Source: Acholoe squamosa (lineage: Eukaryota > Annelida > Polychaeta > Phyllodocida > Polynoidae). Taken from it: a DNA stretch of 64,000 nt. The notes beneath the pieces were generated by a model. It worked only from the letters and a program-made list of their open reading frames with translations, did not search any database and had not been told where the DNA came from. This document shows, piece after piece, positions 1 to 64,000 of the stretch; position 1 is the first letter of the stretch; the number at the start of each line of letters is the position of its first letter. The stretch lies in contig OX439036.1 of assembly GCA_949317995.1 (NCBI GenBank), positions 26,681,854 to 26,745,853 of the forward strand. The letters are read 5' to 3'. A program made the position numbers and the translations under genes.

Positions 1-1615
1 GAAGCAAATATAACTTATAAGCGTTCTGCAAACAGACATGCATAGATATGATCTTGGTTCAAAAATCCTACACCAGGTGGCAGCATTAAAGCCTACTAAC
101 AACGGTAACTAGCACTAGGTGTCAGTGTAAGCGTTAGGAAGTACACGGCCCTGTCACAACTCTGATATCAGCAGAATTCAATCAAGTTTACAACTTTTTA
201 AATTATAGACTATTTTAGTTAGAGAATCTGCATCAATGTATATCATATGGGTTATCTCGGTTTGAAACTACATGTAATTATATATCATAGTCTAAATTAT
301 TATGGTCATATGTGTTGATATTATGAGGGAGAACAAGATTATGTGGGCGAAACAATGGGAAAGATGTAGTACCCCAAATGGGGATTAAATAGTCACCACT
401 TCACAAAACAAAGCTAATGACAAGTTACAATGGGACCTAAGTTCACAAGACTCCAAAGGGTGACCCATTGTATACCACAAAGATCCACTTTCACAAAACG
501 ATCAAAGACTACACCTTTGATTGTTTTTAAAACAAGACACTAGATGAACTACTATTAGAAAATTGAAAGGCAATGGGAGAGGCGCTATTGGTCATTATTT
601 AAATGCTAAATCCATCATAATTGCACAAAATAACCGTCTCTATAAAAGTAGATGTTTGAGGGGTGCTATCTATCAAAGGAAAAAGATATCTATTTCGAAA
701 CTGAAAAATGGTAAAAAGATCAAAGCTGGGAATCATAAGAATTCTATACCAAATGTCTCCACTACCTTATAAATATAGCAAGTGTGACTCTGACTATGTC
801 AGCTGATAGGAGAGTTGTATACGTTAGAATCGCTGTTAGTATTAGTCCCGGTTAGTAATAAGTGTTTCTGAAACCGACAGCATGCATTCAGCCAACCCAA
901 CCATTGGGATTATCTATATCCATTATAGCGTTCGTGTTTTAGTATCTTGAACCCATAGTCTTAGTTAGTCGTAGCCTCCACCCTCTACAAAAAAAAAAAA
1001 GAAAAAAAAAAAAGAAGAAGAGATCCCACCACCCTAATTAGAACACACTCATAGTGACAGCTAGCAGCCTAAAACTATATACATATTGGATAAGAAAAAC
1101 ATTTATGTACATCTCGCAAATCATACAAAAGTAAAATATACATTTCTCAAATTGTATCAAACAGAATAAAGATACAAAGTTTTGAAAGTAAAATACACTA
1201 CACGTCTTAACACAGAGAACTACGGTAGTCTTGTTCTGATAGAGTGAGGTACAACACTGAGTGAACGCTTCAAAGGTATAAATGTAAGTGGTTTAAGAGG
1301 TGTGGGTGTACTAACACTACAGGCACATCATCATTGACCTCGGTATGCATATATGATATCACATTGTGATAATGTATATCATATATATCTAAGCACATTG
1401 GGCAGGTTTTGGGGAGGACTGAGGGGTGGAGGTACAGCTCGCTGGTCCTCGCTGGTTCTCAGGTAGCTGTACCACACACACGCAAGGAATCAGAACGGGA
1501 CGGGGGCTACTTCCGTCCTGCGCGACGTTGTTCCCATAGTTTGGACGTCTGCGCAGTAGGCAGCGGAAGTGATAACTACAGGAAAGGGAGGAGGGGCTGA
1601 AGCGACGGTACCCAC
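1..1615. other. Partial intron at left window edge
   Basis: This stretch lies downstream of the last recognised exon. It is AT-rich, with an almost pure A run at about 989-1016. I see no PDZ-type exon in it on the minus strand. The open frame of the preceding exon runs on from 1615 to a stop at about 1490, so its first 126 bases could be coding in a read-through or alternative-donor transcript. Confidence 0.6.
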
Positions 1616-1972
1616 CTCCTCGTCTTCCACCTCCATCTCCTTGGTGTCCAGTTCCTCCAGGGTGTCCTGCCGGAAGGCCACCTCGGTGGGTGGCAGTGGC
1701 GACCCCTCACTAGGACTGACCACCGAGAAGCCGCCCAGGCTGGAGGGCGGCGGTGACGGGGGTGGTGAGGGCGGCGGGGAGGCGTCCTGCGGCAGGGGTG
1801 GTGGCACCGAGGTGGGAGGTGGCGGCGCCGTGCTGATGGTGCTGATAATGGTGGCAGTGGTGAGAGGCGGTGGTGGCGGTGGGGGAGAGGAGGGTGGAGA
1901 GCCTGTGTGGTCTGCCGGCGGCAGGTGATGTGAGGTGAGCGGTAGCTGCTGGTCTACGGGCCCCGTACTCGT
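1616..1972 (-). CDS. MPDZ: Exon: proline-rich linker after PDZ5
   Basis: The exon has 119 codons (segment residues 629-747). The acceptor is a pyrimidine-rich run ending TATTGCAG, and the chosen donor is GAG|GTGGGT; both fall in phase 0, as the preceding exon requires. The protein is Ser/Thr/Pro-rich with several polyproline runs ([24 protein letters not shown]) and then an acidic tail ([14 protein letters not shown]). Such runs commonly bind SH3, WW or EVH1 domains; no specific partner can be named. The linker after PDZ5 is long and poorly conserved in the family, so the assignment rests on frame, phase and position. The antisense glycine-rich open frame is only its mirror. The donor choice is less certain than the acceptor. 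Confidence 0.75.
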
Positions 1973-4900
1973 CTGCAATAGGCAGTAGTAGCGGCCGCAT
2001 GCAATCAGATCAAAGCAAGAACAACACACATGATGCTTGAGGCCAAGCCGACAGGGGCAACTCATCTGAGACTAAAGTTAAGTGTTAAACCTCACATCTA
2101 CTCAAAGCTGTATACCATGCACGTGGTGATGCGGACAGGACGTTATCAAAAAGACAGGTACTTGATATGAAAAAAAATTCACTCCACGTTTAACAAGCCC
2201 CGAGTCTTATATATACATAATTCACATTTGCTACCTATTAAAAAGACAATCTTAAACTTTTAGTTAAGTCCCATATTGTAGCAGAATTTGGATGGTAAAA
2301 CCTAAAGTAAACATTAATGTCACGTGTCTACTCTAAATGAGTAATACATTGCCTGAAGGCAAAATTCAAAATACGATCAAAGGATCAAACAAATCAAGGT
2401 AATTAAAAGCAATTAACAAAGGAACAAATGAGTATATGCCTTCAACACAACAAAAATAGGTTCAACTGTTCTACAGGAAATCCATCCCTTTTTAAATCCT
2501 TTCACTAGTTGATGAATTAGGTTGTTTAATACAAGAAGAGACATATGGCAGCACATTTTGACAGTGAGAGAATTTTGTAAAGATACAATGCTTCCAAACT
2601 TTCACATAAAAACCTACCATTATCCAACTGGAAAAGCCATCTGGTATTAACACAACGACCACATGCAATGATTTAAAGCTAATTTCGGAAAAGCTATTAT
2701 TCAGTAAAAGAAGTGAGGATAATACTAAATAGCTCACAGCCTATGAAAGAGCAACTCTGAGCTACTCCACACAGGGGTGCTCTGTGACAGAAGTGAAATA
2801 CTTAAGAAGTCTTATCATAAACAGAAAGGTAATTATATACAGCAAGTGGACTATAGATTCAGCAGACATATTCTAACTGCTCACCATAAAGTCAGGCTCA
2901 TCCGTGCTGCTCTCTCCAATTTCGGGTAAAGGAAGGGGCTTGGTGACCCCTATCGTTACCATGCCTCGCGATGCTCCTTTTAGGGCCTGTACTGCTTGCT
3001 CCAGGGTGGCGTTTTCCAGTTGCACGTCGTTAACAGAGATAAGTCTGTCTCCTGGTACCAGTCGACCCTCCAGCTGGGCCACCCCTCCAGGCACCAAACT
3101 TCGGATCACTATTACAGTCTCAGCTGGGTTCATAGGGTCCTGCAGAAGAAGGGAAACTTGACATAGGACGAAGACAATGATATTTAATTTTTTGATGAAA
3201 ATTAAGCGGTAGACATAGAATATGGGTTTTGAATATTGTACTTCTTATAACACGAGCTTATCATAACCGGCATTGAATTTCAAAGTCGAACAGAACATAT
3301 AGCCCAGCAATGATTTGGAGAGGAAACTGCTTGCATTGGTTCAATACAAGTAGTCTGGGTTGCCAAGGTTTCTAAATGTTTAAAGGAAACGTGCTTGTAT
3401 ACAACACCCCTTATCGTACAACACATATATTAGTGGTAAAGATAACACAGCATGTTTAGGCTTCCACTCACCTGATAGTCTAATATACTGAAGCCCAAAC
3501 CGCGGTCACCCTTGGGTAGCTCTATATACACAGGCTCACTTGACCACATGGCCAGTCCTGTGAGCGGTTCCAAGGACCTTGACTTCATCTTATTTAAGTT
3601 CATGTCCCCTGCACCAGCAGTGACTGACAGGGCCTGTTCAGACTTGGCCTTCACTAACCGGTCAGCAGAAGGGGTGTGGCCGTGCACATAGGGGGTTGGG
3701 GGCAGCTCACCCCCCATGGCATAAGCCGTGGGTGGGGTGGGCGTTTGGAAGAACTTTTCGCGGGTGTTTGCATATTGCAAGTCTGATTGGACTTGTTGCC
3801 TCCTCCGTGCGATCACCACCCGCACGTGTTGGGGAAGCTCCTTTAGTATGGTCACCACCTCCATGTGGTTCAGGCCCAGGAGACGCCGGCCATTAACCTA
3901 AGGGTGGAACATAAAAGGTATTTTAATAATCAACAGGACAAGATTGGATTCAGGGACGGATGGGCATTGTTTAGCAATAAAATCATAATCAGCAGAGATA
4001 CAATTAAAATGGCCACGGTGTATAATTTTTGTATCGTTTCATTAATCTCCCCCGGCCCATTTATATTTACAAAGAATCCAGGAATCGCTAGTTTAAATGC
4101 TCTATACTTATCTACAAAAAATGAATAATACTTTACTACTGGTATAGTCACCTGTCCCATTTCTATATACCATTAGAAGTGTCAGACCTTAATACTGATA
4201 CCGTCACCTGGCTACATGTCTCATTTTCATATACTACTACAAGTGTCAGACCTCAATACTGGTACATTCACCTGGCTACATGTCCCATTTTCATATACTA
4301 CTACAAGTGTCAGACCTCAATACTGGTACATTCACCTGGCTACATGACCCATTTTCATATACTACTACAAGTGTCAGACCTCAATACTGGTACATTCACC
4401 TGGCTACATGTCTCATTTTCATATACTACTACAAGTGTCAGACCTCAATACTGGTACATTCACCTGGCTACATGTCTCATTTTCATATATTACTACAAGT
4501 GTCAGACCTCAATACTGGTACATTCACCTGGCTACATGACCCATTTTCATATACTACTACAAGTGTCAGACCTCAATACTGGTACATTCACCTGGCTACA
4601 TGTCTCATTTTCATATACTACTACAAGTGTCAGACCTCAATACTGGTACATTCACCTGGCTACATGACCTATTTTCATATACTACTACAACTCCTTCAGG
4701 GAGAACAAAAATTGGTATGGCGATGAATAAACAGTGCCTACTAGTACAGCAGGATTGATTCAATTAGTATGAAGGGGTGGCCAACTTAAGGTGATCCTCC
4801 CCCATATTCCTGGTTAGCGGGATCTTTAGTGGGCCGACCCCTGTTGAAGCTGGTACCTTGTGAGATAAGGACGGATAACGGCAAGCTGATGGGCACCAAT

Positions 4901-7900
4901 TAAGTCTACACTGAATGAAAGGAATTTTCTCATTGGTTAATAATGTATCCCGCTAGGTCGGAATACTACTCGTAGTCACCTGACCAAGTACCCAATTCTT
5001 ATATACTACTACCGAGGTCAGACTTTCATTACAAGGGCAGTCACCTTACTACGTGTCCCATTTTTATAGACTATAATACAGGGGTCATACTTCCATGCTG
5101 GTTCCTTCACCTGGCTAAATGTCCCAATTTTATATACTACTACAGGGGCTACACTTCTCCCGTCTACATGTTCAACATTTCATATACTACTACAGCGGTG
5201 AAAGTTCACATTGCCTATTAGTAGAGTAGTATTGGTTCAATTAGTTGACAATATTCATTCAACATCATACCTTTTGTGCTCCCTGGAGAGGTGGCAAACT
5301 CCAAGTATGTAGCCAACTTAAGAACTCACCTATACACTACTGGTGTAGTCACCTGGCCAAGTACTCAATTGTTATACTTCTACCAAGGTCAACACTCATT
5401 ACAAGTAGAGTTACCTGGCTACATGTCTCATCTCTATACACTACTCCACGGGTCACAACTCAATACTGGCAGTCACTACTACTACACTTCCAGACTGCTT
5501 CCTGCACCTGGCTCTATGGTCCACTTTATATACTACTACAGTGGTAACACTATTTACTGGCACAGTCACCTGGCTATATGGCCCACTTTTATATACCATT
5601 GTAGGGGTCGCACTTCATAACTGTTACAGTTGGAAAGATTCTAGACCAGTTGCACAGAAGGAGTATTGAAGCGACAGATATCGCTGGTAACTCGGAAAGT
5701 GGAAGACTCGCCATTTTGACACTATAGTGACAGCAAAGAAGAAACGAAGTCCATACGTCTTGCCAGCTCTCCTCGCACCCGCCCTTTTGTTTTCTTTGCC
5801 GTCATTCGACGGGCTATGTTATACTACTGTGGCAAATTTTCTCAAACTAGAGGTAAGCATTAAAATGCTCAAAACTCGGAAAGGTGGTGCCAACTTGGGC
5901 ATTCATTCTACAAGTCTGACATCAGCACTGCCTTTCACAGGCACCAACTAGCCCCAAGCAGATATTCAGTACTTTGTGTCCTATATTTTTTAACAACACA
6001 GCACATGTGCTTGGAGTCAGTTAATGCCCATTCTGTGTGGTCAACAAATGAGTAAACCCTCAAAAAGGGCAGAAAAAAGGTTTCCCAATGGAATGTGTAT
6101 TCTTCACCATTGGACACCCAAAGGGTCGCCTCTCTGCTATTCCTATACAACATTTTGTAATCTATCTATTATGATAACATCACACACTTATTGAACCATC
6201 AAACTACATTTTTATGACCTCAACTTATTACTCTAGCATTATGTGAACATATTTTTGTACAGTTAGACTTATTTCATCCTTTATTTTGACAAACTTTACC
6301 CATCTCTGCCTCTTTTGGGGGACCCCCAAAAGTGTCTTAATCCATGGTGGTGCCTATAACTCTTCCCGAGTTAATAATTTCAAATCATATTTATTATGCC
6401 TGTTTTTGCATGGATCCATCTTCTTCTCCCTACACTCTAACATATTATCAAATTTAATTAAATAACTGCCATGTTTGTATTGAAGTGAGACGCAATCGGA
6501 ATGTCGTAAAAGTTGAGCTGCTCGGAGGATTTTTGGCAAAGTGAGTGAGTGAGTGAGTAATAGATGTTTAACGCCATTTCGACAACTGAGGTCATATTCA
6601 TGGTGAGAACTACATTACACAATTTCACAGGGAATGTGTCAGTGCCCGCACATATGTGCACCACACACATCCGAGGAGATAGGAAAGATAAGATATAGAC
6701 CCTTTTAAGTGGGCTAGGGAAGCCCAGGATTTTTGGCGAAAACATGCCGAGACGAAATGTCCAAAAGAACCAAAGAAACAAGATTAACATGTAATTTATC
6801 ATTTTCCATTATAGTTTTATCACGTATGTGACACCCAACCCGCCTGGACCTGACACCCAGAATGACACCTCCATAGAAAAGCATTGAGTGCACCAAGTGT
6901 CTAAGTTGGACTTCAGGTGACCTACTTTTTTCAAACCTATATTTGACAAAGATTAGAATCTTATAAGAGGTAAATGTTACACCTCCATGATCTTGAACAT
7001 GTACACTATCATATGATATGTTTCATTTCATCTCATATTTGATGGTTTTGATGTAATTTGAGGTCAAACTCAACAACCTCTTCCCAGAAATGCTCACTTC
7101 CGGTCTTAAATTTCCCCAGCCCCTACCTGTCTCTTAAAACTTGGCTTTCCGAGTTAATTATCTCCTTACTAAACTTTAACTGGGCAACATCAGAAACACG
7201 ATCCCTCTTCTAGTTTAAACCGATTATTCTTAAGAAATAACAGGATTAATTTGTAATCTGATAGAAGAGACAAACGATGTTTTCACTAGAGGACCTCAAA
7301 AGCTTCCATGAAATGGGATAATCCCTCAAATAATATTATTTTTAGATTCAGGGGAAAACACAAAATCAAATCAGCAGATGTAACGAGTATACTTTAGGGG
7401 CTTCTTTCTTAAAGTTGATTCCGGCCCCATTTCATTTTATTACAAAACCGACGAGGGAAGACATTGCCAGCAATACCAATGTTGCCATGAGCAAGAACCC
7501 ACATGCATTGCCAAACTTTTATGTTTCTGGGCGGTCATAACGTCAACTTAGGACTACATTCTTCTTTCTGAGCAAAGACAATAGAGGACGTCTGGATAAA
7601 ATGCCCACTAATAGTACTTAGCGAATCTGGCAATGAAATTATAGGAAGTGCTCTACCTAAACATGTACCAACCCATTTGCTGCCATGGAAACAGGCGGCC
7701 CAACTTCATTACTCAAAGGTTGGACTCATTGGTCAATCAAGACAGAAGAGGTTGATGAAACTATAGGTCCATAGCCACCAGGACTAGTTTCCCTCCTCCC
7801 TACTTCGTCCAGAAAACGGTGTGTCCAGTTTAATCTGAGGTCAAAACTTGTAAATGACAATATGGAAACTTGTGCTTTTTCCTAGCAATCAAAGGTGGAA

Positions 7901-9464
7901 TGGAAAGGTTTGTCGTTTATCAGATTAAGGTTCAATACCTGCCAAGTATTATTGAATTACAGAGAGTAAAAGAAATTAATGTAGAAGAGAGAGTGAGCTT
8001 ATTGTCATCCCCCATACAGGGGCCAATACCTCTAGGATATTGTTGTGTCATACATTCTGCCAACATTTTAGTTCTTGTTTTAACAGTTTGATGCAAAAAT
8101 AATAAGACTGTGATAGTCTCATTGATGACACAAGGCACAGACTTAAAAGCTGATCATAAAAGAACACATTTTAACCTCTTAAGCTGCTTTCCTCCTCTTT
8201 GCAAATAAGAGGGAATGCCAACAGAGCAATTGGAGAGGGGCGAGACAAGAAGTTGAGTTCCAACCAACTTTTAACATAAAATATTATGTAGTGCTGTTTC
8301 CTGACAACGTTGGACAATTAGCTGATTACGTCGCATGATATTTTCCTTCCTTGCAAGCACGTTCGGGGAGAAGGACCGGGGATGGGGTGTACTTAAGGAG
8401 GGAGGCAGGGAGGGGGGAGATGCAGGATTGGGGGGGGGGGGAGTCCCCTCACCAACTCCCCATGGCTGCAAGGTTGAAGTAAATTTAACATGTTATCGTG
8501 GAAAAGTCTGCCACACAGAATTGACCCATAACACCACAAAAACATACGTGACACTTGTGCAGGTTTTAGGGTTTAGCTCTTCACTGACAAACCAACAGAG
8601 AGACTGCCACGGTGACACATTGGGGGAGGGGGGGGGGCAAGTGATGATTTTTATTTTCCTTGAAGTTCAGTTCGACAACTGGGTTTTTATTCATGGCGAG
8701 TAGTGGCGGGTTTAGAGGGGGCGGCTCCACCGCTTTGCTTGTACACTGTACTTATGTGTTTATTTTTCTCCCTGGTGCTTGATGTTGATGCCATATATGT
8801 TCATTTGTTAATGGATTGTTATCCACCATTTTCGATTCAATCCAGTGTAAGAATTACCTTACGACAAGTTTTCAACGTGAGATTACATTGAATAAAGGAA
8901 GCAACTTGGCTTCATTGCAACGGAAAAAAATGTACCCACAAAATACGCATATGGGTGCGACCCCGGCTTTTACCTAAAGTAGGGATATGGTTTGGTTTGG
9001 CCGATTTCATCTCTAATAATTGTAATTAAAGGTTAGCAGAGAAACTGTGTTTATATTCTTTTCTGTTCTAAAGGAGGGAACGCGCCCAAATCCTGGATCA
9101 GCCACTGACGAGAATCAAGACACTAGATGAGATATCAGCTTGGTACTACACAGTAGTTGAATACATGTGGCTGTGCCCTGCTTATGGTCACCACACACAC
9201 ATAATACGAGATATGCTCCCGGAAGACCCTCTAAGGTGGGCTAGCTCAACCCCCCCCCCTCAAGCTTTTGCAATATACCATAAATGTTAAAACTCTTTTC
9301 CATCTCTACCATCCCCTCAACAAGAAACATGTCCCCGACTACATATCGATTGGTTATTCCACGAGGAGACCCGGGAGGAGACCAAGCGAAGAACAGACAT
9401 GAAATGGATGGGAGAAGAAACAGGGGCAAGGCAGTGAAGGAGAAGACGGGGAGGGGGGGGGGAG

Positions 9465-9526
<62 letters not shown>

Positions 9527-12500
9527 AGGCCAAGTGCTGTCGAGAAACTGGAAAATGTGACAGTCCAATGTCCAAATATAATGCAGCAACGTAAATTGCT
9601 GATAACTCAAAAAGTAAAAATCCTGTAATTGGCTCCCATGAGTCCTGTTGCATCAGCACTCCCTTACTCCCTTCGCACAACCAAGCCACTATTCACATAA
9701 CTCCCGCCAAAACTGCACTATTCGCACCACATTGCCCAAAAAGGCGGGAAAGTTGATACATCATATACCTTCACCATTGGAGGCAAAAAGTGTCTTATGA
9801 CTGCCATCAACTGAGTCTGTACAATATTGACAATTTCTCAAAATTTACAAAACTTTGTAATGAAATACCTTTTCCAGCAAGGCCCCTACATCTCCTCCTT
9901 TAATGGCACTACAAATTCATTAAGTAATTCTGCCTCTTATATACAAAATTTCCATCTTTTTTAAAACTTATTCACACCACCAAAATGACTGAAAGGTGTC
10001 TCCTTATAACTCGCTTTTCGGGTTAATAACGATTAACTTACTTCCAGAAGTTCATCGCCGCTCTCCAAGTTGCCGTTCATGCCGACAGGCCCGTCGCTGA
10101 GGACGGATCGGATGTAGTGGTGTGGCCGTACCTCTTCTCCGTTCTCCTCCACGTCTACTGTACCCTCCAGGCTGATACCCAGACCCCCGCCCTCTCGGAA
10201 CTTGGACAACTGCGCCACGACCACCTCAAAGTCCTCGCCAACCACGGGTTGCCACTTGGCCTTGAGTGCCGAGACAACCTCTGGTAGCAGCTCTTTACCT
10301 AGGTGAGACAGGGAAAGTAGTGGTTAGCACAACATAGGAGATGGTAGATATAGTACATGTTTCGACTCATGAGAATCTAGAAATATAGAGTGCTTCCACG
10401 CGGGGGCGTCGAATGAATGCGGTGCAGCAGACCTCTCGGCCCGGGGGTTCCACTGACCCATCCCATAAACATTTTGTCGCCATGCTGGGCTTCCGCCCAG
10501 GTGAACGATCGTCTCCCTGTACACTCACCATTTTGGTATGTTCTCGTCAATGCTGGCAAAAATGATATCAGCAAGCCTTGGAGGGGTGTTTATACTATCT
10601 CTGTATGGAGTGGGACAGCTCAAACATATTGTATTTACCTGTTACGAAGCCATTTCGATGCTATGTGTACTCCTCTCATCCCGCCATGTTTGTACTGTCT
10701 CTGCCTCTTTGTTAACAATTCTGTCAATCTCTAAAGCATAGACCTACGGTATGGGCACTTGAGGCCAGCTTGCAACGACTCTCGTCACTTCTTGCATTAT
10801 GCACGAGATACTGCGATACTTCAAACGATATTAATCCAGGCGTCTTTGCTGGGAAAATTTCTAACTTCTTTACCTTTTTTTGTATAATAATATACTGTTT
10901 CGCTTTTTTTTTTAAATCTTTTATTTAGACTGGTTGACACAATACTATGAAATATAATTTGTAAATTGAGATCCAATACCTTCCCCTTCAATTCCACAAA
11001 CTTAGAATGGTGGGTGGTTGAAAATATAATGCAGCAATGTAAATTGCTGATAACTCGAAAAGTGAAAAGCCTGTGATTGGCTCCCATGGGTTGGGCACTC
11101 ATCCTGTTGCATCAGCACTCCCTTTGACTGTCACACCGTCCTTTACAGGGGACGCCATGGAGTCAAGCACTCCCTGAACCAGGTTATTCGCACATACAAG
11201 CCACTATTCGCATAACTCCCGCCAAAACTGCGCTATTTGCACCACCTTGCAAAAAAGGCGGGAAAGTTGATACATGGATCAACATCATATACCTTCACCA
11301 TTGGAGGCAAAAAGCATCTTATGGCTGCCAACCAACTGAGTCTGTACAATATTGACAATTTCTCAAAATTTACAAAACTTGGTAATGAAATACCTTTTCC
11401 TGCAAGACCCCTACATCTCCTCCTTTAATGGCACTACAAATTCATTAAGTAATTCTGCCTCTTATACATAAAATTTCCATCTTTTTTTTTTAACTTATTC
11501 GCACCACCAAAATGACTGAAATTGCAGGGCCCCAGGGTGTCTCCTTATAACTCGCTTTTCGAGTTAATTAGTTACATGTACTTTTAAGGCAGATGGAAAA
11601 ATTAATACATCAACCTCCCCTATATGGTGTCATGGCTTTTTGGGTGATACCAGAAACGAGGCTCCGCCACGTTAATAATTCAATATGGGATCTATAATGG
11701 AAGCAATAGTTAGCAATATGGGGATAGTCAAGATGGGAGAGGTACCAAATTAACTTAGGATAGATAAGAGATAGAACAAATAGCCCTTGTAAATCATGAT
11801 TCAACTTCAGTATTAAATGTGCACCTTCTAGGAAAGAGCTATCGTAAACACCCGCGTATAAGCCGCCTGTGGCATATAGAATGTTCCTGAAGTCAGGGTG
11901 CGGCTTATAGGCGGGTATTTAACCCTACCAAACAGTACTATACCATCGATTTTCAGGTCCTATGTGCAAATCATAGCATTCCCCTAAAGTCAAAGTGCGG
12001 CTGATACACAGGCACGGTTAAATATACGCGGGAGTTTATAGTAGAAGAAATATGTTTTTTAGAACTTAAATGTTGAATCAAACCAAATAACCATACTCCT
12101 ATACAGCATCGCACGATTTAATAGTAATTTATTAAATATAAGTTGTAAATCATAAAATGTATTTATTGTATAAACATGTGAACTCTAATATCTAATACAG
12201 GGGATTGACCAGGGGCAAACTAATGGGACAAATCGTAGTAAATGGAAACTTCATCCCAGCATTACTAGCTTCAACCAGAGTGGTCAGAGTGACTATGTAA
12301 CATAGTCACAAGCTGGTCGCCTGACCTGTCCCATTTGCTCAATGTGAAGGCAGAGCACACTCTGTGAAAGCCCGCACAAAGGTCAGATGTGCTGATAAAT
12401 GTACTTCACCTCCTAACCCTAACCCCTCACCACACCATTCCCAAATCAATATACAGTAGTCACAGAATGGGCTGGATTCTATTGGGGTGACGTCTCCTGA

Positions 12501-15500
12501 AATTGACCAATGGTTGGGTTGCGCTGAAGGGAAGGGAGCAGGGGCTGAGTAATACAATTGTGTGGCCGGTGGGGAGGTCAATAGTCCAGCAAACGCTGGG
12601 TAAGGACTGGACACACGGCCTCCAATGGACACGAACAACTAGGATACAGCCATTCAGATGATCCATCTTACAGACAGGAAGCCATGGGGACTCTATGGAA
12701 ACTGAAACATTGCATGGCACACACGGCATCAGCTAAGACTTGTACATATGAAACAATGGAAAATGATTGCACCATTTTTCTTCGGTAAACCTGGTCACAC
12801 AATCAGAACCCAATCTCACTCTATACACATCAATATTAAAATATGACAAAATTGGGTCTTTATAATCACACTAGACCAGCCATTGAGCAAAGGAAATTAT
12901 AATCTATATATAAGTGGACTTCGCAAAGGAAAGCAATTGAAAGGAGAGTCTCTTGGTGCCTTAGATTTCAATACACTTCCTCAATGTGAAATGATTTATC
13001 TCGACACACCCTGACAGTCCAATGTTTGCTTGCGCGTGTTTTAATAGTAATAGAAATGGCATATCCCACACAGAAAAAAATCCATCGCATTTCTTTTAAG
13101 TTTCATTAAGACGTTTAATAACCTCTAAGGAAAATCCACAGCCAAAGAAATTTGGAATCATGAAAAAAGGTTTAAAAGACGTATTAGAGACTCCCGGGAG
13201 AGACTGTGGCATATTTAGTTTTGATATTCTGCGCACCAGTGATGCTTTGCTCATCCTTTTAAGACTTTTTAAAGAGAAACAAGGTAGTGTAGAGGTGTGG
13301 ATGTTTTTAATTTTCGTCCTCCCAGATCGTTTTAACACATTTAAACTAAACATCTAGTTGAGGTATCCTATAAGTTGTAGGGAATCTTCATAATATTTTT
13401 TCTCCAGATCATACCCCCCTTTTTACTAACTATGTAATCCATGCATTATGGTTCTTCTGTACCTAACAGGCAAATGGAAACTGTTGATAGAGTGGCGAAG
13501 GTCGAAAGGAAGCCATTGTGTTAAGACTTGGCATATACATGTATACGGTGATCAGAACGCCAAGTATATATTTCACTTAAAGTTGTATATTAAACACCAC
13601 TGTGGTGACCTACCTATGAAAAGATGATATATATCCATATTAACGCACAGTTCTCCTCCAATAGGCTTCCATCTAAGTGACATGAGTCCACCACTCATTT
13701 TACTTAAAAGAAAATGGCTGATAAACAGTCCAGCCCTTGTGTGTATACATATCTGGGCTTTGAGAGGCCGAGTGGCACTGATTCTCAGTAGCTGGGTATG
13801 AAAGTTAAGAGTAATTGCCTCCAGTGTACCCCCCTGGAGAAGCCACAATGCTAGCAGCACCTGCAGAGGTCGTGTAGGGCTGATGCTCACTTAGGGAGTG
13901 GCATGGACAGTGGTAGTAGCTGCAGCATAGGTCTGTGAGTGAGCAGCTCATGAGTGGGTGTGTCTGGCTCAGGTGTCAGCCAATCAATATGGCCGTACCA
14001 GGTGTGCCACCACATGGGAACCCTCAGGGCCTTCTTCATAAACACAGACCTGCCATCCAGGGCCAGCACCCTGCTTGATACCAGTGGTATCTATCCTATT
14101 CCACCTGTGGGCTCTGGGCAATGATAAATTTGAGGAAATTATGCATTCTTGTAAGCCACAGGATGGAAGTGACTGTGCCCAAAAGTAAAAATTGAATTAC
14201 TTAAATATAATCCCCTGAATATAGGTCTGGTATGGGATTGTATAGGCACATGGAAACTAAAACCCCTGGAATGATTTCCATCCATGGAATCATCTGTTCA
14301 GCTGCATGTAAGTTTTAACTTTTTTATAAAAGCAAAAACAGGTCAGGATAGGGGAATTACTTAAACTACGTAATGTTAACCCCATGTCAAAAGTGTATAG
14401 CATACTCCACCACGCGGTCAATCAAGGGAGATATTAAACCATTTTACTATGCTTACTAATGAAGAGTGTCCTGGCTCTTTCCAGTTTCCAAATCCAGAAC
14501 TACGTCCCCATTAGTTGAAGAATAACTTCAAAATTGTGACTGTGCCAAAGTTCAGACCGATGTCTAATGTGAGTTCAAGGAAGAAAAGTGAAGTCTATAG
14601 GGGAGGTCGATTCTCAGGTAAAAAGCTGTGGGAAGACGTACACCCTGTGTGAGGTGCCCCTACACAACAGCATCTTCAACACATAAGCCATAATGCCCTA
14701 AGGCGTCTACATATCGGGGCATGTTTTCTGAGGATGGCTATGGGGAGAAAATGTCAATATGATCCATCAGAGTGTGATTGAACACAGCACCCTGTGTTTA
14801 GTGTTATAACAAAGCAAGATTCACCAAAAGTCACCAACCGATGTGGGAATTGTCTCATTGACTATGTTCCTACAACTTAACAAGTGTTCTTGTTCCAGAC
14901 CTGTTTGCTCCCAATAACACAAGATATGATAAGGCTGCAATGGTCAATTGTGCAACAGCACGTGTGCTAGGTATCGATGACACTAATTGTGTCCAATCTG
15001 CACGTTTTCCTCGTAGCTTGTTAGTAAACCCAGAATTATATCATTAACCTCTACTAGACCTTTGATCGTAATGATCATATTTTCATAGAGTAAAAATGTC
15101 TAAGGATAGGGCATTGCCCTAAAATGATCTATGGGCAACTGTGTTCTAGATGCTATGCTAAACTATGCTTTAACTAATTGCTGACAAATAGTGAGTAATT
15201 ACTGACATATATTGAATAGTTGCTCACAAATACTGCATTATTACCGACATAGGAGGAGGTACTGGCATATATTGACTGAATGCTGACAAAAAGTGAGTAA
15301 ATACTGACATGTATTGATAATTGCTGATATAGAGTGACTAAGTACTGACGTATATTGACTAATTGCTGACAACTTGTGAGTAAATACTGATATATATATA
15401 TATTGACTAATTGCTGAGAAATAGTGAGTAATTACTAATATATATTGATTAATTGCTGACAAATAGTGAGTAATAACTATCATACCATAGCATTAATATT

Positions 15501-18500
15501 AACCTGTTATGGCCTTAAACTCAATACATGTACCGTAAAAACTCAGATTAAAACACAAATTAAAACACAGAATGGCGTCAACATTTTCAATCAAACAGCA
15601 GAGAATGGACAAATGGAAAGACATCGATTCAGCAATGACACACATCTATATATATGGAAAAGTACCAAGATACTGGATAATTATGCTAATTATGCAAATA
15701 ATATGTGCGGATATGGAATGTTTGGTATCAATCTGGGGTGTTTCGTCCCCCTAAAGGACATGCCCCCTTAAAAAATCGGTTTTGAAAAAGAATAAGCGAA
15801 ATAATTTTTTTGACTAGGTGCCTTTTCGGCCCAGCCAGTCCACCTGTGCCCTTACCATGGTGTGGACGCGCACTACCTTCTGCCAAAAGATACCTGTTTT
15901 GCGCTCAACTGGCGAAAAAAAGGCTATGTTTAAGGCAGGAAGAGGTCGAAAAAGGGTATTTTGAGGGGGGGGGGCTACATGCCAGTGCAGGACTGGCAAA
16001 GGGGGTGCAGGGGGTAGTCAAAAACCTCATATAGGAGATTTCCCATAGTGTGACCTATGATTTAAGGGTATTTCGAGCTGGCGATCATCATGGTGATGTT
16101 TATTTTCACCTATGGTCAAGCATAAGAAAGTTAGCTTCCAAAAAAGTCCCTAGCGTCAATGCACCACTATAGCAAGGCACAGGCGAGTTTGGAGTGTGTA
16201 GAGCAGTAGTGCATAGGGATTGCACAGCATAGAATACAAATACACTAGGCACAGGCTCAATAACTACTAGAGCTACATTCATGTATACAGTGTTATTGAG
16301 TTACGAGCATCAATGCACCACTATAATGATGAAGTGAGTGCCAATACAAAGACTGGGCTGTGTTTTCACGGCTCAGGACGTCTCTGCAGGTAATGTGGGC
16401 TATGGTAGTGATTGTATAGCAATAAGACGTGTTAGGGCCGCGTTTTCGCGCCTTATGACGCCTCTGCAGGTAATGTGGGCTGTGGGAGGTGGGAAAAACA
16501 CAATTAAAACACGCCCTAAGGGGGGGGGGGTATTGGGTGTCTCTACTGGTGCTGGTGACCATAGGGAAGTATGTGCGGCCCCTGGACAGCCTGCTAATCC
16601 TGTAAGGATCACAGTGTGAATCAATGCATCATAAACCCTATGCACTGCCCTATGTTTACCCCTATAGAAACAGACACCAGTGCATTAAAGGGTTAAAATG
16701 GGTTTTCACAGCTATATCCAGGGTGAGTAGACTTTCTTTGTCCAAGCACTAACAGCCAATATTAAAAGGATAGGTTGGTCCCTGTGCAACCCTATGTGTA
16801 ATCCTATGAGTAAAAAAGGGCAATATGTGGCTAGGCTATAGCAAGTCTACACTAGAAGGGCGATTCAACATCGGTGAACATGGTAACTATTCTTTGGGCA
16901 GTCTATGCCCAAAGAATAATTAATACCTTTGTTATTAGGGACTCACATCCTGCCTCAAATAAGGCAGTGGTCGAGGTTACCTATCCAGAAATGGGGAACT
17001 TTACCCCCCCTCCCCGAAATAAGGTCCCTTTTCGAAGATCATGTCAGATGATTCATTTTAGATAAGTGTCAACTTGAGAAGGATCTTCGCGCTAAAACTT
17101 GGATTTACCACCATTATTTGAGCAAGAAAAATAACTACCGTTGACTAGCACTGGAAGCGTTATGTTAATACGGACTTGTGCTGTCACCATTACCAGGAAC
17201 TCATACATTACGCCCACGAACAATTTATACCTGAGAAAACAGGTGCACATGTCAGCTTCCAACGGAAAGAATATATCAATAGGTCCTCAGCTATTTTAAG
17301 TGCTCAATACACAGCGGAAGTGGTCAGACATTAGAACTGAATAAAAATAAGTTATCAACAAAAATATTGTTCCTAGGTGATTTTCATTTTTCTCAGCTTC
17401 AATTATGCAACATTCTATTTCCCCAAAAGGCCAAGAATCTTCTTCTCCATGTACAGACTGTTATACCTTCATTATGGTCCCATAGTACTGACTTATACAT
17501 ACCTGAAGGGGAACTGAGTGGTAGGACTGAATGAGGACATTCGGTTTCTCTTTATGCCACCCAGATGGTACTACTAAAGGAGTCTGGAAGTAACAGTGGG
17601 ACAATAAGAGTAAATGATGTAGAGAGGGATGCCGCCCATCTCTTTTACCCCAAGCCGCCACCATGCCAGATAAATACCCACGCCCCCTAATAAACCTCAC
17701 ACCCCATTACAGAGGTATGCCATTCATCACCCTGCACCATACAGACTGTGGTGTGAGCTGCTCGCTGGGTGACTCAGGCATGCTAACAATGACGAGCTAC
17801 TCATTTAGAGGGAAACAACTCACCATTGCCTGGTAGGGATCATGTCACCACTATCAAATAATAGGGGATGATGATTAAGCTTTATGTCAAAGGGGTGAGT
17901 GTGCATTATTATAAAGGCTCATCGTGGCCTTTGGGGACTTGAACCACCTTTCAGGTTTCATTGAGAGTATAGGAGTAGCATAAATAGAAACAGGAAAGAG
18001 AAGGAAAGTAATTCACAGTAGACCTACCTATGGTGTACCAAAGTATTCATAAGCACATATGCGAGGTTATGGGAGTCGTTGTTATCACAAACCCTGGCGA
18101 GGTCCAGGGTTCTAGACTTTCTATTCGTTAAATATCACAAAACTTCCATACTGAGGGATTTGATTGATTTATTTGTGTTTTACAGCACTTTAGCGGCACT
18201 AAGTGGCTATCCCGTGCTTCACAGGTTGATAATTTATCAGAGGAATGTGTCAGTGCCCGCGCATATGTGCACCACACACATCCTGAGGGGATAGGAAAGA
18301 GGAGATATAGACCCTTTTAAGTGGGCTAGGGAAGCCCGCCATACTGAGGGAAATCTAATACATCGCCTGTCTGTAGAATATACCCAATACCTACAATATT
18401 GAAGTACAGCACTGATTCGTGGCGACTCCAACTAAGCCTTGCACCAGCTTGTTATTCCTGATTTATAAGCTAACTGGTGTTACAGGGGCCAGTATAGGCC

Positions 18501-21500
18501 AGTGTAGGTCACTCCATACAGACCTCTAGTTATCACTTTTTATTAGCTTCTGGGGTTGATTTGCAGGGTGTTACGTCGGTGGAAAGCGGCCTGGCTGGTT
18601 TATAACCTCAGTGCTATTAGATTACCGGTAGGAAGGATCTTCGCCCTGGCCATGGTGTCAGAAGCACTATTAAGACTGGAAATGACCTGCTCTGTGTTTA
18701 GTCTCACCCACCACTAAGCCAGCAATCTTCTTTTCTTGCTGTGCCCAACTGTGAGTGTAAGGGAACATTCAACAATAACGTCACTGCTTAGGGGATGGGG
18801 GTGGGGTATTTGGGTTCCTCTATATGTTCCATACAAAAACAGTGACAAGGGGGTGGGTGGGTCCTGAAAAATGCCTAAACAACAGTGACATAATTGTTGA
18901 ACGTTCCCTAAATTGCCTGCTGATGTAGACCTTTACACCCGTGAATATTCTGTCTTCTCGTTTGTCACTGTCTGGTAAGTGCATGTATTATTGCTCATTC
19001 CTATGCATTACAATCTTTTTAGTTGCTCACAGCATAATGGTACTTGTATAATCGATATTTCATAAAGCTGTGCTGCTATGAGGGATACCCATGGAAAGAG
19101 CTTCATGAATGCTCAGGGGATTAGTGATGAAGTATGTAAAGCCGCATTGATCATCCACCTCCCCGCCTGTACCTATAAACCATAGCAGGAACACACTTTT
19201 TATCGTCTGTGCAAGTAACAAAGTGGATCCATACTCTTTGAATGGAAATACATAAAATGTGTAATTTCCTTAAGTTGTTGAAAACTGCATGTACCGTAGT
19301 AGCCTACGCCCCAACGCTGATAGTGAGCGAGTGAGTGAGTAATAGACGTTTAACACCATTTCGACACCTAAGGTCATATTCATGGCAAGAACTACATTAC
19401 ACAATTTCAGTGAAATGTGTCAGTGCCCACGCATATGTGCGCCACACACTTCCGAGTGGATAGGAAAGAGGAGATGTAAACCCCTTTAAAGTGGGCTAGG
19501 GAAGCTTCCCGCGGCGCTGATAGATCTACCACTTTATCCACAGCCTTTATCAAAGAAAGGCGCATATTCAAGACATAGATTCCAGTGCATTCCATTTGAA
19601 CTCTTAATACTACTGTAACCCCCGGAAATTTAAACTTTCCAGAATAAAGTTTCAGCCTCGAGAAATGACACCCTCTCTTCATCCTATCTATACTACTGAC
19701 CGCCTCCATGTCGTCCCATCTATTACCTGGTGTCAGTCTCACCCTGTGCTGACGGTCTCCCGGCTTAAAGCCCCTGTGACGAAGGCCCCGTCTGATTCTA
19801 CACCCTGGATGGTAACTTGAGCAGCACACTGGAGGTGGTATTTGGTGATGACAGTGGCACTGGAAGGGGGGGGGAGATTCAGGCTGATCCATCATGCGGG
19901 CCATTTAATGGGAAAGCCGTGTTTTTGGAGAGATCGCATCCTCCCGGCGTTTTCCCGGCCACTCCCCGACCAATCATCAGACATCCCCGGCCGTCGTGAA
20001 GGCAGGAGGGGAGAAGGGGTGGAGAGGGCAGCTGCTGGGTGGGCATGTACGTAGCTGATTGGGGAATAAGGGGTAAGGGGTTTGTCCACGTTTAGGACAG
20101 AATGAGCCGGTGAACCACTTGAATCTGAGCACAGTGGAGAACACGCTGCCGAGCGATAACAAGGCATTTTAATGGATTCAAGCCAACGATGATGAATGGG
20201 ATTTTAGTAAAGGAGAGATTTATCATCTTACTCTATCTGACTTCTAGCGGAAGCACAACTTTACGACACAAAGTCTGTTTTAGAGGTTGATATCGCCAAA
20301 GGGCTTTCAACATATCCCAGTGGCGGATTTAGAGGGGGCGGGGGCGCCCCCCCCCCCCTCCCCAGTACTTAAGAGTTTAATTAGATATTTTGGACCCCAA
20401 ATTTTGCTCAAAAATAGGGGGTGCGCCCCCTCATTTAGGGCCGCGCCCCCTCCTTTTCCAAATCCTGGATCCGCCACTGTATCCATCATCTCCAGTCACT
20501 CAGATAATACACCCTGGAAATACTCTGGACAGGATTCACATTCAATGTAAAAAATGTCTTGTATTTTAGATAGAAGGAAGAAATAGAAAGCTAAAAATGT
20601 TAATGAGAACACACAAGAGCCTATCTGTATTTATGATGTATATAATAGATATTAACTTACTGTAATCATCAGCTGCTAACAGCCTGATGTCTTCGAGACT
20701 GAGGTGGGATGTGCCGTCGGGGTCGTTCTGGTTCAGACTGTATTGCATACTAGGCGGGGGTTGTAGAGGCTGAACTGAAAAATCAAAACAAACACCTTTA
20801 GGTCTGGATTCTATGTCACACACAATCTGAGCTGTAGCAGAGCATATAGTATAGTGCGTAAAAGGGGAAATCGATACTGCTCTTCTCATATTGCGCCATA
20901 CTGTTCTAAATGCTTCGCGATGTTGGCGAAAGAGATTTATGTACAGAGTATAGCCAAACGTGGATCTCATGATCAATAGAGCGTTTTCTTTTCCTTACAA
21001 GATTGTTTATTCAACAATTAAGAATCAATAACTATATATCACAGGATTTCAGGGCTCATTAGTCAGCGTTTGTACCAAAAACACCCCCCTTTTAGAGCTA
21101 TCTATTCACGAAGTCTTTGGAATCTAATCCCCCTGGCTTAATATTAAGTCGTTAATAAATCTAAATTATTGCCCATTAATTGACATTAGAGGTATCTCGT
21201 AATGCGAGCCTCGAGAGTTTTTCAGGAGAACTTAATTGATATAACTATAACCTAAAATTGGAATGGGGTAAACCACAACGAAATAAAACGTAACTTTATT
21301 ACGAGTGTAACGATTCTATCAACACAGCAAGAGCAATTATCATAGAAAGTTACCATTGGTTTGATACCACTAAAATTGAATGGGAGAAACTGCATGAACA
21401 TGATGACAAAATTTCCAAACCTTCTGTTCAGTCCACCAGCATTTGTTTCCCACCTTGTCTTTAAAGTATACCGGGGTCAGCGAATGGTTTTTAGTAAAAT

Positions 21501-24500
21501 GTTAAATAGTGTTTTGAATAAAGGCATTTTATGAAAACTAGAGGAAAGCGATAAATCGCTGATAACTCGGAAAGAGGTTTTCTACTCTGATGGTTATCCA
21601 CAAAAGAGGAAATAATCTTTTGAGATATGTGGCCTTTTTGAAATGTGTAGCTCCAGATATTACCATTGAACATTCAATGTCTACAGTATTAAGCTACTGG
21701 TACTGAGAAGGGTGGTGCCAGCTTGGGTTTCCATTCCAAAGGTCTGACATCAGCACTGCAGCTGGTTAACACACCACAAAAGGGAGGGAAAAAAGGTTTC
21801 CCAATGGAATGTGGATCCTTTAACGTTGGAGGCCCAAAGGGTCGCTATGGCACAGATTTCAGTGATCAATTTGTTATCACTGATTTCTGATATGATAAGA
21901 CCTTTATTCAAAAAGTATTTGTATTGTACATGATCTCAAGATTGTACTCTACATGTATAACATAATATTCTGAAAGTATAGAGGCATTTTCATACTTAAT
22001 TTGGACAATGTTTCCGCATTTTTGTCTCATTTTGGGGACCAACAAAACGTTTTACGGTTTTAATCCATAGTGGTGCCTATGACTCTTTTCGAGTTAATGA
22101 TGTTTTAACAAAAGTGAATATAGTACCCCTTCTGTAAAAAAAGTAACAATCTATATACTACAATATCCAAGGATGTGTCATTTGTAGCACACTTACTTGC
22201 ATAAGAATGTAGCTGCTCGTATTTAGGGCCATGTTTATATCTAGCTAGTTTTAGTCTGACAACTTGGCCTGTGTTCTTGAGTACCTCTACTGCCTGGTGG
22301 TTGGAGAACCCTTCAAGAGGCTGGTTATCCACCTTAGTTTAGGAAAACATGGTATGTCTTAGTGTTTAGGCACATAGGATATGACTTCAATCTCCAGGGA
22401 TGAAAGTGACTGGGCATAAAAATCCCTGAAATGCTCAATTAGAATCGAATAAACGTAGGTTTTTCTCAGGAGTGTATAGATTTTTGGAACTTGAAAATCC
22501 CTGGTATCAGGAAAACTCTGAAGACTACCATCCCGGAATTATCTCATCAGATTATACAACATTCTAAAGCCATGGATAGCGTATAAATGTGTTAAATCCT
22601 AGGTTGTCAGAAGAAAAATGTGATTAAGTCGGTTGTGTAGACATGCCATCCCTACAGACCAAGTTCACAAAAAGCTATCAACATATATCATGTATTTTTA
22701 ACAGGAAGGCATAATTAGTACATGAAAAACGCCTATGTAAAACCTGGTCTCGGCTGCTCTTCCTTTTTGTATAGAGAACTGTAACAATGAGGATATTGCC
22801 ATATAGCTATCTTATTAATAAATCACTGTCTATACACGAGTCTACAAAAAGGGGGTCTTACTTCGACGATCTGGTCATTGACTTGTATTCTACCATCGGT
22901 GGCTGCTGCGCTGCCGTCGGCAACGCTTTTTACGAAAATACCCGACAGCTCTTCTGGAATTGACAAAAAATAGAAACCACAATACAAATAAGGGAATAAG
23001 CTAAGATACACGTTATATTTGACACCGGGCCTCAATATTAGGCATACATTTGAGAAATGATTAATAAAATGAGCGAAGGTTGGCAATTACTAAATCTCTC
23101 AGATATATCAAGTTAATAATCATCGTCTGGAACCAAATTACCCACTACCATGAGTACTTTCCACTGTTATTCAAATCACATTTTATATCATTATCTGATA
23201 GGAGTATCTTCTGTGTGTATATATGTTATACAAAAAGAAAGAAAACTCGTCTTGCAAATGGAATAACAAATGTAATTCTAAGGGGATGGAATCAGACTTC
23301 TGTCCAATTTGAGATCAATGTCTGACGTGCTAATGGGATCGTTGCGATGGATGTGACAGTTATTTTATTAATTCCCATATGTTTTGAAGTGTATCGGTAG
23401 AAAGTGACAAATGTGATGAAACTCGTTTAATTGGATAGTAAAAGTAAAATGTAGGGGTAATTGGAACTGGATATCTCAAAGGTTCCTATTGAATTGAATA
23501 CATCCTATGACCCGCTAATTTTAATGCATGTTCTGTAGAAATGTTTTAGATACACACTGTATTCTTATAACATGATAGCAAGATAACCTGGGCAATGGCA
23601 GCTTAGATATGGCACGGAAAATATTCCCTTTACCTGTTGTGACTCCTGAACACTGGAAATGTAATTATCTCTCTAATGTATACCTTTTCCATGACAGTGA
23701 AGCTTGTACTAAATTGTCTCATGATAACATGCTACTTTATTCCCTGATAAGCAGGTATTTTGCATTCCTTTGTGCTGATAAGCAGGCAATTTGCATACAG
23801 AAATACCCAGACGGGGTGAGCGTCAGTTAAGGAACCTACCTGAGCTCTTCTCTCCTACGTATCCCGCTATCGTGATACCAAGGCCTTGAGTGCCTTTTAC
23901 TAACTCAACATCAAAGAATTCTACTGGAGTGTCGAGCAGCTCGTTTTCTATGCCGGGCTGTAAGGAAAACAAATGAAGTTTTTTAATCCCTCGATACATC
24001 ACATTGCCTCTAGGTTTATGCTTCTTGGTCGCCATGATACTGGATGCAGTGCTGGTGAGTCCACTCTCCAGCACTGCATTGGTACAAAATGCTGACCCTG
24101 TCACAGCTGCATTCATACATGCACCAGAGATGCCACTTGCTGATCAGAGTTTGATAAGAAATGTCTAAAAACATCACAGGCAAAATTTCAAATTGGGCAT
24201 AATGCATAAATCCTCCTTTGTCTCCCATAAATTGAATGTGTTAATCCAACATCACGACATTGTGTAAAGGCTTTTACTGAATGACTTTATTGCTAACAAA
24301 ACCAATGTATCTTAGAAGTACAATTCTTCTTTTAATCTTCTTCTTTTTTCAAAATCCCGTTTATGTGGTAATGAAACACTACGCGACAAGGCACATTATG
24401 GTTCATTTAGGGAGCCATTGACAACAAATGATGAACAAAAGAAATGCAATTTAAAATTTAAGAGGTGTGGAAAAATAAAAAAAAGCGGCTGCATTGAATC

Positions 24501-27500
24501 ATTGTTCTCAATTTCTCATCTGATGAGTGAAAGTTCGCTGGTGAAAGCATATCGCTACTTTACTGCAGACAGTTAATGAGTCTCTATCAGCGCTCTACCA
24601 ATCAAATTTCCATGCACCTTAATGTATCATATAGTAGTTACTTTGATATCAGCGTCTTTATAACACAATTCTTCAGCTGTATTACATGGTTATGGAATTC
24701 ATTTGTTTGGTTTTCAGAACAATCAAAATTTTGCAAACGCTAATTCAACTTTTAAAGTTCAGTGACTGCCTCCTCTCTTATGATACTAACCAAACTCCAT
24801 AAGCTGATATAAACCAACAGTCCCTACCTTGTCTATATTATTGTAGTAGTTCTCGGCGGCGCCCATGTCCATGCCACCCATGCCGTTCATATATTGAGCT
24901 TCATACTCCTGCTGAGCGTCATAGTCTAGTTCATGCTGGTTGTCAGCCGCCAGGAGGGCAGCGTACAGGTGTCTTAAGCTCTCATCCAGGGCGTGTGTGG
25001 GCACGATGGGCGCCTGTGGGAGGGTGGACGGGAAGGGCTCGGTGACGCCACGTGCTACAATAAGACGCACATGGCTGCCGGATTGACGTAACACGGACGC
25101 CACCATCTCGGAGCCCATGCCACGTACGTTCACGTCACCGATCTGCAGGATGTGGTCGCCACTCCGTAGGCGACCGTCCTGTGGAAATCAAGGAAGAAAT
25201 TGCTGAATTAGCAATAAACAAGGGCAAAATTGGTGCTTTAGCAAATATAGGACAGCATTTTGCAATGCAAGTAACCCGAAAGGGCACTTAATCTCTTCTT
25301 TTAGGCCCCTTCTGATACTAACCTCATGTTTTCTTCGAGCATTATCACTGTCAATGTTTAGGCCTATAGAGAATACACCCATTATCGCTCGCATGTTTCA
25401 TTGGCGAATAACTCCTCTCCTGGCGAGTTAAGCATTGCACAATATCAGCAGGTGTTGAATAAGGATCCAGATTAACCATAAAAAGGCAAGGGACACTGTC
25501 ATTCTCCTCCATTTTGTTATAATCCAGCAGATTCGATGGCACCGTGAGTCGATAGTCTCGCTGTCCGCCATTTTGGATTTTGGTTCTATCTGCGCATGCC
25601 CGACCCAATTTCCCTGGGGATTTGGGTCAATTTGCACCACCATGACTTTGTGATGCGAATTAACGACAGGGCGAACACGTAATTTTTTATCTTTTTAATA
25701 AAACATATCGATTCAAATCATATTCTTTGTCCATTCTTTATCATATTTCTATATTATAACACTGAATAATTGAAAAAAAAAGTAACGACAACTTTTACGA
25801 CAATAGAGACGCACGGACAGATCGAATGATGGCAAATTCATCAACATTGGATCAATTTTTTTACCCAAAATGCAATGGTCCGCACCATGTCAGTCCAAAA
25901 ACGCGGGAAAGTTGATTATTTGCACCTCCTATGGGGCCTTAAGCATCGGAGACACAACCGTCTTAACTGCAATGGAGGATTATGCACCCCTATCCTTACC
26001 TGTTTTGATAAAGATTCTAGCTAATCTGCTGTACATAAGAATACAATCTCTGTATCAAGGTAAGCCTAACATATTTAACTATTGTTTATTAGCAAGATTA
26101 AAAGAAAATGTTTGATATGACCCATATTTTGCCAAAAAGAAATTGGTTTGTCTCATCGTTTTTTCAACTGGAAGTCTGCACTGAAAACGATCTATTTTTT
26201 ACCTGACTTTTATAACTCCTTTCGGGTTAACAATCAAGGGAGAAATTGGTGTGTTAGCAACAATTTGAACAATACGAAATAAGTTTAACTGGAATTAAAT
26301 TTGCTACTTTAGCTTCTCCATCCTTTACGCTCATATGTCTGATGGGTTATAACGTGTACGTTTAAGTGGAGGGGACGTTTACTACAGAATGGGGGATTTT
26401 TATGGCGAACAGCAATAATGGAAGCTTGGGGAATTATAAACGGCCCAACACAAGAGACAAAGAGGTAATTAATGACAACAGGAGACAACCCATGTTTTAC
26501 TGTACACAAAGTTCTCATTAGTGTCCCTGCATTGGAATGGGCAATAACAGGGAGCACCAGTAAAAAGGAGATGTATTGCTATACATTGCTACTAACTAGG
26601 GCCTATGGAATTCTCTAGCACCTCCCACACATTCATTACTGCCTTTAGTTAGATCTTTTTGTAAAAAAAATCTGTAATCCGTTTGAACCATCACTACCGC
26701 TATTGCCAATTTGAAGCTAAGAGAAAGTGTTATCAGACATCAAGGTCGATCGCACTGCATGCGAAATATATAACCAAATGAAGCATTAGTGGTTGGATAT
26801 TTAGATTGCTCACACTACATTCAGGCACAAGTACAATAATGGTCTAATCTCATCGCGGTCTGGCATGAAGGAACCAAAGTATCTGTACGTCTAGACTGAG
26901 TATCAACTGTGCTGTAGATGGGAATAGGGGGCTTTCATGCTGTATGAAAGCAATCCTCAGACCTACTTTATATGGCTCTATTCTGCTATAATTTCGGAAT
27001 TTTATGAAAATATATGAAGAGTTTCGTTCCAAAACGTAATATCAATTCCTGATTTTCAGCATAAATACCCCTTTTTGTTGAGCTCTGCTAAAGTAAATTT
27101 TAGTGTTTTCATGATAAATTCTTTACTGTATAGACTCTACACCTAGATATAAATAGGTTTATATTTGTCCCCTGTGACTAACCAGTGGCACTGGACAAAA
27201 AGGAAATCTTACTCACCTGAGGATGGATCCATACTGGATCCAAGATCAAGCTGAGTATCAAATCATACTCATTTTGGCGACATTGCCCGATTATGGATCC
27301 AGCCTCAAGTGAGTAAGATTCTTTTCTGTGCGGGTATTCTCCATTTGATGTAGTGACGGCATATCATGTACTAGAACGACGGTGTCTTGAACAGATATCT
27401 ATTCAGCTTATTTAGGAGTGACTGGAGGAAGAAGTAGACCTAAGAACCTCTTACATACCAGCGGTCTGGGTATATCAGTGTTGGTTTATGCGTGCTGTAG

Positions 27501-30333
27501 GTTGGCAGTAGCTTGGCTTGAAGTTGATGTAGGAATGGTGTCTGACCAACACTGATATCAACAGGCACCGACGTATACAGACGGTAGAAATCTAGTACGA
27601 GTACAGAGATGTCACTCCCAATTGTCAAATCATACAGGATATTTTCCAATTTTGGTAAACCTTCTGCCAGGATATGACCCATGGAAACTCAGAAAGAAAT
27701 GTGAATCTCTATGAAAGGATCGTCCTTGTCAGGAGCACGAGGCCAGTTCATATAACAATATCACAGTCCTGGTTTTATATAAACTCTTCTTGTACCTTTA
27801 GTATGCAGTACACAATTAAGATCTCCTAATGGAATCTATAGCTTTTCTACAGAAATATGTAGGCCTTTGGAACGTGAAATCCCCTGGAATCAGGGAAACC
27901 ATGAATACTTCCATCGTTGTCAAATACACTGAACGCCTCTAGATACTCATCTAAACTGGATACTATGTGGGCATGGTGTCTGATGTCAATTTATTCCACC
28001 TTCTGTGTGGGAGAGTGGCGTACCAACGTTTATTTCTGTATTCCTGAGCAGCTCACAGTAGAGCATCCATAAAGTGAGCTGCTCCCTCTCATAGGGTCCA
28101 CCATCAGCCATAACAAGGGTGTCCCTGCGTGGGAGGAATGAGAAGTAAAGTAGCCACTTGGTGCAGCAGGCCCTGCAGGCAATAAGGACTGGGTTAGACA
28201 GCTGGGATGTAAGTGGTAGGTGCTGGTTTGGTGGGGTGTGTGGCACTACCTGTACCAACACCAAACAGAGACTATGTATTGACTGTTGGCACTGGGCGCC
28301 TGCTGGGTGGGCTATGGTACGTGCTTGGGGCAGGTCTGGTGAAGGTGTAGTGGACCCTGGAGAAATTGGAAGATCCTGGATAGTTGGAGGGAAGGAGATG
28401 GTCTAGGTGGGGTAGGGGATTCACCCAGCTGAGTATACGGTCCTGATAATCACACAGGGGAGGTAAAAGCTGTGGGTGGTCATTCTGATCCTCTTGGAGA
28501 GCTTTCAATGCACTCTTCACTCCCCAAGCTCAGTTAAAACAGATACGGAACCGATCGCATTAGCCAGGGGCTACATTTCCACGGCCTTGTAAGAAGAGCC
28601 AAGTTCCAGAAATCAATGAACATTTTGGCAATGAAAACCTGGTTGGGATTTCTCTGCACGAAAATATCGACCAGAGAAGTGAGATCTGCCTTTGTAATCT
28701 TAGAAGATAAAGAATTGGTGAGCAGCAAGTGATTGCCCCTCTAATAAATTAAATAGCCTCCCAAAGTACTTTAGTACAACATTAACACTTTCGGCTGTGG
28801 TATCTTTTAGTAACTAAAGGTCATGTCACATGTGATGCTATTTAGCTGCATTGGCTTAATTGAAAAGTAACTAACTCAGTAATTGATATGGAGGCGGGTA
28901 CTAGGAATGCAGGATTGTCCTTGTCTGGTGAGAGACCATTGTGTAACGACTATGGGTATTCAAGGCATGTCACGTAAATTTATAATGTGGGGCTAACTTA
29001 TTCCCCAAAGCTGACCTTCTAAGTCTCCAGAGTAATAGGAGGCAGGTCAAAGTGGCCGCTTATGTTACTAATTTATCGATTTGTAGATTCTAAGTCCACA
29101 TATGAAGCAGTTCTAAAAGGAGGTACATATACAAACGTTTGCAATGTTGCACCAAATTAAATCACATCAAATTCCATTTAGCATTCACACCGATACTTAA
29201 CATTCTATATTGTCTAACATTTGACATCTACCTTTTTGCTACGTTGGAAAGCGTTTGCTATTTACTCAGATAGTCTAGAGGACAGATCTTGGCCAAATAC
29301 CGTTTTCTCATGTAACCGGAGACCTTGTGTTATGAATCTTCTACCTGGATGGGACCTTATTACCATCTACATCCATCTCCTCCTCTTCACATGATCTCTT
29401 TTCAATATCAATATGCTGGGAAGGTTATTGATTCCCCCTTTAATATGTCCATTTCATTATGTGATGTGTGGTGTTTTTGTGGTGTGAGGATCATGAGCCA
29501 GATATACCACAGGAAACTACTGTCACTTAACACAAAGGTATACCTCACTTGTACAACTCCATAGCTAAAATATGTACCTAATGATTATGATCAGATTAAC
29601 GGTATGTTAAACTTGAATTTACCAACAGTGAGGGACTAAACTAAACTGGAATTATGAGAAGGTCCCTGGTTCTAGAAGATGCATTATGGCTCCAGATTTA
29701 ACCACATGTCTTAATGAATTAAAAGGAGCAATAACACCATGCCCAAGCTGCTGTGTGAAGCAGAATGTGTAATTATGGGGAGCAGGTGCTGCAGATTTAA
29801 ATAGCTCATGATTAACTACTTGCATGAATATTACTTCAAGATACCTACAGGTGATGTATTATTAAGAATATGTGTACAACAGGTTCTGCACTTCATGATA
29901 TTCTCTATCTATATTACTGCAGAATGTACTAGTCATATGAATAGGAGTCATAAAATGGCTGCCATTAATATTGAGTTTAAAAGTCCTAATTTCACAATCG
30001 TGTATGGTATCTATGCACCTCTGATAGCAACATAGGTCAAGGTATATTAAGTAGAGTATTCATCGACACTAAATCTAAAATGAAATGCCAATTTTTAAAT
30101 AAATATTCACTGCTAACGCACCAAGGAATGCAAGTTACTAGAGACAGTATTGCAAGAAAGGGCGTAGGTCATGACAGAATGCTGAGGTGTATACATACGT
30201 GGTCTGCTATGCCTCCCGGGAGGATGGTCTTGACAACTACACCAGTACTCTTGCCACCGATGATACCAAAGCCAAGGCCAGTGCCATCGTTGATTAGTTC
30301 GATCACTTCTAGCTGCGTCCATTCCGTATTCAG
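1616..30333 (-). CDS. MPDZ: MPDZ/PATJ-type multi-PDZ scaffold gene, partial: PDZ2 to PDZ5 plus Pro-rich linker
   Basis: Ten exons (30333-30199, 25178-24828, 23957-23840, 22953-22862, 22332-22197, 20774-20661, 10298-10042, 3897-3472, 3139-2885, 1972-1616) join with matching phases into 747 codons without a stop. By segment residue numbers the domains are PDZ2 (about 8-89), PDZ3 (176-264), PDZ4 (338-432) and PDZ5 (524-611), each with a GLGF-type loop (GLGF, GLGI, GLGI, GLGF). From memory of human MPDZ and PATJ, the order, linker lengths and motifs such as SILDYQDP and RSLVPGG match PDZ2-PDZ5 of that family; PDZ4 looks closer to MPDZ than PATJ. Family members scaffold apical junction proteins through C-terminal peptide binding. 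The first helix-B residue is His412 only in PDZ4, which suggests class I ligands there; it is Ser68, Asn243 and Leu589 in PDZ2, PDZ3 and PDZ5. L27-PDZ1 and PDZ6 onward are outside or unseen. An invertebrate gene may be co-orthologous to both vertebrate genes, so the symbol is provisional. Confidence 0.93.
1973..2884 (-). other. Intron (912 bp)
   Basis: The intron is bounded by ATG|GTGAGC and ..TTGCAG|ACG, phase 0. It is AT-rich and I see no repeat or coding signal in it. Confidence 0.8.
2885..3139 (-). CDS. MPDZ: Exon: C-terminal part of PDZ5
   Basis: The exon has 85 codons (residues 544-628), phase 0 at both ends. The acceptor is CTTCTGCAG|GAC and the donor ATG|GTGAGC. It begins [20 protein letters not shown] and carries the second PDZ motif [14 protein letters not shown] and the helix [10 protein letters not shown], ending in [10 protein letters not shown], all highly similar to PDZ5 of human MPDZ as I recall it. 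Helix position B1 is Leu589 instead of His, so this domain is not a canonical class I binder. The exon boundary inside LDYQ|DP splits the domain just after strand B. Confidence 0.95.
3140..3471 (-). other. Intron (332 bp)
   Basis: This is the shortest intron of the gene, bounded by CAG|GTGAGT and TCTGCAG|GAC, phase 0. Nothing else is seen in it. Confidence 0.85.
3472..3897 (-). CDS. MPDZ: Exon: end of PDZ4, linker, start of PDZ5
   Basis: The exon has 142 codons (residues 402-543), phase 0 at both ends; acceptor CACCCTTAG|GTT, donor CAG|GTGAGT. It opens with [20 protein letters not shown], the helix B part of PDZ4, with His412 at the class I position, and the last strand RVVIARRR. A linker of about 88 residues follows, containing [13 protein letters not shown] and KMKSRSLEP. 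The exon ends with [20 protein letters not shown] plus Q, the carboxylate-binding loop of PDZ5. One exon therefore spans two domains, as expected if the introns predate the domain boundaries. Confidence 0.95.
4115..5620. repeat. 64-bp minisatellite with decayed flanks
   Basis: Eight near-identical 64-bp units start at 4179, 4243, 4307, 4371, 4435, 4499, 4563 and 4627, each opening GTGTCAGACCTCAATACTGG (the first has TT for TC and ATA for TGG). Diverged units with the same CACCTGGCTACATG and TATACTACTACA blocks continue at 4131-4178 and about 4970-5620. The unit length is not a multiple of three and all three plus-strand frames stay open, so the long open frames here are by-products of the repeat, not genes. 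The array lies in an intron. Confidence 0.93.
5669..6375. mobile_element. TAACTCG-ended MITE, long subfamily
   Basis: The left end has a small stem GCGA..TCGC followed by GGTAACTCGGAAAG, and the right end reads TATAACTCTTCCCGAGTTAA, giving inverted ends TAACTCGG/CCGAGTTA. The interior (AAGGTTTCCCAATGGAATGT, CCCAAAGGGTCGC, GACATCAGCACTGC) is shared with the element at 21547-22097. No transposase is encoded. Confidence 0.8.
6540..6728 (+). repeat. Microsatellite-headed dispersed repeat, copy 1
   Basis: A (GTGA)n head is followed by TTTAACGCCATTTCGACAAC, then CAGTGCCCGCACATATGTGC and ACCACACACATCC, ending in the small hairpin GGGCTAGGGAAGCCC. Other copies are at 18159-18340 and 19322-19508. I see no tRNA-type promoter boxes, so whether it is a SINE or a MITE is open. 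Confidence 0.8.
8705..9108. mobile_element. CAGTGGCGGA-type MITE, diverged copy
   Basis: The ends AGTGGCGGGTTTAGAGGGGG and CAAATCCTGGATCAGCCACT match those of the compact copy at 20322-20480. The flanks GCGAG and ACGAG resemble a 5-bp target duplication. The interior is non-coding. Confidence 0.65.
9470..9523. repeat. (TA)n microsatellite
   Basis: This is an uninterrupted TA run of about 27 units next to a G-run at about 9449-9462. It yields meaningless Tyr-Ile open frames on both strands. Confidence 0.97.
9573..10026. mobile_element. TAACTCG-ended MITE next to the PDZ4 splice donor
   Basis: The left end is AAATATAATGCAGCAACG with a GCAA..TTGC stem, then GATAACTCAAAAAG; the right end is TATAACTCGCTTTTCGGGTTAA. 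It is very similar along its length to the copy at 11022-11567 but lacks about 60-90 bp near its left end. The right end stops 10 bp beyond the donor hexamer of the PDZ4 exon (10041-10036). Confidence 0.87.
10042..10298 (-). CDS. MPDZ: Exon: linker end and N-terminal part of PDZ4
   Basis: The exon has 257 bases, starting in phase 1 and ending in phase 0 (residues 316-401). The acceptor is TCTCACCTAG|GTAAAG and the donor GAA|GTAAGT. The helix-like stretch [20 protein letters not shown] precedes the [10 protein letters not shown] loop; [12 protein letters not shown] and [11 protein letters not shown] follow. Compared with the remembered human MPDZ sequence, where the loop runs straight from ATV to GHHF, this protein has about 11 extra mostly charged residues ([11 protein letters not shown], 364-374) between strands B and C. 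Confidence 0.95.
11022..11567. mobile_element. TAACTCG-ended MITE, full-length copy
   Basis: The left end AAATATAATGCAGCAATG carries a GCAAT-GTAA-ATTGC stem, then GATAACTCGAAAAG; the right end is CTCGCTTTTCGAGTTAA. The inverted ends TAACTCGAAAAG/CTTTTCGAGTTA match over 12 bp. The body is nearly the same as that at 9573-10026. Confidence 0.88.
11845..12040. mobile_element. TATAAGCCGC-type short MITE
   Basis: The left end TAAACACCCGCGTATA and the right end TATACGCGGGAGTTTA are inverted repeats matching at 15 of 16 positions. Internal GTATAAGCCGC and GTGCGGCTTATA segments repeat the motif. A related, looser copy is at 35394-35612. Confidence 0.75.
14158..14286. mobile_element. CAGGGATG-type small element, diverged
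   Basis: It begins CAGGATGGAAGTGACTGTGC and ends GATTTCCATCC, and its inside AATCCCCTGAATATAGG resembles the elements at 22395-22535 and 50013-50166. The ends are less well preserved than in the 50-kb copy. Confidence 0.5.
15168..15480. repeat. Degenerate ~42-bp satellite
   Basis: The stretch alternates TAATTGCTGACAAATAGTG, AGTAATTACTGAC and ATATATTGA blocks about every 42 bp, for seven or so diverged units. It is intronic and non-coding. Confidence 0.8.
16350..16486. repeat. Short tandem duplication
   Basis: Two segments carry the same core, GTTTTC.CG.., ..GACG.CTCTGCAG and GTAATGTGGGCT, at about 16350-16402 and 16432-16486. They are separated by a GTAGTGATTG-containing spacer. Confidence 0.6.
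16888..16918. repeat. Perfect 13-bp hairpin
   Basis: The two arms TATTCTTTGGGCA and TGCCCAAAGAATA flank the 5-base loop GTCTA. No T-run follows that would suggest a terminator, and the setting is intronic. Confidence 0.85.
18159..18340 (+). repeat. Microsatellite-headed dispersed repeat, copy 2 with variant head
   Basis: The head is (TGAT)n followed by GTTTTACAGCACTTTAGCGG; the tail ATGTGTCAGTGCCCGCGCAT to GGGCTAGGGAAGCCC is the same as in the copies at 6540 and 19322. The variant head also occurs alone, inverted, at 33987-34048. Confidence 0.78.
19322..19508 (+). repeat. Microsatellite-headed dispersed repeat, copy 3
   Basis: A GAGCGAGTGAGTGAGT head is followed by TTTAACACCATTTCGACACC, CAGTGCCCACGCATATGTGC and GTGGGCTAGGGAAGC. 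The arrangement is the same as at 6540-6728. Confidence 0.8.
20322..20480. mobile_element. CAGTGGCGGA MITE, compact copy
   Basis: The inverted ends are CAGTGGCGGATTTAGAGG and CCTGGATCCGCCACTG. TATCC directly flanks both sides, an apparent 5-bp target duplication. The interior has a long C run and is non-coding. Confidence 0.85.
20661..20774 (-). CDS. MPDZ: Exon: linker between PDZ3 and PDZ4
   Basis: The exon has 114 bases, phase 1 at both ends (residues 278-316, the first and last codons split). The acceptor is GATTTTTCAG|TTC and the donor TAC A|GTAAGT. It encodes [20 protein letters not shown] and then the helix-like [12 protein letters not shown]. No conserved domain is expected here; the assignment rests on phase fit, an uninterrupted frame and strong splice sites. 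Because it is phase 1-1 it could be skipped without shifting the frame. Confidence 0.85.
20775..22196 (-). other. Intron (1422 bp)
   Basis: The intron is bounded by GCA A|GTAAGT and TTTTTCAG|TTC. Most of its upstream half is the MITE at 21547-22097. Nothing else is recognised. Confidence 0.85.
21547..22097. mobile_element. TAACTCG-ended MITE, long subfamily, second copy
   Basis: The left end is GCGAT-AA-ATCGC, then TGATAACTCGGAAAG; the right end is GACTCTTTTCGAGTTAA. The interior shares TTTCCCAATGGAATGTGGAT, CCCAAAGGGTCGC and TCTGACATCAGCACTGCA with the copy at 5669-6375. Its right end lies 100 bp from the exon ending at 22197. Confidence 0.82.
22197..22332 (-). CDS. MPDZ: Exon: C-terminal part of PDZ3
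   Basis: The exon has 136 bases, starting in phase 0 and ending in phase 1 (residues 233-277 plus one base). The acceptor is CCTAAACTAAG|GTG and the donor GCA A|GTAAGT. It encodes [20 protein letters not shown] and then [13 protein letters not shown], which closely follows the helix B and last strand of PDZ3 in human MPDZ. Helix position B1 is Asn243, as in the human domain. [13 protein letters not shown] starts the linker. Confidence 0.95.
22333..22861 (-). other. Intron (529 bp) with a small MITE
   Basis: The intron is bounded by GAA|GTAAGA and AACTAAG|GTG, phase 0. It contains the CAGGGATG-type element at about 22395-22535. Confidence 0.85.
22395..22535. mobile_element. CAGGGATG-type small MITE
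   Basis: It begins CAGGGATGAAAGTGACTGGG, contains AAAATCCCTGAAATGCTCAA, and ends CTGAAGACTACCATCCC. It is the same family as 50013-50166. Confidence 0.75.
22862..22953 (-). CDS. MPDZ: Exon: middle of PDZ3
   Basis: The exon has 92 bases, starting in phase 1 and ending in phase 0 (residues 202-232). The acceptor is CAATTCCAG|AAG and the donor GAA|GTAAGA. It encodes [20 protein letters not shown] and [10 protein letters not shown], matching the human MPDZ segment around SGIFVKS and DGRIQ. PDZ3 is split over three exons. Confidence 0.95.
22954..23839 (-). other. Intron (886 bp)
   Basis: The intron is bounded by TCA G|GTAGGT and ATTCCAG|AAG, phase 1. No repeat or extra coding signal is seen. Confidence 0.85.
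23840..23957 (-). CDS. MPDZ: Exon: N-terminal part of PDZ3
   Basis: The exon has 118 bases, starting in phase 0 and ending in phase 1 (residues 163-201 plus one base). The acceptor is TTTTCCTTACAG|CCC and the donor TCA G|GTAGGT. It encodes [20 protein letters not shown] and then [19 protein letters not shown], carrying the GLGI carboxylate loop. One of the GAGC-W-GCTC motif copies (23934-23942) lies here within Glu-Leu-Leu codons. Confidence 0.95.
23958..24827 (-). other. Intron (870 bp)
   Basis: The intron is bounded by AAG|GTAGGG and CCTTACAG|CCC, phase 0. I see nothing else in it. Confidence 0.85.
24828..25178 (-). CDS. MPDZ: Exon: C-terminal part of PDZ2 and Tyr/acid-rich linker
   Basis: The exon has 117 codons (residues 46-162), phase 0 at both ends. 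The acceptor is TTGATTTCCACAG|GAC and the donor AAG|GTAGGG. It encodes [40 protein letters not shown] and VARG, close to human PDZ2 (helix B position B1 is Ser68). The linker [20 protein letters not shown] continues into a Tyr/Glu/Gln-rich and then Met/Gly-rich run ([18 protein letters not shown]). Several tyrosines in acidic context could be phosphorylated, but no defined motif is evident. Confidence 0.95.
25361..25608. repeat. Partial copy of the 840-bp repeat unit
   Basis: GAATACACCCATTATCGCTC, GGCGAATAACTCCTCTCCTG, CAATATCAGCAGGTGTTGAA and CCGCCATTTTGGATTTTG occur in the same order as in the tandem units at 30913-33022. The uninterrupted join GTTGAATAAGG here shows the pre-insertion state of the first unit there. 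Confidence 0.85.
25870..26230. mobile_element. Diverged TAACTCG-family MITE
   Basis: GCGGGAAAGTTGAT and CACCTCCTATGGGGCCTTA resemble the core of the 11-kb copy, and the right end is TATAACTCCTTTCGGGTTAA. The left boundary is not clear. Confidence 0.55.
27205..27320. mobile_element. 116-bp foldback element with 27-bp inverted ends
   Basis: Both ends read AATCTTACTCAC-Y-TGAGG-M-TGGATCCA inward (27205-27231 and 27294-27320), with 25 of 27 positions matching. Only about 62 bp lie between them. No other copy was noticed in the window. Confidence 0.85.
27815..27920. mobile_element. Fragment of the CAGGGATG-type element
   Basis: TAGGCCTTTGGAACGTGAAA, CCCCTGGAATCAGGGAAACC and AATACTTCCATC follow the right half of the elements at 22395 and 50013. 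Confidence 0.5.
30199..30333 (-). CDS. MPDZ: Exon: N-terminal part of PDZ2 (most upstream exon found)
   Basis: The exon has 45 codons (residues 1-45), phase 0 at both ends. The acceptor is GTATTTTACAG|CTG and the donor CAC|GTATGT. It encodes [20 protein letters not shown] and [20 protein letters not shown] plus GIADH, almost the same as human PDZ2 around [16 protein letters not shown]. It begins with a splice acceptor and has no plausible start codon, so at least one more upstream exon must exist. Confidence 0.96.
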
Positions 30334-30848
30334 CTGTAAAATACAAAACAAACAATTCGAGAATTAATCATGGCGCCAAAACTATACATAATAAAATAAA
30401 ACATTTGGGCTATTCTTTTTTTAACATTTCTGACTGAGAAATATTCCCTCTACAAACAGTAGTGCAAGAAGTACTCTTGGTGAATAATGGCGGATAGCAT
30501 GCTCGGCATATTTCCCTCCCTTGTCCACAGGGATGCTGGGGCATGGTGTTTAGCTATGTGACTATTCCTAAGGTCTAGGTAAATATTGCCGGCTACCGTG
30601 TTCCGCAGCTCCCTATCCTGTCCAAAGGGATGCTGACGCACGGTGTTTACCTATATGACTTTTCCTATGGTCAGGCTTCACCTTTAAGTTTGACTGCCGG
30701 CTCATTACAGTGTGTCAAAACGACCTCATTCTGACTCAACTTGTTACTGTATGAGGTCCATAGGAACTAACGCTATAACCCAGGAGGCTACTGAATACTT
30801 ATGGCATTGCACTCAGTCTTTGCGAAAATTTTTACACCATGCCGGACA

Positions 30849-30904
30849 TTCGGTCCTGCAGATATTTAATTCTGCAGGTCCGGTTCAATTTTTGCAGGAC
30901 CGAA
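30849..30904. repeat. Nested inverted repeats
   Basis: TTCGGTCCTGCA (30849-30860) pairs with TGCAGGACCGAA (30893-30904). Between them a further CTGCAG pair and a GTCCGGTTCAATTTTT arm occur; the latter is inverted again as AAAAATTGAAC at 30909-30919. The cluster lies at the left edge of the tandem repeat unit. Confidence 0.8.
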
Positions 30905-30912
30905 ACATAAAA

Positions 30913-32154
30913 ATTGAACGTGTGCAATGCACAATTGGCCCAGGTTCGTCCATGACCTACAATAGGTGACTGGCACTATAGTGACAGTCTGTCAGTTGTC
31001 AATGGTTAAGCCTATGGAGAATACACCCATTATCACTCGCATGTTTCATTCACGAATAACTCCTCTCCTGGCGAGTTAAGCATTGCACAATATCAGCAGG
31101 TGTTGAAAAATTCAACGACAAGCATTGGCACAGAGGGCTCAGGGTGACTTTTCCCATGTTTTTTTAAAGGTGTCCAAACCGTCTCACTTTTAGACGCTGT
31201 TTTTGAAACAAATAGAAACAAAGAGAGAAAAGTCCAGCCCGGAGGTAAACCTATGGAGGACTGGATTGGAGAAAATATTTTTATAAAATGACTTTTTTCT
31301 TTGTTTACTTTTATATGAACTCATGCATGGATTTTTGAATTTTTTTCTTCACTGTAACTGAAGACTGATATATGAACTACTCATGTATGGTGATTTTATT
31401 TGTTTACCTGCTTTGTTCCTTGTAGAAAATTGAGATTGAAAATTGGATAACTGACTTTTTGCCAATGCCACCACCTACCCGGCGTTATAGACTCAGGGTG
31501 GTCCCTGAGCCAATAAGGATCTAGATTAACCATAAAAAGGCATGAGACACTGTAATTCTCCTCCATTTTGTTATAATCAAGCAGTTTCGATGGCACCGTG
31601 AGTCGATCATCTCGCTGGCCGCCATTTTGGATTTTGCTGTTCTGTGCGCATGCGCGACCCCTCCTTGCCGGAAGTAGCATTTTTGATGGAGAAATGATAT
31701 ATTCTATCGATTTAACTTGAAATTGATTGCTTTTTGAATATAATCCATGCATCTTTGGCAATATCAATCGAATTGAATTGAATATACTCTATCTATTTAC
31801 TATTATTCGAAAAATAAAATCCAACAACCGGTTACTCCAGACCGGAAGTGAGGCGGTCGACATAACAAAAAAATGGTGGTCCGATTTACACACTCATATA
31901 TAAACAGTCTTAACCTGTCATATACAGAGATTTCCTCCTCACCTGCTGAAAAAAAGCGTCTTATTTGCCCAATTCCCATAGGAGTCAATTTGTTATATTG
32001 ACCCCCTGTAGACCGCCGAAATTGACCGCCCAATGCAATCCTATGGAGCCTCGTTTTCATGAGAAAGTAGGTCAAATATGTCAGGTTTTTTCTTCAGCTT
32101 TTTTCATAGCTAAAGAATTTTTTCCCAGGAATTGTGCATGTACAATGAAAGAAG
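30913..32154. repeat. Tandem repeat unit A (~836 bp plus a 406-bp insertion)
   Basis: The unit begins ATTGAACGTGTGCAATGCAC and ends GAATTGTGCATGTACAATG. It contains GCCGCCATTTTGGATTTTG and TGCGCATGCGCGACCC, and TCAGCTTTTTTCATAGCTAA near the end. Collinear with unit B except for the block at 31108-31513. No coding frame spans it. Confidence 0.85.
31108..31513. mobile_element. 406-bp insertion inside unit A
   Basis: The sequence around the block, GGTGTTGAA and TAAGGATC, is continuous in the copies at 25361 and 32155, so this segment is an insertion. It starts AAATTCAACGACAAGC and ends CAGGGTGGTCCCTGAGCCAA, with GGCTCAGGGTG / CTCAGGGTGG and AGCATTGGC / GCCAATGCC near its two ends. The class is unknown. 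Confidence 0.65.
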
Positions 32155-33022
32155 ATTGAACGCGTGCAATGCACGACTGGCCCAGGTGTCTGCATACCGT
32201 AGAGGACTGTCAATATAGTGACAGTCGTCAATGGTTAAGGCTATGGAGAATACACCCATTATCACTCACATTTTTCATTGGCGAATAACTCCTCTCTTGG
32301 CAAGTAAAGCATTGCAGAATGCTAGGTGGGCTTGAATAAGGATCCATATTAACCATAGAAATGCATGAGAGACTGTAATTCTCCTCCATTTTGTTATAAT
32401 CCAGCAATTTCGATAGCACCGTAAGGCGATCGTCTCACTGTCCGCCATTTTGGATTTTGATGTACTGTGCGCATGCCCGACCCGCTCCTTGCCGGAAGTT
32501 GCATTTTTGACGGAGAAATGATAGATTCTATCGATTTAACTTGAAATTAATGGCTTTTTGAATATAATCCATGTATCTTTAGCAATATCAATCGAATTGA
32601 ATCGGATAATCCCCTTAATTAACTGTTAAAAAAAAATAATTCTTACGACGAATGTATGTGTGCGCATGTCTGAACTCGCCTTGCCGGAAATGCGATAGCC
32701 ATAACAAACGTATGGCGGTCTGATTTACAAGGTTGGTCTATGAACTGTCTTAACCGGTCTTAAACACAAATTAACCAACTTTTCCTTTATCTATCGCATT
32801 ATATAAACGGTCTTCCGCCCGTACCTACTGAAAAAAGCGTCTTAATTGGACAATTCCCATAGGAACCCATGTGTTATGTCTATCGCGAAAATCTACCGCA
32901 CAATGCAATCCTATGGAGCCTCATTTTCATGAGAAAAAAAGTCTAACATGTCAGGTTTTTCTTCAGCTTTTTTCATAGCTAAAGAATTTTTTTCCCCAGG
33001 AATTGTGCATGTACAATGGAAG
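32155..33022. repeat. Tandem repeat unit B (~868 bp)
   Basis: The unit begins ATTGAACGCGTGCAATGCAC directly after unit A and ends GAATTGTGCATGTACAATGG. All landmarks of unit A except the insertion occur in the same order. The two units form a head-to-tail duplication. Confidence 0.85.
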
Positions 33023-33023
33023 A

Positions 33024-33305
33024 CTAGATCCTAAAGAACATGATTTTTTTGTTTAATTATCCCTCAATTTTGATGAGCAATTCCCATCTAAAGTGTCAAT
33101 TCCCGATCGTCAGTTTATGTCCAAAAAGGTGCCGCCAATAACCCAGGAGGACCTGGGCCAACTAGATCTTAAAGAATATGTTTCCATGATTTTTTGTCTA
33201 ATTATCCCCCAATTTCGATGAGCAATTCCCATCTAAAGTTCAAATTCATGACCATCAGTTTTTGACTGAAAAGGCGCCGCCAATAGCCCAGGTGAACCTG
33301 GGCCA
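33024..33305. repeat. Two ~140-bp tandem repeats
   Basis: Both units run CTAGATC.TAAAGAA.ATG, GATGAGCAATTCCCATCTAA, and CCAGG.G.ACCTGGGCCAAC. They join at about 33163 and directly follow unit B. Each ends in a short CCAGG..CCTGG hairpin. Confidence 0.85.
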
Positions 33306-33511
33306 ACCAGTACCCCACAACATTTTCTGTGAAAATATGAATATCATAAAGTTAAAATTATGTGATCTTTTTATCATGAAATCCGTTAGGATTCATAAAA
33401 TTCTGAGAGAAAAAATCATGAAATATTAATGCTTTTTTTAATGCTGTAAAAACCTTAATAATTGTCCAATTTGGATGCCGTAAAAAAGGCATATAGCCCA
33501 AGGCCTGGTTA

Positions 33512-33575
33512 TGACAGCAGGACACTTGGTCCTGCTGTGAGACAATTTCTCACGGCCCGTGAGTCATTCGGTCTA
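33512..33575. repeat. Two adjacent short hairpins
   Basis: ACAGCAGGAC-ACTTG-GTCCTGCTGT is followed about 10 bp later by CTCACGG-CCCGTGAG. Their role is unknown. Confidence 0.75.
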
Positions 33576-33986
33576 ATATCTCCAGACTCTTGTATTTACA
33601 TTTATGCAGACTTAAGCCCCGACCAGTGCTGAACGTTAATGTTGCACGAACAGACCAGGAGACGAGTCACTAACATTACTAACATTGGAACAGGTGGTAG
33701 GGTCAGGTATAGCAGCAGTAGTGTGGTAAAGGGCTCTTGAGCGTGCTGAGTTGGTTTTATAGTTATGCCATTATTCATGAAGCCAGAACGACTGTCAGCA
33801 GTATGGAAAATGGAGGAGGGCAGAAGGGAAGGAGAGACTGTGTAACAGGACCTACTTTCTTCTTATTACAGCCCCTGATTACAATCTTGTGCATGTTATA
33901 ATTTGGAAACGTGTTTGAGGTTGAGAAACCTAGGTCCTATCACCCAATCAAGATATCCCTTCTAACGTACCTCTTCACTATGGTTT

Positions 33987-34048
33987 AAGCACAGGATAGC
34001 CACTTAGTGCCGCTAAAGTGCTGTAAAACACAAATCAATCAATCAATT
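33987..34048 (-). repeat. Head-only copy of the microsatellite-headed repeat
   Basis: This is the reverse complement of the 18159 head: (TGAT)n, GTTTTACAGCACTTTAGCGG, CACTAAGTGGCTATCC. The GTGCACCACACAC tail is missing. Confidence 0.8.
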
Positions 34049-35393
34049 CACTATAGTTTGATGGCGGTGCATTTAAATCGAAAAAAGTACATCCAACTGC
34101 TGTTTACAGCAGAGCCAGGCTTACAGGAAACCATACAGTGGGCGGAGACGTGAGGACAACCCACTTAGGAAAGCCTTAATGTGGCTATGATTGAGAATCA
34201 AGGTTCCCAGTTGCCTCAGGGGGAGACCCTGGAGCCACCTGATATCTCCTACAGGTAGAACTCCTACACCGCACACCTGATAGAGCGTCCTCTGGTGGGA
34301 AGTGCCCCTATGAACCTGATTTTAGAACTCTGTCCAAAGGACCAGCGCTAACACGCCCTTAGCAGGGGCGTGATAGTGAGGGGACCCTTTAGGGTGATCA
34401 GTTGGGGGTAGGGTCTATAGCCTAATGGTGATAGGGGGAGTGGGACTTGGTACTGCCCTGCTAGACCTTGATATGTGGCCATGTAGCTGTGACGTTTATG
34501 GTTGTCACAAAAGCCTTTAACAGAGGTCGGTCTAAACTTAACAATGGACATCACATGGATGCCATATGGCTTCCCTCAACTTCTTCATTTAAAAACGGAC
34601 GGATCTGTTTATGCTACTTATTGTGACACAGGTCCCTCTCTCATAGTAGCATTTTCTTATACTAGTTACAAAATTAGAGGGCTTCTAGTGGGAAGTCTCA
34701 AGCTCCTTACATGGATAACATGCCTCCTTACAAAAGTCACCATATTCGTATACTACTCACATATAAGAGTAGAAGAAGAGTGTATAGAGACATGCTATAT
34801 CAATTTTTTTGTTCTAAAGGCGTCATGTAAAGCTAACACAAGTTTAATATCCATCGCCATATGGTGGATGATCGTATTTAAGTTTTAATAATACGTCCTG
34901 TCGTCATAGAAACACGGTCTCTCTGAATATAATATGGCTGAATTATTGAGTGTTATGTAATAGCTCCTATGATCCGTTCCGCGTTGTCAAAAGACTAGAG
35001 AATTTCTACTGATACAAGGTTATTACAGTGCAGCTCTGGGACAGGTGAAGAATACGTCTTTCTGAATTTAGTTATTCCTGCAGCAGACACAGAAGTACGG
35101 CCTCTTCAAATGTTGGGAACAAAGCACTCTTTATCTATACCAACATGAGAAAACACACACCAATATGAATAGACTCTAAAAGGACCTATTTCTAGCAAAA
35201 CACATGCCCCTGAAGCTACCTAGCAGGTTTGGTCGTCTCTCAATAAAGCCCCATTGAGAAATATTATCAAGAGATGGGTAAGCGTAATGCTGACTGGTAT
35301 TTACATTAAAGCCGAGCGCATATTAAGACTGCCTCAAGCCACGAGCAGCTCCAGCTCCAGCCGAGCAGCTCAGGGAAAATAGCTAATACATAT

Positions 35394-35612
35394 ACAGTAA
35401 AACCCAGGGTATAAGCCGCATCTGCATATATAAGCCACACCCTGAGTTCTAGGGAATGCTATAAGCCACACCTGAAGCCTGAGATGGTTGCCATTCCTTC
35501 CTTTAGTGTATATGTACAAAGCCCCTCGTATAAGCCGCACCTTGAGTTCAGAACATGCTACAAGCCTCAGCAAGGGCCTGAAATGGTCTCTTAGTCGTGG
35601 TTTATACACAGA
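35394..35612. mobile_element. TATAAGCCGC-type repeat
   Basis: GTATAAGCCGCA, ATATAAGCCACACC, ATAAGCCACACC and GTATAAGCCGCACC recur between ACAGTAAAACCCAGG and GTCGTGGTTTATACAC. It resembles the element at 11845-12040 but is more diverged. Confidence 0.6.
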
Positions 35613-37397
35613 GATACAATATGACAATGTGGGCTCTATACCTTTTCAAGTTGTATATATGCGAGTCATAACATTCACTATGGGACACAGGGAACACCAG
35701 AGATGAAAGAATCTTATTCACACAAAATACCAAGGACGCGGTGCGCTAGGGTGATGCATTATAGAGCTGCTCGGTAGAGCTGCTCCGCAGACATACCTCA
35801 GGGGCTCTGTGTAACAAGAGCAGCCCATTTATCACGTGACACTTTACCCCAGGGACTCTGTGGAAAGGGAAAACAAGGCTTACATGTACAGAAGTGGGCA
35901 TTGGATGATTGCGAAGGAGGCGAAGAAATATATGGAAAGGAATTCAAAAGGCACAGCATGCGATGAAATGGAATTAGAAGGAGATACTGTGGATCCATGA
36001 GGGGAAAGTAGATAAGTGATGGGGCTATGTTATGTCTTCCCACTGTGGTGGAATGCTTGTTGCTACAGACAGTAGTCTTTCTATGCACTGTTTATGATTC
36101 CTCTGCCCTCTGCAGACATGTATATATTACCTCGTTATATCTCATTTCACTTTAGCCTGTTAGGCATTTTGACAACATACACTGACCTTAAACACCCTCC
36201 CCCCATAATCTTTGGAATCTTTTACAATGGGTATCCAATCTCCTGGTCAATCTGCAAGACGCTAGGCCACCTCAGGAGGCCCTATTACACATGTAAGTAG
36301 GATGGATGGGATAGGGAGGGTGTGACCTTGACTTATCAAAGAAAAGAGTTAGCGACGTCTTAGGTGGCTATCAGGTAGACTGGTCACGTTTACATCACAC
36401 AGCAGGGCCTGGCATAAGTGAGCACAGATTAAAGATGCAACTTCAGCTAAACTGTCCAATAGGAAAATGATTGATTGATGATACCTTGGCAAAAGTAACC
36501 TATTTCTCAATTACATGCCATGCAATATTTTGATGTGAAAGTACCCTTTGTGTGTAAATAGAGGACACCTGGATAAAGGATATCCCTTCTCTAGCGCAGG
36601 AAATCCAAGGCCACATTGCCTATACCGATATTGTATAACATAAGGGGGCTACATCAGCTTACCCTCTACCATGATATCCCTATTCATGCCACGGCTAAAC
36701 CGTGTATTGCTTAGCCACAATGTGCCACTAATGAGCCATGAAGGAACCTATACTACAGAGGTGACCACTCATCCATGACAAACCAAAACACTAACTCAGT
36801 GCTAAGTTATCCAGTTGTTTTAGTGTCGGCCTACAGTAAAAATTCTGAGTCTAAATATGCATATTTCAAGCTGAGAAATACTGATATTGTTTTTAAAAGT
36901 TGGGAAATACTTTTAGGCTGTGTTACCCTTTATGAATATGATATGACTGAAAAAGGATACAATTTTAGCTGGGATACGATCTTTAAGTGAGGACTGCATC
37001 TACGTGCAGCAACATTTCCTCAGGAGCTATAAAAACTTGTATACACTATCTCAGTGTTGATAGCAAGATGATGAAGGATATAGACATTTAAGGTTGTCAT
37101 TTTATTACAGATTAATGTTCTCAAACGGCGAACCATATAATCCATAAAAAGATAACATTGTCACATAGGTTCTTTTCTACATAGTTTGATGAACCGAGAT
37201 GACAATGCTAAAAATGACAGGCTAAAATCCTTGCTCATGTTGGGAAGTCCTTGTGAATTTATAAACATATCCGCCTGGGACTCACCAAAATTGGCCAATG
37301 AGTAAATTATTCATAAAAAGATGTCATCTCTGATTTGCAAAGATTTTCTGCTTCAAAGCGGTTCTGATCTGCAGGACACCATAAACATTCCCCATTG

Positions 37398-37425
37398 ACA
37401 GTATATCCCATGGAGGATATACTGT
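37398..37425. repeat. Perfect 11-bp inverted repeat
   Basis: ACAGTATATCC and GGATATACTGT flank CATGGA. It is a short isolated hairpin of unknown role. Confidence 0.8.
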
Positions 37426-38486
37426 GGACCTGATAAGGAAGCCATATTCCTCCAGGTGGTGGTCGTTGTGGCTATTTATTGTACTCCTGAATATGAGAAG
37501 CAAGATTTGGAGCTGATATCCCCTCCTTCAGCCCTCAAACCTCCCATCTACTTACGCCAGACCCAAGTCATAATTCATTCAGACAAACGACCCACCAGCG
37601 ATCCTAGCCCCTTTGGGAATCAACGTATCAAACTCTCCGATGACCATGGCAAATTAATAGCAAGTAGGGGAGGCACTCCAATGCCTATACGCTTAGCCTT
37701 CAGGCAGTGGGCGACATCTTAGCCCGCCCCAGCCACTTTCGGTCCCTAACAAAAGTAGACAAGAGTGGCTTCAGCTGACACCTCATTTACCTTAGTTCTC
37801 TCCTTTTTTTCGACAGACCAGGTTAAATTGATTTTTATTTATTGTGGCGATCACCTTTATATCGCCCACAGATATTTGGGGACAACTGGGCAACCAGTGG
37901 TATTACACCTCTTTGAGATAAAATATAGCTAGCATATCTTTAAGCAATACTGCGGGGTTCTCAATGATAGAGATAACAAAGATAAATCTACCCATTGTGC
38001 ATGAAGGCATCAAAGAGTGATTGGTCGAAATTACTTGAAAGTTTACCTGCCGTAGAGGCATCTTCCACTAACCTCCTTCTGCTACAAGCAATCTCGTCCC
38101 TGATAACATGCTTCAGGCCTAACATCTACTACTCCATTTTACATTCACAATGAAAGGTTTCTGAGGGCTCTTTGAGATTCTTCATCCCTCATGTATACGG
38201 CTAGCTTAAGGGTTTTCCTTAGGGTACAGACTTCTTGTTCCATACCACTGTCTTATCAGTTATTCCCCAGGGCGGAGGAGATCGCGCCTTGCCTTCCCAA
38301 GTCTCTCCTTTATCTCCAATAAATACGATGTCTCCCCAAGACATACAAAGTCGAATTGTACTTTTTAAATCACAAGGAACACGGGTGTGGACCCGCACAG
38401 GGAAAGTTTCTGTACCTTTTATTTCTTAAGGATGATACAGTCTGTCATATAGAGTATGATGGACAATATATCTGATGGGAGGTGTG

Positions 38487-38849
38487 CTTAGGCCAAAAAA
38501 GAAGTTTGTTTCCGGTCACCCGACCGTGTTCAGCTCAATGGGGCCAACCTCAGATTTTTTTTTAAATTTTTCCCAATTTGTTGAACATTTTTTGATGATT
38601 TTTTTTTTCAAAAGTTTTAAAGATTCACTTCCAAAATTGTTATTTGACATATATGGACACATTTCCCCATGGATTTCCATATCCCAGGCAGGAAATCAAC
38701 GTTTATAACGATCATCAGTGAAAAAACAGCAATATATATGAATATGTGAGACCTTGGATACAATTTTTTTTTGAATAAAAAAAAACTCGAACTACCGACC
38801 TCAACCTTTTTGACCATGTTTCCAGAAACACAGCTTTTTTAGGCCTTAG
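38487..38849. mobile_element. CTTAGGCCAAAAAA-ended MITE
   Basis: The left end CTTAGGCCAAAAAAGAAGTT continues TGTTTCCGG. The right end, read inward, is CTAAGGCCTAAAAAAGCTGT continuing GTTTCTGG. The interior is T- and A-rich with no coding frame. I recall similar ends from repeats of other marine invertebrates but cannot check this. Confidence 0.78.
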
Positions 38850-40438
38850 TTCCATTAAGAACAGGAGTGTGTTTTGTATCAGTACTTTTTATCATCACAC
38901 AGAAGTCATACATTTGCTCCTAGTATTGTATTGTATCACATATGGCAAGCCATGGACGTACAGCGGAAATGCCACCATAATAATTGAAAGGCAGACAGAA
39001 GCAAAGGTTCTGAGAAATCAATTTGATGGTCTTCCGCTTTCTTCCACCCTGTTCTTTATAGTGAAGTATGTGTGGACGTATGGGTAATTATCACAGGTTG
39101 ATGCTTCACATATATGCGTGTTCTCATCTCTTATGTACTGCTACATACATTTATGTAGAACTCGCTGGTAACAAGCTCCAGCAATGGCCGCGCCCATGGG
39201 ACAACCTTCTATCTCGGAATAAAGAGCCACTGATTAACTATGGGAAATAAATCCTTCGAAGTATACATGGTTATCTGATAGACGTATCTTGCATCGCTCC
39301 TGTACATAGATAAGCCTCATCCTCTGCAGGAGTAGTCTGTAGTAGACGTGTATATTGAATATTAATGCAAACAGAGCCATCTAGGAACATGACCACCCTT
39401 ATTGAATGGGCAACCAGGGGCATATATCCCCCCCATTCCCGCCTGTCCTACGGTCTATATCCAACGATGTATATACTACGCTGTTCTGTTTATCCCATTG
39501 GCACAAGTCCCATCGAAATGACTAGCCTCAAGGAGATTGACAAGACCCAATTTAATCATCCAGACTTCCTCAATGTCCTCAGAGTGAAAACACTGAGGAA
39601 TTCAGGGGGCAAATAAGAGATCGGCTTGGCCGTTGTGAGAGGAATAGCAATTGAAGGCTGCATCTTTGGTAATCCGATTTACTCCGAGTGTGGCCGACGT
39701 TTTACAGTGTTTTTACTGTTTCCAAACCCACGCCTACAACCTATTGGTCTGCCAAACATGCCACCCAAATAACAACGTCGATAAAGCGATCATAATATTA
39801 TTGTGACAGGGCGGGGATATCCAGCCAGTTTTCTGTCAGGTAATATTTGATTGTTGTAAATGGTCGGACAGCTTTATAACACAACTAAAATTCACATCGA
39901 ATACCGTTTATCACATCCTTACATACAATCAATATCATGCGCCCCTATATATCTCTATTGATATTTATCGTCGATGTTTCACATATATGCAAATGGCGCG
40001 GCCAGAGTGATGACCAGCTTGGGTTCTGTTATCCCGTGGAGACTACGTCTAGCATTACTAGCTTGGAAAGATACATTTCTCGAGAAGCCTATCACACTCA
40101 GCACCTTTTCAATATAAATGTATTTTAGTGAACAACTGAAAACCACACCGGGTCCTTTTCCAGCCCATGCGAGCTCCTATCAAATTGAGTTTGCGGTGTT
40201 ATGAATCTCGTATACTGCTCCAGAGGGACACGTGAATAGCAACTGGTACCAGATAAACCATTTACTAAGGCTGATTCCCAGCACGCACCCACACCACAGG
40301 AGCACATAACACGTCCTGGCATTAACGAGACCAAACCATGGAGGAACCACAGCAGTAGCTATCAGGGACCATATGGTCTACTAACTATTCTGATCACGCT
40401 GCTATTGTAGCTGTGGGTAGCTATAACTAAGTGTAGAT

Positions 40439-42076
40439 TAGGGATGTCATCGATATTCATAATATCTAAATATCGGCAACATGGCAATGTTGAATATCGT
40501 ATCGGCATCGTCATAATATCGATATATATGTGACCAGGCAAACAAAAACACTCCTCTGCAGTGAAATTTATTATCAAAGTTCATGTTTAAAATGAGACAT
40601 CATTGGCTCAAATTTTCTTAGTAGTATGTCAGAACCCCTCCTTGAACATAGGTCATTATTCATATCTGAAATCAACGATTTTAGCTTTAAATACATTATA
40701 AACCATAATAGTTTTTGGTTTTTGGTGAGTATTCCCAAATATTAACATAAAAAATGCAAATTTTGATTGTTAGAATGGTTGCCATGACAACCAGGAACAG
40801 GCATATAGGTTGATTTCTCATGAAAAATGTTCACTTTACTATCCAAATATAGGCCATTTCTACTGAAAATGGTGCATTTTAAATAAGACCATTCAATTCT
40901 GCATAAAAAAAATTTGCTTAATGTATTTTTATACTGATTTTAGAGTAACTTTGCCCCTCTAATGCCCCCTGGTGGCCAAATGGGGAATTAAAAATCCCCT
41001 GCGGAGGGGTGTTCTTGCTTGATGGGTCACATATAATGAGCCACTTTCCCAACTTTTCATATTTCTCTGATGAAATCCTTGGACAGAACAGATAAATATG
41101 GACATATTTGGTATCACATCAAAGCCTACGACATCAGCAATGCAATGGGACAAATATTACTTGCTTTGTTGTTACTTAAAGTTAGTACGTCCGAAAATGT
41201 TATTTTCTAATTCCTGCTTAAATCTGTTCCAAACACTTTATTGATTTCATATTAAAAGGGTAAGTAATGATAAAATGTGATTCATGGGCAGAAAAAGGTC
41301 AGGCTTAGGGAACCATAAAATTCAGCCTCAGGCTTCCTCCAGTGCATTTTTAATAGTTGCAACTTAATGTGTGCCCTCCAAAATGTGCACCTTAGGCTTA
41401 AATCAATCAATAACATTAAGATTTTAATGGAATTACTGAAAATAGGGATGGTTAAAGTGTTCAGTTGAGTAATAATAGGCTATTTGAACATCACGTCACG
41501 TTTTAGAGAAGATTTATTTTTCTAACCCAATCATTGGATATACTAACTTTAATGCATTCAAAAAAATAAGCTTTCTGTCTGCTTAGAAATGGATTTAGGC
41601 CAAACAGATTGATAAAGCTTTCTCTTATATATTCATCTTCATACCTTCCCTCCCATGCTAGACAATCTATACCAGTGATAGCATAACTAGAGGGAGTAGG
41701 TTGCTAACCAGTGTTAGAATGCTTATTAGGTAAAATATAGTTGTAAATAAATTCCTATTAGAGCACATATATGAGACATTCAATAATGTGCACATTAAAA
41801 TGGCTCTTAAAATAATTATGACAGTCTAGATTATATCTCCAAAGATATTCTTTCCTATGTGCTCTTTTTCTACAATTGCTATATACCTGAGCCAGTGAAT
41901 TGAACCATTGATGATTGACTTCTTCCCCTCCACTTAATATAGTTACTTATTTATGCCAACTTTGTAGTGCACATACACTTTTAAAAATTATCAAAATATC
42001 ACAATAAATCGCAATATTGAGACAGAATATCGTGATAATCCCCATCGGAAAAATATGGATGTCAATGACATCCCTA
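40439..42076. mobile_element. 1638-bp non-autonomous hAT-like transposon
   Basis: The left end is TAGGGATGTCATCGATAT, and the right end read inward is TAGGGATGTCATTGACAT, with the first 12 bases identical. The 8-bp sequence GTGTAGAT stands directly outside both ends (40431-40438 and 42077-42084); an 8-bp target duplication is the hAT hallmark. The subterminal regions are rich in ATATCG-type palindromes. The interior is AT-rich with no frame longer than about 70 codons, so it must depend on a transposase made elsewhere. The exact duplication suggests a fairly recent insertion. Confidence 0.9.
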
Positions 42077-45000
42077 GTGTAGATACAAGAGCCAAAGTGG
42101 CAGAGAAGTTAGTGACCTTGGGTATAGGTCTTAGCACGGACACTCAGTGGGTCAGCCATTTTGGATTTCGCTGGTTGAGGTCAAATTCGCTGATAAGACG
42201 TATACCATAATGGGTACGTTATCCCTAAATAACACCAACTTCCAGGGACAAACTGGTTCCCATGTTATCAGCTCTTATCAGTGCATGTCGCCACAACCAG
42301 CTCCAGTCACACAGGTTGCCTCGTCACGTGATACGCAGTAGCAAACTGTGGTAAAATAAATCCTAGCATGACACAAGACTTTTACCATCAATTTCAATCA
42401 AGGTTTATCCCTCACGTGAGACCTTTTAAGTTACCTGATGGTTGAACGTGCCAAAACCTATGGAAACAGCCATCCAGGCAGGAGGAGCAAAAACTCAGTT
42501 TCAGCAGCGTCAGTGTAATGGAGGTGCAGTGTGGTATGTAGAGCCTGGGAGGTGCAGGTCGTTAACAGAAGGCAGTTACCATCGTCATCAGGCGCACTCA
42601 TAATTAAGTTTCACCTTAACGCTTTTATGTCTAAGTGCAGGCCAGCATTCGGTACGATCATAATGCCCGGTTACAACACTTGCCTTGAGTGGTTCTCATT
42701 AGAATACGAATCAAGTGACTGATGGTAAGGCGGTATGTAATACTGATGCTACATTGTCGACTGGCTCATAATTGTTGGAACTAACTAACTTTAACTGGTG
42801 TAATGCCAGCGCCGAGGGAATGCAATTATTGTTTAATTAGCACAGCATCTGCTATGCTATAAACCATGATATAGTAATCTCGATCCATCACATCATTATC
42901 TAGAGGCAGAGATTTCTTTCACGCTGAACTAATTTCATTTCTCCTGCCTCTCAGCATCAGTACCTATTGTGATTGAGCCGAGAGCGACCACTGTCAACAT
43001 TGAGAGAGAAAACAAAACAGATAGGGTGTCATGATGAAAGACAACAGACTCACAAATGAGAAAAAAGATACCAAAGAAAGAAATCGGACCCAATCACGCC
43101 TACTGCAATGGCTGCCACGAGGCCAGACGACAATTGACTATCAGTATCACTGTTTCAATCACGCACCATCAGCGCCCCTACAGGGACGCCGAAGAAGAAC
43201 GACACGCAGGCGTAGACGCAGACTGTACCAGATACTGTTCAAAGCAAACATACAGTCTGTATTTCCAGCAAACAGTACAGTATACTTTGTACCTGCGAAA
43301 AGCGATCTCAAATAGTAACAAAGGACAACGATGATCAGCAAATTTAATAAGGTTGAAGTGAAGGACATGGGGTAGAAAAGCTTGAATTTTACTTTGCTAA
43401 AATTCCATCATAGGGACGACAGGGGGGGGGGGAGAGCTGTATATCTCGAGCCGCTTGATTCAGGCTCGTGTCAAGCGGGGACAGCGGGAAAGAGACTTCT
43501 AATAGAGCACTGGGGATCAAAGAACCTGATACGGAGCTACTCAGCCACTGTTAGACGCCATGCGCCCCCTGTGATCTGCCAGTCGGTATTGGCAGTTGAC
43601 TCCCAACTTTCAGGACGTCTCCAGTTCCTCGACTTAGTACCAATGGTCCAGATTCCGAGGCGAATGTGGCTCATGGCTCATGGCAGGGGACGGGTGATCG
43701 GAGAGCGGTGGTATACGACTGGGTATGGGTCGAAAGACAACATTGATTGCAATAAAGATTACTACTGATATAATTTGCATGCAGTGTTCTTCTGAAGGCC
43801 TTCACAACACATATTGTTATATTGCAGATAATATCAAATGGCTTCGTTCTACCATTAAGACCATTGGTTCTATATATGCACTAAATATGCTGGATCCTCG
43901 ACTTCGCTGTGAATAGTGGTTAATTATAATAAGTGCACTGATCAAACCCCTTAGCAAATGAGTTATAATCGACTTTATTGGCTTCGCTTCTCATTATGGA
44001 CACTCATGGGCCCATTAGATGTCCAGCAGAGTAGCTATTTTGTCTTTATAGCCCCTTCTCCAGTGCACCAGCTACCCAAATCTGAATTGCATAAGCTATG
44101 AATAGACTGATCCACCAGCCTATGCATTGCAATGGCCCCCGGACCACCGACAGTGTTGATAGACCTGCTCGTCTTTATGCGTTCTCAGCCCTGGAGGAGG
44201 CTCACCCTGGGGGTGAGGTCAGGGATACAGGAGGTGGGGTGGAGAGTGAGAGGGTATAAAACTAAGCAGACTTTCATGAAGGAAGTGGCAGTCTGGACGT
44301 GGTCGATAAATCCATTTGTGTGTGAGGACAGCCAATATATTAAGGGCTGACTCCGATACGACTAGGCTAGTGCCCCCCCCCCCCATCACTCCTCCAGGGG
44401 TGAATGATCCCTCCACCAATCCCACCAGACCCCAGGCCATTCCTCCAGTGTATGGCTCGCGGGAAATCGGGCTGTCACCCCCTGCAGGCTTAACTGTCCA
44501 CCAGTGGCTTACAGCGGCATTCGCCAGTGCCAGCATCTCCAGTGGATACATCTCCCGGCCACGGCTAATGGAAAACATATATCAAGCACTGGATGGCCCT
44601 CTCTGTACTAAACATGTCAAAGACAAAAGTTATGGCGCCTCTTTTCAATTTCAATATAAATTCAATACTGATAGATTACCGGGTAGTAACTTTACGCAGG
44701 ACGATCAGTGGATAATGGCGGACCTAATGGAATTGCATGGTTAAGAGAATGGGATTCACCTGAATGTGCCTATTGGGGGAAAATGCCCTCCTACACATGA
44801 AACAAGTTTAAAGTAGAGGCACCCATGATGGGCACAAACTTCTAGTATATACTTCTTGAACCATTCTCGTATCAGAGGAACAGAAGACATACCTCTGCAG
44901 TATGTATGCATAAGGTCTCCAGTATTACTATTTGCGTCAGAGGATGTCATACCTATTTACATTGAGAAGTCACATAGGGTACGGGACATTCTCCTAAGGT

Positions 45001-48000
45001 TTCCAAGATACAGCCTCACGTCTTCCTCCGCACACAAACTAGTCATGGGGTCATTGAGCCCTGGTCTGACCTGTCAGACCACTGCCATTACATACATAAG
45101 GGAACACTTACTAAGAATACACCCTGAGAAGCTATGAGATACAAAAAAATAGACAAGTACTCTGTAGGATAAAGTATCAGATGACAGGGTCAACAGAGGG
45201 GGACTGTGCTGGAGCGGTAAAGGTAGGGGCTATATGGGTTAGGCCTATTAGGTTACAATCAATATGGGTGATGGAAGTGCCTCATAATGTATAGGCTGTC
45301 TGCAAAGTATGTCTACTTGTTTCTATTTGGTCTGAAGGTTGGGGTCGTTGGGTTGTATTTCAGGACCAGCCCCTAAATTTACCCTTCACCTACATCCACC
45401 AGATGCGTTCTCCCATTCCCATACCCCATCTCGGCCGTCTTCTTGCCCCTCCCACTTGATCCGTGTAACATGCATTAAGGATACATTCCAGATCCTGACA
45501 AAAACAGGAGCTGTCAGGAGGAGATTTCTCAGACCCTGGCAAAGACCCTCTAACACAAGGGGTCCCATTTGTAAGGTTTATTTTCTCATCGTCATGTCCC
45601 CCCGCCTGGGTTATTCTCGTGTGATAACCTGAGCCCCCATTAAACATGTCCAGCCCCCAGGAGAAGTAGGCAATAAAGCTACTTAACAGAACAGTCATAG
45701 GCGTATACATGTCAGATTTTGTTTTTCATGACCAAGTCTGTATCACATTAACTTGAGCCGATTTAGACTTCCATACAGTGATACTGCTCCTTAATTGTGT
45801 ATCCTTTTACATGCTGTCCTTCACAAATCCCACATCCTTAAACTTGGGACATGTGGCACTTGGGCACCAACCACTACTCAGCTAGAGAAGAAATCTCAAG
45901 GCTAAACCCACCCCTGACTCCGTCATCACATCCGCCTGCAACAAACCACCTTCTCCATATACTACTCACTCCACGTTTACGGCTGCCTGTGGAGTGGGGT
46001 GTGGTCGGATAATGGTTCTGGTTGGCAGGAGCAGGGGGAGGAGGGTGGTTTAAGACACTTACATGGGGTCCAACTCACGCGACATGCCGTGTGGACGACC
46101 CCTACTCTGTCTACACGGAGGACACTGGAGGGACCGGCGAAAGGTCAAAGTACAGAAAGAACTGAGGTCCATTTACTTTAGAGGAAATACTTATAAAAAA
46201 GCACCTCCCTGTAGGCCAAGTGGGCCGAGGACCTAGGCACTAATTTGCCAGTTGATAGAACACCTGAAGCCCGTTTACTATGAAGAATCAGGCAGGGATT
46301 GAGAGTGGGGGCTGGGTGGTGGTGGCCTCTCTACCTATCCTGTGTCCATCAGGCCCATGGTCCATCGTGTGTCTGGGTGCTAAGGTAGCCTGACCCTGTA
46401 TTCCTCCCACCCTCCACCCCTTCACCTTCACTAACCACTGCTGATTGGATCTACGCCAAGGCTACCTTATCATCCCACCGTCCCCGACCTTTGCCATCCC
46501 CTGGAGGGACCTACAGACCCCGCCATTTCCAGCCCCATCAGGTCCTGTCTCCGTGCCCTGATGGTACAAGATACTAACCCAAAGGTCCTAAGGCACAGCG
46601 AGGTAGTTTTGGGTGTAGAGGAAGTGAACGGATACAGGTACCCTGGTGGTTATTGCCCGCTCCAGGGTATAAAGGAAGCTACCATTGGGTACTATGGGTT
46701 GGTTTCGGTTGATTTTACCTCCACTAATAGTATTAAAAGTACTGTATTTGATTGCACACTCAGTTCTTTCTCTGGTACCTCTTACTATGACCCACACTTC
46801 TGCAGTGCAGTTACAGGCTGTGGCCCGGTCTGCAGAAATATGCAGCAGTCTTATGATGGAGGCCGGGTGACGTCCTCTTTCTGCACATCAAACCTTGGGA
46901 AATAGACCTCAGCTCGCTGCTACAACACCAATCTCCCCTCTCCCCCGACTCTAGCCGCTGCCTGCACCTCATACTTCAAAGTGCAATTATCACACCAACC
47001 TCCCATCCACCCTGTGGTCTCGGCAAGGCAGCTGTTATTAAATCAACCCATGCTGGAGAAGGATTAAGACAAGGACAGTATGGCAGGCAGGCTCATTCTT
47101 AATTCATAATACTCAGATCCCCAGTGCACGGGTAACACATCTCCCCCTCCCGTTGCACATATTAAGACGTTGATCTGTCACACCACACCATACTAATGGG
47201 CCAGTGTTAATTGTCCTTCTTCCTACAGCCTGCCATCACTGACGCTACATCTGACAGCTAAAATCCCTTTACTGAAACCTATCAGCTTCATGGATTTCAA
47301 GTTTCGAGAACTGCCATGACCATATTAATTAACTTATTTGATTCCAATTGCCATTTGTCAAAAAGATGCGACACGTCTCCCATCTTATCACCTTCCCAGC
47401 CGGTGGGCATCCAACATAGGCGTCGTGGTCCCTATAGAGCCGCTAGCTTGCTCAAAGATAGCGAAGGTGGAAATTAAAGAGCAACTTGTCTGACACAGGG
47501 GAAGCAAGCTGTAGTCTAGGGTGGTGTGGATAACATTAGACACTACTGTGGTGACGGTTTCAGGCCACAGCTGAAGATTTAATTCAGTCCATCTTGTTAT
47601 AAACTAGTTTAAATATCAGGGCCCATAATATTCAAGATTTCGCTGTTCCATAAACGGGTGTTGTTTCAATTTGGAATAGTCTGTAATAGGTGAAATATGG
47701 CTTAATGTCTGTGTTGGAAGGCTCCCAATGAGATATTCCTAATAGATAGACGAGGAAGTTGATTTCCGCGTCTTACTTTCACGTGTTTTTTTCTTATTTC
47801 ATTTATATGGGTCACACCTGCGTATTATAGAAAGAAACAGGTACGTTCAATGTCATATATTCAGCCATTGGAATCGGATTATCAACGAGTCGGGTATTTA
47901 TGTGGATGTCTCCCAAAAGATGTAATCAATTTAACTACGTTTCAGTAAAGCACTATAGTCGGAATTTCGAAACAATGTGAAAGTCGGTAGCAATGTTCAG

Positions 48001-48507
48001 CCGAAGCATGATCACAAATAAGTGTAGCCTCGACACTCTCTGTGATTCAACTTCAAGATTTTGTGCACCCGACTGTAAAGATAACCCTGGGGAGTTCTTA
48101 AGGTTTTCAATACCGAGTTTCAGAAGACTCTTTGCACTAACTCTCTGTGGCAAACACAGTCTCTTCTAGTCGATTCCTTTGCTGTTAAGGCTGTGTTGAA
48201 TGTAGGTATTGACTGTGCCCCTACATCCCAGTGTCCCAATGCTCCATCCCTCTCGCCCTTCTTCCTCTGTAAATGCCCTCAGCCATTAAATAAACAGCAG
48301 GGCGCCGACCCGAATTGATTTCACTCGAAACACGTCATAATACAATTGTCTTCAGCTTGGGGCTGTCTGGTCGTACCTCCCAGGCCCCCTTACAGGACAG
48401 CACAAAATAACAATCTTCCCTCACACATACACAATATCCAAACTCCAAAGGTTGCATAAAGGGCATAACTAACGCCTATTTCACACACACTTCGGTATTT
48501 TCTGTCT

Positions 48508-48538
48508 TTATCTGTACCCTCTGAGAGGGTACAGATAA
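48508..48538. repeat. Perfect 14-bp hairpin
   Basis: The arms TTATCTGTACCCTC and GAGGGTACAGATAA are separated only by TGA. There is no poly-T tail and no gene nearby. Confidence 0.9.
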
Positions 48539-50012
48539 GATGAAAGCATTTGAAGCAAATATGGATACATAATGTCTAGGTTTGATGTCGTTTTTGCTAC
48601 ATTGACTTGTTTGAGAGGGAATATGAAACAAAATCCTTACATGAAAGAGCACTGTTTATACAATGTCTCTTGTAACTCCCCCCTCATGCCTCGCACAATT
48701 CGGGTCTTCTGACACAGCAAGGTTAATGTGGGCAATTTAAATGGCTGGCCTAGCACCACCTACAGGAGTGGTTCACGGTGAGCATTGGGAGGCCACCTCC
48801 AGGGTCCGCTAAAGGTAATAGAGGTCATCCATTAGAGCGTCTCCCATCCAAGAGGAAAGAACACAACTAAACCAACGTCTCCTATTGAACAGAGCAAGTA
48901 GACGTTCCAGTGTTCTCATTCAAAGTGGGACGGGAGATTTCTATTTAATGAGAAATGGCATTTCTGTATAATGTGAGTCCCATTCGTGTTACAATACAGT
49001 AATATGAACTTCCCCTTTTACGAAAGGAAGGCAACGAGAGTTTTATACCGTTGTATTACACCCTGTTACTACACTAACAATAGGCAACACATGACAGCGA
49101 AAAATACCCATTGATTCTATACATGGATAAGGCCTCTCTATCCTACAGAAAAATCAAAATGCTAAAAATGCTGTAAACAAACATCCGTATTGAAATTCGC
49201 TGAATGTTCTGTCCATTGGAAACTGCAGCGAATTAAAAGTGCCAGATAAGGTTATGGTTATGGTGGATACTGTTCGACAGAACAAGGCGAAGGTAGGTCT
49301 TTATGTCCACATGGAACTGACAGGTCCTCCCATGTCTAAGTAGTCAGGTATGACCAGCATACACCCAACTCGGTCGCCTACAGATTTGAGTATGCAGGGA
49401 TGGTTCAACCATGAATGTCCGTACACAGATGTGCATAAAGCTGTTAAAGGGGAAAGTGGGATTAATAAGCCAGTAAACAAATACGTTGACAATAAAAAAA
49501 CAGCCAATGAACAGATTGCAGCGAGCAGGCATAACATTAAGGAGTTGATGAGTTGTCATCTCAGAAGGCAAAGTCAGATTTAGCCGCAGCTGCAGTGGCC
49601 ATAGGGTGTTGAATTATTCACCATTTAATACGCACAGCCATGGAACAGCGTCAGAGAATGATTGCTTCGAACAATTACCTCCAAGTTTATTTCTTTTATT
49701 TCACCAACATCATCATCACTTATCAGCGCTCCTGACCTGAAGTGTATTATTGTGAGGTAGTCTGGTGCCGTCTCGATTGTATTTCCTACTATAATGCTGG
49801 CGAAGATGAAAAAAAAAAACAGGTCCATTTTCCTTCACCTTCATGTTTGCGCCCTCAGTGCGATTGTGATCTCACGTCAAGATTTCAATAAAAACTTCTG
49901 AAATGAGGTTCCTGACATTAATAACCATGGGTAAAATTACGCAGTGAAGGGTATTGGGAAAAAGACAATGTGATTTGCTGGATAATCTGATTGTCTTATG
50001 CATTGCCAACGG

Positions 50013-50166
50013 CAGGGATGAAAGTCACTGAGGCCAAAAATCCCTGAAATGCTCAATAAGAACTCACCTAAATATTGATTTTGTATACATTTTTGTATAT
50101 ATGTATAGGGCATTGGGACTTGAAAATCCCTGAATTCAGGGAAATCCCTGAAGACTTCCATCCCTG
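50013..50166. mobile_element. 154-bp CAGGGATG MITE, best-preserved copy
   Basis: The ends are CAGGGATGAAAGTCACTG and AAGACTTCCATCCCTG. CAACGG directly flanks both sides (50007-50012, 50167-50172). Internally AAAATCCCTGAAATGC and GAAAATCCCTGAATTCAGGG match the relatives at 22395, 27815 and 14158. Confidence 0.85.
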
Positions 50167-52123
50167 CAACGGACTGGCTTTTCAAAATGCAGTCCCAGCT
50201 AGCTGTTTGTACCTGCGTGACAGTATTCACTGCAGCTCCCTTTCTCAGTACCTTAGAGCGGCCATGAGTATACACTCTGTTCGTGAATGGTCCAACGACA
50301 GCAGACTTGTGGATAGATGGTGAAAGTGTGCATGGAAGGGGGGCAGCGTCTTGCAAGTCTCATCTGTATTCAAGTGACGCCATGGGCCGTTATCTGAGCA
50401 AAGCCCACTGCCCTGACCATGAGTCTTTCCGGCGTTGGTTTCACAATTGGCTTCTACAGTGGACTCCTCGTTCAAAGTGCAAAGAGCCTATAAACAGAAG
50501 ACCCCTAAACCCCGGTCTGTAGGGGCTACATGAAAGGCACTCCAGCCTCCGGTATCTGATGCACTTATTGTGTTTGGATCATGGCGAGTCCCACCCTCTG
50601 GGTGCTATGTATGTGTACTAAAAGGGGGAAAGATGGGCCCTCTGGTAGAAAGAGAGAAAGCATATGAATATACAATATAACTCACTACCTCGGCGACACT
50701 AATATTCAGTTTGCTGATTATTATATCTCAAAGGGCTTTTAGTCACACTCCTGTACAGGATAATAAAGGCCATGGCCATTAACTGAAGACTTATTCCATT
50801 GTGTACAAGTCTATGTTGGACAGTGTGAGCCCAGATTCCCTAATAATAATTATAAGCTCATGCGAAAACTCTTTCGATTTCACTCATTTGGACAAGTGTT
50901 ACCATCAACTATATCTCAGTGATATATAATCATCATCATTACAAGTACGTTTTGCAAATGGACTCTTTTATCTACGAATGCTGTACAATATGATGTATCT
51001 CAACAAATGAAACTCTTTGCCTGCTTGGATGTCAATATAATCACAGTTCATAAACAATCATTTTTGGGTAAAAATAAAAACCTTCAGAATTCAATTGTGA
51101 ACATGTGTTCGGCCAAGACCTTCTTCTATTCTACACAAAATCCTATCTCCCAGGCCAGACTGTTCCTATTTTCTATAGGGAGAGTCCAATTGAGTTAGGC
51201 CAAGCATGAAATTTCAATTTTCACTGCCATCAGACGAGTTAGTAGACTGCATCCACAGGCAGGCCTGCTTTTATGGTTTAGCAGACTGAATTTTCACACA
51301 CTTTTCAGACAGTAATGCAGCCATCACCATCAGATCATCCATGATCATCACCTAACAAGTGACTATTCAGATGTAAACATAGACATTAATTAGAAGAGAC
51401 ACAATATCGAAGAAATCGAAATAAAGTGTAATACAATCATGTGCGTGCATGTAAAATGACTTTGGCATGAAACATGTTTTCTAATCATAAGAAATGTAGT
51501 AGCACTGTATTTTCATGAGTTGTCACGACTCCATGTTATAATTAGCTATAATCAATTCTAGCATGATTAAATAGAGGGTATTGCTGTCTGCAGTGTTTGT
51601 TTAACAGCTCAGTGGTGTTAGCAAACCGCACACTTATGTAAAAGCAGAAGTGAGATTATTTATTGGATTGAGAGTGACTGCTTTCATTGTTAAAACACAA
51701 CTGGCTGTCCTCAGTCTACGAAGCGGTGTCTGTTCTTTTTTTTTGGCATTGATAGTGTAGGTAAATTCAATAAAGCAACAATATCACAGCAAGCAGAAAG
51801 CAACACTTGAGGTGGTAGTTAGCTTTCTGTGGCTGGTGCTGGCAGCCATTAGACTACCCCTGACTGTGTGTCTAGGCTGACACTATAGAGGAAAAAACTG
51901 GGCACATGAGAAAGGCTCACAGTCTGCTTGTGGAGACAATTTGGGTCTACAAAGAGGAATCTATACAATGCCCATGAATTTGATGTGTGCTCTACAGCTG
52001 CGCAGTAGGGAAGGTGTATTTAAGTGGCAACGAGGGAGTGGATGTGGGGATTAGACACATGACCAACAATTGTTTGGGAGAGCCATATGGCACACTACTG
52101 AGATGTATACTCTATCATGGATC

Positions 52124-52244
52124 TATAAATAGTTATCCTATCACTTGACCGACCATATTCATCTGCGCATGCGCGTGACGTCGCATCCGAGGCTATGTCC
52201 AATGAGTAAGCCAATCAGGATTGTCTATACAGCCAACCAATGAG
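52124..52244. promoter_or_regulatory. Promoter-like cluster: TATA-like, NRF1-like, CRE-like and three CCAAT boxes
   Basis: TATAAATAG lies at 52124-52132, TGCGCATGCGCG at 52164-52175, directly followed by TGACGTCG at 52176-52183, then CCAATGAG (52199), CCAATCAG (52211) and CCAATGAG (52237). These match the textbook sites for TATA-binding protein, NRF1, CREB/ATF and NF-Y. With CCAAT boxes upstream and the TATA-like site (read as CTATTTATA) downstream, the order suits minus-strand transcription starting near 52095, the same direction as the PDZ gene. No exon following it was recognised, so the transcript is unknown. A GAGCTGCTCA motif lies at 52281. Confidence 0.5.
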
Positions 52245-54121
52245 AGGCAGGTATACAATACCCCCTGGAGGGACAAGAATGAGCTGCTCATCACGAGGTA
52301 CCAAACTGCTCACGGTGGTCCTCCCCTATTCAGACCATGCACCAAACAACAGTTAGAATTTTGCAGCTCACTCACATCGTCCAAGTGAAATAAAAGTTGC
52401 ACTGTGGTGACCATTCATCCATGCTGGCCTTGGACAATGCGCCACAGGATATAAAACATCCCCAAACAAGTGCTTAAGGGCTTACTGTGGCCCTGGCAGC
52501 GCTGGCCGACCGGTAGCTTCAGAGTTGGTATGATGATGGATCTCCCACTGGAAGCCAGAGGTACGGTCCCGACAAGAATAATAAATAAAATATATCAGAT
52601 GTCACAGGCAACGAATACAGATGGCCTAACGAATGGTTGACGTCTCACCATCGGGTCTGTTTGCCATAAAGGCATTTATCGCCATCCACTTCTCCAACTA
52701 GTGTATGTATATTATAATACATCTCTAGGGATATTGTTTGCCTGTCTAGGTAAATGAACTGAGTAGATGTAGCCACTTAATACTAATATTATCCATCTGT
52801 CTATTTGAGAGCGTTGGTAAAAGCTTTCAGCATTTACACCAGTCAGATTTATTGTTTAATGCACTCTCATACCATCCATCATTCATGACTTCATGAACCT
52901 GCGAAGTGGGGAATGTTTTCTTGGGTTGGTGCTGCATGAATAGGCCTATAGCACATGACGTCAATGTCCCCTTGCAGATGGGGATCAGCCATGGTATTCA
53001 TTAGATCCGTCATTTTCTGCGAGTACCACACGAAGATGGGTAAGCTGGCCATAAGAGGTTGGAGCTGCTCAGTGGAGGAAGGGTAGATGAGAACAAGGCT
53101 GTGAAGACCATGCTGGTGCAGCCACCGTGAAAGCCGTATCTGCTAATCACATTACATGTGGCCTGCCGTGAGCAGTACCTCATCTACTGTTATTGGGTCA
53201 GGGTGAGCTGCTCACACGTGGGCTGTGGGTAGGGTCAGTTCTGGCTGTAGTGCCCTATCACACACTGCCATCATAGCGAAGCACCCTACATTAATAATCC
53301 AAAGAACCTTAAGGGAGGGGAATCTGATTAGGGCTATGTGCCTAGTAGATAATGAAGTCGACAGTCCTGATACCATTCCCCCAGATTGCATGTATCTGGG
53401 GAACATAGCCTGCACTGAGACAACGGAGGCCCTACGTCCCTTATGTCATGAATTATCTATATATCAGGACTATGCTTTTACCATATCCCTTTACAGTGGA
53501 TCCGGAACATAACGCGATATTCTGGTACAAATGTGGATGACATTGAGATCAGTATGTACATGCAAAATGTGATTAAAGATGATCCTATTATCCAGCTAAT
53601 GCGCCAGTAGGAGACAGCTCGGACCTCTTCCTAATTAATAAGACATTTCAAACTTTCAACTAACTAATCTCACACAATTTTCATCCTATAAGACCATGTC
53701 TGATTCATAAAATCAGATAGAGCTAAACATATCACAGCCCTACACAGATACTGCGACACCCACGATCACTGGTCAAGTATTATTAATCCACATTCGAGGC
53801 TGGGTATTTTCCATACAGGGCTTAGATTTCTGATATGTCTATGCAAGAGAGCAGTCCGTGTCTAAATAACCTCCAAATACAGTGCACTGGGAAGGGGCAC
53901 ATCTGCAGCAATGAAGCATAAATTAATCTATCAAGAAAAAGATGAGGACATTAGGTTTACTGTTTGAAGGGTTGTAAGGTTTTACTGTCTGCACTTAGTG
54001 CCACATAAAAAGGTTATGAGCGCTATTGAATTTAAAGTAGGTGTTTTGTAATATTAAAATCATAGTACATGGAGTTTTCTTTTCACCAATAGAAAGACGG
54101 CAAAGTGAACACCACTAGGAT

Positions 54122-54283
54122 ACAAGAAGTGAATGTGGCAATAACATAAATCCTATATAAATCCAATAGGATTGTGAAACAATCTGTTGGCAATACAATA
54201 TCTACAAGAAGTGAATGTGGCAATGATATATAAATCCTTAAGTACAACTCTTGTGAACCAAATCAGTGGGCAATACAATATCT
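54122..54283. repeat. Two-copy 82-bp tandem repeat
   Basis: ACAAGAAGTGAATGTGGCAA starts at 54122 and 54204, and GGCAATACAATATCT closes both units. The middles have diverged. Confidence 0.85.
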
Positions 54284-54658
54284 GCACGCTTAGCCTTAGG
54301 TCCCCGAATCGGCTGCATTTGGATTCGGTAGGCCTAGATGTGGCTAACTGTGGGGTTGATAGAATATAGATTGATTGGGACAGCAGTATATTGCATTAGG
54401 GGTCTAATCAAAGCTCATTTGACATAATGGTATTGCATATAGATTCTATGAATTTAGACAACACTATGCTTATAACGACGATATAGATTAATACATATCT
54501 GATTCTGTAAATATATACAGAGCAAGGACAGCTGACGGCAGAATAGTGACAGCATGGAGATCTTGTGAGGCCCCTAAATCTGAAAATCTCCCAAGGTACT
54601 CCTTTTGAGGGAGAGGGGGCCATCTGAAGTCCTTTCCCTATTTGCTTTGGGCTTTGCT

Positions 54659-54850
54659 TACCTGGTTGGAGATGCGGCGAATGTTTCTGGGGTCGTTTAG
54701 GGGATGACCCCGTCCCCTAGAGCGTCTTGGGCGGGGCCGATACTGCTGTCGGTCTGTCCGAGCCTGTACGTAGTACATGGCCATAAGCATGGCCCCACAG
54801 TAAAGGTCCACATCCTTATTAGCATGACGCGGACTGGTCATGATGATGAC
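54659..54850 (-). other. Possible coding exon, unidentified
   Basis: A minus-strand frame is open from 54916 and reaches a strong donor, CAG|GTAAGC, at 54658. A possible acceptor is ACACACCACACAG. The peptide includes DVDLYCGAMLMAMYYVQART, an Arg-rich run RPRPRRSRGRGHP and DPRNIRRISNQ. I recognise no family. The frame could be chance; the donor and biased composition are the only support. Confidence 0.25.
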
Positions 54851-57800
54851 CACCGCTATCAGACTGTGTGGTGTGTAAGGGCACAGGATATCATATCCCA
54901 TTAACCTCCTGACCAAAATTTAATGATCCTACAGGTATCACTGTGTCAAGTGCTTCTACAAATCTCCTCCTGCCTATTGTGAAAACAAGAACACTACTAC
55001 AACAGATAATGTAGAATAACGACGTCCCCTTAGCATGTGGTTATGGATACACTGCAATCCACTTAGGCTGGGGTATTATCTGGCTGCATGAAATACCAGT
55101 CGGATTGGAGCTCATTTCTCATGTATTGTGATTCATATAATGCTTCAATGTCTATCCTGTGTGAGTCTTAAACATAGCAAACTGCTGTACATCGTGTCAG
55201 TCCAATACAGCCTGGTAAGATGTGATTTACTCGTGTCCACAGGTGAGAATGCTCAATGTGACCAGGTATATAGGGGGACTAAACACAAGGGTAACTGCCT
55301 CCAGACACGCTACCAAGCACTTTACCTGCTCATGGAATGCTCTCAGTTTCATTCAGGATACCTGCTACAAGGGCCTCCTCCACTGAGTTGGCAGTGGGAA
55401 GCTCACAGGTGGCTGTCTGTTGTATGATAGGAACTGGTGTAGTGTAAGCTAGGGTTAGGGGGCGGCAGGCTGAGGCTTAAGTCCGATGAGAGCGACAGCC
55501 CGCCGCCTGTTGTGGACCAGTCACATTTGGCTGCGGCTACTGCCTTAATGCTATTGCTGCCCCTGTTGCCCTATGTGTCAGGAGGTTAGTGCTACATCCT
55601 CTCACAATCTCATAATGCCCACATGGCTACATTTGCATTCTCATCGAGCGTTCCCTAACTTTGTTTCTTTTTCCCATGTTTTATCCTTTACAGTGTGGTT
55701 TCCGTAAGTAGGGACAGGGGGCAGAAGCCAGCAAGGCTCTTCATCATTCATTCTGCACGATCTTAAGTAGTCAGACCAACGACTTAAGTTACATACAATG
55801 TTAGAACGTCAGCCCATTGGCAAGCACATTGAAGGCAGCGCTGGTCCATTTTGGCTAGTGTATGTTTTGTAGATGGGGTCCGGCCCTGAAAATGGCAACT
55901 CTCTCTTCATAAAAGGACATGGTCCTGTTGTACTTTGGGGCTATCAATAAGAGCACATTGCATACCGGCCTGTATCAATCCGTCACACTCGGGGAACACT
56001 TCCCTGCCGCCCGTGACGAGAAGGGGGCTATGGAGACGTATAGCTAAAAAGTCAAAGGTCAACCCTCTTCATCTCCATCCAGCGTGATATTAGTAGGCTC
56101 TGAGGCGCGAGCAGCTCACACTGTTCCAGAGCAACAGCTGTGAGTTGCTCCACGGTTCGCGGCTACTCTCCCTACTTCAAATTAGCTCCCATTCACAATT
56201 CATGCCTGAGGCCATAAGGTGGGGGGTTGAGGATCGATTCTAAGTATACAGAAGAGGCACGATGTTTCCAAGTCCAACTGGTAGGGGTGAGGGTGTGGAG
56301 GGTCCCCTGGGGGGAGGGGGACACATTAACAGTGTACAGCTCAAAGCCTAGCCCTATGGTGCCTACTATGAGCAGCTCCAAGACTTGCTCACATGCTGTA
56401 TGTCGACGGCATGTGTGCTGTGTAGAATCAATATAGAGAATTGGACGATAGAGGCACTTGGTACCGTCAGCAGGTCTAACAAAGCCATCTCCCTCTTAAT
56501 CCATGGTATTGCTAGGGCCGGAGACCAAGAGGGGAAGAGTCACACTGGTAACCAGTTACGATCCATCACGACAACACACGACTCCTGTCAGCGGCTCCTG
56601 ATAAGGTCTGTAGACTCCGCCTCCCTCCCCATGTCCCTCTCCTCCAGAGTCTGGATGCTGTAAGAGCCGAGCCGTCGCAGTACTCATAGGCAGCAGGAGG
56701 CCACTCCTGTACCGACAAACACTCCCCATAGGCCCACACTCCTAACTGCTCATAATGAAGCACGAGGTACAGAAATGAATACGGCGGCTCCCAGAAGTGA
56801 TTCTATATGGAGGCCATGGGTTAGATATGTTTTCTGTGAATAAAGTCTATGGTATGACGCTCTCTCTGTCAGGCAGTGGCCATATATATGTTTGTACGTG
56901 GGCGACGTGTTACTGGTGTTATTTGTCACTGGAAAGCATTCACTGAGGTCGTAGTGATGGCGGTTGACAGAGGAGGCAACGCCTGTAGGAAACATATGGC
57001 TTTGTTCTTTTCCATTACTGACAGATCAAAAAGGGGCTTGTTTTGTGAGAAAACTTTGTTAGAAGGGCATGACCTCCCCCTGAAGCATGTCCTGTGATCC
57101 ACGTGATCCACGTGCCAAACACACCTAACATCTGAAGGACATACGGGGACATGGCACCCGAGCAGCTCAGCTAATAGTGTGTTGCCTATTGCTGGGACAG
57201 AAGCGGTTCACAGGGCAAGGGAATGATCATTTAGACAGAGATGTGTAGAGCTGCCCCCGTTAATCAGACCTTGCTTTTATTGGGTGTGTGCACGCGCCAC
57301 TGTTGTGTGCCGACCTGATAGACTCATATGTGCTCAATGTGGGCGCAGGCCCTGACCTCCTACTTACTGAGCTGCTCACAGGCCGCTTACAGTACATCAC
57401 CCGGTGTCCTCTGTAAGCCGCCTCCCTGCCTGCAGTCCATGGTGCTACAAGGTTTCACAACCCACAGATCCCATTCTAACCATTCCTGGTCAAGTATCAC
57501 AAAGGAGTCGTGGTGGCATATGGCTGGAATCAATAGGTCTCCTGCTTAAGTCTAGCGTCCTAGTATTAAGGACAGAAAACAAGTCTCCTTCTGGCGTAAA
57601 TCTTTTTCCAACTACAGTAACTGCATACTCCACAACGGTATATGTGCTAAAAAGCTGGACCAGAAGCGATCTTCGCCTCCTTTTCCCACTGGTGCCTCTT
57701 CCTGTGCTGAATAGATAAGATGACCTGCTACACAGCACAGAATAGAGTGGCTCATACTCCAGTTATGAGAGTAGCTTTCAGTTGTTATATAGCAGACTGC

Positions 57801-60645
57801 CCCCTTTATTCCACTCCCTAATGGACCACTGACGGTCCATTCCAGCCAGAAGCTATATATATATACCAGCAGTGCTACCACCAGCAGTGATCCTCTCCAC
57901 AGCCCTCAAGTCACTGGGGCCTCATGCACACGGCTAGAGTCGTCCCCTGATGGAGACCTGTTCTGAGCTGCTCACCGGCCAGTCACTGAGCAACTCCGCA
58001 CCGACTCACCGGCCGCGTCCACTTCCACCAACCACTCACAGGGACGCTGATGATGATGGGCCTCCTCTAGCCGCCAACTGTCTCACCCGACCCCCATCCC
58101 TACCCCCTGGAGACCCTGGGTGCGCGTGAGGGAAATACCCGAGTCCTGATGTCCTTCAGCTAAAAGAGGACACAGCAGCTTGTTAACACGACCTACACAA
58201 TGGGGAGATCGTCAAAGCAGGCTACGTTGATACCAGCAGGACATCAAGGGGTACTGGTCTATCCCCATCAGACAAATCACCATCTACAGGTGAAGGAAAC
58301 TCCACACGACACTTGGGAATGGCACCACTGCCTTCAACACACATCCACAGGATCCACTGGGTTTTGTACTATTGACTTGGAGCACTTCCGAGAGCCCCGT
58401 GACTATCTTTTTTCTCCTTCCACCCATTGGATCGAAAACAACGTAAAGATTTCCATTATGCCAATAAATCCTCTGGACCAACGAATTCAAATTGAGTGAC
58501 CGGCTTAACAAGGCCGAACTGGGATTCTCCTCCTTTAATTCCCCAATTATGCCTCATTGGTTTTCTTGCCAACGCTGGCTGAGATGGGTGAGGTGTTGTT
58601 AAGCAGCAATATGAGCAGGGTTTAGGTCCCAATATCGAAATGTCACATTTCTATCTCACTTAAAAGGCCAAACGGATATCGTTCCCCTTGGGGAATAGGT
58701 TGATAATCTCCTGTTTCGCTTGGACTTTTAGAGTCTCACAAATACCTAACAGGAGGACAAGATATTGTCAGCTTCAATTAGCAACATTCATCTCAGGTGG
58801 CAGGCAATAAGGCAGTCCAATATTCCTCCTGAAGTGGCTGTTAAATCTTGATAAAGCCCTGTATCTTATTGCAGATTCCCGACACTATAAGAAGATAAAA
58901 AGGCACAGGGACTGCCACCGCTCCATAACGCTGAGCATGAATCTTAATATACTTGGGTGCCATTTCTTAAGGGCCGCTTTTATGATCAACCCTCGGAATC
59001 GTAAACCCGGAGGCTCCCCTACTCCAAAATGCTACTGGAGAGGCTGAGTGAGACGGATTCCCTCTTGGTACCGACTGAGGCATGAATGCCGGTCCACGCT
59101 GGAGGCCATCTTGACCAGCGTTTGATATATCCATCCATCACAAAGCCAGTCATCTCCACAGCCTCCCCCTTTTCTGCTAGCACCACTCAAATCCTTCTTC
59201 CTGAGAACAGCTTCTTTCTCCAGGCTTTCTCCAGGGACTCAGGCTCCAGGACCCGTAGTAGGAGCCCCTACTGGTCCCTCCTAGCCGGCCTCTTCTGACT
59301 GGTAGGAAAACTTTTCTTCTTGTGGTGCAGCTAACGGCTTGTGGTGCAGCTGACGGCTAAGATGGGTTTCCACACGGTTAGACAGACGGGTGTAGGCAGG
59401 TTTTGGGTAGTCACCACCCACTACCAACTGCAACTGTCCCCTGCTGACAAAGGCAGGCCGCTATGCATTCAGGATAGCAGCCGATAAGAATAGAATCTCC
59501 ATAATCTTCTTTCTCTGTCGCCTGCTGGTTCTGGTCATGCATTAATTACTTCCAAATACCGAAAGCCAGACTCAGGAGGATTGGTGGAAGCAGAAAGGTA
59601 GATATCTCTGAGGACATGGTATGCTTGGTGTCTGTCGCGTCCTGTGCCCATGTGACTGCTGCAGGCGCCAATAACAATCTGATGATCTATCATTGTGGTT
59701 AGAAATACCTCCGCACCACCGCGTCCTGGGCTGGAACAATCCATCACTGTACCCTTTACCTTTTTGTCTGCATGTCTCCTGCTCTTTTGTCATCAGGAAA
59801 TGTCTTGCAGTAGGCTATGGCCCCTTCATTTTAAGGTCCCTTACTGCGTTTGTGATTACATCGCGGCCAAGAAGCTTTCAAAGCAGTCAGTTAGCTCTCC
59901 CGCTAATCGTTTCCAGGATCAGTCGCACTTAAAAGAATCCATAAATCCAAATCCACTTGATGTGGCCGCATGTCGGCGTCGTGGGACTTGTTATATGTGG
60001 CCAATTCGCCGACCATGTGACAGCTGCTCTTGGTCGATTTGCTCTCATGTGGCCAAGAAAAGGACAAGGATTTAGGCACGTGGGCGTGAGTAGCTCGGGG
60101 CGAGCTGCTCACTAATCAACTCTGACCCAAGACCGACAGGTAGAAGTGGTTTAATGCCCATGTTCCAGCGTTTGGCAGTGGGAGAGCTTTCTATCAAGCT
60201 GAAAGACTCATAACATGTCGGCAGACTAGTGGAATACGGGCCCCCAGCCAATCCTGCCTATCGTCATTGGATACATTTAGCATCGTCACCAGCACATGTA
60301 CCATGCTCCAGTCACCAGTCTTAGGACAGCCCTAAGCCTTCAGCAGCATTCCCCATGGGGTGAATCTAGTTGGATATTTGGTCTGAGGATAGAGAGGGTG
60401 CGAGAGGGCTTAGAGGGCATGGTGTCGATGAACGTGGATCAGGAAGTTCCAATACTGTGGGCCTATTGGGAGAGTATCGAATGAGGGGTGAGGTGATCCG
60501 CCCTGCCATCGTTAGCCCCCATTCACATTCGCAGCCACAATCACACGTACCACCAGTAGGTGCAATGGGCGTACAATATGGGAATGGGGCGGAAAGGGGT
60601 GAGGGAAGGAGGAATGGAAAGGGGTTGAAGGAAGGAATGAATAAG

Positions 60646-60741
60646 AGGAAGGAAGGAAGGAAGGAAGGAAGGAAGGAAGGAAGGAAGGAAGGAAGGAAGG
60701 AAGGAAGGAAGGAAGGAAGGAAGGAAGGAAGGAAGGAAGGA
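60646..60741. repeat. (GGAA)n microsatellite
   Basis: About 24 uninterrupted GGAA units lie in a purine-rich region (60595-60780). They give meaningless Lys/Glu/Gly or Phe/Leu/Pro/Ser frames. Confidence 0.97.
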
Positions 60742-61457
60742 ATAGAAAAAAATATGAAAGGGTAATGGAGAAGAAGGTATAGGAATACCAAGGAAATATT
60801 CAAGCAGAGTGATTCAATTAAATGCCATAAATTTGCAGTGACAGGGGTGAAGATAAAGACAAAGGTAGAAGCCTAATAAATTGAAACATGAGGAAATGAT
60901 ATGGGATTGGAGGATCAAAGAAAACGGCCAGTAACAGGATATTAACTGATGGAGAGGGGAGGCAGTGGGGGTGAATGAGGATAGCGACGGCTAGAAGCAA
61001 AATGGAATGGAAGAGGTGAAATGCTACAAGTAGTAAACGGTGACTTAATGAATTCTCTGCTAACACTCCAATGGTCTTTATGATAGACTAGTTGCTAGAA
61101 GTCAGCTTATTCATATTCACGACTTCATGCCCTCTAATGCCCTACCACCTCCATTGTCACTGCCACACCAGTGACCAATTTTAATCATTCCAGTCGATAC
61201 CTACTACGTCTATAACCCCTTTCAGCGCCAAATAAATATGTTCAGCTTGTGAAAAGCACTTGCATGCAGGTCAACTTCCTCCTTCTCTGGATTATTGATC
61301 ACTAAAATGGGTGATTATAAAATGATAACAATCATGATAGCCTTTTAAGTCACTTATCTTTCTGCTTTACTTAAGTTTAATTTTCTGCCTTCTAATGGAG
61401 AATCGATCCGAACGCCCTGGAACAGGGAAGGGGGGGGGCAATAGAGAATATCCCAGG

Positions 61458-61612
61458 GTCGAGTGAGCAAGCGAGTGAGTGAGCAAGAGAGATTGGGTGA
61501 GTGAGTGAGTGAGAGAGAGTGAGTGAGTGAGTGAGTGAGTGAGTGAGAGAGGTTGAGTGAGTGAGTGAGTGAACGAGAGATTGAGTTAGTGAGCGAGCGA
61601 GTGAATGAGCAA
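61458..61612. repeat. (GTGA)n imperfect microsatellite
   Basis: GAGT/GTGA units with GAGA and AGCG interruptions span the stretch. It may be an orphan head of the dispersed repeat family seen at 6540, since no conserved tail follows. Confidence 0.9.
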
Positions 61613-64000
61613 GCGACAAAACCAGGCAGGTAACAGTAGCAGGGGACGAGCTAAATGTACTAGAGGCACTTTGAAGCGACTAAACAGCAGGCTATAGGTA
61701 TTCAATGAGCTGCTCACTCAGCAATGTCAGCTGACCTTGTTGGCCTGCAGTAAAAGGAGTCAGGGGTAGGACCGTGAAGAATGAGGGTGGACGGCAAGGT
61801 TAACTATGGGGTTAGTGTTAGTCCCCAGACGTTGTGTCGATACAGACAGCCACAAACTGCTGACACGTCCCAGCATTGATCCTCCTGTGTTGTGTGCTAC
61901 TGGTGCTAGGGAGTGGGAACTGCTTAAGGTATAGGCACTGGAGGTGGGAGCTGACTATCGTGATATATACAGAGTCAAGACTCTGGGACAGTGGGGCCGT
62001 ACCATTGACTGTTAAGTCCACATGGGAGTGCTACTGTGTGCTCAAGTGCATAGAGTCAGTGACTTCACATGGCAATACAGACGGACAGTACCTCTTCCAG
62101 CACAGGCTTTAATACAGGCATACCTCCTGGTCCGCGCTAGAACCTAGAATCCCATTAAACACAAGAGGCGTCGCCGCCTTTCTCTCTATTCCCAAGGAAT
62201 GCATCCATAGCGTGCTTCCAGGTGAAGGATATCTCCCTGGCGATATGGTGTATTATCAGAGCTGAGGCACACTGACCGAGGCATGGAGTTCTGGATATGT
62301 CGTGTCATACTTCCCTTTCTATTGAACAATGCCTGACACCTCCTGGTGGTTGTCCTTGGTTACTCATACAAAGGTCCTACTGCCTCCTCCTCCTCATGCA
62401 CAATAGGGGCAACATCTAGGACTAACCATTGTCAAATATAGTCTGTGAATAAAGTCAGAAGGTAGACTAGGAGCCACTTCATGAGCACCTTTCTCAGACT
62501 ATGACCAAGTCCCACTGCAGCAGCTAAAGTCGTTGACCTGTGTATGGCCTATGGGTGCCAGCAAAGAGGTCAGTATGTGGAACAAAAGGCCGCTGGTAAC
62601 CAGCACGTGTCTGTATCAGAGCTGGAGGTGGATGGAGGAAGTGTAGGTAGGCTCATACTGGAAGGACCAGTGTTGCTGTGTGTTGCTGATGACTGGAGCC
62701 CTAGTCATAGTGGTGGCAGTGGTGGTGGTGTCCGATGGTGCTGGTTGATGGTGGTGGTGGGTGGTGATAGTGGAGAACTGGTAACGTCGGCGCCACACAG
62801 ACCTGGCCCACGAGTTGCTCATGAATAGTAGTCCCCTGCCTCTCCCATCCACCCCTCCCTCACTGCTCCCTCAACTCTCGTGTATTTCTCCCTCTCGTTC
62901 TACTTGGGGCAGATAAAACGCGCCCATCCACTGCCCAAGCCGACAGGGAGGTAGGTCCCTTTCCACAATGCTCGCCTCTTTGTCCACCGCAGCCAACGCC
63001 AAGTTGGAACCAAAAGATCAGTTCAACGACTCATGATCAATCACCATCGGTGAGGGGGGGGGGGACAAGAAGATAAAGTAAAAGAAACTCCAGCCGGCCC
63101 CCTATGCTGGGCTTTTTGCCGCCGCCAGCCACCCCCCCCCCCACCTTCTCCCTCACCGTCTATAAGGCAGCCAATGTCCCAGTAGTACACGGAAATGGGG
63201 AAAGGCTGCTGGCAAAGGGTTTCCCTAATCCCGAATGCTCATGTATTCAACAAGAGCTTTTCTTCCGGCTGGTATGGCACGGCATATATTTGGGAAGACG
63301 AACGCTTCAAAACAGATATTTCTAATCAGTGCGTATCAGACATTCCCCACTAGGCTTAAGTTCCAATTTTTACTTCTATTTAATATTATACAACTGGGGA
63401 TTTTCTTTTCTTTTTGCAGTCGGCGAACACCGACTGCTAATACTTAACCACCAATACACTGAACTGCCCAGCTGAACAAGAATCTTTTCATTTTCATCTT
63501 TGATAGTTACACGCTTATCATAAAAAAGTCTCATGTCCCAGGGTCCCTTATACCAACCTACTTTGCCCCCCCCCCCCTTGGCGTTGTCCTCAGCCACTTG
63601 AGGACTAACAAAGCACGCATGCCACATAGCTAACTCGATCACTTGAGCTATTAAAACAAATTCATATACCATTTTCAGCTTACTCTTTATATATAGATGC
63701 ACGCATCACATACACTTCACCGCTTATCAAAGCCTATGTCAGCCAATATGTTAATCGCATGCGATGTGCCACTGCCTATTCAATGGCTCGCGTCAATTCT
63801 ACCAAAACTGCACTTGAAAAGACGCTACAGAATTACTTCTCCGTCGAAGCTTCTCTTTCACAAGAAGGAATCCTGCCTCCTTCTGGTCTTTTTTCTACTG
63901 TCGCTTCTCTAACTAGATGAAATGAAATTGGATGCCTTGGTTGGCATTACAGATTGGCACTGTCAGCATATCCCAGTGTTTCCAGTCCAATGAATAGACC

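Follow-up and report, generated by a model that had tools for sequence, protein, structure and literature searches.

Animal cis-regulatory modules contain homotypic clusters of transcription-factor binding sites, and LTR retrotransposons carry binding sites for host factors, as in mammalian endogenous retroviruses. In the HIV-1 core promoter, short inverted CTGC motifs flank the TATA box and matter for the complex formed there; these motifs are 4-mers adjoining the TATA box and are tied to Tat (PMC3419132). The palindrome GAGCWGCTC, analyzed here in a 64-kb stretch of Acholoe squamosa DNA (the window), its surroundings and the genome, invites comparison with all of these systems. As in homotypic clusters, the core was short and strict, exact sites and weaker ones lay within tens of bp of each other and the flanks were non-repetitive, although to our knowledge a single exact 9-mer dominates here more sharply than is usual. 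As with host-factor sites in LTRs, the site was frequent in host DNA and also part of LTR promoters; the difference is that here a pair straddles the TATA box at near-fixed spacing in several families. The HIV-1 promoter is likewise an LTR core promoter whose TATA box has motifs to either side (PMC3419132), but the motifs found here are full 9-bp palindromes with starts 30–36 bp apart, and common descent with the CTGC arrangement is not suggested.

Pattern counting over the 64 kb returned 20 copies of GAGCWGCTC, at exactly the positions given in the initial annotation and nowhere else (Table 1), and the extension to TGAGCWGCTCA was found in seven of them, as had been noted. Against the earlier expectation of ∼0.5 for two 9-mers in 64 kb, 100 shuffles of the window gave a mean of 0.29 copies and a maximum of 3, confirming that the excess over chance is real. 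In the repeat-masked window, where sites 13941 and 61707 were lost to the mask, 18 copies were counted versus 0.41 expected, making the motif the top over-represented 9-mer except for a run of G. The adjacent 200 kb contained 33 copies versus 1.2 expected. Window and adjacent DNA together, a 264-kb region with a G+C content of 43%, held 53 exact copies (Markov expectation, 1.66 per 264 kb), and among 362 CpG-free odd palindromes GAGCWGCTC had z = 39.8, with the runner-up at only 4.1. Over-representation beyond composition was thus found in non-repeat DNA of the window and its surroundings, and chance or base composition as the source of the excess was ruled out by the shuffle, masked-window and palindrome-wide counts.

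Table 1. Exact GAGCWGCTC copies and neighboring one-mismatch variants in the window (window coordinates).
Sequence	Position	Strand	Context
GAGCTGCTC	6515..6523	.	outside dispersed repeat beginning ∼6540
GAGCAGCTC, TGAGCAGCTCA form	13941..13949	.	pattern match; within repeat mask
GAGCTGCTC	17755..17763	.	variant GAGCTACTC 39 bp downstream
One-mismatch variant GAGCTACTC	17794..17802	.	close to exact site 17755
GAGCAGCTC	23934..23942	.	possibly within minus-strand ORF exon
GAGCAGCTC, TGAGCAGCTCA form	28046..28054	.	first of 30-bp pair; stretch has self match only
GAGCTGCTC	28076..28084	.	second of 30-bp pair; stretch has self match only
GAGCAGCTC	35343..35351	.	20-bp pair; outside repeat with earliest match 35374
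GAGCAGCTC	35363..35371	.	20-bp pair; ends 3 bp ahead of earliest repeat match
GAGCTGCTC	35764..35772	.	13-bp pair, probable local tandem duplication
GAGCTGCTC	35777..35785	.	partner in 13-bp pair
One-mismatch variant GAGCAGCCC	35818..35826	.	41 bp from exact site
GAGCTGCTC, TGAGCTGCTCA form	52281..52289	.	∼40 bp after CCAAT boxes; stretch has self match only
GAGCTGCTC	53062..53070	.	stretch has self match only
GAGCTGCTC, TGAGCTGCTCA form	53205..53213	.	stretch has self match only
GAGCAGCTC	56109..56117	.	variant GAGTTGCTC 33 bp downstream; stretch has self match only
One-mismatch variant GAGTTGCTC	56142..56150	.	near exact site 56109
GAGCAGCTC	56370..56378	.	stretch has self match only
GAGCAGCTC	57160..57168	.	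stretch has self match only
GAGCTGCTC, TGAGCTGCTCA form	57369..57377	.	stretch has self match only
GAGCTGCTC, TGAGCTGCTCA form	57965..57973	.	variant GAGCAACTC 23 bp downstream; stretch has self match only
One-mismatch variant GAGCAACTC	57988..57996	.	near exact site 57965
One-mismatch variant GAGTAGCTC	60088..60096	.	14 bp upstream of exact site 60102
GAGCTGCTC	60102..60110	.	variant GAGTAGCTC 14 bp upstream
GAGCTGCTC, TGAGCTGCTCA form	61707..61715	.	pattern match; within repeat mask

Ten of the 20 copies lay at 52.3–61.7 kb, as described initially, and three gaps of ≤50 bp were present in the window versus 0.30 expected (P = 0.0025), so that clustering inside the window is significant yet moderate. 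The spacings of 30, 20 and 13 bp reported for the close pairs are real, but the 13-bp pair looks like a local tandem duplication, as the 20-bp pair may also be, and small local duplications raise the close-pair count somewhat. Across the 264 kb, eight gaps of ≤50 bp separated exact sites versus 0.52 expected, and 17 of 66 one-mismatch variants fell within 100 bp of an exact site, compared to 3.0% by area (P = 7.5e-12) and 4.4% in a proximity control of 71 scrambles. Such crowding of near-matches round exact sites would fit homotypic clusters of a putative binding site. It had also been stated that the surrounding bases differ from copy to copy; this held for the flanks of the window copies, whereas the outer bases were partly common: once the copies were turned to put A at the center, 18 of the 20 had Y at -1 and 13 had A at +1. 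Within 150 bp, only CTCAC/ACTCAC and, weakly, CACGTG co-occurred with the sites, before any correction for multiple testing.

Genome-wide, GAGCWGCTC occurred 71,505 times in 1,481 Mb (48 per Mb). The comparison with composition proposed in the initial annotation gave a count ∼7.7 times the Markov expectation scaled from the 264 kb, repeats being included in the count, part of which is supplied by satellite, minisatellite and LTR copies. A permuted control palindrome was found 7,464 times, the same palindrome read backwards 12,531 times, and one single-mismatch variant of GAGCWGCTC 14,323 times. With 312 sites per Mb (20 in 64 kb), the window is a hot spot for the motif, and it was selected for being one. 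Regional density was uneven across the genome, and the motif was absent from four arbitrary 10-kb stretches elsewhere. In C1:0–4.2 Mb, 70 sites (16.6 per Mb) were left once three repeats had been dropped, at least eight of which were again within LTR modules or a shared repeat; outside repeats the density was therefore at most ∼15 per Mb, or ∼2.3 times the Markov expectation rate from the 264 kb. Away from the window region, the excess outside repeats looks modest and is uncertain.

LTR-type repeats of several families carried GAGCWGCTC on either side of a TATA box, and these TATA-straddling pairs are newly described here. Of 34 distinct site-TATA-site modules that had been copied, 33 had their site starts 30–36 bp apart, and the pattern had 3,317 matches, some counted twice, versus 0 for the reversed control. 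The arrangement was present in repeat pairs 96–97% identical, and in a second lineage almost without similarity to the first. Two LTR-type stretches shared 65% identity overall and complete identity in 5.2% of 9-column windows. Each retained two copies of GAGCTGCTC, of which one lay 7 bp before TATATAA. Together, these observations show that position relative to TATA is conserved between diverged LTRs. Sites of the 264-kb region were not beside TATA boxes (0 downstream and 2 upstream versus ∼8 expected each, an expectation that ignores their G+C-rich surroundings), so the LTR arrangement fails to describe them.

Homotypic near-match clusters together with TATA-flanking pairs in LTR-type promoters suggest a cis-regulatory site. 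The original proposal of a site for a dimeric or zinc-finger factor, or of another selected short signal, gained support, as the genome count exceeded expectation and the 14 copies searched (of 20) did not belong to one repeat family; neither outcome named beforehand as refuting it was observed. Judged from these sequence patterns, GAGCWGCTC, with TGAGCWGCTCA as its fuller form, is likely to be recognized by a sequence-specific DNA-binding factor of this animal, which would bind the strict 9-bp core probably as a symmetric dimer; we know of no factor that fits either form. A host factor would read GAGCWGCTC, site clusters would have the role of enhancers or of promoter-proximal elements, and LTR elements would bear the site because they are transcribed with the help of, or kept in check by, the same factor, so that host DNA and LTR promoters would both use the site of one putative factor. 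A more specific and distinctly more tentative model is that the putative dimeric factor binds TGAGCWGCTCA to either side of the TATA box at a spacing of about three helical turns, and that two dimers and TBP may form a TATA-straddling promoter complex of several retrotransposon lineages, the host using the same site in enhancer-like clusters. One exact 9-mer so dominant offers a direct handle on a putative regulator in an animal, the TATA-straddling pairs are a compact natural test of factor action from both sides of TATA, and the question of whether a host signal was taken over by retrotransposons, or spread partly by them, becomes open to test.

Alternatively, the sites could be remnants of GAGCWGCTC-bearing LTR retrotransposons or other repeats, functionless in place. 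Repeats certainly supply copies: LTR-type repeats hold two to four each, one LTR family alone yielded 1,457 first-look candidates (40 scored), satellite and minisatellite arrays bear the motif, and genome match evidence, obtained with five stretches, covers 14 of the 20 window sites (28046–57965). Such passive spread is unlikely, however, because four of the searched stretches, with 10 sites, matched themselves alone, with no other copy in the genome, and in the fifth (four sites, 35343–35785) the listed repeat matches fell between the sites, which lay just outside the repeat. Nine compared LTR stretches had no match to the 264-kb region at E 0.01, placing the window sites outside these LTRs. 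Moreover, that region had 67 one-mismatch copies versus 41.9 expected beside its exact ones, an excess that, if due to decay, would equal ∼5% divergence; this suggests little sign of decay, and remnants so similar would be recognized by a repeat search. The view that the copies are not passengers of a longer repeat is therefore upheld for the 14 sites searched, for which a single repeat family as source was ruled out, the flanks aligning neither mutually nor to other copies. A whole 10-kb query spanning 60102 and 61707 gave matches to a GAGT array only, without a self match.

A signal for genome architecture or maintenance, such as an insulator or a site of replication or recombination, to which a non-activating protein binds, would accord with the ∼48 sites per Mb, the strict palindromic core, the uneven regional density and the sites lacking a TATA neighborhood in the 264-kb region, yet it seems quite improbable, as TATA-flanking placement in LTR-type repeats and homotypic near-match clusters fit transcriptional control more simply. 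A mutational process, e.g., slippage or local tandem duplication round the palindrome, that keeps generating copies is hardly credible, given that the flanks of window copies differ and no other CpG-free odd palindrome approaches this z, even though the 13-bp and 20-bp pairs resemble local duplications and a minisatellite with a GAGCWGCTC core exists.

Site 23934, initially called coding, may lie in an MPDZ-like PDZ exon on the minus strand; the ORF there had no Pfam match. Of the 167 stop-to-stop ORFs of at least 62 aa listed between 26 and 64 kb, 134 were scanned against Pfam and gave three marginal hits (E 0.00074, 0.00085, and 0.0094); 20 ORFs scanned singly gave none, and no gene is claimed there. 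No tRNAs were found in the window and nothing reached the Rfam gathering score, three matches in 30–64 kb (E 0.12–0.48) being far under theirs; window repeats had 0 matches to viral and bacterial collections. The string GAGCAGCTC appears in 325 papers, the 40 listed being unrelated to the motif as judged from titles and abstract openings; no mention of GAGCWGCTC or GAGCNGCTC was found among the matches listed, and other literature searches returned nothing recognized as concerning the motif. In minisatellite L035, where units were chosen by resemblance to a core-bearing reference and the comparison is therefore weak, the core was kept at 0.93 versus 0.83 for the spacer.

The window, which was chosen for its high site count, held all 20 copies of the 9-bp palindrome GAGCWGCTC reported by the initial annotation, each in its place and with no further ones, compared with a mean of 0.29 (maximum 3) in 100 shuffles of the window and a Markov-2 expectation of 0.39. 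After repeat masking, 18 copies remained versus 0.41 expected, making this the most over-represented 9-mer bar a G run. Single-base variants occurred at about chance level, except for GAGTAGCTC and GAGCAACTC (4 each versus 0.31 expected). The outer bases leaned to TGAGCWGCTCA, both in the window and in the 264 kb made up of the window and the adjacent 200 kb. That adjacent DNA, unseen when the motif was first noticed, contained 33 sites versus 1.2 expected, and over the 264 kb GAGCAGCTC reached z = 39.8, while the runner-up among 362 CpG-free odd palindromes had z = 4.1.

Exact sites in the 264 kb were also clustered, with 8 gaps ≤50 bp versus 0.52 expected and 16 gaps ≤300 bp versus 3.0 expected, some of the closest being local duplications. 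One neighbouring stretch held four exact sites inside ~205 bp. An exact site was no more than 100 bp away for 17 of the 66 one-mismatch sites, where area alone predicts 3.0% and 71 scrambled motifs gave 4.4%. The G+C content around sites was 50.6% versus 43.1%. A promoter-like stretch with three CCAAT boxes and GCGCATGCGC, which we take to be an NRF1-type site, was found ~40 bp ahead of site 52281; no gene was found adjoining it.

Five stretches, which together contain 14 of the window's 20 sites (all but 6515, 13941, 17755, 23934, 60102 and 61707), were searched against the genome. Site 6515 lay outside a dispersed repeat that starts at ~6540. Four of the five stretches (10 sites) matched only themselves. 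Within the fifth was a repeat for which a first look gave 1,052 candidates, 40 of them scored; the repeat matches listed were flanked by the two site pairs of this stretch, the nearer pair ending 3 bp ahead of the earliest match. This dispersed repeat carried TATAAGCCGCA-like words. For the 14 sites searched, carriage by one repeat family was rejected, by self-only matches or by position outside the repeat. Over the 264 kb there were 53 exact and 67 one-mismatch copies, the latter versus 41.9 expected (66 places in a separate count), a ratio that would imply ~5% decay if the sites were repeat remnants, too little to make their flanks unrecognisable. Together, the self-only matches and low implied decay point to probable selection on the site.

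The whole assembly (1,481,437,319 bases, 63 contigs), in which the window spans G000:C2:26681854-26745853, contained 71,505 sites (35,793 + 35,712), satellites and LTR-type repeats included. Controls gave 2,172 for the motif read backwards, which holds two CpG, 7,464 for a permuted palindrome (12,531 backwards) and 14,323 for the variant GAGCAACTC (4,921 backwards). In the first 4.2 Mb of contig C1, and with repeat masking incomplete behind these counts, the 100 sites listed fell to 86 without a satellite and to 70 without two repeat families, i.e., 16.6 per Mb versus ~6.3 per Mb under a model fitted on the 264 kb. At least 8 of these 70 again lay within LTR modules (site-TATA-site arrangements) or a shared repeat, and four arbitrary 10-kb genome stretches had no GAGCWGCTC. 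The window and its surroundings are therefore a strong hot spot, with a weaker and less certain excess elsewhere.

Among the first genome matches were two site-bearing direct repeats, 6,255 bp apart and identical at 398 of 410 bases, which we take to be LTRs; between them was a sub-threshold match to a retroviral-type protease (E 1.3e-5, 26.1 bits, cut-off 28.2). Mutual identity was likewise high in three further repeat pairs, 6 to 15 kb apart (96.0%, 97.4%, and 97.0%), which is typical of LTR pairs. A related repeat in stretch L030 had 65% identity across ~600 bases, and 5.2% of the 9-column windows matched at every position; despite this divergence both GAGCTGCTC were intact, one of them 7 bp ahead of TATATAA in both repeats. 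The first-lineage groups had 3' parts in common (71–88% identity), indicating that they are related subfamilies. Copies of a second lineage (stretches L006, L036, and L037) carried three or four sites, two straddling a TATA position that reads TATAAATA in L036 and L037 and is altered in L006. The sole similarity between this lineage and the others was a match of 26 bp to one of them, and the spacing of its repeat pairs suggests unusually long elements. A 50-bp tandem array directly adjoined the L006 repeat.

Genome-wide, the site-TATA-site pattern gave 1,712 + 1,605 matches, some scored on both strands, and its reversed control none. The 34 distinct modules taken from 100 listed matches sorted into six rough groups, and in 33 of them site starts were 30–36 bp apart, where the pattern permitted 21 to 47.

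In our proposed reading, the palindrome would be bound by a dimeric host factor. This factor would act from site clusters around the window, where sites are not adjacent to TATA boxes; in LTRs it would occupy a pair of sites flanking TATA at a separation of about three helical turns. From such a pair an activator could be brought up to the basal machinery, or a repressor could cover it; the data favour neither. In HIV-1, short CTGC motifs flanking TATA on both sides are described as required for Tat-responsive complexes (PMC3419132), a layout resembling that of the LTR sites by analogy, not descent. A published survey of molluscan LTR elements mentions, in its main text, "promoter" once and "TATA" not at all (PMC6238403).

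Coordinates of features in the window and in the assembly (G000; C1, contig; L006 and L035, labelled stretches)
Feature	Location	Details
PDZ-domain exons	window 2876-25187	minus strand; Pfam PDZ E 9.2e-13 and 6.9e-6
64-bp tandem repeat	window 4153-4690	8.4 copies, 95% matches; decayed copies up to ~5600
Dispersed repeat	window 35374-35613	span of listed matches
Promoter-like stretch	window 52165-52241	
50-bp tandem array	L006:5-1232	
Second LTR-like repeat pair	G000:C1:207050/223568	16.5 kb apart
Second LTR-like repeat pair	G000:C1:3625829/3642352	16.5 kb apart
Minisatellite L035	G000:C1:7176601-7181400	~220 units, mostly 19 bp; core GAGCAGCTC

The window showed CpG depletion (0.51), which together with its PDZ exons is consistent with animal DNA, and some repeats seem molluscan-looking. 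The PDZ exons presumably resemble MPDZ/PATJ. In minisatellite L035 the exact site was retained in 121 of the ~220 units.
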